Assembly (NCBI GenBank): GCA_039707465.1
Contig: CM077645.1
Coordinates: 148,547,503 to 148,611,502 of the forward strand
Length of the DNA: 64,000 bases
Origin: Rhabdophis nuchalis
Lineage: Eukaryota; Chordata; Lepidosauria; Squamata; Natricidae
Direction of reading: 5' to 3'
Shown: in pieces, positions 1 through 64,000 of the stretch
Layout: the number at the start of each line of letters is the position of its first letter
How positions within the stretch are numbered: the stretch's first letter is position 1
The notes under the pieces: generated by a model
What the model saw: only the letters and a program-made list of their open reading frames with translations
Told to the model about the DNA's origin: nothing
The model's database searches: none
Program-made: the position numbers and the translations under genes

Positions 1-87
1 CAGAATTCTCCAGCCAACAAAGCTGGCTGGAGATGTCTGGGAGCTGAAGTCCTTCAGACTTAAAGTTGCAAAGGTTGAAGACCCCTG
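1..87. mobile_element. Partial palindromic hAT-type MITE
   Basis: The segment matches the right half of the palindromic MITE at 41415-41549: an inverted core around GCTGGCTGGAGA, then a stretch ending in GACCCCTG. The left half lies outside the window. The class is inferred from the complete copies, which carry 8-bp target duplications. Confidence 0.75.
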
Positions 88-960
88 CAGGCTTAAGCAA
101 AATGAAAACAGATTGAATTGGGCAATCTGAAGGGCCGACAACTCTATTCGGAGACGAGGGCTGTTTTCTGTTTTCTCAACCCTCTATTGAAATAGCAAAT
201 GGACGTCTCATTTTGAAGGCTTCTTCTTCCAAGACATTAAAACTGAAAAAAATCATTTTAGGCAATTTTAGCATGAATTTACAGGTTTAAAGAAATAAGA
301 GGCTATTTGCAATAGGTTGGCATCAATGAAAAAAATGTTCCCAATTCAAATACATAGAGCTTTCAAAGGATGGATTTTTCTCTCAAATAGAGCACCACCC
401 CCCCAAAAGCAGAAACCACTCCTGTAAAAACATTGCAATTGCCATTTGATGCTATTTTTTTTAAATTGATGTTAATTAAATACAAATTTATTGAATAGCA
501 AGTTTACCTATTCTATAACCTTAGCTTTGGAAATTGTATGAAACTGCCAAAGTTCAGATATAACCTTGTGTATCGTTGCTTAACTTTAGGTAGAATATCT
601 TCAATCTCAAGTTCTTTACTTTAAAAGGAGCATAAATATGAATGGTTTTCACTAGCTGTCGTAATCATGAATCCACCAAGGACTTTTAAGGTAAAGATAT
701 AGAGACCTAAACAACTAAAATTAAGGTGGAACCTTCTGAAGATGCAAAGTAACAGGAGTCATGAGATGATATCAGAGATTTTCTGATGAAATAACCAAGA
801 CCCAGCTACCAAAAAAAAAAAAAAAAAAAAAGCAGTGTTTCTAAGGTGCTCCAAATGAAAAGTTTTGTTAATGTGATTCTTAGGTATCTCCAAGAAGCCT
901 GGCTCAAATCTGTCGCATGCTTCCACGAGCTAAATATATTGTTGCCTGAAATACTTTCCT
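88..960. other. AT-rich sequence, no gene seen
   Basis: There is no convincing coding frame or repeat family here. The only structure is a poly(A) run of about 21 bases near 811-831, which may be the tail of an old retrotransposed copy. This is probably intronic or intergenic DNA. Confidence 0.5.
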
Positions 961-1011
961 GGCAGTGGAGTATCCTCACTTGTTTGGATTGGCCCCAATG
1001 ACTGAGGCTGG

Positions 1012-2007
<996 letters not shown>

Positions 2008-2371
2008 ACAGGTAGTCCTCAACTTACGACCACAACTGAGCCCAACATTTATGTCGCTGCATGAGAAATTTGTTAGGTGAGTTTTGCCCCATTTTACGAC
2101 TTTTCTTTGCCGCCATTGTTAAGTGAATCGCTGCAGTTGTTAAATTAGTACCCTGGTTGTTAAGTGAATCTAGTTTCTCCATTGACTTTGCTTGTCAAAA
2201 GGTCACAAAAAGGGATCACATGACCTCGGGACACTGCCACCGTCATCAATGTGTATCAGTTGTCAAGCATCTGAACGTAAACCATATGACCACAGGAATG
2301 CTGCAATGGTCATAACAGTGAAAAATGGTCATAAGTCACTTTTTTGGTGCCATTGTACTTCAAATGGTCAC

Positions 2372-2836
2372 TGTTCTGACTCCCTCCTGACACAAGACAA
2401 ATGACTAGACTGACTGCTACTTGGCAGCTTGCCTGAACTAACCTTGACTAGAAGATAACACGATAAAAACTCTCCGACTCTGTAAAACTCTCTGACTCTG
2501 AAAAACCTCTCTGTTGTTTCCTGCAAACCTTTCTATGTTCCGAGGATTTCTTTTAAAGCCTCTTGGGAGGGGCCAGTCAATTAGGCAGCTGCTACTGATT
2601 ATCTTCGAATGCGTCGTTCTGCTAATTGTCGTTGCCTCCTCTCAATCCTTCTTAGCCTGACATCAGGGACAAACTGGGTTTCCTCCTCCCCACTACACCA
2701 AGCCCCAGGTGCCTCCTGATGCCTAGCCGGGCTCTCTGCTCTCTCACTCTCGGCCTCCTCCTCTAGAGCAGACTCATAGGACTCCTCACTAGAGGAATCC
2801 ATCAGCAGCTCATCCCGAGCCGGCTGGGCCACAACA
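2372..2836 (-). mobile_element. Solo LTR carrying a 77-codon acidic ORF
   Basis: The insert begins TG and ends CA. It is flanked by the exact direct repeat GGTCAC (2366-2371 and 2837-2842) and interrupts the surrounding Tigger-like element cleanly. Read on the minus strand, an ATG appears 10 bp inside the LTR and opens a 77-codon frame (2599-2832). A TATA-like TTTAAAAG lies downstream at about 2550. No internal retroviral or gypsy sequence remains, so this is a recombination product. A 5-6 bp duplication fits a Ty3/gypsy or an endogenous retroviral LTR; I cannot decide between them. Confidence 0.75.
2599..2832 (-). CDS. LTR-embedded acidic ORF, function unknown
   Basis: The 77-residue frame starts MAQPARDELLMDSSSEESYE. 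It continues Glu- and Ser-rich to about residue 50 and ends in a basic arginine-rich helix-like tail (RLRRIERRQRQLAERRIRR). It has no signal peptide or membrane segment. I do not recognise a domain. The acidic-then-basic layout and placement at the LTR start recall the acidic text in the insert at 22235-22437. It may be a leader or accessory peptide of the parental retroelement, or chance. There is no evidence that it is expressed. Confidence 0.35.
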   Translation of the reverse strand: MAQPARDELLMDSSSEESYESALEEEAESERAESPARHQEAPGAWCSGEEETQFVPDVRLRRIERRQRQLAERRIRR

Positions 2837-2925
2837 GGTCACTAAGTGAACTGTTGTAAGTTGAGGACTACCTCCATTCACAAGTTTTCAGAAGAATTTC
2901 TTAGGGTGATCTCTTTCCATTAGCG

Positions 2926-3007
2926 TTTGCAAAATGTATGATATGGAGCCTATTGGCATACCTGTGCCCATGTATGCCAATAGGCTCCATACCATACATT
3001 TTGCAAA
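2926..3007. repeat. Hairpin-forming inverted repeat
   Basis: Two 36-bp arms (2926-2961 and 2972-3007) are reverse complements with one mismatch, separated by a 10-bp loop. The arms begin TTTGCAAAATGTATG. No flanking duplication is evident, so it is unclear whether this is a tiny MITE or a local palindromic duplication. Confidence 0.85.
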
Positions 3008-3815
3008 GAGCATTTTAATACGCTTAGGCATGTGCAGTTACAGGAACTTTTAAATTGGTCTGTAAATAGCAGGAAGATGCCATAAAGCACAATTTAGCTC
3101 ACTCACTTTCATATTTCCAGCTTTCGCATTTGATGACAGTTAACCTCACTATGTTACTCTTGAAAAATGTTGATCTGGCCTTAGTTACTTCACCTTATCA
3201 TATCAGGATTAGTGCAATAGATTCCATACAGGGTTACTTTTGAAAAGCATTAAAAACCCACACTTATCCTGGAATTCTGTCGCCCATTTGCTAGTAGAAA
3301 TTACGGATAGAGGGAAGTGGTTCCATAACAAAGCAGATGCACTAACTTCTATTTTACTTCTGATATTAAAGTGCTGGTGACGAGCTTGAATAATTTATGG
3401 TCAGACTATTGAAAAGACTGTTTTCTGTCTGAACCTGTGCATCTACTGATATTGTCCTGTGCCAACAATCCTAAGAGTCATCCAAAACTTTTTTTGTTAA
3501 AAAAAACTTTTTGTATTGCTTTTTTTAATGACAGCTCAGGAACTATTTTTCAAAACTAGTCTACCTTACATCCTTACTAATAAATTCTTTCTAGACATCT
3601 CCATGGCTACATTTTGTATTTTAAATATTCGTATTGCTGCTGTGTTTTTCTACTGTCTATGGTGCCTAGATGTCTATGTTTTAGAGTCTCACAAAGAGAC
3701 CTCCGATAATAGGGGCAGTGCATCCCCCCTTGATCTTTTTGGTTTTTCTGAAGCAGCTTCCAGATTTTTGGGGTGGTAGTGGATTGCAAAGTATTGCACT
3801 GATTCTTCTCCTTCC
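3008..3815. other. Unassigned AT-rich sequence
   Basis: No repeat family or credible exon was recognised. The short frames between 3516 and 3904 have no recognisable motif or codon structure and look like chance. Confidence 0.4.
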
Positions 3816-3819
3816 TTCA

Positions 3820-5345
3820 GGATCAGTTCAGTTGTGTTGACTGTCAGGAGAGGAGAGACATCTAATCCCAAGCCCCTGTTTTGTGAGGTGCCCAAATTTA
3901 ACAACTACATGACATTGCTGGGTCATCAATATGCTGATAGTACCGAGCTTTAGATCTCCACCCGAGGCCACCTGAGCAATGTTGTGGTTGTCCTGTCACA
4001 GTGCCTAGAGGCTTAGGGGTCTGGATGAAGTATAATGTGTGTCAATTCAACCCAAACAAAAATGAGTAACTTTGGCCATTTGGAAACTGTCCCAAACAAA
4101 CCCGGTGTACAATTTGAGAATTAAACTGGACTCATAGATCCTGTTGAAAGACCAGGTGGCAGCCATGACTAGGAGTATATTCTGGTTTATTTTTTTATTT
4201 TTTTTATTTTATTACATTTATATCCCGCCCTTCTCCACAGAGGACCCAGGGCGGCGCACAGGAAATTTAAAAAGATATACAAAATAGAAAATGAATAAAT
4301 AATTTTAAATATATATTAAATAATCCCAATCCTATGCTAAAACCAATTATTTGAAACCCAATTTAAAACTTTTCTAAAAGTCCCCATGGGAGGTTAGGCT
4401 AGGCCGGCTTGATGAAAAAAGTATGTCTTTAGACATTGGCGGAAGAGGCGGAGGACGGTGATGGTCCGGAGTTCAGGGGGTAGGTCGTTCCAAAGGGCAG
4501 GGCCCGCCACAGAGAAGGCTCTTCCCCTGGGTGTCGCCAGTCGGCATTGTCCGGCCGACGGCACCCTGAGAAGGCCCTCTCTGTGGGAGCGTATCGGTCT
4601 AAGGGATGTATGGGGCAGGAGATGGTCTCGCATATAACTAGGCCCCGAGCCATGGAGCGCTTTAAAAATGGTCGTCAAAACCTTGGTTATGCACCATTTG
4701 CACCCATCTCGGGACCGAGAGTCTTTGATGACAGCCACTCATGTTCTTGTGATTTCTCATCTACAACACACTCTACACAGGTTGCCCTTAAAAATATTTG
4801 AAAGCTTCAGCCAGTACAAAATATGGAAATATGGTTGCACAAGCTGTAAATGGTATTGGATATTCAACATACAGTATGTATGCTCAACACCACTACTGTG
4901 TGAGCTACATTGATTGCCAGTGTGTTTCCAGTGCAATTCAAGGTGCTGGTTATTACCTTTAAAGCCCTTCATGGGTTACTGGAGGGACATTTTTCTCCTA
5001 GCTGTTTTTACCTGTCCAATTCAATTCGGCAGGTTGGCATATTATGGGTCCTGCCAGCCAAGGCATGTCGGCTGGCAAGGACTAGGAGACATGCTTTTTT
5101 TGCCGTAGTCCTGCCCTTTGGAATGTTCTCCTTTCAGAGATTAGGATGATTCCAATTTTATTGGCCTTACATACGGTTATGAAGACCTGGTTACCTGCCC
5201 TGATCTGGGGCCCCGAGGCTGTGATGGGCCTTGTATCTTCACTATATTAATTTCTGTAGTGATAGTTTTACTCAGTGGCATAAATATATTTATTCTGTAT
5301 TGCTTGTTGTTGCAGAATAATAATAATAAATATTATTATTATTAT
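3820..5345 (+). mobile_element. Old L2-type LINE fragment, split by a younger inverted L2
   Basis: The left part (about 3820-4178) translates in broken frames to a decayed YADDTQLYIS-like region followed by the segment downstream of the reverse-transcriptase active site. The right part (about 4691-5345) continues in register: a DRESLMTATHVLV-like stretch, then LHWLPV and the 3' UTR, ending in ATT-rich sequence. Frameshifts and stops are numerous. A minus-strand L2 copy (4179-4690) sits between the two halves. Confidence 0.7.
4179..4690 (-). mobile_element. Younger L2-type LINE 3' end inserted into an older L2
   Basis: The minus strand encodes the last 90 or so codons of ORF2 (FKALHGSGPSYMRD, SHREGLLRVPSAG, LWNDLPPEL) with an intact stop at 4394. 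It is followed by a 3' UTR with the conserved block CGCCCTGGGTCCTCTGTGG and an AT-rich tail near 4180-4205. The frame is much better preserved than in the surrounding copy, hence younger. Confidence 0.85.
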
Positions 5346-5349
5346 TTAC

Positions 5350-5645
5350 TTTATTCATTAAACATGAAACTCCGCCAACTGAACATTTAAAAATGCATTA
5401 CAAATACCATTGACTGGTGCTAATGGTTGATATGGTTTGCTGCCAGCATCCTAGGTATCAACCAAGTATCTTCTTAGAATGTAAGATGTTCCAAGTAGCG
5501 CAGTTTTTTGCAGTTCCGTTGGTGTTATTGCAGGAAGCTGCAATTTGTTGATGTATTTAGTAAAATTCTTGGACATGGTGCCAAGTGCCCCGATGACAAT
5601 GGGTATCACTGTGACATGCTTCATCCATAGCCCTGTAGTTTCATG
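5350..5645 (-). mobile_element. LINE C-terminal remnant (R4/Dong-like?)
   Basis: On the minus strand, 5640 down to about 5450 reads VIPIVIGALGTMSKNF and later TELQKTALLGTSYILRRYL before a stop, then an AT-rich tail with ATTATT. I recall this GALGT...LQK..LLGT..ILR pattern from C-terminal parts of reptile non-LTR elements, but the clade name is uncertain. Confidence 0.4.
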
Positions 5646-5654
5646 TAGTTATTA

Positions 5655-6009
5655 TTATTTTAATAAAATCATCATCATCATCATTATTAATATGTTATTT
5701 ATGTTGTGATGTCCAGAGTCATTTATTGACATAGCAGCTATAGAAATTAAATAAATAAATAAGAATAGGCAAACAGAGATATGTAGAGGGTTTTTAGTCC
5801 TTTCTCTAGATTATAATAATTTTAAAATAACAAAAATAAAATAAAAAATATATGATACAATATAATATAATAATAATTCTTCCTTTTGAAAAGAAAAATT
5901 GCATAACACATTGTGTTAATGGGTATATCTGAATAGGAAATGCTCTTGTATGTCTTGTGTAATATAGAACTTAAGAAAAAACTGGTTAGAACCTTTCAAA
6001 TGGAAACAG
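5655..6009. other. AT-rich low-complexity spacer
   Basis: It contains a short (ATC)n run near 5670 and AAATAAATAAATAAG near 5750. The rest is AT-rich with no gene. Confidence 0.5.
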
Positions 6010-6425
6010 TTTTTACAATAGAATAGAAGAGAATAGCAGAGTTGGAAGGAACCTTGGAGGTCATCTAGTCCAACCCCTTGCCTAGGCAGGAAACCCTACA
6101 CCACTTCAGACAAATGATTATCCAACATCTTCTTGAAGATTTCCAGTGTTGGGGTATTCCCAACTTCTGGAGGCAAGCTGTTCCAGAGGTTAATTGTTCT
6201 AACTGTCAGGAAATCTCTCCTCAGTTCTAAGTTGCTTCTCTCCTTGATTAGTTTCCACCCATTGCTTCTTGTTCTGCCCTCAGGTACTTTGGAGAATAGT
6301 TTGACTCCCTCTTCTTTGTGGCAACCCCTGAGATATTGGAACACAGCTATCCTGTCTCCCCTTGTCCTTCTTTTCATTAAACTAGACATACCCAGTTCCT
6401 TTAACTGTTCTTCATATGTTCATAT
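6010..6425 (-). mobile_element. CR1 LINE 3' end
   Basis: A 97-residue C-terminal ORF2 frame (6096-6389, minus) contains LRGCHKEEGVKLFS, RSNGWKL and LWNSLPPEV, the standard CR1 C-terminus. The 3' UTR on the plus strand reads GTTGGAAGGAACCTTGGAGG, and the element closes on an AGAAT-type tail at about 6016-6042. The 5' part is missing, as usual for CR1. Confidence 0.9.
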
Positions 6426-6458
6426 GTTTTCCCCCCCTCTTTCATTTCTCTTCAGTAC

Positions 6459-6633
6459 CAGTGGTGGGTTTCAAATTTTTTAAAACCTACTCTGTGGGTG
6501 TGGCCTATTTTGTGGGCGTGGCTTGGCAGTCATGTGACAGGGTGGGAGTGGCCACCTTTTAAAATGTGGTGAAACTCATTTAACAACGCTCTTGCTTAGC
6601 AACCAAAATTTTGGCTCAATTGTGATGATAAAT

Positions 6634-6665
<32 letters not shown>

Positions 6666-6819
6666 TCCTTTCTTCCTTTCCTTTCCTTTCCTTCCCGTTG
6701 GGTCACTGGTGGGTCAGATTTACTTCCAGGTACGCCAGTGGAACCCCCTCTCACCGGTTCTCTAAATTTCACCAACCGGCTCTCGCGAGTAGGTGCGAGC
6801 CTGCAGAAACCCACCACTG
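6459..6819 (-). mobile_element. hAT MITE with internal (TTTC)n array, copy A
   Basis: The ends are CAGTGGTGGGTTTC and its complement. The 8-bp flanks are TTCAGTAC and TTCAGCAC, a target duplication with one mismatch. An internal TTTC/TTCC tract (about 6629-6695) separates a terminal module from a block related to the Tigger-like element (CTTGCTTAGCAACC). Related copies lie at 22678, 33746 and 37836. It encodes no transposase. Confidence 0.9.
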
Positions 6820-7088
6820 TTCAGCACTGATAATAAAATGAAGAGCATGGTAAAAGGAATAATGGGCTCTTCCACACCATCTGAGCTTCCATAGAAATTT
6901 GCCATAGAAATCCTTTAAAGCCAAACTCTGAACCCGCCTACTCCCGTTAACCTTAAAATGCAGGGAACAACACTACATCGCAAGAAAGGTGCTAGGTGCC
7001 AAATTCACAGTGGGGGGAATAAGGATCACAGTGAACCACTGCAGTATTTCAAGAAAGACTAATTTTGCTATGGTTTTTCAACTAGTCG
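6820..7088. other. Unassigned sequence
   Basis: This lies between two MITEs. No gene or repeat was recognised. Confidence 0.4.
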
Positions 7089-7223
7089 CAGGGGTCTGCA
7101 AAGTTGGCTCTTTTAAGACTGGTGGACTTCAACTCCCAGAATTCCCCAGCCAGCTATGCTGGCTGGGGAACTCTGGGAGTTGAAGTCCACCAGTCTTAAA
7201 AGAGCCAACTTTGCAGACCCCTG
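7089..7223. mobile_element. 135-bp palindromic hAT-type MITE
   Basis: Nearly perfect palindrome: the left arm starts CAGGGGTCTGCAAAGTTGG, the right arm is its complement, and the centre is CCAGCTATGCTGG. It is the same length as the copies at 41415 and 56228. Flanking AACTAGT on both sides indicates a target duplication, with one end position ambiguous. Confidence 0.9.
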
Positions 7224-7581
7224 AACTAGTGCAACAAAGCCAACCATAAGTAAATTCTGTTCCAGAATGCATACAACATCAGGCATGGAGATGGTTTTGA
7301 ACTGTCAAAAGAAGCCCCCCCCCCCCTTATGGAAGTGCCTAATAGAGGGGTATATGGATAGCAAGCACACAGGATTTATTAGAGTATTGCAAGGGAATAT
7401 ATCCCACGTATTTCCTAGCCCATGACAATATCCTGCAGTTTGCTAGTCCCTAAGAGAAAAAGCAGGTGTTGCAGCCTTGAATTCTGTCTGAACTTCGATA
7501 TTTTACAACAGTATGACCGAAATGAAGAAAAAAAAACTCTCAGGTGTATTGATTAGTTCTAAATTGTGTGGTTCGTCATAC
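7224..7581. other. Intron-like sequence downstream of the exon
   Basis: This lies on the 3' side of the minus-strand exon. It holds a C run near 7316-7326 and nothing else recognisable. It would be the start of the next intron. Confidence 0.4.
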
Positions 7582-7746
7582 CTTCTTTCCTAAATCCCTT
7601 TGGCATCACACCAAACGTCTCCACTTCAGGTATTTGATCTTCTTCTGCATTGGAAACATTGGGTGGGACAGCCCTTCGTCCGCTCAAACCAGGAGGCATT
7701 TTCTTAGTTGGTTCTGACATTGTAGCTATCTCGCTGATGCCTCCCC
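7582..7746 (-). CDS. Putative first coding exon of an unidentified host gene
   Basis: On the minus strand a pyrimidine-rich tract leads to the acceptor GATGTAG (AG at 7748-7747). The exon begins at 7746, and an ATG at 7720-7718 in good context (A at -3) opens 46 codons plus one base. It runs to the donor GAAG|GTATGA, with the exon's last base at 7582. The peptide begins MSEPTKKMPPGLSGRRAVPP and ends in VMPKGFRKE. It is hydrophilic, with no signal peptide or membrane segment. The 26-nt leader after the acceptor implies an upstream non-coding exon. This is the only segment with both splice signals and protein-like composition. I do not recognise the gene. Confidence 0.6.
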
Positions 7747-8480
7747 TACATCAAGGAAGCAAAGAGGAAAAATGTTAATGCGCACAAGCCATTGCTACAC
7801 TAAGCTGATCATGCTATTACCCAGGGGAAGGGGGGGGGGGGAGGTGGTAGAAAAATAGATGCAAGCTAATGTCACAAAAATATTCCAATAAATTTCTCTT
7901 ACATGAATATATGACAAAAAAGCTAAGAAAAGAACATGGTCAATTTTCTAATAATATTCAGAATATTTCATTTTTTTTAAAAAAAGTATGCAACTTTAAA
8001 ATAAAATTAAAAAAAACTAAGCATGCTATCTCTTTGATCCTATACAAACTACCAGAAAAAAATGTACATGAAACTCATTGGATTTCACAATTCCTGGGTC
8101 AATTATAGTATGTATATTGAGGCTTCCTGAAAATGCTTTCCACAATTTAGTACAGCTTGCTCATAAAATATGTTCTCTATGCTCAACTGTTCCCAAGAAC
8201 CAGCTCAAGCAATCATGCAAAATATTTTTTCAGCAATTAATAGACTATGAAATCAATTAATCATTAGAATGAATTTTAAGGCATATACCTTGTCTTAGAA
8301 GTTGTGTGCCTTGTTTCTCCTCGGTTTCACAAATAGAGCAAACTCTATCCAAATATAGGCTTGAGCAAATGCTATATATGGTCTCTTCTACCCCCACCAC
8401 GCCCTTCCTCCATCCCCTCCCTTCATGCCTGCAACATGACAGTCATCGTAAAACAAGGGGAGAGTTGTCTCTGCTCCTCT
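7747..8480. other. Intron-like AT-rich sequence
   Basis: It contains a G run near 7829-7841 and A/T-rich stretches with weak open frames (7869-8509). None has recognisable protein features. Confidence 0.4.
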
Positions 8481-8482
8481 TC

Positions 8483-8990
8483 TCTATTTTTTTAAAAATA
8501 TTTTATTGAACATTTTAATAGCAATAATAAGAACTCATGCAAACTAAAAGAGAATGAGAAATAAGAAAAATGAAAGAAAAAGGTAAACGTGCAATAAGAA
8601 AAAGTATAGAAGAAAGTAGGAAAAAAAATCAAAAGTGACTTGTGATACTCTTAACAGCAGTTATAAGTATAATTATATTTTAACCTTTCTCTCTAAAGTT
8701 ACACCGTGTCTCTCTCCTTTCTACAATTTGTCCTAAGCATAAAACTATAAATCACAAGTTCACTTTAAAAAAACAACACAAAATTGTATCAACCATTTCT
8801 CCACGCTAGCTTGTGCCGAATCTTTCCATCTTTGTGCATTTAATAATCTTGCCACAGTACAGTAACAATATATTGATATAAATGTTCATGGCTTTTTTCT
8901 ATCTGTTTATTCATCAATCCTAAATGAAAAAGTTCTGGATTCAATTGAATATTAATCTGTTCCACTTCTCTTATTAGCTTTTCTCCATCT
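8483..8990 (-). mobile_element. L1 LINE 3' end (ORF2 C-terminus, decayed)
   Basis: The minus strand contains ARLLNAQRWKDS, a match to the L1 ORF2p C-terminal motif that also appears as ARMLLAQRWKDP at 25046-25258. It is followed by an A-rich 3' UTR towards 8483. Stops and frameshifts show it is dead. Confidence 0.65.
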
Positions 8991-9311
8991 GATTCTCATT
9001 TGAGAAGCAAATTAATACTAATCGTTTAAAGGGTTATATAGAGACTGAAAGATGGAAAATATAACTACAACGGAATATAACTATAAACTATAATAAACAA
9101 TAGGCTTTCTCGGCCTTTAGAACAGTCTGTATTTCTGTACTGGATGTGCAACATAAATATCATAAGATGATCGCAAACAAAATTATGACAAGATTTTTAA
9201 CTCAAATCAGAACTGAATTCGGAGAAAGAGTTTAAAGCCATTGCCAATTACAGATATGAGGCAATGGATGGAGTCTGAAATATATATTTTAAACAGCTCT
9301 TGGAAATTCAA

Positions 9312-10905
9312 CTAAACCTTGAGATGCAGATGCAATTCCCAAGGGAGTTTAACTGGCCCAGTAAGGGTACAAAAAGGGGTATGGCAAGGTTGCATCCTGT
9401 CCCTCTCCCTCTTTAACTTTTATATTAATCCCATGATTGATCTCTTACAGAACCCTGATTTCCATCCTCCTAGCCTAGCAAAACACAAAGTTCCAATTCT
9501 CTTATATGCTGATGATGCCGCTATTATCTCACAAACCCCCGTAGGACTGAAGAGAGCAATTAGGGCAACACTCAACTATTGCAGGCAAACCAAGCTGGTC
9601 CTGAACTTTGATAAATCAAAAAATTTAGTGTTTGCTAAAAGACCTAGCCTATAACCCTGGAAAATAGAAGGACATAGTCTGGAACAGATTAGAACATTTA
9701 GGTACCTTGGGGTGGTTTTCCATGCACAAGGGACATGGAAGGCACACCCTGAATAACATATTCCAAGCAGCCATTAGGTCCTCAAATGCAATTAAACATT
9801 TCTTTTACACAGGCAGAGGTCAGTTAGTACCTGCTGCCTTAAAACTTTTTGAAGTCAAAACATTGGCACAAATTCTATATGGGGCACAAACAGGAATCCT
9901 CATAAAGAAAGACTTGTTAGAAACCATACAAACCAAATTCCTGCAAGCTATCTTCGCTGCACCCAATGGAACTCCAAATGCCCAGTTAAGAATTGAGGCA
10001 GGTATGCCTCAACTTCAGGTAAGAGCCTGGAAGACGATGATCATTCATTGGCTTAAAATGCAATTCTTTCCAGAGGGGCTGTCCCCACTAGTGTTGATTG
10101 ACAACTTCCCCTCCCCCTGGAATCAGGCAATTGAGCACAAGCTGGGCACTTATGGGCTCTCACTGGTACTTTTAATGGGGTCTCACTGGTACTTTGATCA
10201 AGCGAAGCAAGTAGTAATCAGTAGGATGAAGGACATGAAGTTCCATGAAGAACTAAATAGATTTCCTTCCCACAATAGGAACAGAATCGGCAAGATATTT
10301 AAATAACTTCATCTTCCCAAAACAAAAAATAGCCTTCTTCAGAGCCAGATTTAACATTCTTCCTTCAACACTTCTCCAGGAGAGGTATAAGAGAACACCT
10401 ATAGCAGAATGGGCCTGTATATGTGGTAAAGGAGAAGTGGAAGTTATCTCACATGTTCTACTACACTGTGAGCTATACAGAGCTTGCAGGTCTGCATATA
10501 TTCTCCCCTTATTAGAGAGATTACCAGGGAGGGCAGACAATTTTTATCTAGACTTCCTCCTCCAGGACACGAACCTGGCTACCACGCATGCAGTGGCAAA
10601 GTTCTGTGCTGCTGCAATGTCCATAAGAAAAAAATTGGTTATAGAAGTATAGTTGTGATCTTGTACCAATCATTTGAACATATCTCTAACACTTTCTGGA
10701 CCATTGTATTTACTTACATACTTAACGCTTTTACCCCCAGGTAAACCAGCAAGTGACCTGAACAAAGTGAGAACATGTATGCTACTTTTCACTTGTAAGC
10801 TAACATTTTTAAAATAATATCTTAAAGTTAGTACTTTTTAACATATGGTTAAATGTAATGTATATTGCTGGTCTTTGACTGTAATAAAGATTTATACTTA
10901 CACTT
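9312..10905 (+). pseudogene. Decayed non-LTR retrotransposon, reverse-transcriptase and C-terminal region
   Basis: Frame 9319-9654 has the reverse-transcriptase motifs VWQGCILSLSLFNFYIN and LLYADDAAI, where YADD is the catalytic motif. It continues after stops and shifts through 9707-10306. At about 10410-10650 comes a C-terminal zinc-finger-like pattern, C-x-C-x8-H-x4-C, seen in ICGKGEVEVISHVLLHC. The 3' UTR ends near 10905 with AATAAAG. It differs from the L2 and CR1 copies here. The clade (RTE, Vingi or I-like) is not settled. The 5' half, including the endonuclease, is absent. Confidence 0.75.
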
Positions 10906-11474
10906 TTAATCATTTGAGTGTAAAAGTCATATAGTACAGTATTTGCATTTAAAGATGCATTTTACATGCAAACTCTTCTGACCTCCCACTGTTTTGGCAG
11001 ATGATAAAGATTGTGGCATTACATATGGCAATCTCCAAGTTTTGCCTAGTGCTTCCTTTGATTCTTTTGGTGTCACATGCAGATTTTAAAAATCTAGGCT
11101 TTTAAATATCTGATGACCAATTTCTTCTACCTTAGTAGGAGGTTCAGAGAAAATGCTATAAACAGCTGTCTCTAAATCTTCCCAGTTCACAGACAGCAAG
11201 ATTAGAAAACAAAGGTCAAAAGAATCTATTTCCTTTTTTATTATTTTATTTTATTTCCCCTCATATTGGCTACAACAAAATAATCAACTAGTTCTCCAAA
11301 CTCCCCAGCACTAGGTATTTGGAAGTTTATGATATCCTGCAAAGATTGTTTGAAGAGCAAGATCCTAATGGCTCACTGAAACAATAGCAAGGAAGGCGCC
11401 ATTTTAACTCTAGGAGTACAGTATTCCAAAAGAGGGAAGCCGATATGAAGAAGTCTCCCCCTAGTACCTGATGT
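10906..11474. other. Unassigned sequence
   Basis: No exon or repeat was recognised apart from a short AT-rich tract near 11230-11260. Confidence 0.4.
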
Positions 11475-11477
11475 TAT

Positions 11478-11880
11478 TTTATTTTTTTATTTTTTATTTT
11501 TCGAATTTATACCCTGCCCTTCTCCTTGTTAGGACTCAGGGCGGCGCACAGGCATTATTAAAAACCATAACAAAACAATATATACTATTAAAAACATATT
11601 AAATTAAAACCCGTGCTAAAAACCCTTTAAACCCCTAAAAAATTAAAAATTATAAATAGAATCAGAAACGGGGGGCTACGCTAGGCCGGCTTGTTGGAAT
11701 AGGAATAGTACGTCTTAAGACGTTGGCAGAAGAGGCGGAGGTCCGAGGTAGTGTGAAGGTCGGGGGGTAGGTTGTTTCAGAGGGCCGGGCCCGCCACAGA
11801 GAAGGCCCTTCCCCTGGGTGTCGCCAACCGGCATTGCCCGGCCGACAGTATCTGGAGAAGGCCCTCTCTGTGGGAGCGGA
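11478..11880 (-). mobile_element. L2-type LINE 3' end
   Basis: The minus strand carries the recurrent C-terminal text in a shifted frame, with the 3' UTR block CGCCCTGAGTCCTAACAAGG and an AT-rich tail. It is 5'-truncated at about 11880. Confidence 0.8.
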
Positions 11881-12130
11881 TGTTGACATTCTTTAGGGGC
11901 AGAGACTACAATAAGTCAGAAATTGTCAACTTCAGTAGCTTCATTAGATAAACCAGTTCATGAAATCAATTCCATAATATGTTTACAATTATCTTGATTG
12001 AGATTGACTGTCACATCATATTCTTGCAAGACTGCCTATGTTGCACCTCCTCCTCTTCTAATAGTTCGGTGAATTAGGAAGGTGTCTATATGAGTGTTTT
12101 CTGAACATCATCATTAGCAATAGCACTTAG

Positions 12131-12362
12131 ATTTTCCCCAAAATAAGACTTCTCCAGATAATAAGCCCAATCAGGCTTTTGAGCACATGAGCTAAAATAA
12201 GCCCTCCCCAAAATTATTACAACGCAGCAGCAACTATGAGGTGACCACACTCGCCACCTCCTACCCCTCAAAAATAATAAGATCTCCCCCAAAATAAGGG
12301 CAAGCACTTATTGGGGGGGGGGTCAAAAGAAAATAAGACCCTGCCTTATTTTCTAGGAAACA
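12131..12362. mobile_element. Non-autonomous repeat with CCCCAAAATAAGA inverted ends
   Basis: The left end TTTTCCCCAAAATAAGAC and right end CTTATTTTCTAGGAAA are imperfect inverted repeats. The interior repeats AAATAAG motifs and has no coding capacity. It is probably a DNA-transposon derivative, superfamily not determined. Confidence 0.55.
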
Positions 12363-12365
12363 TTG

Positions 12366-12575
12366 TATATATCACTTCATAGTGCTTTACAGCATGATCT
12401 AAGCAGTTTACACAGTCAGGATATTGCCCCCAATAATCTGGCTCCTCATTTTACGACCTCAGAAGAATGGAATGCCGAATCAACCTTGAGCTGGTCAGAA
12501 TCGAATTCCTGGCAGTGAAATGCAGAGTTGGCCTCCAAATATGCATTCTAGCCACTGTGCCACCATGGCTCTTTA
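12366..12575 (-). mobile_element. tRNA-derived SINE
   Basis: The minus strand starts with a tRNA-like head (GCCATGGTGGCACAGTGGC, an A-box-like stretch). It continues through the body AATGAGGAGCCAGATTATTG and ends at GCTGTAAAGCACTATGAAG. Related copies, all minus, are at 18965, 34292 and 53069. Confidence 0.75.
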
Positions 12576-12579
12576 GGCC

Positions 12580-13342
12580 CTGTCTTCTTCCTTAGTCTGT
12601 AAAGAAGACAAATGAAAAGTGTCCAGATCATTTGCTTCTATTTCAGGCCTATCATCTTCTCAAAAACCTGAAAACTGGTGCAATGGCTGTCTCAATGGGC
12701 AGATATTGTCCTTGTCAAGGCAGGAAGACCTCCGTCACTAAAAGATGCCCTATCACTGCCTTTATTCAGCCTTCTGTTCTTTCTCTGACAGGTTTTATCA
12801 GACAAGCAGGGCTGGAATTCAAACCACATTAGGCAAAGTTGATGCCGATAATGTTTATCCCTTTCCTTAGCATTCACAGGCTTGGACTTCTCCTAGATTT
12901 AGCCTCAGTTGTTTTTACTAGACTAATCCAGCTAATGTCTAACTCCAAATGTATTTGAGGGATTTTGTCTTCCAGATTCTTCCAATGTTCCAAGTTATCT
13001 GTAACCAATCTCCTACCACATTTTTCAGGATGAAGAATTCAGATCACCATAAGTCATAAGCAAACCACAAAAATATTGTTGCCTTGCCATTTACACAATC
13101 ATAGAAAAAACTCAAATCTGAGCTCTTTCACATTAATATGTTCTTTGTTCTTTGTTCTCTTTGTTCTGCACTAGCATAATTCCACATTTACTGTTTACTA
13201 CCCACAAAATAAATGTGCAACCAAATAGGCATGATAGTGCCATTTCGGTTTACAGTGGATGACAGTAAGTTTCCATAATGTTCAATATAAGTCCTAAAAA
13301 GTGCTCAGACTCCCTTATAGTAGATTTTCCAAACCTAAGATG
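12580..13342. other. Unassigned sequence
   Basis: No convincing exon or repeat is visible. A short TTTGTTC repetition occurs near 13141-13165. Confidence 0.4.
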
Positions 13343-13350
13343 TTCTAGAA

Positions 13351-13881
13351 TAAGGTGACCAGATATTCAAAGTCCCAAAGCGGGACACCGTCAACAGGCG
13401 GGGGGCGCTCCGGCGCGTCACCGCCTGCGCAGAGGGCGTCAGGGCCGAGGGGGGGGCTGTGCGCGCTCCAGCGCATCACACACCTGCACAGAGGGTGTTG
13501 GGGTTGGGCGCACTCCCACCCACCCCCGTGGGGCCCTCTTTAAAGGCAGCGGTGGCGGTGGCCCAGCCCGACGGCGCTGAGAGCCGCACGCTCGCACCGC
13601 CGCTGGCTTTAAAGAGGGTGCCGCGGGGGCAGGTGGGGGCACACCCCCGCCCTGACGCCCTCTGCTCAGGCACGTAATTCGCCAGAGCGCGCACCCCCCC
13701 CTCCTCAGCCCCAACGCCCTCCCCGCCCGAGCCGGTGCTCAGAGGCACCGCCTCTAAGCGCCTACAAACCGCCCGCCGCCTGCCCGCAAAAAGCGGGACA
13801 TTTTGAAGAGGCGGCGGGGCGCGGGACATCTGAAGGTGAACCGGGACTGTCCCGCCAAAAGCGGGATGTCTGGTCACCTTA
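13351..13881. mobile_element. GC-rich non-autonomous hAT element
   Basis: The termini TAAGGTGACCAGA and TCTGGTCACCTTA are inverted repeats. The exact 8-bp duplication TTCTAGAA flanks the element (13343-13350 and 13882-13889), diagnostic of hAT. The subterminal regions carry paired GCGGGAC motifs in opposite orientation. The interior is strikingly GC-rich against an AT-rich background. The overlapping open frames it contains on both strands are a by-product of that composition. Confidence 0.92.
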
Positions 13882-13889
13882 TTCTAGAA

Positions 13890-15260
13890 TGATATATTTG
13901 AACTACAATTCCTTTTTCCTTGTAGCATGGCCATTTGAGTTATTCTGGATGTATGAGGATTTGGGGAAAGCTGATCTGGGAAATAATATATATGATTTCC
14001 TGATCAGGAAATCTAATATTTCAGAACTGTATTTACAATCTTTACCAAAACAACTGGAAAGCAGTGATATTGTCTCCATAATTAGCTAGGTATCTTCATT
14101 CCAAAATCTAAACTTTAGTAGGAGTGCAACTCCTAGAACCTTATCATTTGATCAGTCCCTTCCACCTCTCTTAATCTGTTAATAACCGTCAGCAGATTGC
14201 AGATGATGTATTACTTGTAATTTGAGAGGATGCTAGCATATATTTGGTGAAAAACATATAATAAACCCATTCCTGTGCTTTTAAATAGGAATGAACCAAG
14301 AGAAATGTATACCAGTATTCATCTCAGTTATAGGCCCAATGTAGTTGGCTTCACACAAACACATAGGAATCAAAGCACAGAATTCACACAGTGAAGACAA
14401 ACCAGTTCAAGTGGATTCTATGACTTTAATAAAAGGAATATAAAAATCACAGCACCATTGCATCTATAGGGGAATCTGAATTAGTCAACATTAGATAATT
14501 AAATGGGGTGGCACCACAACAAAAGTCATTAGCAAACTGCCTTCCTCTGATGATATGTTACAATTACATATCTCATTTTTTGGCTCACTGCCTTCACCAC
14601 AAACTGTTTTCCTACACTTGCGATAACACTTAATGAGATTAATTCTGTCCTTACAGAAGAAAGAGTGTTGTCAAGATGAATGCTAAATCCCATTGCGTGG
14701 TTTGACTGAAATGGTAAGATATTTATCCTCCTTCTCACATGTTTTTTAAATAAATCCCCATTTCAACTTATGGAAACATTTCCAAACAATTATTTCATCA
14801 AATCTAAGAATTACATTACAAGTGTATTTTAGAAATTAATTACTAAGATCTGCTATGTTTGGTAGCAAACCTATCACAACAAATACAACCAATACTTGCT
14901 TAGGGAATAGCATTTCCACTGTATGTTTTTAAATATAGTTATTAATTAATGATCTCAGAATATTAATTATGAACTTCTTCATTGGTTTCATACCCCCTAT
15001 ATGTAGCCTCAGAAATGTGATGAATCTAATTCTGCAACTTGCTGCTAATAAATCTCCAGGTTAGAATGGCATATCTGGTCATTTAGAATGCTTGGTAGTC
15101 ATAATAGTTCACTTTTTTGATCTTATCAAATTAACAGGATACACAGAGGTCTGGTTGGTTCCTGAAATGGTTCAGGAACGGTGCACATGCTTTCCATTAG
15201 TTACAGAAGTATTACTCTATAGCTGTCTCAGATTTGTATTCGTTAATAAATAAGGCTATT
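13890..15260. other. Unassigned AT-rich sequence
   Basis: Short frames at 13889-14089 and 14529-14738 lack motifs and splice context. No repeat family was recognised. Confidence 0.4.
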
Positions 15261-15263
15261 CAG

Positions 15264-15341
15264 TGCAGATGATGGAAACTCTGCAGATGATGGAAACCAT
15301 AAACCAGTCTCTGCAGATGATGGAAACCATAAACCAGTCTA
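15264..15341. repeat. Short tandem repeat, about 30-bp unit
   Basis: The unit begins CTGCAGATGATGGAAACC and is followed by ATAAACCAGT. It occurs twice in full plus one partial unit, nearly without change. Confidence 0.9.
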
Positions 15342-15478
15342 TCCAGAGAGCAGGAGACTGGGGAAGGCTAGTCCATTCAGAGAACAAGAGGGTAGGGAAG
15401 GCTGAATTAAGTTGACAAAAGTAGCAGAGCTGCCTCAACCTCAGATTATTTATTTATTCTTTTATTTATTCAATTTCT

Positions 15479-17514
15479 TGTTTGTAAAACAATTTTTATT
15501 GGTTTTTACAATATATTTGGGAAGGGGGTAAAATAGGGTATACAATAAACATTTTAATGGCTTCCATGTAGAGGTTGGTGGTCACCTCCGATACTTCGCA
15601 CTAATTCAATATTAGTAAAAAACAAGTGGCAAAAGATACATATATATCACATTTCAAAATGCATAAATTCAATCATTTGGGTTTTTTTTCTGCCATTCCT
15701 TTTCACAGGTTACAGTAATAGTTTCAGAATCAATTCATTTTTGAGATCTGAGTCTCTTTGCTATTGTTTCTTCTTCCTCTTTCCCGCCAGTGGGCGGGGG
15801 CATGGCCCCTCCCGTTCCCTCTTCTTCGTCTCCTAGGAGTAGGGAATGTTTCTTAAGAAAGGCCTCCGCCTCTTCTACTGTTTTAACTCTGATTCTGCCC
15901 CCCTCCCAGAAAACCAAAATTCCTTCAGGCATTAACCAGTTGAACCAAATCCCCTTTTTATACAATTTTTTTGATAAAAAAGAATACTTCCTTCTTATTT
16001 CTCTGATTTTTTGGGGGATTTGTTTCAAAATGGTAATGTCCTTTTCTTGATATTTCAAAGCCCCCCCCCCCGTTGCGCCCTCAGTATCTCATCCCTTGTG
16101 GATCTTCTTAGAAATTTAATATGAACTTCTCTTGGTACATCATTTATTCTAGCATATGCTGAGTTAATTCTATAAACTAGGTCCATATCCCACCAGAGTT
16201 GTTCTTTATTTCTTTTAATATAATCTGATAAAATTGTACTCATTAAATCTTTTAAATCCTCTCCCTCCATTTCCGGCACGTTCTGGAACCTAAGGAAAAA
16301 AGACATTCTTTCAAACACAATTTTTGATATATGCCCATTTATCTCTGTATTTTCCTTCTGTATTTCCCTTATCTCTTCTTTCATCTCAACTGTTCCTTCT
16401 TCTAACACCTCAATTTTTTGCTTATTGTCCGTTGTACTTCTTTGTGTCTCCAACAGTTCTATTCTTAGGTTTAACAAGTCCTTTCGGATTTCCTGCACTT
16501 CTTTCATAATGCTCTGAAGCATTTCATTTGTTGATAAGTCTTGGGCACCTTCCCCAGCTGTTTCTTTCTGTAACATTGTGGTAATTTCCCCCTGTTGTAA
16601 ACTTGGGCTGGATTGGGTGGAGGCTGGAGCTGATAAGGACTTTCCAGATGGTGGTTTTTTGGAAGTCATTGTTATGAATTTAAGTTCTTGTATTAAAAAT
16701 GGTGTCAGAGAAGCAAGCAGTGGTGAAGTCCGAGATATCAGGGGGAAAAAGCCAAATCAAAGTTCACTCCAAAAGTCCAGAAATTAATTTTATTGTCCAG
16801 ACCAAGGGAAAAAAAAAAGATCCACACAATAGGAGAGGCACTGAGGGCTTCTTAGAAGAGGCTTGAAATATAAATTTATTGTCCTGTGATCTTAAATCGC
16901 TGAAGAAATGCTCCGGTGGTCAGGAGAAAGATTTTCAGCCGAGAACAAAGAGAAGCCATTTTCCCAGCCTTACCGCAGTAAGAGAAATAAAAGTAAAAGT
17001 TCCTTTCTGTTGCAAAGGGACCTGGTTACAATGTTGCAACTGTAACTCCGAGAGTAGAAATTTTTTTTCTATTTGCTGTTTAGTTGGATAGGCATTTTAG
17101 TCCTCTTTCTCTCTTTAGGAGAGCATTTTCAATCGCTGCCTTTTACAAGGGGGGGTTAAAAACTCCCCCCTCTATTCTTCTTTTCTTAACGATTGAATGT
17201 AAAAAAAACCCTCACAATTTATATTTGCCAGTCCATTTTGTCAGGAGCCTCGGTGCGATCCTCCGTCCCCGCCATTTCCACCGTCTTCTTAATTTTCCAT
17301 TGTTCGAGCTAGCGTCGGCGAGAGGGCTTTCCTCCCGCTTTCTGCCCTCCAGCTCCTGGGGAAAAGTGGGAAAAATGCCCCGCCGACCGCCATGAGACTG
17401 GGGGCCTCCCGCAGCCGCCCGTATGGCAGGGGGTTAACCCAACCCCCCTGTGCTCCCGAGGGGGCCCACCAGAGAAGCAAGCGTCCGTCGCCTTCGGAAG
17501 CCGGAAGTGATTCC
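15479..17514 (-). mobile_element. ORF1-only L1 (HAL1-like) element, copy 1, full length
   Basis: A 16-bp direct repeat, TATTTATTCAATTTCT, flanks the element exactly (15463-15478 and 17515-17530). On the minus strand it runs from a GC-rich 5' region of about 845 bp, through one L1 ORF1-type coding region (16669 down to 15735), to a 3' UTR of about 255 bp containing CCAATAAAA. There is no ORF2 and no room for one. The length of 2036 bp matches the two other copies. Confidence 0.9.
15735..16669 (-). pseudogene. L1 ORF1p-like protein, frameshifted at a G run
   Basis: An RNA-binding nucleic-acid chaperone of L1 type. The first 204 codons (16669 to 16055) hold a Ser/Pro-rich head, a coiled coil at about residues 45-125 and the RRM-like start ERMSFFLRFQNVPE. 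The C-terminal domain motif REVHIKFLRRSTRDE follows. An 11-base run (C on plus, 16061-16071) then breaks the frame. The remaining 107 codons (16058 to 15735) resume at YQEKDITILKQIP and run to the normal C-terminus. The copy at 60244 has 12 bases at the same place and stays in frame, so this copy lost one base or reads by slippage. Confidence 0.85.
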
Positions 17515-17530
17515 TATTTATTCAATTTCT

Positions 17531-18097
17531 ATATCTGCCCATCTAAATCCGATTGACTCTGACTTTGCTGCTGGCAACCTCCTTTACTAGGATTGTCTGA
17601 AAAAGATTGTGGGAAACCCACATTTAGTATGTATCAGAATTTATTTTCTAGTGTTTGATGAAACCCAAGATCTGATTTGAATGTTGGATTCAAATGCAAC
17701 ATGGTTTGATCCAAACTAATTGGAGATACAATATGATATGGCCCAAGCTTCAAATACAAGGTATAATCTGGCACCTTTAGTGCCTGTTTTATGCTTTGGA
17801 TGACCAGAATCAAAACACCCTTAAATATTTGAACTAGAGAGCTTCAAGAGTTTCATTACAGAATCTCGTATATTTTTTATAAGGGCTTCCTTGCACTTAA
17901 GGCTAGGATAAGAGAGTAATGTGGAAAAGAGCACACGTCAACAACCAAATCATCCAAAGACAGCTTTGAGAGATGTTCTGGTGATGTAATACAGAAAGTA
18001 TTGCACTCCTACTAAAAAGCAGCAATTTTAAACAATAGAAACTTTCTACAATTGATTCTAGAATGTTAGCATCTTCTAGGAATTAGATACTATAGAG
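17531..18097. other. Unassigned sequence
   Basis: No gene or repeat family was recognised between the HAL1-like element and the next MITE. Confidence 0.4.
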
Positions 18098-18231
18098 CAG
18101 GGGTGTCAAACTCAATTGTGTCACATGATATGTCACAATGTATCGTGACATTTTTTGCCTTTGCAGAACTGGGGTGGGTGGGGTCTGCATGTGACACATC
18201 TGGCCCACGGGCCGCCAGTTTGACACCCTTG
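18098..18231. mobile_element. hAT-type MITE, CAGGGGTGTCAAACTC ends
   Basis: The left end CAGGGGTGTCAAACTC and right end CAGTTTGACACCCTTG are inverted. The flanks CTATAGAG and CATAGAGT suggest an imperfect target duplication. It is the same family as 19604-20004 and 58476-58575. Confidence 0.8.
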
Positions 18232-18960
18232 CATAGAGTATATGCTTTTGCAGCACCTAAAGGGGAAAAACTCCTCTAAACGTGTATGTACTATTACTGT
18301 TTCTGTAATGCTCACACAAAGAAATCAAGAACTATTATTTGCACAAGACAGAAATAAGAGGTAATCAAAACAATTTTAATAAGGGATGGGAAGAATTAAA
18401 GGGAACAAAAGTAAAGTTTAAAGAACTGTTGACATGCTGAACATTGAAACCTAGCAAGGATTATGATATAGGTCAGACAAACAAGCGAAGAACCAAGGAA
18501 AGATAAATATAAAAGGGTGTGGATTGTGGATTTGGAGAAAACTAAAGGATCATACGAGAAAAAACAAACAAGATCAAAAGAGAGCAGCATAATAAACCAC
18601 TCTTTTCTATCTCTTTCCCCATTAAGTAAATCTACAAAACTAAGAAAAAATAAAGAAAGCAGTGAAGCCTTCCAGAAGCAGGATTTTCCAAAGTAGTGAA
18701 ACTCACTGACTCACTATTCTGAAATACTGAAAGCCCACTACATTGAAAGCTTTGTTCATATATGGGAGGAGGACTGTGTGAGACTTGACAAATCCAAATT
18801 ACTTTTTGCAGTCTGTCTCTTACATGAGCCTGAGTATATATTTCATTCGAAAAAAATGTTCTGTTATATAGCCATTGCCATAAACTGATTTTTTTAAAAT
18901 AATAAACTTGATTTCCATTAGTGAAAATAGAACAGACTGCTTTTGTAAATCCAATAAGAT
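18232..18960. other. Unassigned A-rich sequence
   Basis: The minus-strand frames at 18396-18590 and 18632-18982 have no recognisable domain or splice context. Confidence 0.4.
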
Positions 18961-18964
18961 AATA

Positions 18965-19170
18965 GCAATTACACAATACCACTTCACAGTGCTTTACAGC
19001 CCTCTCTAATCAGTTTGCAGAGTCAGTATATTGCCCCCAACAATCTGGATCCTCATTTTACCAACCTCAACAGATGGAAGGCTGAGTCAACTTTGAGCCT
19101 GGTGAGATTTGACTGCTGGAATGAGCAGTGAGTTAGCTTGAAGAACTGCATTCTAACCACCACCAAGTTA
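18965..19170 (-). mobile_element. tRNA-derived SINE
   Basis: It carries the body AATGAGGATCCAGATTGTTG and the end GGGCTGTAAAGCACTGTGAA on the minus strand, the same family as 12366, 34292 and 53069. The tRNA-like head is degraded near 19150. Confidence 0.8.
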
Positions 19171-19603
19171 GGAAATTGTTCAAATTGAATTCATAAATGG
19201 ATTATTACATGGACACAACCATGTAGGGTGTTTTGCAGAGACAATTTGCTATTGCTTTCTTTGATTTAGTTAACAATCTGGGTGCTGACCTTCCATTTAA
19301 ACACCAAACCTTAGTTTAGAAGAAGGCCCCAGTGAGGGATTACCTTAACGCGGTTGTGCAGCTTGTTTGATCTGAGAATGATAACAGCTATTATAGAGAC
19401 CTGGACAAGTCTCATCAGAGGAATGTCTCTTCCATAAACAATACAGTAAAGAAACCCATACCAAATCAATCATCACCTGCATCAACAATGTCTGTGCTAT
19501 GTGTTGGACTTCCTGGACATATGGGCTACAGAATTTGGTTTTCCCTTCTTCTAAAACAACAGAGGGATGGCTGTAGTCTGCAGCTATTAAGGTTGATCTA
19601 GGA
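19171..19603. other. Unassigned sequence
   Basis: Nothing recognisable lies between the SINE and the MITE. Confidence 0.4.
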
Positions 19604-20004
19604 CAGGGGTGTCAAACACTGTTTCATTGAGGGCCACATCAGGTGGGCCAGGGTGGGTATGGACAGGGTGGGCATGGACTGCTTGACATCACTCAGGTTA
19701 GGGGCACCTGTGCTGGCCCGAGTGCTCTGTCAGCAAAAACAGGTTCTTGGGCTCTGTTTTCAGCTATGAGGGCCTTCTGCAAACCTCTATCAGCAAAAAT
19801 GGAGCTCAGGAGGGCCACGAGCTCTGTTTTCACTGGCACAGGATTGCAGGAAGCCGTCGCAGCCAAAAATGGAACTCAGGGGCCCGTTTTCGTTGACAGA
19901 GGCACCTTGGGCTGGTCCTTTGCTGTTTTTAGGGCGGCCCCACAGGTGAGATTTAAGCACCCCTAGGCTGGATCTGGGCCCCGGGTCTTCAGTTTGACAC
20001 CCTA
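19604..20004. mobile_element. hAT-type non-autonomous element, 401 bp
   Basis: The left end is CAGGGGTGTCAAACAC and the right end CAGTTTGACACCCTA. The exact 8-bp repeat ATCTAGGA flanks both sides (19596-19603, 20005-20012). The GC-rich interior has a spurious 107-codon frame and no transposase. Confidence 0.9.
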
Positions 20005-20221
20005 ATCTAGGAGAAGAAATGGAGAACCTACAACATCTCTAAGGGTGGCAGCTTACTCATTGCCAGAAAGAGGAAGTCCAAAGTAGTATCTACTCTTTTG
20101 TCTTCTATTCTCAGGCTACTTTCTTAAGGTCATTACTTTAAAGTATATCTTCCTGGTTTTGATTTTAAAATAGGCCAGATAACTTCCTACTGAAGACTCA
20201 TAAAATTCACAGTACAATAAA

Positions 20222-20312
20222 ATATGATGGCCATAAGTCACTTTTTTCAATGCCCTTGTAACTTTGAAAGGTCACTAAAGGAAATTGTTGTAAGTTGAGG
20301 ACTGCCTGTACA
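20222..20312. mobile_element. Tigger-like element, right-end fragment
   Basis: It contains GGCCATAAGTCACTTTTTTC and ends at GTTGTAAGTTGAGGACTGCC, the right terminus of the family seen whole at 35006-35385. Confidence 0.75.
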
Positions 20313-20375
20313 TGTGAATTGGGGCAAAATGTCACAAACAGGAATGAAAGAGACTCTTTAAGTATACATCAAACT

Positions 20376-20779
20376 TATCGTATTTTTTGGAGTATAAAAC
20401 ACACCTTTGCCCCTCAAAATAGGGTGAAAATTTGGGTGTGTCTTATACACTGAATCCCCAAACCCCACCCCTTTGCAAAAATGGCCATGCATAGCCTTTA
20501 GGAGGCTTCCAGAGTGCTCCTGGGGGATGGGGAGGACAAAAATGAGCAAAAAATGGGCCAATGTTTGCTCATTTTTATCCCCCCCCAGCCCCCAGGAGCA
20601 CTCTACAAGTCCCTAATGTCCCTAAAGTCTATTTGACAAAAAAAATGGGGCCGTTTTCATGAAAAATGAACCGTTTTGGGGAGGTCTGCAGAGTGCAAAC
20701 ATTTGTTTTTTAATTCACCTCTTCAAAATCTTGGTGCGTCTTATACTCTGGTGCATCTTATACTCCGAAAAATATGGTA
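20376..20779. mobile_element. Non-autonomous DNA element with GGAGTATAA inverted ends
   Basis: The left end TATCGTATTTTTTGGAGTAT pairs with a right end whose complement is TACCATATTTTTCGGAGTAT. Next to each end is a GTGCGTCTTATAC-type motif. TA at both borders fits a Tc1/mariner-like target, but the superfamily is not certain. No transposase is present. Confidence 0.7.
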
Positions 20780-20784
20780 CATAC

Positions 20785-21345
20785 AAGTGATTATTATGGT
20801 AGCATGGTATTTGCTTATATACACATATGGATACACAGACAGCGGGATATGAGTTATACACCCAATTTTTCATAATAAGCTTGTCTTTTAAGTTATTTTA
20901 TTCTACTTGGATCAAAAATGTATAGTACATGACATAATATGGATTAGAGACAGAGAATTTCTTTAGTGATGATGTTTAAAGTTGTGTTTTGCTATCTTTA
21001 AAAAGTCAGACTGATTAAAAAAAAACCTAAAGCAGCATTCCAAAGGGGGCAAATATTAGAATCATTAAACCTGACCTACACATCTTTAAAATTGTATCAC
21101 ACATCTGGAAATCTAAAAAGCAGCTATTGTTGTGTTGACAATATAGGTCCACTTTTACAACAGATGAGACATGCTGCCAGTATGTCATTTGCCCCTTGTA
21201 AAACGTATCATAATTATTTTTAAACTATACCCAGTTGAATACTTAATGCCTGACAATATCCTCTGGCATCTGCTTCGTCATCCTAAAATAATGCACATAT
21301 CGGTATAGAGAATACATTCATTAAGGATGTAAAAAGGAAGCTGAA
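20785..21345. other. Unassigned AT-rich sequence
   Basis: No gene or repeat was recognised. Confidence 0.4.
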
Positions 21346-21349
21346 TGGA

Positions 21350-21778
21350 TAGTTCTTAACTTACAATCACAATTAAGCCTGGAATCTTTATTGTAAGTTG
21401 TAGCAGTTGTAAATCAAGTCAGCAAGAAACTGGACTCGATTTTACAACTGTTTTTATGATGGTCATTAAGCAAGTCATTGCGATTAAGGGAATCACATGG
21501 TCTTTAAACAAATCACGTAACTGTAAGTCTGAGTCCAACTTAATTAATGGATATTTCTACCCAGAAGTTCACAGAAAATATTGTAGAACGCAATCATAGG
21601 ATGATGAGACAACACAACCAGTTGTAAATGTGAGCCAGTTCCCAAATGCCTAAATTGTAATTATATAACTGTGGACGTGTTGCAGCAGTCATAATTTTGA
21701 GGTTGAGTTGTAAGTACCGGTAACTTTTTTCAGTCCATCGTAACTCCGAACACCAGTTGTAAGTGAAGGACTATCTGT
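21350..21778. mobile_element. Tigger-like element, old copy
   Basis: It starts near AGTTCTTAACTTACAATCAC and ends GTTGTAAGTGAAGGACTATC. The interior carries diverged TTAAGCAAGTCATTGCG motifs. It is more diverged than the copies at 2008 and 35006. Confidence 0.7.
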
Positions 21779-22032
21779 ACAAGCCCAGAGCAAAGAATGT
21801 TTAGATTGTCAGTTCAGCCACTTTTGGCCCTTAGTTCCTGGTGTTCTCCAATAAGACAACAACTCTCACAATATATAGTTAGCATAATTGTGATTGATTC
21901 AGATTTATGCGGTAAAAAATATACACAAAACTTGCAAATTCCAGGAGAATCAAATACATTTTATCTGAACTGTCACAACTACAGTGGTGTATGACTTAGT
22001 CTGCGGTTCTTTCTCACATGTCTCTGATGCCT

Positions 22033-22096
22033 TCGTCTTAGTTAGTTAGTTAGTTAGTTAGTTAGCTAGCTAGCTAGTTAGTTAGCTAGTTAGTTA
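22033..22096. repeat. (TTAG)n microsatellite
   Basis: TTAG units with interspersed CTAG units run for about 64 bp. Confidence 0.95.
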
Positions 22097-22234
22097 GTTT
22101 GTCAAACATGTACGAGATAACAGGTATAAGTATAAAAATGGACATAAACACACGAAATGGGTGTGAATAAATGAGGACAGTAGGACAGGGATGGTAGGCA
22201 TGCTGGCACGCTTATGCACGCCCCCTTATAGACC

Positions 22235-22437
22235 TGTCATGCCCCTGTTGGAGTCTGAATCCAAAGGAGAAGACGAACAGCTGATAGAGAGTGGGATTGT
22301 GGCTCCGTTGGCTGTGGCGGAAACTGAGGAAGGGCAAAGTCAGGCTGGGTCAAGCATGGGAGAGGTAGAACAAGGGAGAGGGGATTCAGATGAAGACCAA
22401 GGCCCATCCCCTTTGTGTCATGCCCCGGGTCATCACA
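22235..22437 (+). mobile_element. Short solo LTR-like insert, 203 bp
   Basis: It starts TGTCATGCCCC, ends GTCATCACA, and is flanked by the exact 5-bp repeat AGACC (22230-22234 and 22438-22442). It holds an acidic open frame (LLESESKGEDEQLIES) reminiscent of the one in the LTR at 2372-2836. The short length may reflect internal deletion. The superfamily is not determined. Confidence 0.6.
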
Positions 22438-22442
22438 AGACC

Positions 22443-22677
22443 TCTTGTGGTGAGGTCCACGTTAGACAGTTCAAGGTTAAAATTATGGGGGTTTGAGGAT
22501 GTAACAACAGAGTCAGGTAATGCATTTCAGGCATTGACCACTCTATTACTGAAGTCATATTTTCTGCAATTGAGTTTGGAGCAGTTTACCTTGAATTTGC
22601 CTGTGTATTATTGCAGTTGAAGCTGAAGTAGTCATTGACAGGTAGCATGTTGTAGCAGATACTTTTTAGTACTACGC
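22443..22677. other. Possible interspersed repeat body, family not identified
   Basis: The text GAGGATGTAACAACAGAGTC and what follows looks like a repeat I have seen in snake genomes, and it resumes after the MITE at about 23201-23330. I cannot name it from this window alone. Confidence 0.3.
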
Positions 22678-22933
22678 CAGTGGTGGGTTTCTGCAGGCTC
22701 GCACCTACTCACGAGAGCCGGTTGGTGAAATTTAGAGAACCGGTGAGAGGGGGTTCCACCGGCGTACCTGGAAGTAAATCTGCCCGCTGCTGCCAGTGAC
22801 CCAACGGGAAGGAAAGGAAAGGAAAGGAAAGAAGGAAGGAAGGAAGGAAGGAAGGAAGGAAGGAAGGAAGGAAGGAAGGAAAGAAAGAAAGAAAGAAAGA
22901 AAGAAATAGAAAGAAAGAAAGAAAGAGAAAGAG

Positions 22934-23016
<83 letters not shown>

Positions 23017-23192
23017 ATTTATCATCACAATTGAGTCCAAAATTTTGGTTGCTAAGCAAGAGCATTGTTAAATGAGTTTCACCACATTTTAAAAGGTGGC
23101 CACTCCCACCCTGTCACATGACTGTCAAGCCACGCCCACAAAATAGGCCACACCTACAGAGTAGGTTCTAAAAAATTTGAAACCCACCACTG
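22678..23192 (+). mobile_element. hAT MITE with internal (GAAA)n array, copy B
   Basis: The ends are CAGTGGTGGGTTTCTGC and TTTGAAACCCACCACTG. The 8-bp duplication TACTACGC is exact on both sides (22670-22677, 23193-23200). A purine array of GGAA and GAAA units (about 22808-23015) occupies the centre. To its right is a block with TTTTGGTTGCTAAGCAAGAG that resembles the Tigger-like interior. Confidence 0.97.
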
Positions 23193-23200
23193 TACTACGC

Positions 23201-23924
23201 TTAAGTCAGACCTTAATCGGCGTAGTTCTAGGTTGTTCAAGCCCAAAATGTGAAGCCTGGTGGCATAAGGTGTTCTATTGTGAGCAAAAGAGTGCCGTAC
23301 TCTTCTCATGAAATTATCTTCTATAATAACAAAATAATGCAATAGAATACTCAAATAATTTTAAGAGTTAAGAGGCTGTTTTGAGTCTTCTCTTTTTCAT
23401 TTATTTAAGGCTCCAAGGGGGGGGGGGGGGAAGCGGACCCATATGCTATGGTTATTTCCAACAATGGTTATGATAGAAATAAATTTGATTTATGCTATTA
23501 TATTCAAGGATATATTATTCACTTAGATGCAGAAGGGCATAAATAAAATATATAATGAAAGATTCAGGATTGCTCTCCCCTCTATTGTTATTTTCCTGAA
23601 GTTGTATAATTGTTCTCAGATAAAGGGAGGTTATTATCCAATCCATTGTCTTCCAAAAATCTAGAACTACTACAACTCTGAAACTTTTCAAGCAGCATTG
23701 GGAAAAATTGTGTGATTTCACATATTTGCAAAAACATGTTATCCCGACATCAGCACAATTCAGTGTAACACAATCACATTAGAAATCCAAAGCAAGCACT
23801 AACAGGAAACCCTCTTGCAGGACAATCTATATGCCACAGACTGAACTTGAGGAAGTGAAGAAATAGGCTGGAGTCATACCCTGTGTGCTTTGCTGGGTTT
23901 TAACAAAATATATTGTGTTATGGT
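23201..23924. other. Unassigned sequence
   Basis: The first 130 bp may continue the unnamed repeat left of copy B. A G run lies near 23417-23429. No gene is seen. Confidence 0.4.
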
Positions 23925-24334
23925 ACGCTTGGCCCTTGACTTACAATTACAATTGGAACCCGAATTTCCATTGCTAAGCAAAGCCATTCAGTGAGTCATG
24001 TCAATTTTACAATCTTTTTAGTCGTTGGTGGTTAAGAAAATCTCCCCACTTAAGTGAATCATATGTTTGTTAAGCCGATCCATTTCCCCCCCATTGACTT
24101 TGCTCATTGGAAGCTGGCTGGAAAGACCACAAATGGCCGTCACATGAACCTGGGACACTGCAACAATCATCAATACATGCCAGTTGCTAAATGCCCAAAT
24201 TTTGATCATCATTGCTTATCCTGGGAATAAGCATGTCATGGTTGTAAGTGTGAGAACCCATGGTCTTATCAGTGCCACTGTAAACTTCGAATGGTTTCTA
24301 CAGAAATGGTTGTAAGTCAAGGATTACCTGTAGT
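23925..24334. mobile_element. Tigger-like element
   Basis: The left end is GCCCTTGACTTACAATTAC and the right end GTTGTAAGTCAAGGATTACC, an inverted pair. The interior includes TTGCTAAGCAAAGCCATTC and GGGACACTGCAACAATC, shared with the copies at 2008 and 35006. Confidence 0.8.
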
Positions 24335-24720
24335 TAATTAATCAGCGTTTACAATACAGTACATTATGAATTGAACACAGCTGCTTGTAGTTTACTGAAT
24401 GAAAAATGGTTACATAAGATCTGGCACAGGTGCTTTGTGAGTTTAGCCATAAGTATATGTCAAATTGGGAAGCCCATCGTCTTGAAAGCAGCAAGGAAAT
24501 ATTTAGAATAATTCAGTGATCCCAGCTATTTCACCTCTGTAAGCACCAGTGGGATATACAGAAATGCCAGAATGCTTCATTAATCTGAAATTCACGTACT
24601 GTACTGGTTTATTACTCACTAGCTGTACCCGGCCACGCATTGCTGTGGCCCAGTCTGGTTAAATGGCTAACCAAATCTGTGTGTAGAACTACACCTGCCA
24701 CATATACACAACCACCTGAT

Positions 24721-25492
24721 TTTTTTAAAAAAAATATTTTTAGTTTTCAAAACAGACACAACACAAAAAAATCCTCTTTCTTTACGTACTGTGTGTCAAT
24801 TGGTTACAAATTTTTTTTAATGCATTTCTTTCACAGTCACCCTTAATTCATACAAATTCTGGTATTTTAAATCAAATATATTTGTACATATTACCATCAT
24901 CATACCCCCATTCTTCGTTTCATTGCGGTTTCTTTCCTGTCTGTCAGTAGTACAGTGCGAGATTGAATGAGTTAACCCTTTTTCCACCTTCTAGTTCAGT
25001 TCTTTTTTTTCACATCAGTTCCTCACCATTTTTTTTTCACTTTTTCTAACCATTGATACCACAGCTCCCAATTTTTTTTCCTTCCTCTTTGTGTTCATTT
25101 TTTAGTAATTTAGATAACATATCTAATTCGGCACAATCAGTTATCTTATATATTAGGCTTTCTTCTGACGGAATGTTAGGGTCTTTCCACCTTTGCGCAA
25201 GGAGCATCCTTGCCGCAGTTAGCACATACGTGATCAAATACTTGATTCTTTTACTCATTGGGTCTGGCAGGATTCCCAGGAGGAAGAGCTCCTATCCACC
25301 TTAACCCCTGTTATTTCCTGCACCCATCTCCTTACTCTATCCGAATATACCTTAACCTTTGGGCAAGTCCACCATATATGGTAGTAGGTCCCCCGCTCGG
25401 CACCACACTTCCAGCAGGCTGATGATAAATTGGAAAACATCCTAGCAAGTCTGGCTGGTGGCAAATGCCACCGATATAACATTTTATATTGG
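24721..25492 (-). mobile_element. L1 LINE 3' end with target duplication
   Basis: A 16-bp repeat, TACACAACCACCTGAT on the left (24705-24720) and TACACAACCACCTTAT on the right (25493-25508), flanks the insert. The minus strand encodes the L1 ORF2p C-terminal Cys-rich motif CWKCGAERGTYYHIWWTCPK, followed by ARMLLAQRWKDP. An A-rich tail lies at 24721-24740. Frames are interrupted, so it is a dead, 5'-truncated copy. Confidence 0.88.
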
Positions 25493-25510
25493 TACACAAC
25501 CACCTTATAA

Positions 25511-26672
25511 CCCCCAACCTACCTACCTACCATATTTCTTCCTCTCTATCTATCCCTCTACCTACCTACCTACTGTATTTCCCCCTCTCTATCTATCCCT
25601 CTACCTACCTACCTACCTGCTGTATTTCTTCCTCTCTATCTATCCCTCTACCTACCTAACTACTGTATTTCTTCCCTTCTCCCTCTACCTACCTACCTAC
25701 TGTATTTCTCCCTCTCTATCTATCCCCCTACCTACTTACCTAGCTACCTTACTGTATTTCTCCCTGTCTCTCTCTATCCCTCTACCTACCTACCTACCTA
25801 CTGTATTTCTCCCTCTCTATCTATCCCTCTAGCTACCTACCTACCTACCTACTGTATTTCTTCCCTTCTCCACCTACCTACCTACCTACCCACTGTATGT
25901 CTCCCCCTCTCTCTATCCCTCTACCTACCTACCTACCTACCTACCTACCTACCTACCTACCGTATTTCTCCCTCTCTATCCCTCTACCTACCTACCTACT
26001 ACTGTATTTCTCCCTCTCTATCTATCCCTCTAGCTACCTACCTACCTACCTACCTACCTACCTACCTACCGTATTTCTCCCTATCTATCGCTCTATCTAC
26101 CCACCTACCTACCTACCGTATTTCTCCATCTCTATCTATCCCCCTCTCTACCTACCTACTGTATTTCTCCCTCTCTATCTATCCCCCTATCTACCTACCT
26201 ATCTACCATATTTCTCCCTCTCTATCTATCCCCCTACCTACCCACCTACCTACCTACTGTATTTCTTCCTTTCTCCCTCTATCTACCTACCTACCTACCT
26301 ACTGTATTTCTCCCTCTCTATCTATCCCCCTCTCTATCCTCCTACCTACCCACCTACCTACCTACTGTATTTCTCCCTCTCTATCTATCCACCTACCTAC
26401 CTACTGTATTTCTTCCTTTCTCCCTCTATCTACCTACCTACCTACCTACTGTATTTCTCCCTCTCTATCTATCCCCCTCTCTATCTCCCTATCTCCCTAT
26501 CTACCTATCTACCAACCAACCAACCTACTGTATTTCTCCCTATCTATCCCTCTACCTACCTACCTACTGTATTTCTTCCTTTCTCCCTCTATCTACCTAC
26601 CTACTTACCTATCTACTGTATTTCTCCCTCTCTATCTATCCCCCTATCTACCTACCTACTGCATTTCTCTCT
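25511..26672. repeat. 1.16-kb CTAC/CTAT compound satellite-like array
   Basis: Blocks of CTAC units alternate with a punctuating phrase, TGTATTTCTCCCTCTCTATC, giving higher-order units of roughly 45-80 bp repeated about 20 times with varying CTAC copy number. The 312-codon frame through it (Pro-, Thr-, Tyr-, Leu-rich) is spurious. It starts directly beside the target duplication of the L1 fragment. Confidence 0.95.
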
Positions 26673-26911
26673 CTATGGGCCACCTGGGAGTTTACAATCT
26701 CTGTGCCTTGTTTTGGCCCTAATAGGTTTCCATACAGTAGGCCTCCATGGAACTTTGGAGGCTTATTCTGTTGCTGAGGAAACGACTGTTGGAAAGCAGC
26801 CAGGTGGGAGGAGCTACAGGGAGGTGAAAACCTGATCAGTGGGTACACTTTATGTTTGTGTACCTTACAAATGACACATGTGTGCTAGGCACACAAAAGG
26901 TACGTATGATT

Positions 26912-28911
26912 TTTTTTTTAATTGAAAAAGTTTTATTGGTTTTACATTTTTTAACAGGATAGGGTGATGGTTACAAAGAAATTTTGAGAGCATTCACGTT
27001 AGAGTCGTCGGACCTTCCGAGACCTCAAAATACACAATAAAAAAGTTATCATAGAAAACATTTTCCATACCACTACAAGATGAAAGCAAGTACATTTACC
27101 AAAATTCTCCGTTCCATGCTGTCAGACATTTACAAAAAGTCCAGATAGAAATATTATGCAAAGTTGTTCAAGAAAAATCAAGGCAAAGTTATTTTTTTGA
27201 TCTAAGTCTTTTGGCTATTGTATCTTCTTTCTCTCCTCCCTGGTCCCCCGTGGGCGGGGCCGTGGCCCCCTCCGTCCCCCCTGGATCTTCCCCCAGGACA
27301 GAGGAATGTTTTTTTAAAAAAGGCTTCCGCCTCAGCAAGTGTTTTAATCCTCACTCTTCCTCCTTCCCAGAACACCAGCATCCCTTCAGGCGTCATCCAC
27401 TTGAACCAAATCCCGTGATCAAACAAGGTTTTAGACAAGAAAGAAAATTTCTTTCTTGAATCTCTAATTTTTCTAGGGATCTGCTTCAAGATAGTGACCG
27501 TTTTTCGTTGATAAGTTAAAGGTTTCTCTCTCTGCGCTTTCAGGATTTCCTCTCTGGTTGACCTTCTAACAAATTTCACATGTATCTCTCTAGGCACTTC
27601 ATTTATCCTGGCATATGCTGAATTAATTCTGTAGGCTAGGTCAATGTCCCCCCTGATCTCATCCATAGGTTTTTGTAAATAGTCTGCTAAAATTGTGCTC
27701 ATAAGACCAGGGAGGCATTCACCAGATTCCTCAGAAACATTTTGAAATCTCAAAAAGTATGTCATTCTTTCCATATCCATCCTAGACACATGCCCATATA
27801 TTTCCACAACCTCATTAGTAACATTTTTAATTTCCCCCTTAGCCCCCTCCAACCCCCCTTCCAGTTCTTTATTCTTCTGTGTGTTATCCAGCACTTGTCT
27901 TCTTGTATCCAACAACTCCTTCTTGAAGATAATATTTTCAGCCCTCTGGGCCTTTATTTCTGATATCAAAGTTAGCATAGAGGTTTCAAGAGAAGCCATT
28001 CTTTGTTCCAGATTTACAAGTGCTGCTTCTTGTGCCATGGTTAAAAGTTAGAGTCACTGCCACCAAGATGGCGTTTTCCGGGTGGGGCTGGTGGGGCAAA
28101 CCAGGAGCTCAGTTCAGTTCAGGGCTGTGAAGTTGCAAACAATTCAGAAACCAAAAGAGACACAGTTTCCCAGGTCAGCAAATAGTAATAACGAAGGTAT
28201 TCCAGAGAAGAAGTCACAAATCCATCAAAAGAATTTTTTTTTCAAAAATCCAGAGGGAGTCCTGCTTTCAAAGAGACGCTGGAAATTTCCTTAGTTAAAA
28301 TAGTCAGGCAGGGACAAAGAAAAGCCGCTTCCACCGCCCATCTCAAAGCCAGAGGGAGAGAGTAACAAAATAAGAATTTTTTTTAAAACCAGCCAGACCT
28401 AGAAACAATGTTGCAAAGAATCGCATTCCACTTTCCCTTGTTAAAGACAGTCCGGAGTGAAAGTTTCCACTTTCTCTTTGCAGAGAAGCCATTTTAACGT
28501 GCCGCTTAAATCCGAGGGGTTTTTTTTTAGAAATAAACACCCCCCTCCCAGTCCGTTCAGCCTGGCTGGCAGCAAGGAAAAAAAAGGTGTTCTTTTAAAC
28601 TCACTCCCCCTCGCAGCTGAAGCCTCGGCGATCCGCCCGATCTCTCCGTTCAGCCCTCTCCATTAAAGCAGATGGCACCGACAACCTTTGGAGAAGGAAA
28701 AAAACCCCGCTAGCATGTTCCTCTCCACCTAGGTCGCAGAGAGGAGCGCCCTCCCCACCGCCGTGACGAGGCTGCTCCCTCTGAGCCGACCCTACGGGAA
28801 ACCTCCGGTAACCGGAGAGTTTCGCCCCCGTGGGGGGGCAGAAAAGGCAACAAAGCGGCGAGCGAGCCCTGGGCTCGCCCGTCTCCGCTGGAGCCGGATA
28901 CCGGAAGTCCC
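26912..28911 (-). mobile_element. ORF1-only L1 (HAL1-like) element, copy 2, full length
   Basis: The exact 18-bp repeat CAAAAGGTACGTATGATT lies on each side (26894-26911 and 28912-28929). On the minus strand there is a GC-rich 5' region (28911 to 28039), a single open ORF1 frame (28038 to 27202) and a 290-bp 3' UTR with CCAATAAAA, closing on a 9-base A tract. Length is 2000 bp. ORF2 is absent. Confidence 0.93.
27202..28038 (-). CDS. L1 ORF1p-like RNA-binding protein, uninterrupted frame
   Basis: The product has 278 residues. A coiled coil at about 5-95 (heptads from ALVNLEQRMASLETSM) would trimerise the protein. An RRM-like domain begins at ERMTYFLRFQNVSEESG (about 95). The C-terminal domain includes REIHVKFVRRSTREE and TVTILKQIPRKIRDSRKKFS. 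The Gly/Arg-rich tail ends at QKT. In L1, ORF1p binds the element RNA and acts as a chaperone; here it is the only product, so mobilisation would need ORF2p in trans. The homopolymer that breaks copy 1 is absent. An open frame does not prove activity. Confidence 0.88.
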   Translation of the reverse strand: MAQEAALVNLEQRMASLETSMLTLISEIKAQRAENIIFKKELLDTRRQVLDNTQKNKELEGGLEGAKGEIKNVTNEVVEIYGHVSRMDMERMTYFLRFQNVSEESGECLPGLMSTILADYLQKPMDEIRGDIDLAYRINSAYARINEVPREIHVKFVRRSTREEILKAQREKPLTYQRKTVTILKQIPRKIRDSRKKFSFLSKTLFDHGIWFKWMTPEGMLVFWEGGRVRIKTLAEAEAFFKKTFLCPGGRSRGDGGGHGPAHGGPGRRERRYNSQKT

Positions 28912-29042
28912 CAAAAGGTACGTATGATTGATTCGGAAGTCCTTGTGAACATTGTGTGAAAGTTTGGTGTGGATCCGTCCATTAGTTTCTGAGATTTGCG
29001 GCTTTGCACAAACTATTTTACATTTTTATTTATATAGATTTA

Positions 29043-29230
29043 ACAACTTGCATGTTTAGTTTGTTAACTGAGGAAGAAGCTTTTTTTTTTCTTCAATGGA
29101 AAAAAGGAGAAGAAAAAGGAGGAAGAGAGGAAGAATACGAAAACAATTTGGCGAAGACTGAACATATTCAAATATTGAATATTGAAAAAAGAACATTCTG
29201 GAAATAGACAAAGGGGAAGGGGTGCCGCAT
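29043..29230. other. Unassigned A-rich sequence
   Basis: It contains an AGAAGAAAAAGGAGG-like purine stretch and no gene. Confidence 0.4.
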
Positions 29231-29288
29231 TTATTTATTTATTTAAATTTATATCCCGCCCTTCTCCACCGAGGACCCAGGGCGGCGA
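29231..29288 (-). mobile_element. L2-type LINE, extreme 3' end only
   Basis: The plus strand shows TTTATTTATTTAAATTTATA followed by the conserved block CGCCCTTCTCCACCGAGGAC, the L2 3' terminus. Truncation leaves fewer than 60 bp. Confidence 0.75.
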
Positions 29289-30865
29289 GGATGCAGTGGG
29301 GTGGAATGGAACACTTTTGAAGATGGCTGCCGGCTGACACTCTGAACAGGAGTCTTCCCTAAGTAACTTTTTGCTACAGGCCCTCTGTGACAGAACGTAA
29401 CTCTTAAGCACTGTCTGCCATCCTGTCACCTGACAATACAGACATACAGTTTTTATTTCTGTTCTGACAAGCAGAGGCTGGGAAGATAACAGCAAACCTC
29501 TCACAGAGACAGAAACTTTCTCAAAGGAAAGGAAGCTGAAGAGCTGGCAGGAAGAGAAGATTTAGTTGAAACCCAGCGAAAGGGAGAGAAGGGAATAGAT
29601 GGCTGACAAGCCATGTTAGCTTAGGCAGCTTTGAAGCTGTTGAAGGCTTATTCGCTTCCGGATAGCCTGGAAGAAGTGTCTCAGGGTGGACCAAAGACCA
29701 TGAAGAGATGGAGAGGGTGTCAGAGATCTACGTCAAGGGATCATCTCTTAGAGGAAAATTGAAGAAGACAACATCTGCAAGTCTGGGAGATTACTATCCA
29801 AACACAATTAAAATCTTTGCTTAACTTCAAATAAAAAAAGACGGGGATTGAAATTTAGTTTTCTGTTATATAAGTATGTAGCTCCAGTTTTATAATTGTA
29901 ACCATATTATAAGTAGAGAAATAGTTAACTCTTGAAATGCTTGAACAAACTGACATAAATTTCTGCTCACTTATCACAAAAGCTACAGGAAGGCAGGGGA
30001 GCAGAAATGGCTACTTACAGTAAATGCCTTATCTTAAGCATTGTTGAAAAAATGCTACTTATCTTGCATAGATTACTAAATTAAAGGGAAAAGATTCATA
30101 AGTAAGTTTTTGTATGCTGACATAATCTTTGAATGTCACACACTGATGTCCTTGCTTAGCTGCCTTGGAAAACTTCAAAGAACTTCAGCTTTATCGAAGC
30201 CTGGCATTCCACAAACAATCCTATCAACAAACACATCGACCTACAACCTACAAACCCCTGAGAATTTAAATAAACCACACAACCAAACAGTGACGGCCCT
30301 GACCTTCAACCAACCTACACAACCCATTCACGCAACCAACTTCCCCCCCACCAGCACTTCACCTCCCAATGACCCTCACTTGACGTGACCTCCCCTCACA
30401 AGATGCACAAGACTATCTGATGTGACCACACCTGACCCCTCACATCACCCTCACCTGATGTGACTCTCCCTTCATAATCACCTACTGAGCAAATGAAGCC
30501 CTTATAAGCAGAAGAACGGCAATACTTACATTCCCTAAATTCCACCAATGGTGTTAACCTGGTAATGAAAGATTTGGAAACCAAGCTCGGAGAATGAACC
30601 TCCACCCTCATCCTACACCTGAGTTACAGATATTCGTCCCTATCGCAACCTCAGCTAGATTGCAGCTGCCCAGCCTGCCCTGAAATGAACTGAGGGCCTT
30701 AGGTCTCCATTTTCTATGCATTTTCATTCCCGTTGACTGCGAAATCACAAATGCTTTTACCTCTAAACTCTCACTCTGAGTGGCATTATGAAAGAAGGAA
30801 GAAATGTGTATTTTAATTACTTCAGCTTAATGGGCCTGAACAGGGATAAGCAAGCAGATGCCCTC
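29289..30865. other. Unassigned sequence, possible 5' part of an unknown element
   Basis: Near 29323 the motif AAGATGGCTGCC recalls L1 5' regions, but no ORF follows. From about 30200 to 30600 the strand is C/A-rich. I find no gene with protein-like features. Confidence 0.3.
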
Positions 30866-30869
30866 CATA

Positions 30870-31515
30870 TATGTTTTATTTATTTTATTTATTTTTTTAT
30901 TTATTTTATTAAATTTATACCCCGCCCTTCTCCTTGTTAGGACCCAGGGCGGCGCACAGGCATTATTAAAACCACAAAAATACAATAAATATCAATTTAA
31001 AATATATTAAATTAGATTAACCCGTGCTAAAACCCATGTTAAAAACCTTCCCAAATTATAATTTATTTATTTATTTTTTTAAAAAGTCAGGAACAGGGGG
31101 CTATCCTAGGCCGGCTTGTTGAAATAAATACGTCTTAAGACGTTGGCGGAAGAGACGGAGGTCCGAGATAGTGCGAAGGTCGGGGGGTAGGTCGTTCCAG
31201 AGGGCCGGGCCCGCCACAGAGAAGGCCCTTCCCCTGGGTGTCGCCAACCGGCATTGCCCCGTCGACGGCACCCGGAGAAGGCCCTCTCTGTGGGAGCGGA
31301 TCGGACGAAGGGATGTATGGGGCAGGAGGCGGTCTCGTATATAGCTAGGCCCCGAGCCATGGAGCGATTTAAAGATGGTTGTCAACACCTTGAAGCGCAC
31401 TCGAAAGGCCACAGGCAGCCAGTGCAGCTCGCGCAGGAGAGGTGTTACGTGGGTTTGCCTTGAGGCACCCATAATCACCCGCGCGGCCGCATTCTGCACT
31501 AACTGTAGCTTTCGT
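30870..31515 (-). mobile_element. L2-type LINE 3' end, good preservation
   Basis: A 132-codon frame on the minus strand (31101-31499) starts with MQNAAARVIMGASRQTHV and runs through LLRELHWLPV and LWNDLPPDLR to its stop. The 3' UTR carries CGCCCTGGGTCCTAACAAGG and ends in a TTTA-rich tail (about 30870-30905). Confidence 0.88.
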
Positions 31516-32318
31516 TTTGAATGATAATTCTCATAGTCATCCTTAGAATTTCAATCTAAACCGCATGGAGGGAGCAGGTTGCCTAGCCATGGGCCAGATG
31601 TCTTCAAATTGAATCTTACTTGATTTTGACAGATGCAGTGCAGAAAATGGCAATTTCACAGTTTGCATCCTTTTACAGGACAGGGTGCTTGTTCCAAGAA
31701 CCCACATATCCTCCTTGCAAACCCTTGATATTCATTTGTAAATGCACCTCTGGAGTCTTCGTGCTTTGTATCCAACTGAGAATGTAAGACAGCCAGAAGA
31801 TGCATCTCTGCAAACAAGTAAATAGAGCAAAGTTCTGGGAGTCAATTATGACCCTCAAAAGACTTGAAATATTTTCCTTGAAATATGGCATTGCTTGGTT
31901 TTAAACTATCCTACCTCAGCTGCTGGAGTTTATGTGATAGTTTTCCTCTTAATTGAATTTTAGCAGTACTGAAGAGCTGACTAAAAGCTGCTGCTCTCAT
32001 ATCAAATATTTGCATTTAGGATTTATTCAGTCTACTTCAGAGAGTTCATTGGTGCCAGCCAGGATGCAAGGAGGATACTCAAGCAGACAATGAAGAAGAA
32101 TCCAGTTTATTTTCCTCTGAATGGTAAAGCTGTGATTGGACTATGGTGTCCCTTCTTGTAAAAGTAGGAATTAAAAATTCACAGTAAAGGAGAGCCTGTT
32201 TTCTTTACAAAAATCCCAAATTCAGCTGGAGCCTAAAATGTAGAAAAAATGAATTCAGTCAATAGAAACACTGAGTCAGATGAACTATTGGTCTAATTAT
32301 CCCACTTTTTTTACTTAT
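31516..32318. other. Unassigned sequence
   Basis: No repeat family or exon was recognised. The frame at 31673-31891 lacks splice or domain support. Confidence 0.4.
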
Positions 32319-32319
32319 T

Positions 32320-32665
32320 ACTAGCTGATAATCCGGCGTTACCCGGATATTTATTTATAGGGGGAATATGTATGGACCAAATGTAATTACTAATGTTGCA
32401 TTATCCCCCTTACCAGAGGGAGTTCCCTTATGGAGTACCATGAAGCCATTATCATAGCAACTCCACTGCGCTGTGCAGTAGAAGCCATTTTATAGCAGTA
32501 TGGTAGAACACATTCTAAGGCACAACAGGCTGCATCTTAACCGAACACCCCCCCCTCCGAGGGGTTTAAGGGGTGTCTTACCCCCACAGTATTTTTTTCC
32601 AGAGAGTAAGTCATCTGTGTACCAAGTTTGGATGAAATTGCTCAAGGCATTCCAGAGTTATGCTG

Positions 32666-32707
<42 letters not shown>

Positions 32708-32710
32708 CCA
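32320..32710. mobile_element. Interspersed repeat ending in (AC)n
   Basis: It begins TACTAGCTGATAATCCGGCG and contains GTGTACCAAGTTTGGATGAA and GAGTTATGCTGAAACAC, then runs into an (AC)n microsatellite (32668-32706). The start matches the repeat end at 24618. The class is not certain. Confidence 0.5.
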
Positions 32711-33618
32711 TTTATATACATGGTCACATGTGCATACCAGCAAAAGTTAAGGAAGAACTCTGTAATTTGCAAGATGTCCACAATATATTTTAATATATTT
32801 CTTATTAAGGTTTTTTTAAAGGACTATATATTAGATAACTAATAACCAATAAGTTTAAAATAGATATAATATGTTGTTATCCCTGGTAACCCTTAATGGA
32901 CTTTTGCTGAGATCAGGCCTAATATAACTAGGCTTTACGGATTTGTTATAGATAAGAGAAGGGATATGAGAGGAAAATATCATTTGCTGTATTTTAAGAG
33001 ATGGTAATAAGGTAATAAAATTGTTTATATTTATTCTGATGAAGGAGAAAGTAATTTCTTTATATATTTCTTTAAGTTTTCTTTATAATACTATACTCTT
33101 ATTTTTTTTCTTTCCTTTCCATTTTTTCTTCTCTGCACTTTCTTTTTCCTTTTCCTTTTAAGTTTGTGTTAGTTTTTATTGTTGCAATTGTATTTTTAAT
33201 AGAAAATGGGTACATTATCCTGCATATTTTAGAAACTGTAGGCAGTTGCAATCTTCCCCACACAGATTTTTCCCCTATGAGGAAAAAAAAGCAAACAAAC
33301 ATACCCAAGATATTTCTAGCACTATATATCAAAAATGAAGTTTATTCCAATTTTTTCCTTATTTTTTATGAAAAAAAGAGGAAAAGTGGGAAAATGCAGG
33401 ACAGTTATAATATAAAGTTCTGCTCTTGTAAAATTTTGTGAATCAGAAATTAAAGTTTAACCTGAAACTATGTTCAGCCAATTTTCTAGTTTCTGTACTA
33501 GAATTAATTCTTTTCAGACTCCACCAAAATATCTTTGTGCATCTCAAAATTACAACAGCCATTGGAAAATAAAAGCCATTCAGGAAACTAAGAAAAAGTT
33601 ATATAATTGGGTTAAAAA
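32711..33618. other. Unassigned AT-rich sequence
   Basis: No gene is recognised. T- and A-rich tracts lie near 33110-33160 and 33360-33380. Confidence 0.4.
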
Positions 33619-33957
33619 AAAGGTAAAGGCTTCCCCTGTCCAGGTGTGTCTGACTCTAATGGGCGATTGCTTGTCTGTTTCCTAGTTGAGAGAGCCAGAG
33701 CTTTCCAAAGACACTTCCATGGTCATGTGGACTATACACCAACACCAGTGGTGGGTTTCTGCAGGTTTGCACCTACTCGCGAGAGCCGGATGGTGAAATT
33801 TAGAGAGCCGGTGAGAGGAGGTTCCACCAGCGGACCTGGAAGTAAGTCTGCCCCACCGCTGCCGGTGACCCAACAAGAAGGAAAGGAAAGGAAAGGAAGG
33901 AAGGAAGAAAAGAAAGAAAGAAGGAAAGAAAGAAAGAAAGAAAGAAAGAAAGAAAAA

Positions 33958-33997
<40 letters not shown>

Positions 33998-34290
33998 ATT
34001 TATTATCACAATTGAGCCCAAAATTTTGGTTGCTAAGCAAGAGCATTGTTAAATGAGTTTCACCACATTTTACAAGTTGGCCACTCCCACCCAGTCACAT
34101 GACTGCCAAGCCATGCCCACAAAATAGGCCACACCTACAGAGTAGGTTCTAAAAAAATTTGAAACCCACCACTGACCAACACGCACAAAAGATTGTTATC
34201 TTCCCACCAAAGTTATCTACTTGTGTTTGCATGCTTTTAAACTGCTAGGTTGGTAACAGCTGAGACAGGAATGGGAGCTCACCCCGTCAT
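33619..34290 (-). mobile_element. Sauria-type SINE split by an hAT MITE
   Basis: The left part (33619-33745) has the Bov-B-like tail GGTAAAGGCTTCCCCTGTCC and GTGTCTGACTCTA. The right part (34183-34290) continues with TTATCTTCCCACCAAAG and CTGCTAGGTTGG, matching the intact copy at 36591. The MITE at 33746-34174 sits between, with duplicated ACCAACAC. The tRNA-like head is missing beyond 34290. Confidence 0.82.
33746..34174 (+). mobile_element. hAT MITE with internal (GAAA)n array, copy C
   Basis: The ends are CAGTGGTGGGTTTCTGC and TTTGAAACCCACCACTG, with the exact 8-bp duplication ACCAACAC (33738-33745 and 34175-34182). The GAAA array spans about 33880-33996. It is inserted inside a Sauria-type SINE. 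Confidence 0.97.
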
Positions 34291-34291
34291 A

Positions 34292-34520
34292 TGCTAGCAA
34301 TAGCACTTAAACATATATACTACTTTACAGCCCTCTCTAAACAGTTTACAGAGTCAGCCTATTGCCCCAATCAATCCAGGTCCTCATTTTACTGACCTCA
34401 GAAGGATGGAGGCTGAGTCAACCTAGACTCGACTTGCCAAACTGTTGGCAGCCAATAGTCAGAAGAAGTAGCCTGCAGTACTGCATTTTATCCACTGCAC
34501 CATTGCAGCTCTTACTTGGG
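34292..34520 (-). mobile_element. tRNA-derived SINE
   Basis: The plus strand shows ACAGCCCTCTCTAAACAGTT, GTCCTCATTTTACTGACCTC and the degraded head CACTGCACCATTGCAGCTC. It is the same family as 12366, 18965 and 53069. Confidence 0.8.
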
Positions 34521-34524
34521 TCTT

Positions 34525-35003
34525 GAATTGCCAACCTTTCGGCAATGATGATGAAATTTGAGTATTAAAACATAATATGGTATATAAGCCTAGACCCTCA
34601 GATAAAACACAGTTAAGATACTATAATTCTCTACTGCCACAATACAACTATGCATGCAACAGACTCAAATATCCAAAGTTCCCATTGATTCCAAAAATTG
34701 CTTATGTATCGAATGACCTCTGCCTTTCAGTAATTAGCTCAGCAAAATGAACTTTTTGCACAAGCAAACCTATCTTCTTCACCTTAACAAGTCTATTATT
34801 GATTTCTGAATTCTGTTGATGAAAGTAGCTGGTGTAACCTTTCTGAATTCAGTAGATGGTGTAACCTTTCTGAATTCAGTAAGGATTCAGGGTGCAAAGG
34901 ATGATATCAATATAAAGAACACTGATCCCTGTTTAATAATCTTAGATCTCAATAATCTGAGGCTTGCCATAATGAGGATATAAAGAGAAAAATTCTGGAA
35001 TAC
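34525..35003. other. Unassigned sequence with a small tandem duplication
   Basis: A unit of about 28 bp with GGTGTAACCTTTCTGAATTC is present twice at 34830-34882. Nothing else is recognised. Confidence 0.5.
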
Positions 35004-35005
35004 AG

Positions 35006-35385
35006 GTAGTGCTCGACTTACAACCATAATTGAACCCAAAATTTTGGTTGCTAAGTGAAATGTTTGTTAAGTGAGTTTTGCCCCATTTTACAACTTTTCT
35101 TGCCACCATTGTTAAGTGAATCACTACAGTTGCTAAGTTAGTAACACTGTTGTTAAGTGAATCTGGTTTTTCCCATTAACTTTGCTTGTCAGAAGGTCAC
35201 AAAAGGTGATCACATGACCCTGGGACACTGCAACATCATAATTGCCAAATGTCCACATTTTGATCACATGACCATGGGATGTTGAAGAGTTGTAAGTGTT
35301 AACAACAGTCATAAGTAACTTTTTTTCAGTAACATAACTTTGAACAGTCCCTAATGAATTGTTGTAAGTTGAGGATTATCTATAC
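35006..35385. mobile_element. Tigger-like element, near-complete copy
   Basis: The left end ACAGGTAGTGCTCGACTTAC and right end GTAAGTTGAGGATTATCTAT form an inverted pair bordered by TA. The interior contains AAAATTTTGGTTGCTAAGTG, GTTGTTAAGTGAATCTGG and GATCACATGACC. There is no transposase frame. Confidence 0.82.
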
Positions 35386-35580
35386 TTGAGTAATCAAGTA
35401 TGCCAATTGAGACATTTGTATCGATAGAGTAAGCTCTAAAATATATTTATCATTATTTCCACAATCCCTGCATGAAGACTTCTATGTTAAACAGTTACAT
35501 AAGAGCTTTCTGTTGGGAAATGCTATTTCCTATAAGGCCATTATCAAAGAAAGAGGTTATATATGCAGGCAAATATATAT
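35386..35580. other. Unassigned AT-rich sequence
   Basis: A short AT-rich spacer with nothing recognisable. Confidence 0.4.
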
Positions 35581-35680
35581 ATTTAATAATAATAATAAAT
35601 TTTATTTGTTACCCGCTCTCTCTCCCCAGAGGGACTCGAGGCGGGGCACAGGAAAATTAAAAAACAATAAACACAAACAG
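35581..35680 (-). mobile_element. L2-type LINE, extreme 3' end only
   Basis: AATAATAATAATAAATTTTA leads into CCCCAGAGGGACTCGAGGCG, the L2 3' block of the subtype seen at 49855. No ORF2 sequence is kept. Confidence 0.75.
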
Positions 35681-35879
35681 AATACATAATTTAATTTATA
35701 TTAAATTTATATTTAAATTTAAATTTATATTAATTTATATTAAATTAATATAATATAATTAATATATATAACCCCGGTTCGAATCCCAGTGGGGTGTGGC
35801 CAACTGATGAGAGCTAATAAGCTCGAAATAGATCTATCTTGGTCTCTCAAATTTAAATTTATTGATCAGCTCATAAAAT

Positions 35880-35925
<46 letters not shown>
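35681..35925. repeat. AT-rich low complexity, tRNA-like SINE fragment and (AC)n
   Basis: A TTTAAATTTAAATTTATATT-type run (35690-35770) is followed by GGTTCGAATCCCAGTGGGG, which matches a B box of a tRNA-derived SINE. An (AC)n microsatellite lies at 35881-35918. The SINE family cannot be named. Confidence 0.5.
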
Positions 35926-36588
35926 GTTAGATTTTTAAGGGCTGATTAATATATATATACAGGCAAATAAAAATGCATGCTGTTATTCATAGGTCCTTGT
36001 AATGAATAGACAAAACAAATATAGACACATCTGTATATCTTCTGTGATTGTGGATTGAAGACAGGGAGAAAAGACACATGATGTGTTATTTTATATAGCA
36101 CACATTTTCAACATGTAGGAAGTCCATTTATCTCACAGGGAGAGTTACATCTCATATTTTTTACATGTTGGCACATTCTGACAACTAATTTGACCTCTCA
36201 GTATCTTCCAAAGTATGAAGAGATTTACAAAATGTGTTAGTGAAATCTCAAATTCTATAAAATTAATGCATACAACCTGGCTAAAAAGCAAAAGCTCCAT
36301 CCACAATGAAAGAAAACTTCTTATGTGGTTGTTGTGAAGGAAATGGGAGTACAATAATCATTTGGTGCCTAGATCTTGCCAAAAAGGAATTAATTTCAAA
36401 CCCATTAAAACAAAATGATGCAAGTGATTTTCCATCATAATTTAAAAAGCCATGTATTGCCAAAAAAGGAAATTAATCTACCCCCTCCTTCCTCTAGGTA
36501 CAATGCATATTATTATTTTTATATAAAAAGATAGGCTTACATATCTAGAGGTGCAAGTCTAGAAATAGTCTCTTGTTATCTAAGGTAG
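35926..36588. other. Unassigned AT-rich sequence
   Basis: No repeat or exon was recognised. Confidence 0.4.
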
Positions 36589-36590
36589 AG

Positions 36591-36925
36591 GTAAAGGTTC
36601 CCCTCGCATATATGTGCTAGTCGTTCCTGACTCTAGGGGGCGGTGCTCATCTCTGTTTCAAAGCTGAAGAGCCAGTTCTGTCGGAAGACCTCTCCATTGT
36701 CATATGGTCCGCATGACTAAATACCGAAGGTACACAGAATGCTGTTATCTTCCCACCAAAGATGGTTTCTATTTTTCTGCTTCCATTTTTACATGCTTTT
36801 GAACTGTTAGGTTGGCAGAAACTAGGACAAGTAACAGGAGCTCACTCTGTTACGCAGCACTAGGGATTCGAACCATTGAACTGCCAACCTTTCTGATCAC
36901 CAAGCTCAGCATCTTAGCCATGTCC
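36591..36925 (-). mobile_element. Sauria-type SINE, nearly complete
   Basis: On the minus strand a tRNA-like head has a B-box-like GGTTCGAATCC (36864-36874). The body includes AACCTAACAGTTCAAAAGC, and the tail derives from Bov-B LINE (GGAACGACTAGCACATATGT and GGGGAACCTTTACC). Such SINEs rely on the Bov-B reverse transcriptase. The family is known across lizards and snakes and is a main reason for calling the host a squamate. Confidence 0.85.
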
Positions 36926-37835
36926 CTGATCTTTTTATCTAAGCAAACATATAAAACATCTCACCACAAAGAAGACCTCACAGCAGGACACCATAGCTAT
37001 GGCTCATGTCTTTTACCAATTAATTCATTTGGAAGGGAGCTGAATATTGTTAAATAAAAGCCAATCATATTGTAAGCATGGGAATTCCCTCGGGGGCAAA
37101 TATACAGTTCACAGAACGTCACAGAATGTTTTCCATGGAAAACAGGTAGCAGAAGATGGAAAAAAGGGGCCCAATTCATTGGTTGGTGCTTTTCTGTCCC
37201 AAGGTTACATATTCAACCATCACTATCCTGTGGCTTCTCGCTTTGACAGGATACCAAATGCATTGTTGAGCATCTAGTTTCATAAAAAGACACATAAAGC
37301 CAGTTGACTTTTTTTAGAGGAAGCAAAAGCAAGCAAGGAGCTTTGTATCTATTTAGGCGTCCCAAAGTAACTTCCTTTCTTTCTGCATAATTGAGGTACA
37401 GTATTGCCTTCCTGCAAAACCAAATATAGTTTATCATAGAAGCATAGTCCAAAATTTGTATTTCAGGAACCAACGACTAGCACCAGCAAATGTCCCGTCC
37501 TTTTCTAATTGAAAATGTCTTGTATACAGCCTAGCCCTAGGGCACTCACACACCAGAAGCAGCCCTCTATCCCAATATCTTCCAAAGCAGTTTGAAACTG
37601 ACCCACTGCTATTTTAATTTATGGCTGGCCTTTCTCTCTAGTTCAGCTCTGAATCAACATGCCACTTGAATTTCTGAGAGTGGAATAAAAATATCTTTTC
37701 ACACCTCATTTCAAATCAACAGGAAATACAATATATTGCTTAGGAGATTTACCCAACGCCATGTTTTTCAGTTACATTTTGGGGACACATTTGCCAAACA
37801 GTTTGCCCAAAAAAATCTGAGCGATTCCTATGATG
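36926..37835. other. Unassigned sequence
   Basis: Several short frames have no domain features. No repeat family was recognised. Confidence 0.4.
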
Positions 37836-38360
37836 CAGTGGTGGGTTTCAAAAAATTTTAGAACCTCTTCTGTAGGTGTGGTCTGCTTTGTGGGAGTGGC
37901 TTGCCGGCCATGTGACCGGATGGGAGTGGCTTGCCAGCCATGTGACCGGATGGGAGTGGCTTGCCAGCCATGTGACCGGATGGGAGCGACTTGGCAGTCA
38001 TGTGACTGGGTGGCTGTGGCCAACTTGTAAAATGTGGTGAAACTCACTTAACAACGCTCTTGCTTAGCAACCAAAATGTTGGCTCAGAAACTCTGGCATT
38101 TGAAGCAAGCAAGTCTTAAAGCTGTCAAGTTACAAGATCCTTGCACCCTTAACCCTTTAGAAAAAAAGACCCCAGGAGTGTTCAAACTTGACAGCTTTAA
38201 GACTTGTGGACTTCAACTCCCATAATTCCTCCTCTTGCTCTTCCTCTTGATGATGTGCGGACAGGCGGGGGGAGGGAGCTGGAGCCGGTTCTAAAAGGCA
38301 CTATAGATTTGTGGAACCTCTTCTATAGAAGAGGTTAGAACTAGCAGGAACCCACCCCTG
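37836..38360 (-). mobile_element. hAT MITE, copy D, expanded by a minisatellite and a foreign segment
   Basis: The ends are CAGTGGTGGGTTTCAAA and GGAACCCACCCCTG. The exact duplication CTATGATG flanks both (37828-37835, 38361-38368). A unit of about 31 bp containing GGCTTGCCAGCCATGTGACC repeats four times at about 37896-38010. No GAAA array is present. A stretch at about 38095-38225 resembles the palindromic MITE family (GACTTGTGGACTTCAACTCC). Confidence 0.92.
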
Positions 38361-38368
38361 CTATGATG

Positions 38369-38850
38369 AAAAACCAATGCAAGGAAAGATTAATTGTAAA
38401 CAAAAGCACTAAAATCCTCCAAAGTTTCGACTGCGGTGCCACCATTGATTTAAAAGCCACTGTTGAGTTGTAAAAGCAAAATGCTAGCACATCAGCAGGT
38501 TTGAAAGAAAGCAGTGCCTCTTCCAGTAACTCTGATGTGGTTGTATATTGCAGTGCAGCTTGTGGATTGTTTGGGAAGTGGGAGAGATAAAGTTTAAACA
38601 ATGCGTATAAGAAGAGACAAGTTGCAGGAATAAGATGCTGACATTTGGAGGTAGGGATAGGGGGAGGGGGGAGGAGAATAATGACTGCCTCAAGTTTAAG
38701 AGCCAGAAAATGGGGTGAGGCAAGAATTCCCTTCCAATTGACAGATAACTAATACGGAAAGAAAATAACAGATTCCGAAAACAGAGAAGTCTGGAGCACA
38801 AACCCAAAATAGGGCAACATATTGGCATGAAAGAGTGGTCAAGCCTTTGC
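38369..38850. other. Unassigned sequence
   Basis: A G-rich run lies at 38650-38675. The minus-strand frames at 38341-38852 have no recognisable domain. Confidence 0.4.
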
Positions 38851-38853
38851 ACA

Positions 38854-39009
38854 GGTACTCCTCAACTTACCACCACTATTGGAGCCAGAATTTCTGTTGC
38901 TAAGCAAGGCAACAGTTAAATGGGTCACGCCCAAATGTTATGACTTTTTTGCCTGGTTATTAAGCAAATGACTGCAGTTGTTACATAAATCATGAAGCTT
39001 GTTAAGCAA
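38854..39009. mobile_element. Tigger-like element, left-end fragment
   Basis: It begins CAGGTACTCCTCAACTTACC and continues TTGCTAAGCAAGGCAACAG. It stops where the CR1 copy begins. Confidence 0.7.
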
Positions 39010-39376
39010 ATATGGATATGTCTAGTTTAATGAAAAGAAAGACTAGGGGAGACATGATAGCAGTCTTCCGATATCTCAGGGGTTGCCACAAAGAGGAGGG
39101 AGTCAAGCTATTCTCCAAAGCACCCGAGGGCAGAACAAGAAGCAATGGGTGGAAACTAATCAAGGAGAGAAGCAACTTAGAACTGAGGAGAAATTTCCTG
39201 ACAGTTAGAACAATTAATCAGTGGAACAGCTTTCCTCCAGAAGTTGTAACAGTGCAAGTCTTCAAGAAGATGTTGGATAGCCATTTGTCTGAAATGGTAT
39301 AGGGCTTCCTGCCTGGGAGTTGGACTAGATGACCTCCAAGGTACCTTCCAACTCTGCTATTGTATTGTATTGTATG
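39010..39376 (+). mobile_element. CR1 LINE 3' end
   Basis: A 96-codon C-terminal frame (39012-39302) holds YLRGCHKEEGVKLFSKAPEG, NGWKLIKERSNLELR and the FPPEV box. Then come the CR1 3' UTR GGGAGTTGGACTAGATGACC and a short TATTG-type tail at 39358-39376. Confidence 0.9.
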
Positions 39377-39409
39377 GCTTCCCTGAGAGGGACATCGTGC
39401 ACATTATTG

Positions 39410-39706
39410 TGGTGGTGGTGGTGGTGGTGGTGGTGGTGGTGATGGAGGAGGAGGAGGAGGAGAAGGAGAAGGAGAGGAAGAGGAAGGAAGGAAGGGAGAA
39501 TGAGGAGGAGAGGTAATGGATAAGGAGAAGGAAGGGAGGAGGAGGAGGAGGAGGAGGAGGAGGAGGAGGAGGAGGAGGAGGAGGAGGAGGAGGAGAAGAA
39601 GAAGAAGAAGACGAAGAAGAAGAAGAAGAAGAAGAAGAAGAAGAAGAAGAAGAAGAAGAAGAAGAAGAAGAAGAAGAAGAAGAAGAAGAAGAAGAAGAAG
39701 AAGAAA
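39410..39706. repeat. Trinucleotide array: (GTG)n, (GGA)n, then (GAA)n
   Basis: About 30 bp of GGT/GTG units (39410-39440) is followed by a purine-only tract of GGA, GGAA and GAA units to 39706, with a single C near 39612. The poly-Arg, poly-Leu and poly-Phe frames through it are spurious. Confidence 0.97.
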
Positions 39707-39774
39707 CAAATCATGGTTTTATCAACCTAGTACATTAAGCCCTACATACCACAAAGTTAGTTCTGTGAATTCTC

Positions 39775-39776
39775 TC

Positions 39777-39810
<34 letters not shown>
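39775..39810. repeat. (GT)n microsatellite
   Basis: GT units are interrupted by a short GCGCGCGC core. Confidence 0.95.
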
Positions 39811-39865
39811 CAATTCATTATTTTCTAAATAACTCAAGTTGGCAACCATGCCTAATACTTCTTCG

Positions 39866-39962
39866 GCCTTCTATTTCCCCCACAACAGCACTCTGTGAGG
39901 TGAGTTGGGTTGAAAGAGAATGGCCCAAAGTCATGCAGCCAGTTTTTGGGAAGCCAAAATGT
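39866..39962 (-). mobile_element. SINE fragment (tRNA-derived, internal part)
   Basis: The plus strand ACTCTGTGAGGTGAGTTGGG with GGCCCAAAGTCATGCAGCC is the internal segment of a common lizard/snake SINE. Head and tail are missing. Confidence 0.5.
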
Positions 39963-41414
39963 GATTGCTTATCATACTCACATATAAACTAGGGAGTATA
40001 TAATTTATGTTTGCCAGAGGTGATCAAAGTCTAGCCGCTCTTTTAAAATTACCAATCGTTCCAAGGACTACGAGCTGCACAAATCCAGATAACCACTAGA
40101 TGGCAACAAAGAGATACAGGAAATGTTAGCTCACTGGATCAAGCTACCCAACAGTCCTTTCAAAGTTGCCTCATGCTGAAAGCCTCTGGCTTTCCAGACA
40201 CATCTTAGAAATAAGTATGGTGTTGCAGATGGCACTTTTTATGCAATCTCTTTGCACCAATGAGCCTTTTTGATCACTGTGTAGCGCAAGATAAAGGAAA
40301 GAGGTCTTCTCGGGCTGTCACTGTGCCTGTCACTCACGTGGCATGTTGTTAAATACAGAGCGAGTCTCTGTATTTAAGAGATCAAGGAAACTTCCTGTCT
40401 CTCTCTCCAAGATGAAACTTAAATAAAACTGAGGCTTTCCTATCTTACAGTATATATTTCTTTAAAAGCTTACTGTTTCAATTTTGTATAGACAGGGTGG
40501 ACTGCCTACAACTCCACATTTAAAACAGCAAATTATGGACATGTTGTTTCTTTATCAACACATTCTATAATCAGTATTCTTTTTGCACTCTGCACATGTG
40601 CAGGAGTACTTTTCAAACAGGGGCTGCTACTGAATGAATATCTCCAACATGTGCCATTAAGAAAAGCCAGAGGATATCTGATTATTTTCTGTATAGTTGC
40701 AACCTCTTTCTAGAGACAATGCAGAAAAATTGGAACTGTCTTCAGTATTCAGACCATCAGAACAGAACTCAAAACAGCCTGCGATGGAAAGACACCATTC
40801 TTACACAAACAGAATGCAAAGCCATGTGCTGCTTGAAAAATAAATGTACCCCAGAGTCAGAGAATTTAGAATGATGGTCCCCCAAACAACTATGAGGCAG
40901 CATACTGAGGCTTTTTTTGTTTCCCATAGTAGCATTATGGCTCAGCACATGGATGAGTTATCGACCCGATGAGAGCTAGCATCCTGCATCTTTGGGTTTG
41001 ACTTTTTAACACAGGTAGTTTAGCATGGATATTTGCACACACACTCACCTTTCATGCCTGAGAAAGGAGGATGCGGATGTGCAAAGCGCCTTTCCTTCAG
41101 ATTGGGGGTTAGAGTTACACAGGGTTTTCTCTCTGGCCTCATTATAGTGCTCTTCCTTAGCTTCCTTGCCTCTCTTGCCAAGCAGTCAATGGGAGAAAAG
41201 TTCCCAATTCTCCCCTTGGTGTGGTGTGGAGTGGAGAAGGCAGAATGTGGGCCTCAGCCACATTTCAAGTCAAGGGACAGGTCACTGTGTACTTATTTGC
41301 TGACTGGCAGGAAGCCCTGTTGGGCCTGGGGATTTTATTTATTGGAGGCAATGGTTAGCTCAATGTCAGTAATTGCAGAGAGTGGTGGCAGAATCAGTTT
41401 TACTCGGTGTAGAG
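39963..41414. other. Unassigned sequence; possible LTR-like fragment near 40290-40440
   Basis: A TATTTAAG box at about 40369 and an AATAAAAC signal at about 40423 are spaced as in an LTR, but no TG/CA borders or duplications were found. The 158-codon frame at 41033-41509 runs into a MITE and has no domain. Confidence 0.3.
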
Positions 41415-41549
41415 CAGGGGTCCCCAACCTTTGCAACTTTAAGTCTGAAGGACTTCAGCTCCCAGAATTCTCCAGCCAGCAAAGCTGGCTGGAGAATTCT
41501 GGGAGATGAAGTCCTTCAGACTTAAAGTTGCAAAGGTTGGGGACCCCTG
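41415..41549. mobile_element. 135-bp palindromic hAT-type MITE
   Basis: The left arm CAGGGGTCCCCAACCTTTGC is the complement of the right arm, and the centre is CCAGCAAAGCTGG. The exact 8-bp duplication GTGTAGAG flanks it (41407-41414, 41550-41557). Confidence 0.97.
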
Positions 41550-41557
41550 GTGTAGAG

Positions 41558-41885
41558 AACTCTTAGTATGGTTATTTAATAGGAACAAGAAATTCAGCTT
41601 AAACCACAAAGGGTAGGGCTGGCTGTTTTTAAACTTATTAGCATTGAGAGGCTTCAGATCACCTCAGTATCTAATTTGGAACCTTTTTAAATTGTAGCTT
41701 TCCCCCCACCCACTCCTACTAGAGAGCTAGAACTAAAAGTGGATTCCACCTATTATTCTGAATTGTGGTTTGTTTAGCTGTGGTTGATTGAACAAATCAC
41801 ATTACGACTTAGAATGATGGTTGAAAATCCAGTCAACAGATATTTCTGTGTTGCCGTGTTTTCACTCTCATAATTTTTAAAGGTA
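41558..41885. other. Unassigned sequence
   Basis: Nothing recognisable. Confidence 0.4.
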
Positions 41886-41888
41886 GTA

Positions 41889-42050
41889 TGCTGTGGCCTA
41901 GAGGTAGAGCTCTCGCCTCCCAAACAGGAAGTTGTGAGTTCAATCCTAGGTAGAGGCAGATGTAGGGTCTCCTGCTTGGCCAGGGGGTTGGGCTAGATGA
42001 CCTGCAAGGTCCCTTCCAACTCTGTTAATCTGTTATCTGTTATGATTGCC
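41889..42050 (+). mobile_element. tRNA-derived SINE with CR1-type 3' end
   Basis: The tRNA-like head has GTGGCCTAGAGGTAGAGC (A box) and GAGTTCAATCCTAGG (B box). The 3' end GGTTGGGCTAGATGACC plus AAGGTCCCTTCCAACTCTG matches the CR1 3' UTR at 39310-39355 and closes on CTGTTA units. This fits a SINE copied by CR1 machinery. Confidence 0.85.
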
Positions 42051-42585
42051 TTCTGCTCTCCCAACATAAATTGAGCGGTAAAAGTGCTGTATCAGACTAA
42101 ATTCCCTCAGTTCCTTTTCATATAAGCAGGGAAGAAGAGAGAAGGATTAAAATACCAAAAGTATGTCTCCTCATGAAGACCAAAAGGGGCGGGGAAACTG
42201 GTCAGTTTTATCCATGTTTGTTTTGTCTGAATCATCAAGGGTATCCTTGGAAAATAATTAGACTTGCATACCCCTTCAAAGAACTCAGGAGGAATTTTTT
42301 TTAAGCCTAGGTTTAAACTATTCATAACTGGAAAGAAATCCATTTGATACTGAGAACGCGGAGATCTGGAATGTGTTCAAAGAGGCACAAAAAGCATGTG
42401 GAAACGCTTTAGAGCTTGAATTATTTTTTCCTTCTTGTGTAGCATTTTGTCTTAGGAAAAGTTCTGGAGAACAGGAACTCGCACACAGTTTTATGATCTT
42501 CAGTAGGTTTGGTAAAGCCTTGATTTAAAGCTAAAAGGCATGTTTCTAATCTCTAGCACAGGTTTCTTTGTATGTTGTACAACCT
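42051..42585. other. Unassigned sequence
   Basis: The frame at 42107-42343 (minus) has no domain. No repeat was recognised. Confidence 0.4.
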
Positions 42586-42587
42586 TT

Positions 42588-42812
42588 TTTCTTCCATTCA
42601 ATCATGACTGATTCTCTGAGGTTGCCTAGATAAATCCCTGCACTTTTCTTGGCAAGGTTTTTCGCAAGTGGCTTGCCATTGCCTCCTTCCTGGGGTTGAG
42701 GAAAAGTGACTGGCCCAAGGTTACCTAGCTAGTTTCATACTGAAAGTGGGACTAGAACTCACAGCCTCTTGGTTTCTAGCGTGATGCCTTAAACACTACA
42801 CCAAACTAGGCC
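42588..42812 (-). mobile_element. tRNA-derived SINE
   Basis: On the minus strand the head reads GGTGTAGTGTTTAAGGCATC (A box) and GTGAGTTCTAGTCCC (B box). The body GGCAATGGCAAGCCACTTGC is typical of squamate SINEs. A partial + copy of the same head starts at the window's right end. Confidence 0.8.
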
Positions 42813-43136
42813 TAAATAAAGGACAATTCAAAGAGAAATATAAAGAGGAAAGTAATCCCCCAGAACCTACATATATCATTATTTTATTAGATGAAATTCC
42901 TCTTTTTGGCTAAATATTTTTAAAATGGTAACATTTATTTTATGTGTTTATTTCACATTTCTAAAATCTAAAGATAGTATTTTAGTTGTTTGAAGCCTGG
43001 ATACCATATTAAACTAATCCTCCCTATATTCTGTTTTACAAGCGGAATCTGCCCATTTTTACCTGCAATTAAACAGTAATTAAGTAATATTTCTTGTGTT
43101 TGCTGTTCTCAGCTTGTTGATTCCCCATGTTTGGTG
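42813..43136. other. Unassigned AT-rich sequence
   Basis: Nothing recognisable before the gypsy element. Confidence 0.4.
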
Positions 43137-43141
43137 ATACA

Positions 43142-43433
43142 TGTTAGGTCAGACAAAGGATTCCGACTCAGGCATGGTCAAAACAACAGGAACGTTTATT
43201 CACACTATTTACAATGCACACAAGATTCAAGGTTTCTTCTCTGGCAACCTCTTATATAGAGTTACCAGGCAGGAAAACTACTAGCAAGCAATTGCAACAT
43301 TGTAACTCCTTTCCAGACAGATTCCAGTCAGCTCGTCTCAGTCAATTAACGCAGCTGCCGGATCTGTTCCGGAATGCGGTGACTCACAGGTTACCAGACT
43401 TGCTGTCTGGGTCGTAGACCTGAGGACTCAACA
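43142..43433 (-). repeat. Gypsy 3' LTR (292 bp)
   Basis: It starts TGTTAGGTC and ends ACTCAACA on plus. It differs from the other LTR by about three substitutions and a 7-bp deletion (CTGGCAA). The minus strand has a TATATAAG box and an AATAAACG signal. The close match implies recent insertion. Confidence 0.95.
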
Positions 43434-45589
43434 CTCCTTCCCCCATAGTCAGTGCGCATGTGTCCAGGCTCTCTGTCCATCACAGTACATGCGCACGCGT
43501 ATTCGTTCAGATAGGCGGGGCGGTGTCGGGTCCGCCCCGAACGCCTTAGTTCCTGCGGAGAGTTCGGCGCGGGCAGCAGGTCCTGTGGAAGCTCCTCCCT
43601 GCGGGGAGTGGAGCTTTCGCCTATGTCACCGCGGCCTGCCCCCGGAGGTGGAGTCGCCGTAGCTGGAATTGGCGATAATAGTAAGTCCGGGCGAGGGGGC
43701 GTGGCGACCGGGCTTGAGGTAGTTGACGGTTGCTGGCAGGCAGCGTTCTGGTAGGGTGGGCCTCCGATGGGCGAGGCCCACAGCTCAGTATCAGGTCGAG
43801 TGGAATGGTCCTGATGACCTCCCCAGGCGTTGCCTGCCGAGGAGAGGCCTGGACAGGCAAGGGTCTCAGAATTTCCAAACTGCGGCTCGGCTTGAACAGG
43901 GAACAACGGCCCAACGGGGGCCAACGGGCAGGAACGGCCTGGTGTGGTGAAGGCTGTCTCGGGCAGGCGGCGCCTCAGTTGATCCAGGTGGCGCCGCCAC
44001 TCAGATCCATCGTGAAGGCCGACCCTGTAAGAACAGGGGCCGGTTAAGTCCAAAATGGTGGCGGCAATCCATCGCGGCTCCCCTGAGAAGTTCCTTGCCC
44101 AAACTAGGTCCCCAATTTTAAATAAGCGAGGGGCGGAAATCTGCAGGTTTAGGGAAACGGGGGTGCCCTTGTACGTTCCTAGGCTGCCATCGAAGACGTC
44201 ATTGAACTCTCTGATCACTACGTCTACCGGAGAACTGGCTGGCACGCTGTGTACTCCTTGGACTGACAGTCCCAAGGCCGGAAACCAGTCCAATCCGATC
44301 AAGGCAGCTAGGGATTTGGCCACAACCAAGATGGGAAGGGATCCATGGAAGGAGCCGTAATCTACCCTCACTCTGTGCAGTCCTAGAATGGGGATTTGCG
44401 AGCCCTGGTAGTCCTTTAGGATTGTCGCCGTGGGGCTGAGATCTCGCTTCCTGAGCTGGGGGCGCAGCATAATTAATTGTGCCCAGGAAATAAGCGATCT
44501 AGAGGACCCGGAGTCTATTTCCATTTTTACATCCACCCCCTCTAAGCAAACCATTGTTAACAGTCTCATACTCTCTGCCTGGTCGTAGTTTAGAGCTGGG
44601 GGCATCTCCGACAGCGTGAAGCAGTCAGTCGGCTGTGGCTGGTAGCGTCTCGAATGCTTCTGCGACGCTTGTTGTCCTGGTGGAGCGGCTCTGGAGGCAG
44701 CAGCTGAAGTTGTCGTTGGTACGGCAGCACGACACACGGCTGCTAGGTGTCCTTTCCTGCCACATCTGCGGCACACCGATGCCTTGAAGGGGCACTCAGG
44801 TCTCTGGTGGGCACCTCCGCAGCCTATGCAGCTCCGGGACTTCTGCTGGGGCGCGAATGCGCGATTACGCACACGCCCGGTCACCCTCAAGCATTCCTCT
44901 TGGTCTTCCTCCTCCATCTCGTCTAGCGGGGCTATCTCGTCCACTAGACACGCTCGCAGGGTGGGGAAGAGAGGAGGGCGCGCGCGGCCCATGTCAGATG
45001 TGGAAATCTCTGACAATTCCGCCGCACGGGCTTCTTCCACCGCTTGCTCGAGAGTCAGTACAGTTTTTGAGAGCAAGCGGCGCTTTAGGCGGATGTCTTT
45101 TACACCGCATACAAACTGCTCCAGCAGGGATTCCTCCAGGAAGCCTGCGGGGAACTCGCAGGGAATTGCGGTGGCTCTCAATTTCTGAAGGAATTCGGCT
45201 ACTGATTGTTGCGGTTGTTGCACACATTGCCTGAATGCGTAGCGGTGTGCTATGCGGGAAGGTACAGGCGCGTAGTGTGCTCTCAAGCAGCCCAGGAGAT
45301 CGTCCCAGGGCACTTCGTGTACCGCGGCAGGTGCTGCTATGGTTCGGGCGGTAGCGAACAATTCTGGGCCGCCGCACTGGAGGAAAAGGCTCAGCTTCCT
45401 TGCAGGCGCGAGTTCGCCGTAGTCACTTGCTATCAGGAAGTACTCGAAACGGGCTAAGAAGGAAGCCCATTGTTCCTTCATCGGGTCGAACGGCGCAAAC
45501 GGAGGCATTGTCGCCATGGCCATGATGGGGCTGTGAGTTGTTCTGCGCTCGTTGGTTGAGGCTTCGTTCCCCGTTGTGTCTAAAGACAC
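43391..45589 (-). CDS. Gag-protease fused in frame to the integrase C-terminal tail
   Basis: The 732-codon open frame begins with a gag capsid-like region (about 25-200) with WASFLARFEYFLIASDYGEL. Two zinc knuckles follow (C254, C257, H261, C266 and C273, C276, H281, C286). An aspartic protease carries the active-site text EIDSGSS (D359). Sequence just upstream of a reverse transcriptase (EFNDVFDGSLGTYKGTPVSL) ends near residue 485. The frame then passes directly into the integrase C-terminal fold (FKIGDLVWARNFSGEPRW, about 490-540) and a Pro-rich tail ending in the LTR. About 2.5-2.8 kb expected of the family is missing at about 44130, yet the frame is kept. It could supply Gag and protease but cannot reverse-transcribe or integrate alone. 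Confidence 0.9.
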   Translation of the reverse strand: MSLDTTGNEASTNERRTTHSPIMAMATMPPFAPFDPMKEQWASFLARFEYFLIASDYGELAPARKLSLFLQCGGPELFATARTIAAPAAVHEVPWDDLLGCLRAHYAPVPSRIAHRYAFRQCVQQPQQSVAEFLQKLRATAIPCEFPAGFLEESLLEQFVCGVKDIRLKRRLLSKTVLTLEQAVEEARAAELSEISTSDMGRARPPLFPTLRACLVDEIAPLDEMEEEDQEECLRVTGRVRNRAFAPQQKSRSCIGCGGAHQRPECPFKASVCRRCGRKGHLAAVCRAAVPTTTSAAASRAAPPGQQASQKHSRRYQPQPTDCFTLSEMPPALNYDQAESMRLLTMVCLEGVDVKMEIDSGSSRSLISWAQLIMLRPQLRKRDLSPTATILKDYQGSQIPILGLHRVRVDYGSFHGSLPILVVAKSLAALIGLDWFPALGLSVQGVHSVPASSPVDVVIREFNDVFDGSLGTYKGTPVSLNLQISAPRLFKIGDLVWARNFSGEPRWIAATILDLTGPCSYRVGLHDGSEWRRHLDQLRRRLPETAFTTPGRSCPLAPVGPLFPVQAEPQFGNSETLACPGLSSAGNAWGGHQDHSTRPDTELWASPIGGPPYQNAACQQPSTTSSPVATPPRPDLLLSPIPATATPPPGAGRGDIGESSTPRREELPQDLLPAPNSPQELRRSGRTRHRPAYLNEYACACTVMDREPGHMRTDYGGRSVESSGLRPRQQVW

Positions 45590-45615
45590 GGCCTGAATCC
45601 CACCTTCGTCGCCAG

Positions 45616-45914
45616 TGTTAGATCAGACAAAGGATTCCGACTCAGGCATAGTCAAAACAACAGGAACGTTTATTCACACTATTTACAATGCACACAAGAT
45701 TCAACTGGCAAGGTTTCTTCTCTGGCAACCTCTTATATAGAGTTACCAGGCAGGAAAACTACTAGCAAGCAATTGCAACATTGTAACTCCTTTCCAGACA
45801 GATTCCAGTCAGCTTGTCTCAGTCAATTAACGCAGCTGCCGGATCTGTTCCGGAATGCGGTGACTCACAGGTTACCAGACTTGCTGTCTGGGTCGTAGAC
45901 CTGAGGACTCAACA
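45616..45914 (-). repeat. Gypsy 5' LTR (299 bp)
   Basis: It starts TGTTAGATC and ends ACTCAACA on plus, and carries the CTGGCAA segment missing from its partner. On minus it holds the promoter (TATATAAG) that would drive the element. Confidence 0.95.
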
Positions 45915-45919
45915 ATACA

Positions 45920-46424
45920 TTTTCTAGAATTCTCAATCACCGGTATACTGATTTGTGCATGTATAATCAAGATATTTGGCTACCTACGTTACACCTCCAT
46001 GTGAACAAGTGAAAATAACGGGGGTGGGGGGATGATATTTATGGGTGAGACAAGGTAACATGCTGACAGTAAAAACCAGGGCAGAAATTTCATTGCTTGC
46101 AAATAAACGCATGAAAGGGCTTATATTTAAATCCTACCCAATAATAAAAGGAAACATAGATGCATTGTGCCGTATTGAACAATGTGCTGGAGAAGATTTG
46201 CAAGAGCTCCTAGCCTTCCATGCATAAAATCCCACTTCTGTGAAAACGTTAAAGACGACAAATTATTGCTTTGCCTTCATCTCTGCCGGGAATTATGTCT
46301 CTCTAGGCCTGTAAAAAAAATGGCTAAGAAGTAAATTGTTCATCTCTAAAGCACACAAAAGTTCATGCCAGGCATTAGGAAATCCTAGAAAAGTTACAGC
46401 TCAGCTCTCCCTAAAATTCAGCCC
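45920..46424. other. Unassigned sequence
   Basis: No repeat or exon was recognised. Confidence 0.4.
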
Positions 46425-46850
46425 GAATTGTTCCGTACATCCCTTAGACCGATACGCTCCCACAGAGAGGGCCTTCTCAGGGTGCCGTCGGCCAGAAAAT
46501 GCCGACTGGCGACACCCAGGGGAAGGGCCTTCTCTGTGGCGGGCCCTGCCCTGTGGAACGACCTACCCCCAGAACTTCGTACCATCACCGACCTCCACCT
46601 CTTCTGCCAGTGTTTAAAAACACACTTCTTTCATCAAGCCGGCCTAACATAACCTCCGCTGGGACTAGCCATAGATAGTTTTAATTTGGGGGTTTTAATT
46701 GGTTTTAGCGCAGGATGGGGATTTAATAGGTTTTTAAATTTTCTACTGTTGTTTTTTGTATGTATTTTAATTTCCTGTGTGCCACCCTGGGTCCTTTTGG
46801 AGAAGGGCGGGATATAAATTTAATAAAATAAATAAATAAAATAAAAAATA
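46425..46850 (+). mobile_element. L2-type LINE 3' end
   Basis: A 74-codon C-terminal frame (46428-46652) has RSHREGLLRVPSA and LWNDLPPEL. The 3' UTR includes CACCCTGGGTCCTTTTGGAG and GGGCGGGATATAAATTTAAT, with an AAATAAAT tail. It is 5'-truncated. Confidence 0.87.
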
Positions 46851-47130
46851 ATATGTGTAGCCTATTGGTCAGAAATAAAACATAAAATATTCCTAATAAA
46901 TACTAGGCAAAAAGACGCTAGCATCTTGTTGGATTGCTTCCTTTGCTTTGTGAACCACTCATGGAGATATTCTCCACACACACCCCACCCAACAAGCCAG
47001 CTGGTTTTCATTCCAAAGGTTCCTTTCATCTTCCCTTTCTACCACCCCACAACTATTCAGGGAGAAGATCCATTAGTTATCTAAATTTCTGAGCAGCCCC
47101 ATGTTTTGTCCAGAGCCCAAGTGAGCTGTG

Positions 47131-47465
47131 CTGTGATTCAAAATTTTTACTACCGGTTCTGTGGGCTTGGTGTGGCTTGGTGGGTGTGGCAGGGGTGGGC
47201 TTGGCAGATACTGCAAAATCCCCATTCCCTCCCCACAACTAGGGGAAGGATACTGTAAAATCTCCACAGAGAATTTTACAGGCACGCAGACCCATATTAT
47301 GGCATGCAGAGCCATATTAGCTGGCATGGCAGCCCTCAGCTCTGGCGTGCATGCATGTGCCGGCCAGCTGATTTTTCGGCCTTCTTGAGGGCTGGGGGAG
47401 GCTGTTTTCACCCCCTCCAGGCTTCAGAAAAACCTCTGGAGCCTGGAGAGGGTGAAAAACAGGCC
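47131..47465. mobile_element. Possible hAT-type MITE relative
   Basis: It begins GATTCAAAATTTTTACTACC and has GGTTCTGTGGGCTTGGTGTG, the same kind of text as the elements at 55261 and 61473 read in the opposite direction. Clean ends and a target duplication could not be fixed. Confidence 0.4.
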
Positions 47466-47480
47466 AAACTAAGACAGGAC

Positions 47481-48441
47481 AAATAAAGCTAATGTTGCAG
47501 AAAAATCAGGAGACTCGGAGAACGAGATCGAGATAAGCCTTTTATTTTTGACCAAAGGTCCGAGCAGAAATAAGTTTTGCACCCGGACAAAGATCCATAG
47601 AAAAAGCAGGTTCTTATATATCTTTCAAAGACCAGTTTTGAACCCGGAAACACTTAAACCATTTTTATTGGTTACCTTGAGGGCCAAGCCTTGTAAGGAG
47701 TTGGGGTCCTTACTTCTCCTTTTGTCTTAAGCCATACCTGTCTCTAACTGAACTTTAGCTGAACCTTGTGGTTTTGTAAGAACTGTTGAACTCTGCGGTT
47801 AGGTGAGAAAGTGAGAATTGGACATTAAACATGAAACCTGTTAAGTCCTCAGACTGGCAAAACTACAGAATGTTGATTGGTTCTCTGCCTGTCAGCAGTC
47901 TCTATAAATAGCTGTCAGGTGGCTCCGGCCTTGTTCCTCAGTTCTTGTTAATCTCTGTTAATAAACGTTCTAACTGCAGCCTGTGTTCCAGTTCCCTTTG
48001 TTTTACAAACAAAACAAAACCTACTGGGTCAGGCTAGACAGCCTCTTAAAGCCCCTTTTACTTCTATATTAAAAGGCGACATAGGCCGTTGCTCCTTGCA
48101 AAATAAGGGAAATGTGTGCCTAACCGCAGAGTTCAATAGTTCTTACAAAACCACAAGGTTCAGCTAAAGTTCAGTTAGAGACAGGTATGGCTTAAGACAA
48201 AAGGAGAAATAAAGACCCCAACTCCTTACAAGGCTTGGCCCTCAAGGTAACCAATAGAAATGGTTTAAGTGTTTCCGGGTTCAAAACTGGTCTTTGAAAG
48301 ATATATAAGAACCTGCTTTTTCTATGGATCTTTGTCCGGGTGCAAAACCTATTTCTGCTCGGACATTTGGTCAAAAATAAAAGGCTTATCTCAATCTCAT
48401 TCTCCGAGTCTCCTGATTTTTCTGCAACATTAGCTTTATTT
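47481..48441. repeat. Long inverted repeat: two 323-bp arms around a gypsy-like LTR core
   Basis: The arms at 47481-47803 and 48119-48441 are reverse complements of equal length with roughly 8-9 differences. Each arm carries TATATAAG and AATAAAAGG-type signals pointing away from the centre, as in an LTR. The 315-bp centre includes TGTTAAGTCCTCAG, CTATAAATAGCTGTCAGG and AATAAACGTTC, which resemble the LTRs of the two gypsy elements nearby. No direct repeat flanks the whole. Origin unresolved. Confidence 0.85.
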
Positions 48442-48639
48442 CCACGCTCCATTGTTCATTCAACGTGCCATTATGTGAAAAGAATGCTAAATAAATTTTT
48501 ACTTCTCTGTGGTTATAAAAAGGTTGTGTCGTGTTTAGAATAGATGAACACCCAGATCTTAGGGCATGGAGGAAACTTTCTGTGAGGGAGACAAAGGTAG
48601 AAGCACATTTTTCCACTTTAAGCATATAATGATTGGGGG

Positions 48640-49034
48640 GGACTAGGGATTCGTCCAAGAAGGGCGCGGGGAACTCGCAGAGCATGGCGGAGGCTCGCAA
48701 GGCCTGAAGGAAGTCGGCGATCGACTGGGTGGGCAGTTGGCGGCACTGACGAAAAGCGAAGCTGCGCGAAATTTTGGAAGGCGCCGGGGCGAAATGGGCT
48801 TTCAGGCGGGCCAGCAGAGTGTCCCATGGCATGTCATAAACGGCCACCGGCGCAGTTATGTTCCTCGCCACAGCAAACAAGGTTGGGCCGCCACAGCCTA
48901 AAAAATAGCTTAGTTTTCGCGCGGGGGTGAGATCCCCGAAGTCGCTGGCGATCATGAAGCACTCGAATTGGGCCAGGAAAGACGCCCACGTCTTTCCTGG
49001 CATCGTAGGGCACGAAAGGCGGGAGGGTGCCCAT
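48640..49034 (-). pseudogene. Gypsy Gag N-terminal fragment
   Basis: The start MGTLPPFVPYDARKD (49034) resembles the other element's gag start. A frameshift near 48995 moves the reading to WASFLAQFECFMIASDFGDL, which continues through RSFAFRQCRQLPTQSIADFL to about 48640. It then runs into unrelated sequence. By eye it is roughly 60% identical to the Gag of the neighbouring gypsy element. Confidence 0.85.
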
Positions 49035-49437
49035 GTTGGCGATGTGCGGTCGCGCTGCGAAGTAGTCGAGTGAGGAGGAAAAAAAATTCTGACGAAGGTC
49101 CTTTTCGTTCCCGTAGGGAGAAAAGCCGCGGAGCGATGCGGGAGGAAGTGAATCCGGACCGAGCCCCCAGTCCTCGTCGCCAGTGTTGAGTGGCCAAAAA
49201 GAGGGTCCAGGCTGGTCAGATTCAGCAACAGGTGGTCTTTATTAACACAGAAGTCGAAGATAAACTATGTACAGCAAAGGAAGAAGTTTTCCCTACCTGA
49301 CAGCTATTTATACTCTAGCTGTCAGGCAGGGAACCAATCAGTGCGTTTCCCGCTCCCGGCTTCAGCCAGCCGCGTCTTAGCCAATCAGACGCGACTGGCT
49401 GTTGCCGGGGATTTTAAAGAAATGTCAGTATTCAACA
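48640..49437 (-). mobile_element. Second Ty3/gypsy element, 5' LTR plus gag fragment
   Basis: An LTR (49184-49437, 254 bp) starts TGTTGAGTGG and ends TATTCAACA on plus. Read on minus it has a TATAAATAGC box and is followed by TGGCGACGAGGACTGGG, a tRNA-Ser-like primer site. A gag start follows, and homology stops at about 48640. The 3' part and second LTR are gone. It belongs to the same lineage as the element at 43142 but is a different family. Confidence 0.88.
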
Positions 49438-49815
49438 GGGGGGATTTGCCCATGGGGGCAATGAAAGCTGGCTCTTGAAGCCAGGGGGAACAATGCAATC
49501 CTTTTAAACTGCACATAGGAAGCTGTATCTTGCCAAGCAAAAGAGATTGGTGGAGGTCCCAGGAATACAGAATCTCTGTTTCTCCAGAATGTCCAACTTA
49601 CTTTTAGGATTTTCTCAAAGGAACCATAATCCTCAACAAAGTTGGAGTTGGAAGTTCCCGACTATAAATAAAATGAAAAATAGCATATCAATGTCACCTT
49701 TCATGCACAATCAGCCTTCCCTAAAACTATTAATCGTGTTAAGAAATGACATACCCTTAGCATCATATGTTGATTTCTTTATTATAGACTGTCATCCAAG
49801 GAGATCTAACTCAAG
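49438..49815. other. Unassigned sequence
   Basis: Nothing recognisable beyond an open frame of 94 codons without a domain. Confidence 0.4.
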
Positions 49816-49816
49816 T

Positions 49817-51630
49817 TATAGAATAGAATAGAATAGAATAGAATATTTATTTCTATAACCGCGTCCTCTCCCCGAGGGGACTCGGAGCGGTGCACAGGGA
49901 GAAATTAAAACAACATAAAATATATACGTAGATAAATACAATAAAAAACAAATTAAATTTAACTATCCCTGCACTAAAATTCCCATTTTAAAATTAACAT
50001 TTCCTAACCCCTGAGGTAGAGACTAACCTAGGCCGGCCAAGCAGAAAAAGTGAGTTTTTAATTTCTGACGGAAGGAGCGGAGGTCCGTAGTTGTTCTAAT
50101 GTCGGGGGGAAGGTCGTTCCAGAGGGCTGGGCCTGCCACAGAGAAGGCCCTTCCCCTGGGCGTCGCCCGCTGACAAAGTCTAGTGGACGGCACCCGGAGA
50201 AGTCCCTCTCTGTGGGAGCGAATCGGTCGGGAGGATGTATGGGGCAGAATCCGATCCCGCAGATAGCTAGGTCCCGAGCCATGGAGCGCTTTAAAGATGA
50301 GAACTAGCACCTTGAAGCGCACCCGAAAGACGACAGGTAGCCAGTGCAGCTCGCGCAAGAGCGGTGTTACATGGGTATACCTTGCGGTACCCATTATTGC
50401 TCGCGCAGCTGCATTCTGGACCAGCTGAAGTCTTCGGGTGCACCTCAAGGGGAGCCCCATGTAGAGAGAGTTACAATAGTCCAGTCGGGATGTCACGAGA
50501 GCATGAGTGACTGTGCGAAGGGAGTCCCGATCCAATAGGGGGCGCAACTGGCGAACCAGGTGGACCTGGTAAAACGCCCTCCTGGCCACGGCTGTCACTT
50601 GGTCTTCCATGGACAGCCGGGCATCCAGGAGGACACCCAAGTTGCGCACCCCATCCACTGGGGCAAGATGTTCGCCCCCAATGGCCAGCGATGGAATCAG
50701 CTGGTTGAATAGGGCAGCCGGAAACCACAGCCACTCGGTCTTGGTCGAGTTGAGCCTGAGTCCGTTTCTTCCCATCCAGATCCGTACGGCTTCCAGGCAC
50801 TGGCACATCACCGCTACGGCATCGTTAGGGTGGTTTGGGGTAGATATATACAGCTGAGTATCATCAGCGTAGAGATGGTACTCTACCCCAAAACCATGGA
50901 TGATCTCACCCAGCGGCTTCATATATGTGTTAAACAGGAGAGGCGAGAGGACCGACCCCTGAGGCACCCCACATGTGAGGGGTCTCGGGGTCGACCTCTG
51001 CTCTCCTGTCAACACAAATTGCGATCGGCCAGAGAGGTAGGAGGAGAACCACCGTAAAACGGTGCCTCCCACCCCCAACCCCCCCAGCCGATGCAATAGG
51101 ATACCATGGTCAATGGTATCAAAAGCCGCCGAGAGGTCTAATAGGACCAGGATGGAGGAACAACCCCCATCTCTGGCCCTCCAGAGATCATCGACCAACG
51201 CGACCAATGCCGTCTCGGTGCTATGCCCGGGCCGAAAGCCGGACTGGCGCGGGTCTAGATAATCAACCTCCTCCAGGTGACGGGGAAACTGTTGTGCCGC
51301 CACACTCTCAACAACCTTTGCCAGAAAGGGAAGGTTGGAGACTGGACGATAGTTGGTTAATAGAGCTGGATCCAAAGAGGGCTTCTTAAGGAGGGGCCTC
51401 ACCATAGCCTCTTTTAGGGAAACAGGCAAGGAACCCTCACTTAAGGATGCGTTGACAACCTCTTGGAGCCAGCCTCGTGTCACCTCCCAGGATGCCAGTA
51501 CAAGCCAGGAGGGACACGGGTCCAATAAACATGTGGTGGCTCGCAGTCGCCCACGTAACCTGTCCATATCCTTGCTCGTAATGCTTTTTAAAGACACAAT
51601 AAAACTCAAAATACCACTTCTGCCCAACGA
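49817..51630 (-). mobile_element. L2-type LINE, longest copy, with ATTCT-type tail
   Basis: The element keeps a long open part of ORF2 and its full 3' UTR, ending in a GAATA array (49817-49850). The 5' end is truncated near 51630, so endonuclease and ORF1 are absent. It is by far the best-preserved L2 in the window. Confidence 0.92.
50023..51627 (-). CDS. L2-type LINE reverse transcriptase, 534 codons open
   Basis: The frame covers most of the reverse-transcriptase domain and the C-terminus. Visible motifs are NYRPVSNLPFLAKVVE (92-107), LDLSAAFDTIDH (163-174, with catalytic Asp), CGVPQGSVLSPLLFN (219-233) and the catalytic box YADD (253-256). Then come LHWLPV and the conserved C-terminal LWNDLPPDIR. 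The enzyme copies element RNA at a nicked target. There are no internal stops, but the N-terminal endonuclease is missing, so the protein could not work alone. The first methionine lies inside the domain and is unlikely to be a natural start. Confidence 0.9.
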   Translation of the reverse strand: MGRSGILSFIVSLKSITSKDMDRLRGRLRATTCLLDPCPSWLVLASWEVTRGWLQEVVNASLSEGSLPVSLKEAMVRPLLKKPSLDPALLTNYRPVSNLPFLAKVVESVAAQQFPRHLEEVDYLDPRQSGFRPGHSTETALVALVDDLWRARDGGCSSILVLLDLSAAFDTIDHGILLHRLGGLGVGGTVLRWFSSYLSGRSQFVLTGEQRSTPRPLTCGVPQGSVLSPLLFNTYMKPLGEIIHGFGVEYHLYADDTQLYISTPNHPNDAVAVMCQCLEAVRIWMGRNGLRLNSTKTEWLWFPAALFNQLIPSLAIGGEHLAPVDGVRNLGVLLDARLSMEDQVTAVARRAFYQVHLVRQLRPLLDRDSLRTVTHALVTSRLDYCNSLYMGLPLRCTRRLQLVQNAAARAIMGTARYTHVTPLLRELHWLPVVFRVRFKVLVLIFKALHGSGPSYLRDRILPHTSSRPIRSHREGLLRVPSTRLCQRATPRGRAFSVAGPALWNDLPPDIRTTTDLRSFRQKLKTHFFCLAGLG

Positions 51631-51888
51631 TGCCAGATCGTTTTCATTATGTATATCATGACAATTTGGAACTAATTCAGCATTTAATTGCTGACACTAA
51701 AGAAATGTAATGGGGAATACTAAGTATATGTCCTGATGTACCCATGATGTTTTGATTAAATAGAATTAATGTGAAATGGCTAAAGTATTAGGCTAGGAGT
51801 GGACACCACCAATTCAAGTTCACCTTCAGCCGTGGAAGCTGATGAATGATCCAGGGGAAATAGCTCTTCAGTCCAGCCTATCCTACAG

Positions 51889-51985
51889 CAGAGGTGGTAT
51901 TCAGCCGGTTTGCACAAAGCGCAAACATGCAAGCGAAGCACAGTCTCATAAAACCGGTAGGAAAAGATTTGGAATTCCACCACTG
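51889..51985. mobile_element. 97-bp hAT-type MITE
   Basis: The ends CAGAGGTGGTATTC and GGAATTCCACCACTG are inverted. The flanks TCCTACAG and CTCTACAG agree at 6 of 8 positions. It is the shortest member of the CAGAGGTG group (see 55261 and 61473). Confidence 0.8.
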
Positions 51986-51993
51986 CTCTACAG

Positions 51994-52219
51994 CAGTAGT
52001 AGTCAACCTGGTCCCTCCTGCCCACTAGTGGGCGTTCCAGCTTTCGTGGTGGGCGGTAGAGGTTTTGTCCAATACTGAAGCACTTTCCTTTTTTTAATTT
52101 AATTGACTTCCCTACTTTATAAATCACCATTACTCTGGAACCAGTGGGCGGTTAGAAAATTTTACTCCTAACAGAGATACAAAAGTGGGCGGTAGGTATA
52201 AAAAGGTTGACTACCCCTG
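51994..52219. mobile_element. hAT-type MITE inserted next to another
   Basis: The left end CAGTAGTAGTCAACCTGG and right end AAAAGGTTGACTACCCCTG are inverted. The flanks CTCTACAG and CTCTACGG agree at 7 of 8. GTGGGCGGTAG motifs repeat in the subterminal regions. Confidence 0.88.
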
Positions 52220-52227
52220 CTCTACGG

Positions 52228-53065
52228 GATTGTTTTTGTGGGCAATATGTACACCATCTTAAATTCCTGTGCAAAAGGCACGATCCTAAAATCAAGCCAA
52301 TAAAATAAAAATAAATACATAAAATGACACATAGAAGTATTAAAACTGCACTATGTCATCCATGGCAAACATTTTTTTATTATCCATTATCCTGCTTCAA
52401 ATATGAAGCAATTGCCCCAGATGCAGTAAAATGGGTTTGTTTTCCAAATGTTTCCTGTGTTGCTGACAAATTTATTGGCATCATAAAAAAGGGCCCTTTT
52501 TGAAACTCTGAAGATGTCTTGGATGTAATGGTGCCAAATAAGTTTGCTTTCATTCCAAAGACCAAACCAAATTCGCTTGTCTTCTTGAGAAGGTGAATCA
52601 CGCTGGGATTAAACAGCTGCCACACTTGCCAGAAACAGTGCAAAAATGTTCACTGAGCCTCAAACCAAACACAAGCAGCCAGCCTGCATTTTTAAGTGCA
52701 GTTCACCCCAACTCACTTATAAAGCAAAGGATAAAAGGAATGTTGATGGGATTAGCTCAGATGCCTCTTGGCCATTAAAACAGCATACTCCATTCTGTTT
52801 AATGTGGGGGCAGACCCTCATTTAAAGCTGCAGCTCTGCATGACATCTACCATACTTATTGAAGATCTCAACTCTATGAAAAAGGAAGCATATCTGGAAA
52901 CAGCAATCCCGCTGTTTCTTTTCGTCACCAACAAACTGAAAAGCATATTGTTAGTTGTTTGAATTTCCTCTCTTTTAGAAGAGACGTGGAGTCAGGAAAA
53001 TTTGGTACCTAACCAAATCAGTAATTTGAGGGGAGAAATGAATGTTGGTAACTACGGCAAATAAA
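52228..53065. other. Unassigned sequence
   Basis: The minus-strand frame at 52380-52643 shows no recognisable domain and no splice context. No repeat was recognised. Confidence 0.4.
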
Positions 53066-53068
53066 TAG

Positions 53069-53330
53069 AGATAGCGATAGCATTTAGACTTATATACAGC
53101 TTCACAGTGCTTTACAGCCCTCTCTAAGCAGCTTATAGAGTTCAGCCTATTGCCCCCAACAATTTGGGTCCTCATTTTACCCACCTCAAAAGGATGGAAG
53201 TCTGAATCAACCTTAAGCCTGGTGAGATTCAAACTTGTCAAATTGCAGGCAGCCAGCAGTCAACAGAAGAAGCCTGCTGTGAAAGCAATATTGCTTTCTT
53301 GTAATTCAGTGCCAAGGTGCACTGTCATAC
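53069..53330 (-). mobile_element. tRNA-derived SINE
   Basis: The plus strand has CACAGTGCTTTACAGCCCTC, GGGTCCTCATTTTACCCACC and TGGTGAGATTCAAACTTG (B-box complement). The short AGATAGCGATAGC at the left is the SINE tail. It is the fourth copy of this family, all minus. Confidence 0.82.
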
Positions 53331-54360
53331 CATCTTCCATAACTATTTTTAATTAACTTGTTGGTCTAGTATTCCACCCTGGGATTTCCTGGTGGTCTCC
53401 CAACCAAGAAGAAACAAGATATCAGCCTCACGAGGTAAGTCTGAGCTGAAAATAACTCCACAGGAAGACTAAACCTTCCTTTATTGAGAAGGAGTATAAT
53501 CACAGCATCTTGCAAATCTGATCCAGTATCCTTCCACTGTCTTCTTATATATGCTAATGAATTGTGAGGTGTCTATCCAAGCTACTTCCAAATGTTAACT
53601 CATTGCTCTGCACTTAAAAAAATGTTTCAGCTCTTTTGCCTCATAACACTTCTTGACTAATTTCTATGAAAGTCATCTCTCTTATTTTCCACATAAAGTC
53701 CCTGCTTAGTTTGTCAACATCAGGAACAGGACAACTTGTTCAAAGACAACAAGGATAATGGATAATGCAAGACTTGCTTAATGCAGAAGCTTACAGGCAA
53801 GCAAATTTTTGACTTTGCCTATTACATTTATAGCCACTGGGAATAGAGAAAATGGTGGGAAGAAACCTCAATAAGTGGCTTTCGGGTGGATAGATGTTTT
53901 GTGATTTGGCCACATCCAACATGGCAGTCATTTTGTAAAGAAGAGTATTGTTTTTTTACAGTTTGGTGAGAGTTCCTGATGTTTTCTCAAAATTCAGAAT
54001 ATGTCCCTGAGCCTAGAATGGTTGCCCATTCCAGAGGGATACTTTAATCCATACTTCAACAATAAATCCTTGTGTCAAAATGAGCTCTTTCCACAAATAA
54101 ATGTACCTTGACTTCTGCAAATTTACTTCGCTCATAGAATCTGTGCATGGGGATGTATCGAAGAAACCTTTGTAAATTCCATTTAAAGGAAACTTGGGAA
54201 GGAGAAAGGAGATTTATTTATCCCTCCCAAATGTTGTGGGAATACATCTGACAATTTCTGTAATGATTGGCCATCTTTGTTAGAATCTCAAGAGACTTGG
54301 AATCCAACAATATTTGGAAAGCTGTAAGTTTTAGCAGTTTTTCTCTTTTTTAAGGCCAGA
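53331..54360. other. Unassigned sequence
   Basis: No repeat or exon was recognised. Confidence 0.4.
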
Positions 54361-54419
54361 TTATGTATGTTTATTCAATAGTACAGTAGGGTTTATTCCC
54401 AAAAGAAACTGTAGTGTAA

Positions 54420-55240
54420 TAGTTTTCCCAGTTGCATGCTCAGACAACAAGGAAGAGCTGGCTCTGAGGATTTTGGAAAGAGATGTGGAGAAGCATCCGG
54501 AAGACACAGGAGTCTCCATGCTAGGAGTGGATGGGCAAGAGGAGGAGAGGCCAAGATCATTGGAAAGGTCAGTGAATGAGCAACCAAATAAACAGCTGTC
54601 TGAAGTGACAAGAGGCGAGATGCAGCTGCAGTCAGAAAGCATGAATGACCTGTCAGAGAGCAGGGTGGAGAAGAGTCGTAACCGCATTTGGTCAATGGAG
54701 ACAAGGAGGAATTGCCTCTCCTGCCAGATCTCAGGGCATGCGGAGCCCAGTGGAGGGAGGCGCTACAGAGGTCATCAAGGCTAGTCACAAGAAGGCAGCC
54801 CTGCCCCGCTTAATGGGCTGCATGGACTGGTGCCTACTTAGCCCAATACACGGAGCGCAGCATTGTTGGAGACAAGCATTTGCTTTCCTGCCATGCATAT
54901 GCTTTGAATTCATGGATTTCTGATTCCGGGCCTGTGCCTTGTTTCTCAACCTCGGACCTCGCTTGGACCTTGGATTTCATGCCTGGATTCTGGACTTGTA
55001 CCTTGGCTTTGGATATCATGCTTGGACTTTGGACTTCATGTTTAGATTTTTGAATCTGTACCTTGACCTCAGACTTCATATTTGTCTGTTTGAGTTTGTG
55101 CCTTGACTATATGGACTCTGGATCATCTGGGACTTTGTCGAAAGCTATTGGCCAGCAAGTTTCTTACAAGTGGGACCTCTGGGATAATAATAGGGGCTTG
55201 TGGTGTCCAAATAAAGTGTTAACACACTTTGGTGTGTGCA
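54420..55240 (+). mobile_element. Possible degraded LTR or retroelement fragment
   Basis: A Glu/Arg-rich open stretch (54473-54784) is followed by a degenerate tandem array of TTGGACTTTGGACTTCATG-like units (about 54950-55090). A CCAAATAAAGTG signal lies at about 55208. This resembles old snake LTRs in layout, but no borders or duplications were found. Confidence 0.3.
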
Positions 55241-55260
55241 CGCATGGACTGGGACAGGAC

Positions 55261-55549
55261 CAGAGGTGATATTCGGCAGGTTCTGACCCGTTCTGGAGAA
55301 CCAGTAGTGAAAATTTTGAGTAGTTCAGAGAACTGGTAAATGCTACCTCTGACTGGCCCTGCCCCCATCTATTCTCTGCCTCCCGAGTCCTAGCTGATCA
55401 GGAGGGAATGGGGATTTTGTAGTAATCTTCCTCTGGAGTGGGGAGAGAATGGAGATTTTGTAGTACCCTTCCCCTGCCATGTCCACCAAGCCACGCCCAC
55501 CAAGCCACACCCACAGAACCGGTAGGAAAAAAATTGAATCCTACCATTG
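55261..55549. mobile_element. 289-bp hAT-type MITE
   Basis: The left end CAGAGGTGATATTC and right end GAATCCTACCATTG are inverted. The exact 8-bp duplication GACAGGAC lies on both sides (55253-55260, 55550-55557). The interior has CCACGCCCACCAAGCCACAC, shared with 61473. Confidence 0.92.
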
Positions 55550-55575
55550 GACAGGACATTGCTTTCATGTTAACC

Positions 55576-55660
55576 AGTGGTTCTCAGACTTGGCAACTTT
55601 AAGATGTGTGGGCTTCAACTTCCACAATTCCCAAATGCACTCCCAGATCCCAGAAGCACA
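55576..55660. mobile_element. Half of a palindromic hAT-type MITE
   Basis: CAGTGGTTCTCAGACTTGGC and GGGCTTCAACTTCCACAATT resemble one arm of the 135-bp palindromes. The complementary arm is missing. Confidence 0.55.
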
Positions 55661-56227
55661 AATAATGATGCAGTATCCACCTCCACCATTAGAGAGTTGA
55701 GATTCATAGTTTTCTAAAACTTACACTCCGTGTTTTCGCTCTTTCAAAAATTGTGCAAACTACCGGCAAAGTATAAACAAATGAATGATAATTAAAATAT
55801 GTAGGTCATGCTCATCGCCATGTTAAAAGAGAAAAAAATCCGAGCCAAAGTGACAAATTAAAACAGAAGACTTGCATGTCTGCTTTTAAAAAAGCAGCAT
55901 GCACCTAATTATAATGGAACAATATAAAAGGATATTTATTTGCTCATTTATTTAATAATCCAATTTATATGACTACCCTTCTATCCAAAAAATTCTGGGC
56001 AGCAAAGAAAATAAAAACAGAATTTTATTAAAGAAAAAACAAGAAACCAACTGAAACTGCATTGTGGCTCATTAAAAAAACACAAATTCACAAATATACT
56101 ATATCAGGGTGGCTTTGGGACAGCTTTACCATAACATAAAAACTCTACTTTTTACAATAATGCATAACACTTATATGTTTTCCAAAGACTTCAAAGTAGT
56201 ATATTTATAATTCTATTTCTCTTAATG
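55661..56227. other. Unassigned AT-rich sequence
   Basis: Nothing recognisable. Confidence 0.4.
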
Positions 56228-56362
56228 CAGGGATGTCCAAACTTGGGAACTTTAAGACTTGTGGACTTCAACTCCCAGAATTCCCCAGCCAGCTATGCTG
56301 GCTGGGGAATTCTGGGAGTTGAAGTCCACAAGTCTTAAAGTTCCCAAGTTTGGACATCCCTG
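56228..56362. mobile_element. 135-bp palindromic hAT-type MITE
   Basis: The left arm CAGGGATGTCCAAACTTGGG is the complement of the right arm, and the centre is CCAGCTATGCTGG. The exact duplication TCTTAATG flanks both sides (56220-56227, 56363-56370). Confidence 0.97.
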
Positions 56363-56370
56363 TCTTAATG

Positions 56371-57245
56371 TCAACCTATTAGATAAAACCAGCTGAAAAG
56401 CCTTGAAGAGAAGATCATAATTTTAGATCGTTTCCCCCCACTGACTAAATTTTAAACTTATAAAAACAAAAATGAAAGAGGTGCTCTGATAACAATTCAC
56501 CATCATTCAGAATAGCTTGATTGCTTTAGCATGCCAGATTAGACAAGGTTTTGAGTTCTCCGAAATAAACATATTATCTCAGCGTTGTACAGAATCTGTT
56601 TAATATTTGAACATTAAAAATGGAAGCAGTTAATCCATTTCAGTTTTAGATTCTTTTTTTCCAATGATCAGTACTTCTGTAAAGGAATATTGGCTTTCCT
56701 GGTAAAGGAGTAGCTCAGAATAAAATTGAATTTTAAAAGGGTGGAATAAGAGCTATTGATCCCAACCTTTCCAGTTGTAAAATATTAACCATAAACCTTT
56801 ATTTTACACCAGACAGAGCTGCTTGATCGATTAAAAATTAGGACATTTGGCTGCAAACATACGCAAAATGGTTCTGATAGAACTCTTAATTCCACCTTGA
56901 CTGTTCACTGATACCTGTTAAGTTTGAGAAGATTCAGTCACATGTTTAAACAGGAAAAGAATAAAAGATTTTACTTTACTTTCACACGTGTTAAAAAACA
57001 TCAGAGCAAAGAAATTCCCATCCTCAAATGCTGCATCTGTAGATGTTTGTCTACTTGTCCTTAGGCAGTGTCTGTGGAATAGCAATATCAAAGCTTATTC
57101 ATGAGCAACTAGACAGGCACTGGTGAACAGCAAACAACACCATTTCTGTCTGATTTGGAATCTGCTCAGTTGGATAAAGATCTTTATGATTTATGGGTTT
57201 CATGATTAGAAAGGGTTGACTATGGAAAGGAAATCATGTGTAACC
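56371..57245. other. Unassigned AT-rich sequence
   Basis: Nothing recognisable. Confidence 0.4.
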
Positions 57246-57246
57246 T

Positions 57247-57410
57247 TAGAGAGAATGGAATGGAATGGAATGGAATGGAATGGAATGGAATAGAATGGAA
57301 TGGAATGGAATGGAATGGAATGGAATGGGATGGGATGGAATGGAATGGAATGGAACAGGAACAGGAACAGGAACAGGAACAGGAACAGGAACAGGAACAG
57401 GAACAGGATA
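57247..57410. repeat. (GGAAT)n then (ACAGGA)n
   Basis: About 20 pentamer units with a few variants (TAGAAT, GGGAT) are followed by about nine hexamer units. Both read in phase with the CR1 tail. Confidence 0.97.
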
Positions 57411-57640
57411 ACAGGGTTGGAAGGCACCTCTAGTCCAACCCCGTGCTCAGGCAGGAATCCCTATACCCTTTCAGGCAAATTGTTGTCCAATCTCTTCTTA
57501 AATACTTCCAGTGTTGGGGAATTCACAACTTCTGGAGGCAAGTTGTTCCACTGGTTAATAGTTCTAACTGACAGGGACTTTCTTCTTGGTTCTAGGTTGC
57601 TTCTCTTCTTGATTAGTTTCCATCTATCCAGAAGATAAAC
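57247..57640 (-). mobile_element. CR1 LINE 3' end with two stacked microsatellites
   Basis: The 3' UTR and C-terminal coding text lie at 57411-57640, with ACAGGGTTGGAAGGCACCTC and AACTTCTGGAGGCAAGTTG as in 6010-6425. At the 3' tail come an (ACAGGA)n array (57354-57410) and a (GGAAT)n array (57247-57353). Confidence 0.9.
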
Positions 57641-57827
57641 TATAAATGCACTTGGAACAGTTGTTCAGAAGAAAAGAAGTTGCTTCGTTATAACTTTCAT
57701 TTTTTCCCTATTTCTTTCCTAGCACTTTGTTTCACTCACATATTAGTTTTGTCTACTTTCCTTACTTTTCTCTTTCAAAATGTATATTCTTTTTTTTTAA
57801 ATTAGTAAAGGTACATATGAAAATACT

Positions 57828-58008
57828 GGTGGTCCTCAACTTATGACCACAAGTGAGCTCAAAATCTATGTTGCTAAGTGAGAAATTTGTTAAGTGAGCT
57901 TTGTCTCATTTTATGACTTTCCTTGCCACATTTGTTAAGTGAATCATTGCAGTTGCTAAATTAGTAACACAGTCATTAAGTGAATGGTTTCCCTATTGTC
58001 TGTGCTTC
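57828..58008. mobile_element. Tigger-like element, left-end fragment
   Basis: It starts GGTGGTCCTCAACTTATGAC and continues GTTGCTAAGTGAGAAATTTG and GTTAAGTGAATCATTGCAG. The right half is missing. Confidence 0.75.
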
Positions 58009-58475
58009 TCCTCCTCAGTGATAGGTGGTAGGTTTTCTTATCACTATAACTTTCTCAGCCTGAACAATAATCCTTTACTATTAAGAAATTCCATAGCAAA
58101 CACTAAAAGAAAAACACTAATTATTCAACTTTTAAATATCACATTCATTTCAACTAAAGAAAAGCTTTAAATTTTAGATTTAGAATCTAACAGTAACATA
58201 GTAGTACACTAATAGAAATAATTATATAAGATACTGTATATTCAGAATTTGCTTAACAGTTGTACTCAAACATTTCTTTTCATATGTTTCATGTGTCCAA
58301 ATAGCAAGATTAATGTTGCAGTTAACATAGTCATTCTCAGGAGGAAAAAAAAACCACAATCTTATTTTAAACCATATTTCCATATTTTTAGAACCCCCAA
58401 CTTTGTTTTATAAATACTGTCCTATTTCCTAGAAGTATAATTTGTTACTGGTGGCCATCACAGATGGTTCTACAC
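58009..58475. other. Unassigned AT-rich sequence
   Basis: Nothing recognisable. Confidence 0.4.
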
Positions 58476-58575
58476 CAGGGCTGTCAAACTCACATGTTGG
58501 CCATGCCCATGCTCCATTTAGAAAAGGGGGGTAGGAAGTCGCAATACATCACATGACACGAGTTTGACACCCCTG
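58476..58575. mobile_element. 100-bp hAT-type MITE
   Basis: The ends CAGGGCTGTCAAACTC and GAGTTTGACACCCCTG are inverted. The flanks TTCTACAC and TTCTACAT agree at 7 of 8. Same group as 18098 and 19604. Confidence 0.92.
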
Positions 58576-58721
58576 TTCTACATTAATCCTTTTTAAAATA
58601 AAATTAAGACAGCATCTTGAACTTGGCTGTCCCAAAATTTCAGAGGCAGGAGATCCTAGATCTTGTGTCACCTCTATCACAGCAAGTAGCCATTGTGGAA
58701 AACAAGTCTAAAATCCTGAGA

Positions 58722-59240
58722 TTTAACACTGCCTGTGGTCTTTTGGGTGCGCTTCAAGGTGTTGATTACCATCTTTAAAGTGCTCCATGGCACGGGACCT
58801 AATTATTTGCGGGATCGCATTCTGCCTCATACATCCCTGCGGCCAATTCGCTCCCACAGAGAGGGACTTCTCCGGGTGCTGTCCACTAGGCAGTGCCAGC
58901 AGGCGACACCCAGGGGAAGGGCCTTCTCTGTGATGGGGCCGACCCTCTGGAACGACCTACCCGCCGAACTGAGAACAACCACAGACCTCCGCGCCTTCCG
59001 CCAAAAGCTAAAAACTTACTTTTTTCATCTGGCTGGCCTGGCCTAATCTATCCTTCCTGGGTTTGTAATATAAATTTAAATTGTTTTAATAGGGATTGCT
59101 GGGATTAGTATAAAGGGTTTTAAGGTTTTAAGGCTTTAAACTTTTAGCGCAGGTAAATTATTTAATTCTATTTTAAATATTGTATTGTTGTATTTATATA
59201 TGTTTTTAAAGTCCTGTGCTTTTGTGTATGTTTAACAATT
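58722..59240 (+). mobile_element. L2-type LINE 3' end
   Basis: A 103-codon C-terminal frame (58735-59046) has FRQKLKTYFFHLAGLA at its end and LWNDLPAELR before it. The 3' UTR is AT-rich and loses the usual terminal block after about 59215, so this copy may be 3'-damaged. Confidence 0.82.
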
Positions 59241-59388
59241 CAAAGGTTTTTCTTCTGCATACTACCATAGTTCATGTTGCCATGGTCTGCACAACACATA
59301 TTGTTGCCTAAGCCAAAACACAATGCTATGTAAAAAGCAAACTTGACAGGCGGTTGAATTTTACTTCAATATTTGCCAGAGTACGGAT

Positions 59389-61451
59389 GTGTTCGTCTGC
59401 CGTCTGTCTTCTCAGTGGACTCTTTAGGAGCATAGGCGGCCTTGGAGGGGCGTCCTGCCATAGGGTGGCTTGCTGGAAGCCCCCAAACCTGGCGGCAGCC
59501 GATGGGGGTGTTTCCAGCCTCACCCCAGGAGTCGAGAAGCTGTAGGGAGGGCATGTTTGCCTCTTCGCCGAAGGAATCCCAGGAGAAACGAATTAAATAA
59601 GGAAGAGTGGCTGAAATGCTGGCGGTGGGGAGCCCCTCTCAATCTCTTTGACGACTGATAATGGATAAGCAACAGATCGCTGTAAATTTCTGCTCAATCT
59701 ATTCAAACGGAGATTAGAGGGGGGTGTTTCTCTTTTTTTAACCCCCCCCCCTCGGACAAAGCGGCATTTAAGCTACCTCTCTCCGTACTGGAATGGAGAG
59801 AGAACAAAGGCTGACTTGCCATTTGAACTATCTATGTGGAAAAGACTGAATCGCAATTACAGGAGGTGATTGCTGAGCTGATTTTAAAAAGAAATTGTAA
59901 CTTTTACTCTTCTTTCTGCGAAGGGGAGGAGGAAAGATGGCTTCCCTTTGTTCTCGTCTTTGCATTTACAAATGAAGTCTACCTTTTGTACCTACCTTCG
60001 GGAAACTCTTGCTGTCTTCTAATACCTTCCTGGAGGGCTCTCTCTGGATCTCCCCTGCTGCGTGGACTTTCTGGATTTTGATTCTATGGCTTCCCTTTTT
60101 CTGATGTGCCTCTGTGCCTTGGTACATTGAAGGAGAACTAACTTTTTGCTTTTGGACTTTCCTGATACCTCGGACCGACCCAACCACATGCCCTCTGATG
60201 CCATTTTCTTTGCAAAAAGATTTACTAACTTTGAATTTAGACAATGGGTCCTAAGAAACCACCAACGGGCAAATCATTGTCGGCTCCTCCCTCAGCAACT
60301 TCGAGCCCAAGTATGCAGCAATCGAAAATTACTTCATTGTTACAAAAAGAAGCTGCAGGAGAGAGCTCGAAAGAATTATCTGCCAATCAAATGCTTCAGG
60401 AAACCATGAGAGGTCAAAACGAATTAAGGAAAGAGTTGGCGGACTTCAAAGATGAAATCAGAGGAACACAAAAAGACATAACAGAAAATAGACAGAGAAT
60501 TGTGGTGTTGGAGGGAGGGGCAGCTGGGATGGGGGAAGAGGTTAAGGAGATCCGAAAAGGGAATTTAGAACTGGAAAACTTTATGTCTAAAATAGAATTG
60601 GAAAGAATGTCCTTTTTTCTTAGGTTTCAGAACTTACCAGAAACAGAAAATGAAGACCTTAAAGACATTATGAGTACAATTTTAGCAGAATACCTTAAGA
60701 GAGATAAAGAACAATTGTGGTGGGATATGGACCTGGTTAATTCAGCATCTGCTAGAACCCATAATGTTCCAAGAGAGGTACATGTCAAATTTCTCAGGAG
60801 GACCACGAGGGATGAGGTACTGGAGGCCCAAAGGGGGGGGGGGGAACCTTTAAGATATCAAGATAAAGAAATTACCATTCTAAAACAAATTCCGAAAAAA
60901 ATAAGAGAGACGAGGAGGAAATATTCCTTCTTGTCAAAGAAACTATATAACAGAGGAGTTTGGTTTAGATGGTTATTGTCAGAGGGAAAGTTGATTTTCT
61001 GTTAGGGAAGCAGAATTAGGATTAAGACAGTAAATGAGGAAGAGGCCTTTATTAAAAAACATTCTTCCCTTCTAGAAGATAAAGATAGCGGAGGCCGGGG
61101 AAAGGGCAGCAAGACACAAGATATGGGAACGGAGGGGGCTATGCCTCCATCTGGGGACAGGGAGGAGGGAGCAGTATCGAAAAGGCTCAGGTCACAAAAG
61201 TAATTGTATCTGAAATATTATTGTAATTGTCAATATAATAGAAAATGGTAAAGAAAGAAATGATTGAACATACGGTTGATATAAAGGAAGAATTCTGTCT
61301 ATGCTTATCCTTTATATGTTATATTTAAAATTGTAAATCCGTGAGATTTAGGGGGATTTCTACTACCAGCATGGGAGCTACCAAAATTTTCTATGTACCT
61401 ATATACCCTTTTCCCATAAATGTTTTAAAACCAATAAAACTTTTACAAACA
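59389..61451 (+). mobile_element. ORF1-only L1 (HAL1-like) element, copy 3, full length
   Basis: A 21-bp direct repeat with two mismatches flanks it (59368-59388 and 61452-61472). A 5' region of about 855 bp leads to ORF1 at 60244, whose natural end is the stop at 61201. A 3' UTR of 248 bp with ACCAATAAAACTTTTAC follows. ORF2 is absent. Length is 2063 bp. The 3' target repeat was later hit by the MITE at 61473. Confidence 0.93.
60244..61203 (+). pseudogene. L1 ORF1p-like protein, broken near the C-terminus
   Basis: It starts MGPKKPPTGKSLSAPPSATS, close to the start of copy 1. The coiled coil covers about 50-120, the RRM-like domain starts at ERMSFFLRFQNLPETE, and the C-terminal domain has REVHVKFLRRTTRDE. 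A run of 12 G (60833-60844) encodes Gly residues in frame. At 61003 the frame ends early in FC-stop, where the other copies read FWEGG. Beyond it, recognisable coding text continues to SKRLRSQK and the stop at 61201. Confidence 0.87.
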
Positions 61452-61472
61452 AATATTTGCCAGAATACAGAT

Positions 61473-61718
61473 CAGAGGTGCAGGTTCTGACCGGTTCTGG
61501 AGAACTGGTAGTGGAAATTTTGAGTAGTTTGGAGAACCAGTAAATACCACCTCTGACTGGCCCTGCTCCCATCTATTCTCTGCCTCCCGAGTCCCAGGTC
61601 ATTTGGAGGGAATAGGGATTTTGCAGTAACCTTTCCCTGCCACGCCCAACAAACCATGCCACGCCCACCAAGCCATGCCCACAGAATCAGTAGTAAAAAA
61701 ATGTGAGTCCCACCACTG
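61473..61718. mobile_element. 246-bp hAT-type MITE inside a HAL1-like target duplication
   Basis: The ends CAGAGGTG and CACCACTG are inverted with one mismatch. The flanks ATACAGAT (61465-61472) and GTACAGAT (61719-61726) agree at 7 of 8. The interior matches the element at 55261. Confidence 0.88.
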
Positions 61719-61726
61719 GTACAGAT

Positions 61727-62574
61727 GCCTAAATTTAAGGGAAATACAATAAGATGTGTGAAAAACCACCCTGTTCTATCCCACCCAATATTTTCAGGAA
61801 ATTTTTGGAACGCTGCTACAGCTGCTGCATAGAAGCTCTGTATGTTGGTAGAGAGAGCCAAGGATGTAATCAGGTTGCATTTGCTCAAAGGTGACTTGGG
61901 AGTTAAGTCATTGGCTTTTGCAAAATTAAACTTGCAATTCTTGTTCAGTAGCTAGAGCTTAAGTATACAAGGCTGTCCTATTCCAAACAAGTGAGCTTCT
62001 TAATTCCTTGTGTAAAGCCTTTTAATTATTTTTCATGTATATTGCTTAGATATATCTGTGCGGTTGAATGGGAATTACAGGGTATTATTGAAACTTATTC
62101 ACCCATGCACCTTTAGTCTCTTTTTTTTTTAAAGAGCTGAATGGTATGTTTACAATGAGAACTAAACTTCGCTAAGTTTATCCCCAGCTAAGTCAGTACC
62201 TGCTTACAATCTAAGCAACTAACACAGTCCCAAAGGTTCATCTTGCATCAATTTCTGTTGAAAAGATTGATAAAATTCCAAATTAGAAGAAATTGTTGTT
62301 GGAGGGTGAAGAGAAAAGAGTAATTATCATACTTTCTACTTATTGGTTTGTTTTTACAAAAATCAATTGTCATTCCACTTTACCTCTGTTTAAATTTCCT
62401 GTTGGAGCAAATTCCAACGTATTTTTTGTCCATGATGCATTACTTTCTCATTATATAGTTACCTATGTTCAGTTATCTACATAATGTGGTACTTTGTAGT
62501 ACTTTTTCTTTCTTCCATATTTATTAACTCAAATATTAAGCAGGTGGTAGGGTAGGGTTGTACGTTAATGTCTT
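61727..62574. other. Unassigned sequence
   Basis: No repeat or exon was recognised. Confidence 0.4.
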
Positions 62575-62577
62575 GGG

Positions 62578-63060
62578 TTACAAGGTGTTGACGACCATCT
62601 TTAAATCGCTCCATGGCTCAGGGCCTAGCTATATACGAGACCACCTCCTGCCCCATACATCCCTTCGTCCGATCCGCTCCCACAGAGAGGGTCTTCTCCG
62701 GGTGCCATCGGCTGGGCAATGCCGGTTGGCGACGCCCAGGGGAAGGGCCTTCTCTGTGGCGGGCCCAGCCCTCTGGAACGACCTACCCCCCGACCTCCGC
62801 CTCTTCCGCCAACGTCTTAAGATGTATCTATTCCAACAAGCCGGCCTAGCATAGCCCCCCATTTCTGATTTTTTATGTATAAATTGCAATTTGGCAGGGT
62901 TTTAAATGGGTTTTAGCACGGGTTTAATAATTTAATATGTTTTTAATGATGTATATTGTTTTTATTGTGGTTTTAATAATGCCTGTGCGCCGCCTTGGGT
63001 CCTAACAAGGAGAAGGGCGGGGTATAAATTCGAAAAATAAAATAAATAATAATAAATACA
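62578..63060 (+). mobile_element. L2-type LINE 3' end with AATAAATAAT tail
   Basis: A 98-codon frame (62558-62854) carries FKSLHGSGPSYIRDHL and SHREGLLRVPSAGQ, with a short in-frame deletion after WNDLPPDL. The 3' UTR has CGCCTTGGGTCCTAACAAGG and GGGCGGGGTATAAATTCG, then an AAATAAATAATAATAAAT tail. Confidence 0.87.
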
Positions 63061-63966
63061 TGCACAGGACCAATGCTTGTTTACTGAAGTATATGTATCT
63101 GTAGATGCAACCACAACTGGATCACCACCAGTTTCATACAGTATCAAAACCGTGAAACTCTGAGGAAAACTGAAGCAAGGGACCTGGGAGGCAGAGAAGA
63201 GATGAGGCAACATCCAAAAGAAAGTATAGTTGTACTCCATTGTGAATGCCTTTCAAGTGAGCCAAAATAATTATCTCAAGCACTATGGTACTCATGAAAT
63301 TGGTCCAGTTTTGGTCCAATAACCAGACAACATTCTTCTCTTTCCTTCCAAAATGTGCTTACATCTCCTCCCAACCTCTCCTGTACCTGGTTGCTTCGTA
63401 GGTCATCTCTTCACACTCTTATCCAAGCATCTTCTCAGCTTCTCTTCGTAGGTAAGGCTTCCAGCTCCTCTCATTACACTGGTTTAGCTGCCACTTGCGA
63501 GAGCCAACTTTCCTATTGAACCGGTATGTGGGTCATCTACCCTTTTGATTGTCCTTTATTTGGTCTGAGAGAAAACATTGGGATGGCATGAGTTAACTGC
63601 CTGGAAGTCAGACATATAAAACAGATCAGTTAAATTGAAATTAGTTTTGCTTCCTACTGAAATAAAATTTGTCAAGGGTTATAAATACCCAATGTTAATG
63701 GTATGTTAATAATATGCAAGTGAACAAATGGCTGGAAAAAAAAGTTTCATCTCTAACTGAGTTGTCTCTACATTTTTAATCGTTAACCTAGGCCTCCACC
63801 CTGTAGGAATAGTCAATGTGGCAGCCACAACTGACTTTAGCCCAAAGGATTAACGAGAGTAGATGCCTAGCCTTGTTCAGATCATTAAAATATGAGACAG
63901 ACATTTCAGAATATGAGCAAATAAAACAATAAGTTGCTGAAGGGTTTCTTTACAGCTCCTAATGAA
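63061..63966. other. Unassigned sequence
   Basis: No repeat or exon was recognised. Confidence 0.4.
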
Positions 63967-64000
63967 TTAGTGCAGTGTTTTAAAGCATCAGGCTAGAAAC
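63967..64000 (+). mobile_element. tRNA-derived SINE head, cut by the window end
   Basis: GTGCAGTGTTTTAAAGCATC and what follows matches the head of the minus-strand SINE at 42588-42812. The remainder lies outside the window. Confidence 0.55.

Follow-up and report, generated by a model that had tools for sequence, protein, structure and literature searches.

The window analysed here, a 64,000-nucleotide stretch of DNA from the snake Rhabdophis nuchalis, carries three copies of what is very probably a non-autonomous LINE family of the HAL1 (half-L1) type in a squamate. They are best read as members of a long-lived, recently active element of HAL1 type in a non-mammalian host. The family design is ~2.0 kb long and comprises its own 5' region (~850 nt, G+C-rich), an L1-type ORF1 of ~280–310 codons and a 3' UTR of ~250–280 nt with AATAAA, followed in many copies by an A-run. 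A HAL1-like reptile family had been put forward in the original prediction and is supported by the recurrence of this layout, for each of the three subfamilies, in the genomic copies that match best. Mammalian HAL1s are described as ORF1-only, L1-derived, target-site duplication (TSD)-flanked elements thought to depend on the reverse transcriptase and endonuclease of full-length LINEs (PMC5322556, PMC5753468), and as having originated several times in mammals (PMC5753468).

Layout of the three window elements

The coordinates, lengths (2036, 2000 and 2063 bp) and TSDs of the three elements were re-measured and agreed with those originally given. The features are as follows.

15479..17514, minus strand: copy 1 (E1), ORF1-only, 2036 bp, from genome matches
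15463..15478, unstranded: copy 1 TSD, one arm, 16 bp exact
17515..17530, unstranded: copy 1 TSD, other arm, 16 bp exact
16670..17514, minus strand: copy 1 5' region, 845 nt, G+C-rich start with CACTTCCGG
16055..16669, minus strand: copy 1 ORF1 upstream of the frameshift, 204 aa
15735..16088, minus strand: remaining copy 1 ORF1 past the frameshift, stop-to-stop frame, stop after IAKRLRSQK
15479..15734, minus strand: copy 1 3' UTR, 256 nt, AATAAA present, no visible poly(A)
26912..28911, minus strand: copy 2 (E2), ORF1-only, 2000 bp, from the youngest subfamily, from genome matches
26894..26911, unstranded: copy 2 TSD, one arm, 18 bp exact
28912..28929, unstranded: copy 2 TSD, other arm, 18 bp exact
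27202..28038, minus strand: copy 2 ORF1, 278 aa, frameshift near the C-terminus
26912..27188, minus strand: copy 2 3' UTR, 277 nt
59389..61451, plus strand: copy 3 (E3), ORF1-only, 2063 bp, 5' end ~31 nt short, from genome matches
59368..59388, unstranded: copy 3 TSD, one arm, 21 bp, 2 mismatches
61452..61472, unstranded: copy 3 TSD, other arm, 21 bp, 2 mismatches
60244..61005, plus strand: copy 3 ORF1, 253 aa as far as an in-frame stop, beyond which the frame continues as ORF1 to ~61179
61204..61451, plus strand: copy 3 3' UTR, 248 nt, AATAAA, no visible poly(A); ORF1 end set by homology

The single ORF1 frame is preceded by 845, 873 and 855 nt in copies 1, 2 and 3, respectively, and followed by 3' UTRs of 256, 277 and 248 nt. 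Because 5' region, ORF1 and 3' UTR fill each copy, no ORF2 fits, and its claimed absence from all three was borne out. The description of the copies as full-length does not hold for copy 3, which lacks ~31 nt of the 5' end present in sister copies. Similarly, one ORF1 frame per copy was confirmed but not its intactness, all three being damaged: copy 1 by one frameshift, copy 2 by a frameshift near the C-terminus that is not in three fetched sisters (282 aa) and copy 3 by an in-frame stop and small deletions. Copies 1 and 3 terminate in ...TTTTACAAACA without visible poly(A), and the 3' end of copy 2 carries A8. Chance as the origin of the TSDs was ruled out by random-pair controls, in which the longest exact match among 2000 random 40-bp pairs with the same spacing was 10.

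Copies elsewhere in the genome

The host genome (1.92 Gb) was searched with each copy, and the best 40 places per copy, the query itself included, were scored as a sample rather than a census. The ORF1/3' UTR junction was read across in 114 of these 120 places (38/40, 40/40 and 36/40 for copies 1, 2 and 3, respectively); the other six ended before it, and an ORF2-sized gap at the junction was seen in 0/120. Possession of ORF2 by most copies sharing these ends, the outcome named beforehand as contradicting a family, was therefore sought among the scored places and not found, and the identical junction disfavours random deletion, as had been argued. ORF2 with endonuclease and reverse transcriptase, by which an autonomous L1 is recognized, was found neither in the window copies nor in the scored places. 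These places are the best matches to ORF1-only queries, and the copy-2 list is saturated with near-identical copies, so that a rarer ORF2-bearing twin of the copy-2 subfamily could escape.

For copy 1, 26/40 scored places were single collinear blocks of nearly the whole length (80–100% identity), and for copy 3, 16/40 were nearly full length in one block (84–100% identity). All 40 places for copy 2 were ~2.0 kb long and 98–100% identical, reaching positions 1995–2000; 38 of these matches began at positions 1–3, and the other two at 17 and 21. A 27-mer from the end of copy-2 ORF1 had 1,927 exact copies in the genome (reversed-pattern control, 0), a count that is silent on the sequence downstream of ORF1.

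Most fetched copies are TSD-flanked retro-insertions. A TSD score of at least 10 was obtained for 27/40 (E1 family, 15/20; E3 family, 12/20), as compared with 31/2000 random pairs, and 13/40 were without a TSD at this threshold. The same 5' start recurs in many fetched copies. Tail-less 3' ends were considered as a family rule and given up in view of short A-runs at the 3' end of several copies in the E3 and E1 families. Of the 39 copy-2 relatives, three were fetched; these diverge by 0.25–0.45%, and all three have an intact 282-aa ORF1, TSD-like repeats and an A-run of at least 10. The copy-2 subfamily is thus very young, with ORF1 intact in the fetched copies, and its near identity among copies makes this branch look recently active. 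In two C13 copies, 215–222 extra bp at the junction were considered as an ORF2 remnant; this was rejected, the extra sequence being a nested insertion in antisense orientation that carries an L1 3' end, through which the L1 with ORF2 was found. The insertion is common to both copies, which are therefore probably one duplicated locus.

Identity of ORF1 and selection on it

Against Pfam Transposase_22, single window ORFs gave matches below the curated cut-off or none, and Pfam searches with single ORFs of the closest genomic copies gave only sub-cut-off matches or unrelated coiled coils. The L1 identity rests on profile, fold and relatives. A profile matched PDB L1 ORF1p with E = 4.6e-14; a profile of the window clade alone reached 0.0011, with the runner-up match, a coiled coil, close behind at 0.0045. 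Foldseek returned 12 PDB chains at E ≤ 0.001, all of them human L1 ORF1p. On this basis, the window ORFs encode L1-type ORF1p, as originally proposed. Scans against viral contigs and against Rfam at gathering scores gave no matches.

In the ORF1p tree, the window group, with its three diverged subfamilies, forms one clade (99/98); P0015 and P0003 join this clade at 100/100. The claim of more than one subfamily is supported. The named ORF1p relatives found are from squamates, and human L1 ORF1p was matched only remotely, by profile, which together make common descent with mammalian HAL1 seem less likely.

Substitutions shared between copies fell mainly at codon position 3 (positions 1/2/3: E3, 14/8/41; E1, 22/13/52), and private ones did so far less (E3, 70/64/68; E1, 69/52/85). 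The contrast gave p = 1.9e-5 for E3 and a modest p = 0.0056 for E1, in which singletons are uneven (85 at position 3); alignment columns are not independent. Judged from these sequence comparisons, the pattern indicates that purifying selection acted on ORF1 in the source elements. The dN/dS-type check proposed at the outset pointed the same way, with pN/pS of 0.28–0.42 between subfamilies, at synonymous sites that are saturated or nearly so.

Relation to L1s and origin of the family

L1 copies with endonuclease, reverse transcriptase and cysteine-motif frames are present in the same genome, as read by eye; all ORF2 frames seen were interrupted and none was intact. Those of L069, L072, L074 and L075 were named by eye from L1 motifs. 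No L1 with a close ORF1 or with window-copy UTRs was found among those seen, their ORF1s being 28–46% identical to the window copies and their UTRs mostly unrelated. By tblastn, L074 (FLRFQN) and L075 (FLRMQN) have the ORF1s closest to the window clade's snake relatives; these ORF1s are 28–46% identical to E1–E3. Unlike the window elements, these L1s have ORF2 frames after ORF1 (read by eye); their stop-free ORF1 frames are 374 and 390 aa long, against 282 to ~310 in the window family, and their UTRs are unalignable with copies 1 and 3. The final ~15 nt of copy 2 before the A-run are identical to the 3' terminus, AAAACTTTTTCAATT(A)n, of the L1 at L069 and L072 (IRLRG-type ORF1), the ORF1 of which is 28–30% identical to copies 1 and 2, with copy 3 unmatched at E 0.01. 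Such a shared terminus was reached by 1 of 5000 shuffles for copy 2, 126 for copy 3 and 1261 for copy 1. The suggested alignment of 3' UTRs with L1s thus yielded a ~15-nt terminus, clear for copy 2 only; the remainder of the copy 2 3' UTR is unrelated to that of L069 and L072.

The copying enzyme is probably borrowed from complete LINE-1s. The element mRNA would be translated into ORF1p, which may coat its own RNA in cis; L1 ORF2p acting in trans would then nick an A-rich target and reverse transcribe the element RNA, and ORF1 would be retained because copies losing it spread less. We lean slightly towards a fuller account in which the lineage has been ORF1-only since before its subfamilies, now saturated or nearly so at synonymous sites, split, with ORF1 under purifying selection, and has been jumping until very recently, an ORF1p that prefers its own RNA in cis being sufficient to sustain a parasite of L1 ORF2p over long spans of evolution.

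Internal deletion of L1s does occur in this genome, as at L063, where an L1 ORF1 is separated from an L1 3' end by only 1.2 kb, which by eye seems to include a fragment of reverse transcriptase. It is nevertheless very unlikely that the copies arose one by one from ordinary full-length L1s through internal deletion, splicing or template switching, a reading already largely refuted by the common junction, the separate TSDs of most fetched copies, the near identity of copy-2 relatives and the absence of an ORF2-bearing progenitor from the scored places. A single ORF under purifying selection and an mRNA-like structure with AATAAA and an A-run would also suit retrocopies of a domesticated L1-ORF1-derived host gene, as L1TD1 in mammals; three diverged multi-copy subfamilies, a 5' start common to many copies and the number of exact 27-mers make this highly improbable. 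Derivation of each subfamily as a separate HAL1-type element from a different L1 lineage is also unlikely, if less so. It would accord with the full or near saturation of synonymous sites between subfamilies, with the repeated emergence of HAL1 in mammals (PMC5753468), and with the start of the copy 2 3' UTR, which is unalignable with copies 1 and 3. Against it, copies 1 and 3 can be aligned over the stretch between the ORF1 stop and the 3' end (z 10.3; middle alone, z 1.0), 5' and 3' UTRs are homologous in all three copy pairs (z 5–14), and the window ORF1p group is one clade.

As a HAL1-type family, the window elements offer a living system, with a young subfamily whose ORF1 is intact in the copies fetched and whose ORF1 end occurs at least 1,927 times, for the old question of why a non-autonomous LINE retains ORF1. 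Shared and private substitutions differ in a way that indicates that ORF1 matters to the element encoding it, which predicts that ORF1p has a cis preference of its own, distinct from that of ORF2p. In squamate genomes, ORF1 counts are no proxy for autonomous L1 counts. PMC5322556 and PMC5753468 describe HAL1 from mammals, and no report of a reptile HAL1 was found in the literature searched, which left out Repbase and Dfam.

Like mammalian HAL1 as described in those two papers, the window family is ORF1-only, L1-derived and TSD-flanked; in contrast to it, the host is a squamate and the ORF1p falls within an L1 clade of squamates. Snake ORF1p-like proteins (Ahaetulla prasina P0015, Naja, Micrurus and Erythrolamprus), seen as protein records alone, share this clade. 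Further differences from mammalian HAL1 as there described are the lack of visible poly(A) in copies 1 and 3 and the presence of one subfamily that is only 0.25–0.45% diverged with ORF1 intact.

ORF1-only elements in the window and across the genome

The positions, lengths and target site duplications (TSDs) originally predicted for three ORF1-only L1-type elements held on re-examination of the window:

Copy 1 (E1): 15479–17514, minus strand
Copy 2 (E2): 26912–28911, minus strand
Copy 3 (E3): 59389–61451, plus strand

As a control for these TSDs, the longest exact match between pairs of random stretches at the same spacing was 10 bases (2000 trials). A single ORF1 follows a 5′ region of ~850 nt in all three copies, as predicted, but the reading frame is damaged in each: copies 1 and 2 carry a frameshift, copy 3 a stop together with small deletions. 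In element orientation, the 5′ region of each copy is G+C- and CpG-rich at its start. The predicted 3′ UTR with AATAAA was likewise recovered, measuring 248–277 nt, and ORF1 DNA identity between copies is 66–73% in pairwise blastn blocks.

For each copy, the best 40 genomic matches, window copy included, were scored in the 1.918-Gb genome of the same snake, from 9827 (copy 1), 7804 (copy 2) and 5560 (copy 3) first-look candidates; the candidates are not copy numbers, and the places scored, being those most similar to a query that has ORF1 only, do not amount to a census. All 40 copy-2 places are single blocks from query 1–21 to 1995–2000 with 98–100% identity. Single near-full-length blocks account for 26/40 copy-1 places (query 1–25 to at least 1996) and 16/40 copy-3 places (query 1–57 to at least 2046), the remainder being truncated, internally deleted or broken by up to several hundred bases. 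The original prediction would have failed had most copies with the same ends carried ORF2; this was looked for and not found. The match tables show the ORF1/3′ UTR junction crossed in 38/40, 40/40 and 36/40 places for copies 1, 2 and 3, and none of these 114 of the 120 best places holds ORF2-sized extra sequence there, the extra being at most a few hundred bases. The other places (two for copy 1, four for copy 3) do not reach the junction and are hence uninformative. On these best-matching places, the ORF1-only elements are very probably a family and not deletion products. The largest junction extra, 215–222 bp in two copies on contig C13, was a nested insertion. A 27-mer near the copy-2 ORF1 end, which counts ORF1 ends only, occurs exactly 1,927 times, against 0 for the reversed control.

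Forty copies were fetched, 20 of the 39 other scored places for copy 1 and likewise for copy 3. A TSD score of at least 10 was reached by 27/40, compared with 31/2000 random pairs, demonstrating retro-insertion of family members; one of the 27, L052, is doubtful, having a long imperfect match. The family has also spread recently. Three of the 39 copy-2 relatives were fetched, and these differ by 0.25–0.45% substitutions among themselves and from the window copy; all three have an intact 282-aa ORF1, A-runs of at least ten and TSD-like repeats, that of L077 being a simple ATT repeat. Among loci L013–L062, mostly E1 and E3 copies, ORF1 is complete from start to stop in 3/50 (L035, L048 and L059). 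At G000:C2:193552608–193555251 and C2:193741237–193743881, copy-2 elements each adjoin another fragment of this family (query 1–598, 90% identity), an identical arrangement that is probably a segmental duplication.

Identity of and constraint on ORF1

The predicted L1 ORF1p type was confirmed by a profile of relatives, a fold search and Pfam searches of relatives: ORF1 is an L1 ORF1p. Searched singly against Pfam Transposase_22, the ORFs of copies 1 and 2 scored 13.1 and 13.8 bits, under the cut-off of 22.4, and that of copy 3 was absent among the matches; 4/9 further relatives (P0018, P0019, P0020 and P0022) passed. A 15-relative profile matched solved human L1 ORF1p with E = 4.6e-14, coiled-coil proteins ranking beneath the L1 entries, and a six-row profile (window clade plus relative P0003) matched it with E = 0.0011, the next entry being a dynein coiled coil (0.0045). 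The AlphaFold model of copy-2 ORF1 (mean pLDDT 82.5, pTM 0.52) has a long helix, an RRM-like domain and a C-terminal domain; all 12 PDB chains found with it by Foldseek at E ≤ 0.001 are human L1 ORF1p, with modest TM-scores (0.27–0.44 by query). The named relatives are squamates (Sceloporus, Ophiophagus, Ahaetulla, Erythrolamprus, Micrurus and Naja).

Selection was analysed by counting variable columns in two families, E1 and E3, each represented by its window copy and 20 fetched ones; CpG columns were dropped, as were columns in which the most frequent minor letter is seen twice. Changes common to at least three copies fell at codon positions 1/2/3 as 14/8/41 (E3) and 22/13/52 (E1), and private changes as 70/64/68 and 69/52/85, respectively (p = 1.9e-5 for E3 and 0.0056 for E1, rough values since columns are not independent on the tree). 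Most shared changes date from the source elements and private ones from after insertion, which means that the sources kept ORF1 under constraint. The between-subfamily pN/pS is 0.28–0.42; two of the three pairs are saturated at synonymous sites, and in the third dS is 1.86.

Subfamily origin and ORF2-bearing L1s

All three copy pairs are homologous in their 5′ regions (z 7–14) and 3′ UTRs (z 5–10). After the ORF1 stop, where copies 1 and 3 have 256 and 248 nt, these two can be aligned at either end (first 100 nt, z 4.7; last 80 nt, z 7.5); the middle, taken by itself, gave no alignment (z 1.0). Alignment therefore supports a common ORF1/3′ UTR junction well in the case of copies 1 and 3; for copy 2 such a junction is no more than likely, because the start of its 3′ UTR aligns with neither (z about 1). 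The main rival explanation, independent origin of the subfamilies, applies above all to copy 2. In the ORF1p tree (24 rows, midpoint root, long-branched P0013 excluded), a single group (99/98) unites E1, E2, E3 and P0001 with two fetched copies, and these comparisons suggest a single ORF1-only ancestor predating the subfamily split.

L1 copies bearing ORF2 are present in this genome, their ORF2 frames read by eye and interrupted. An insertion nested in two E1-family copies led to one (L072 + L069), frameshifted, whose frames cover ORF1, endonuclease, RT and the cysteine motif. A search with protein P0018 gave many stop-free ORF1 matches (best 115 of 35,887 candidates); the two loci fetched from them, L074 and L075, have ORF1 and then the same three kinds of frame, interrupted. 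The domains at all four loci were named by eye from L1 motifs. The L072 + L069 ORF1 shares 28–30% identity with those of copies 1 and 2, and did not match copy 3.

In the 3′ UTR comparison with L1s suggested in the original prediction, the L072 + L069 terminus, AAAACTTTTTCAATT(A)n, is that of copy 2 (score reached in 1/5000 shuffles), with weak likeness to copy 3 (126/5000) and none to copy 1 (1261/5000). The UTRs of L074 and L075 do not resemble those of copies 1 and 3; the 3′ UTR score of copy 2 against L074 was 33, barely over 100 shuffles (at most 32). Judged on these alignments, the ORF1-only family is no fresh deletion of any L1 seen here, because the ORF1s are distant and the UTRs mostly unlike. 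Only the last ~25 nt, A-run included, are common to copy 2 and the ORF2-bearing L1 (window 26912–26934; L053:2371–2591), the remaining 3′ UTR being unrelated; this may reflect exchange, capture or selection for a terminal signal.

In the proposed mechanism, ORF1p would act on its own RNA, with ORF2p supplied by an L1. TSD starts (copy 3, TTC/AATATT; copy 2, ATC/AATCAT; copy 1, TAT/AGAAAT; L078, ATT/AAGAAC) are loosely compatible with what we take to be the L1 endonuclease target motif.

Published half-L1s and other elements

HAL1, the mammalian half-L1, is treated in PMC5753468 and PMC5322556, the latter giving nearly 2,100 human copies. It also describes the anole as the sole non-mammal with tailless retropseudogenes among the vertebrates screened, which fits relaxed L1 in squamates. 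The main text of PMC6050309 contains neither ORF1 nor HAL1 (0 occurrences each), and the accessible part of PMC7140322 mentions a lizard L1 clade and not half-L1. No report of a reptile HAL1 was found in the accessible literature, with most subscription papers, Repbase and Dfam outside the search.

Several recently active L1 lineages seem to coexist in this genome, ORF2 being read in two (L074 and L075) and interrupted in both. The many stop-free ORF1 matches at the P0018 places, L074 and L075 included, have frames of about 330–410 aa; at G000:C1:220686126–220687127 the open frame is listed as 1483 aa, far above the others, with one TAA within the match. Locus L063:4260–6577 (G000:C8) carries an IRLRG-type L1 ORF1 (370-aa frame) and then only 1.2 kb, holding an apparent RT scrap, before an L1 3′ end. 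This is an L1 with an internal deletion and might represent a second design of the ORF1-only kind. The window also contains:

9319–10303, plus strand: LINE fragment, by eye not L1-like; 9319–9651 matches RVT_1
43391–45589 and 48386–49228, minus strand: Gag-like frames, by eye a Gypsy-type LTR element
50023–51627, minus strand: long RT frame (RVT_1, E = 8.8e-35), by eye L2/CR1-like
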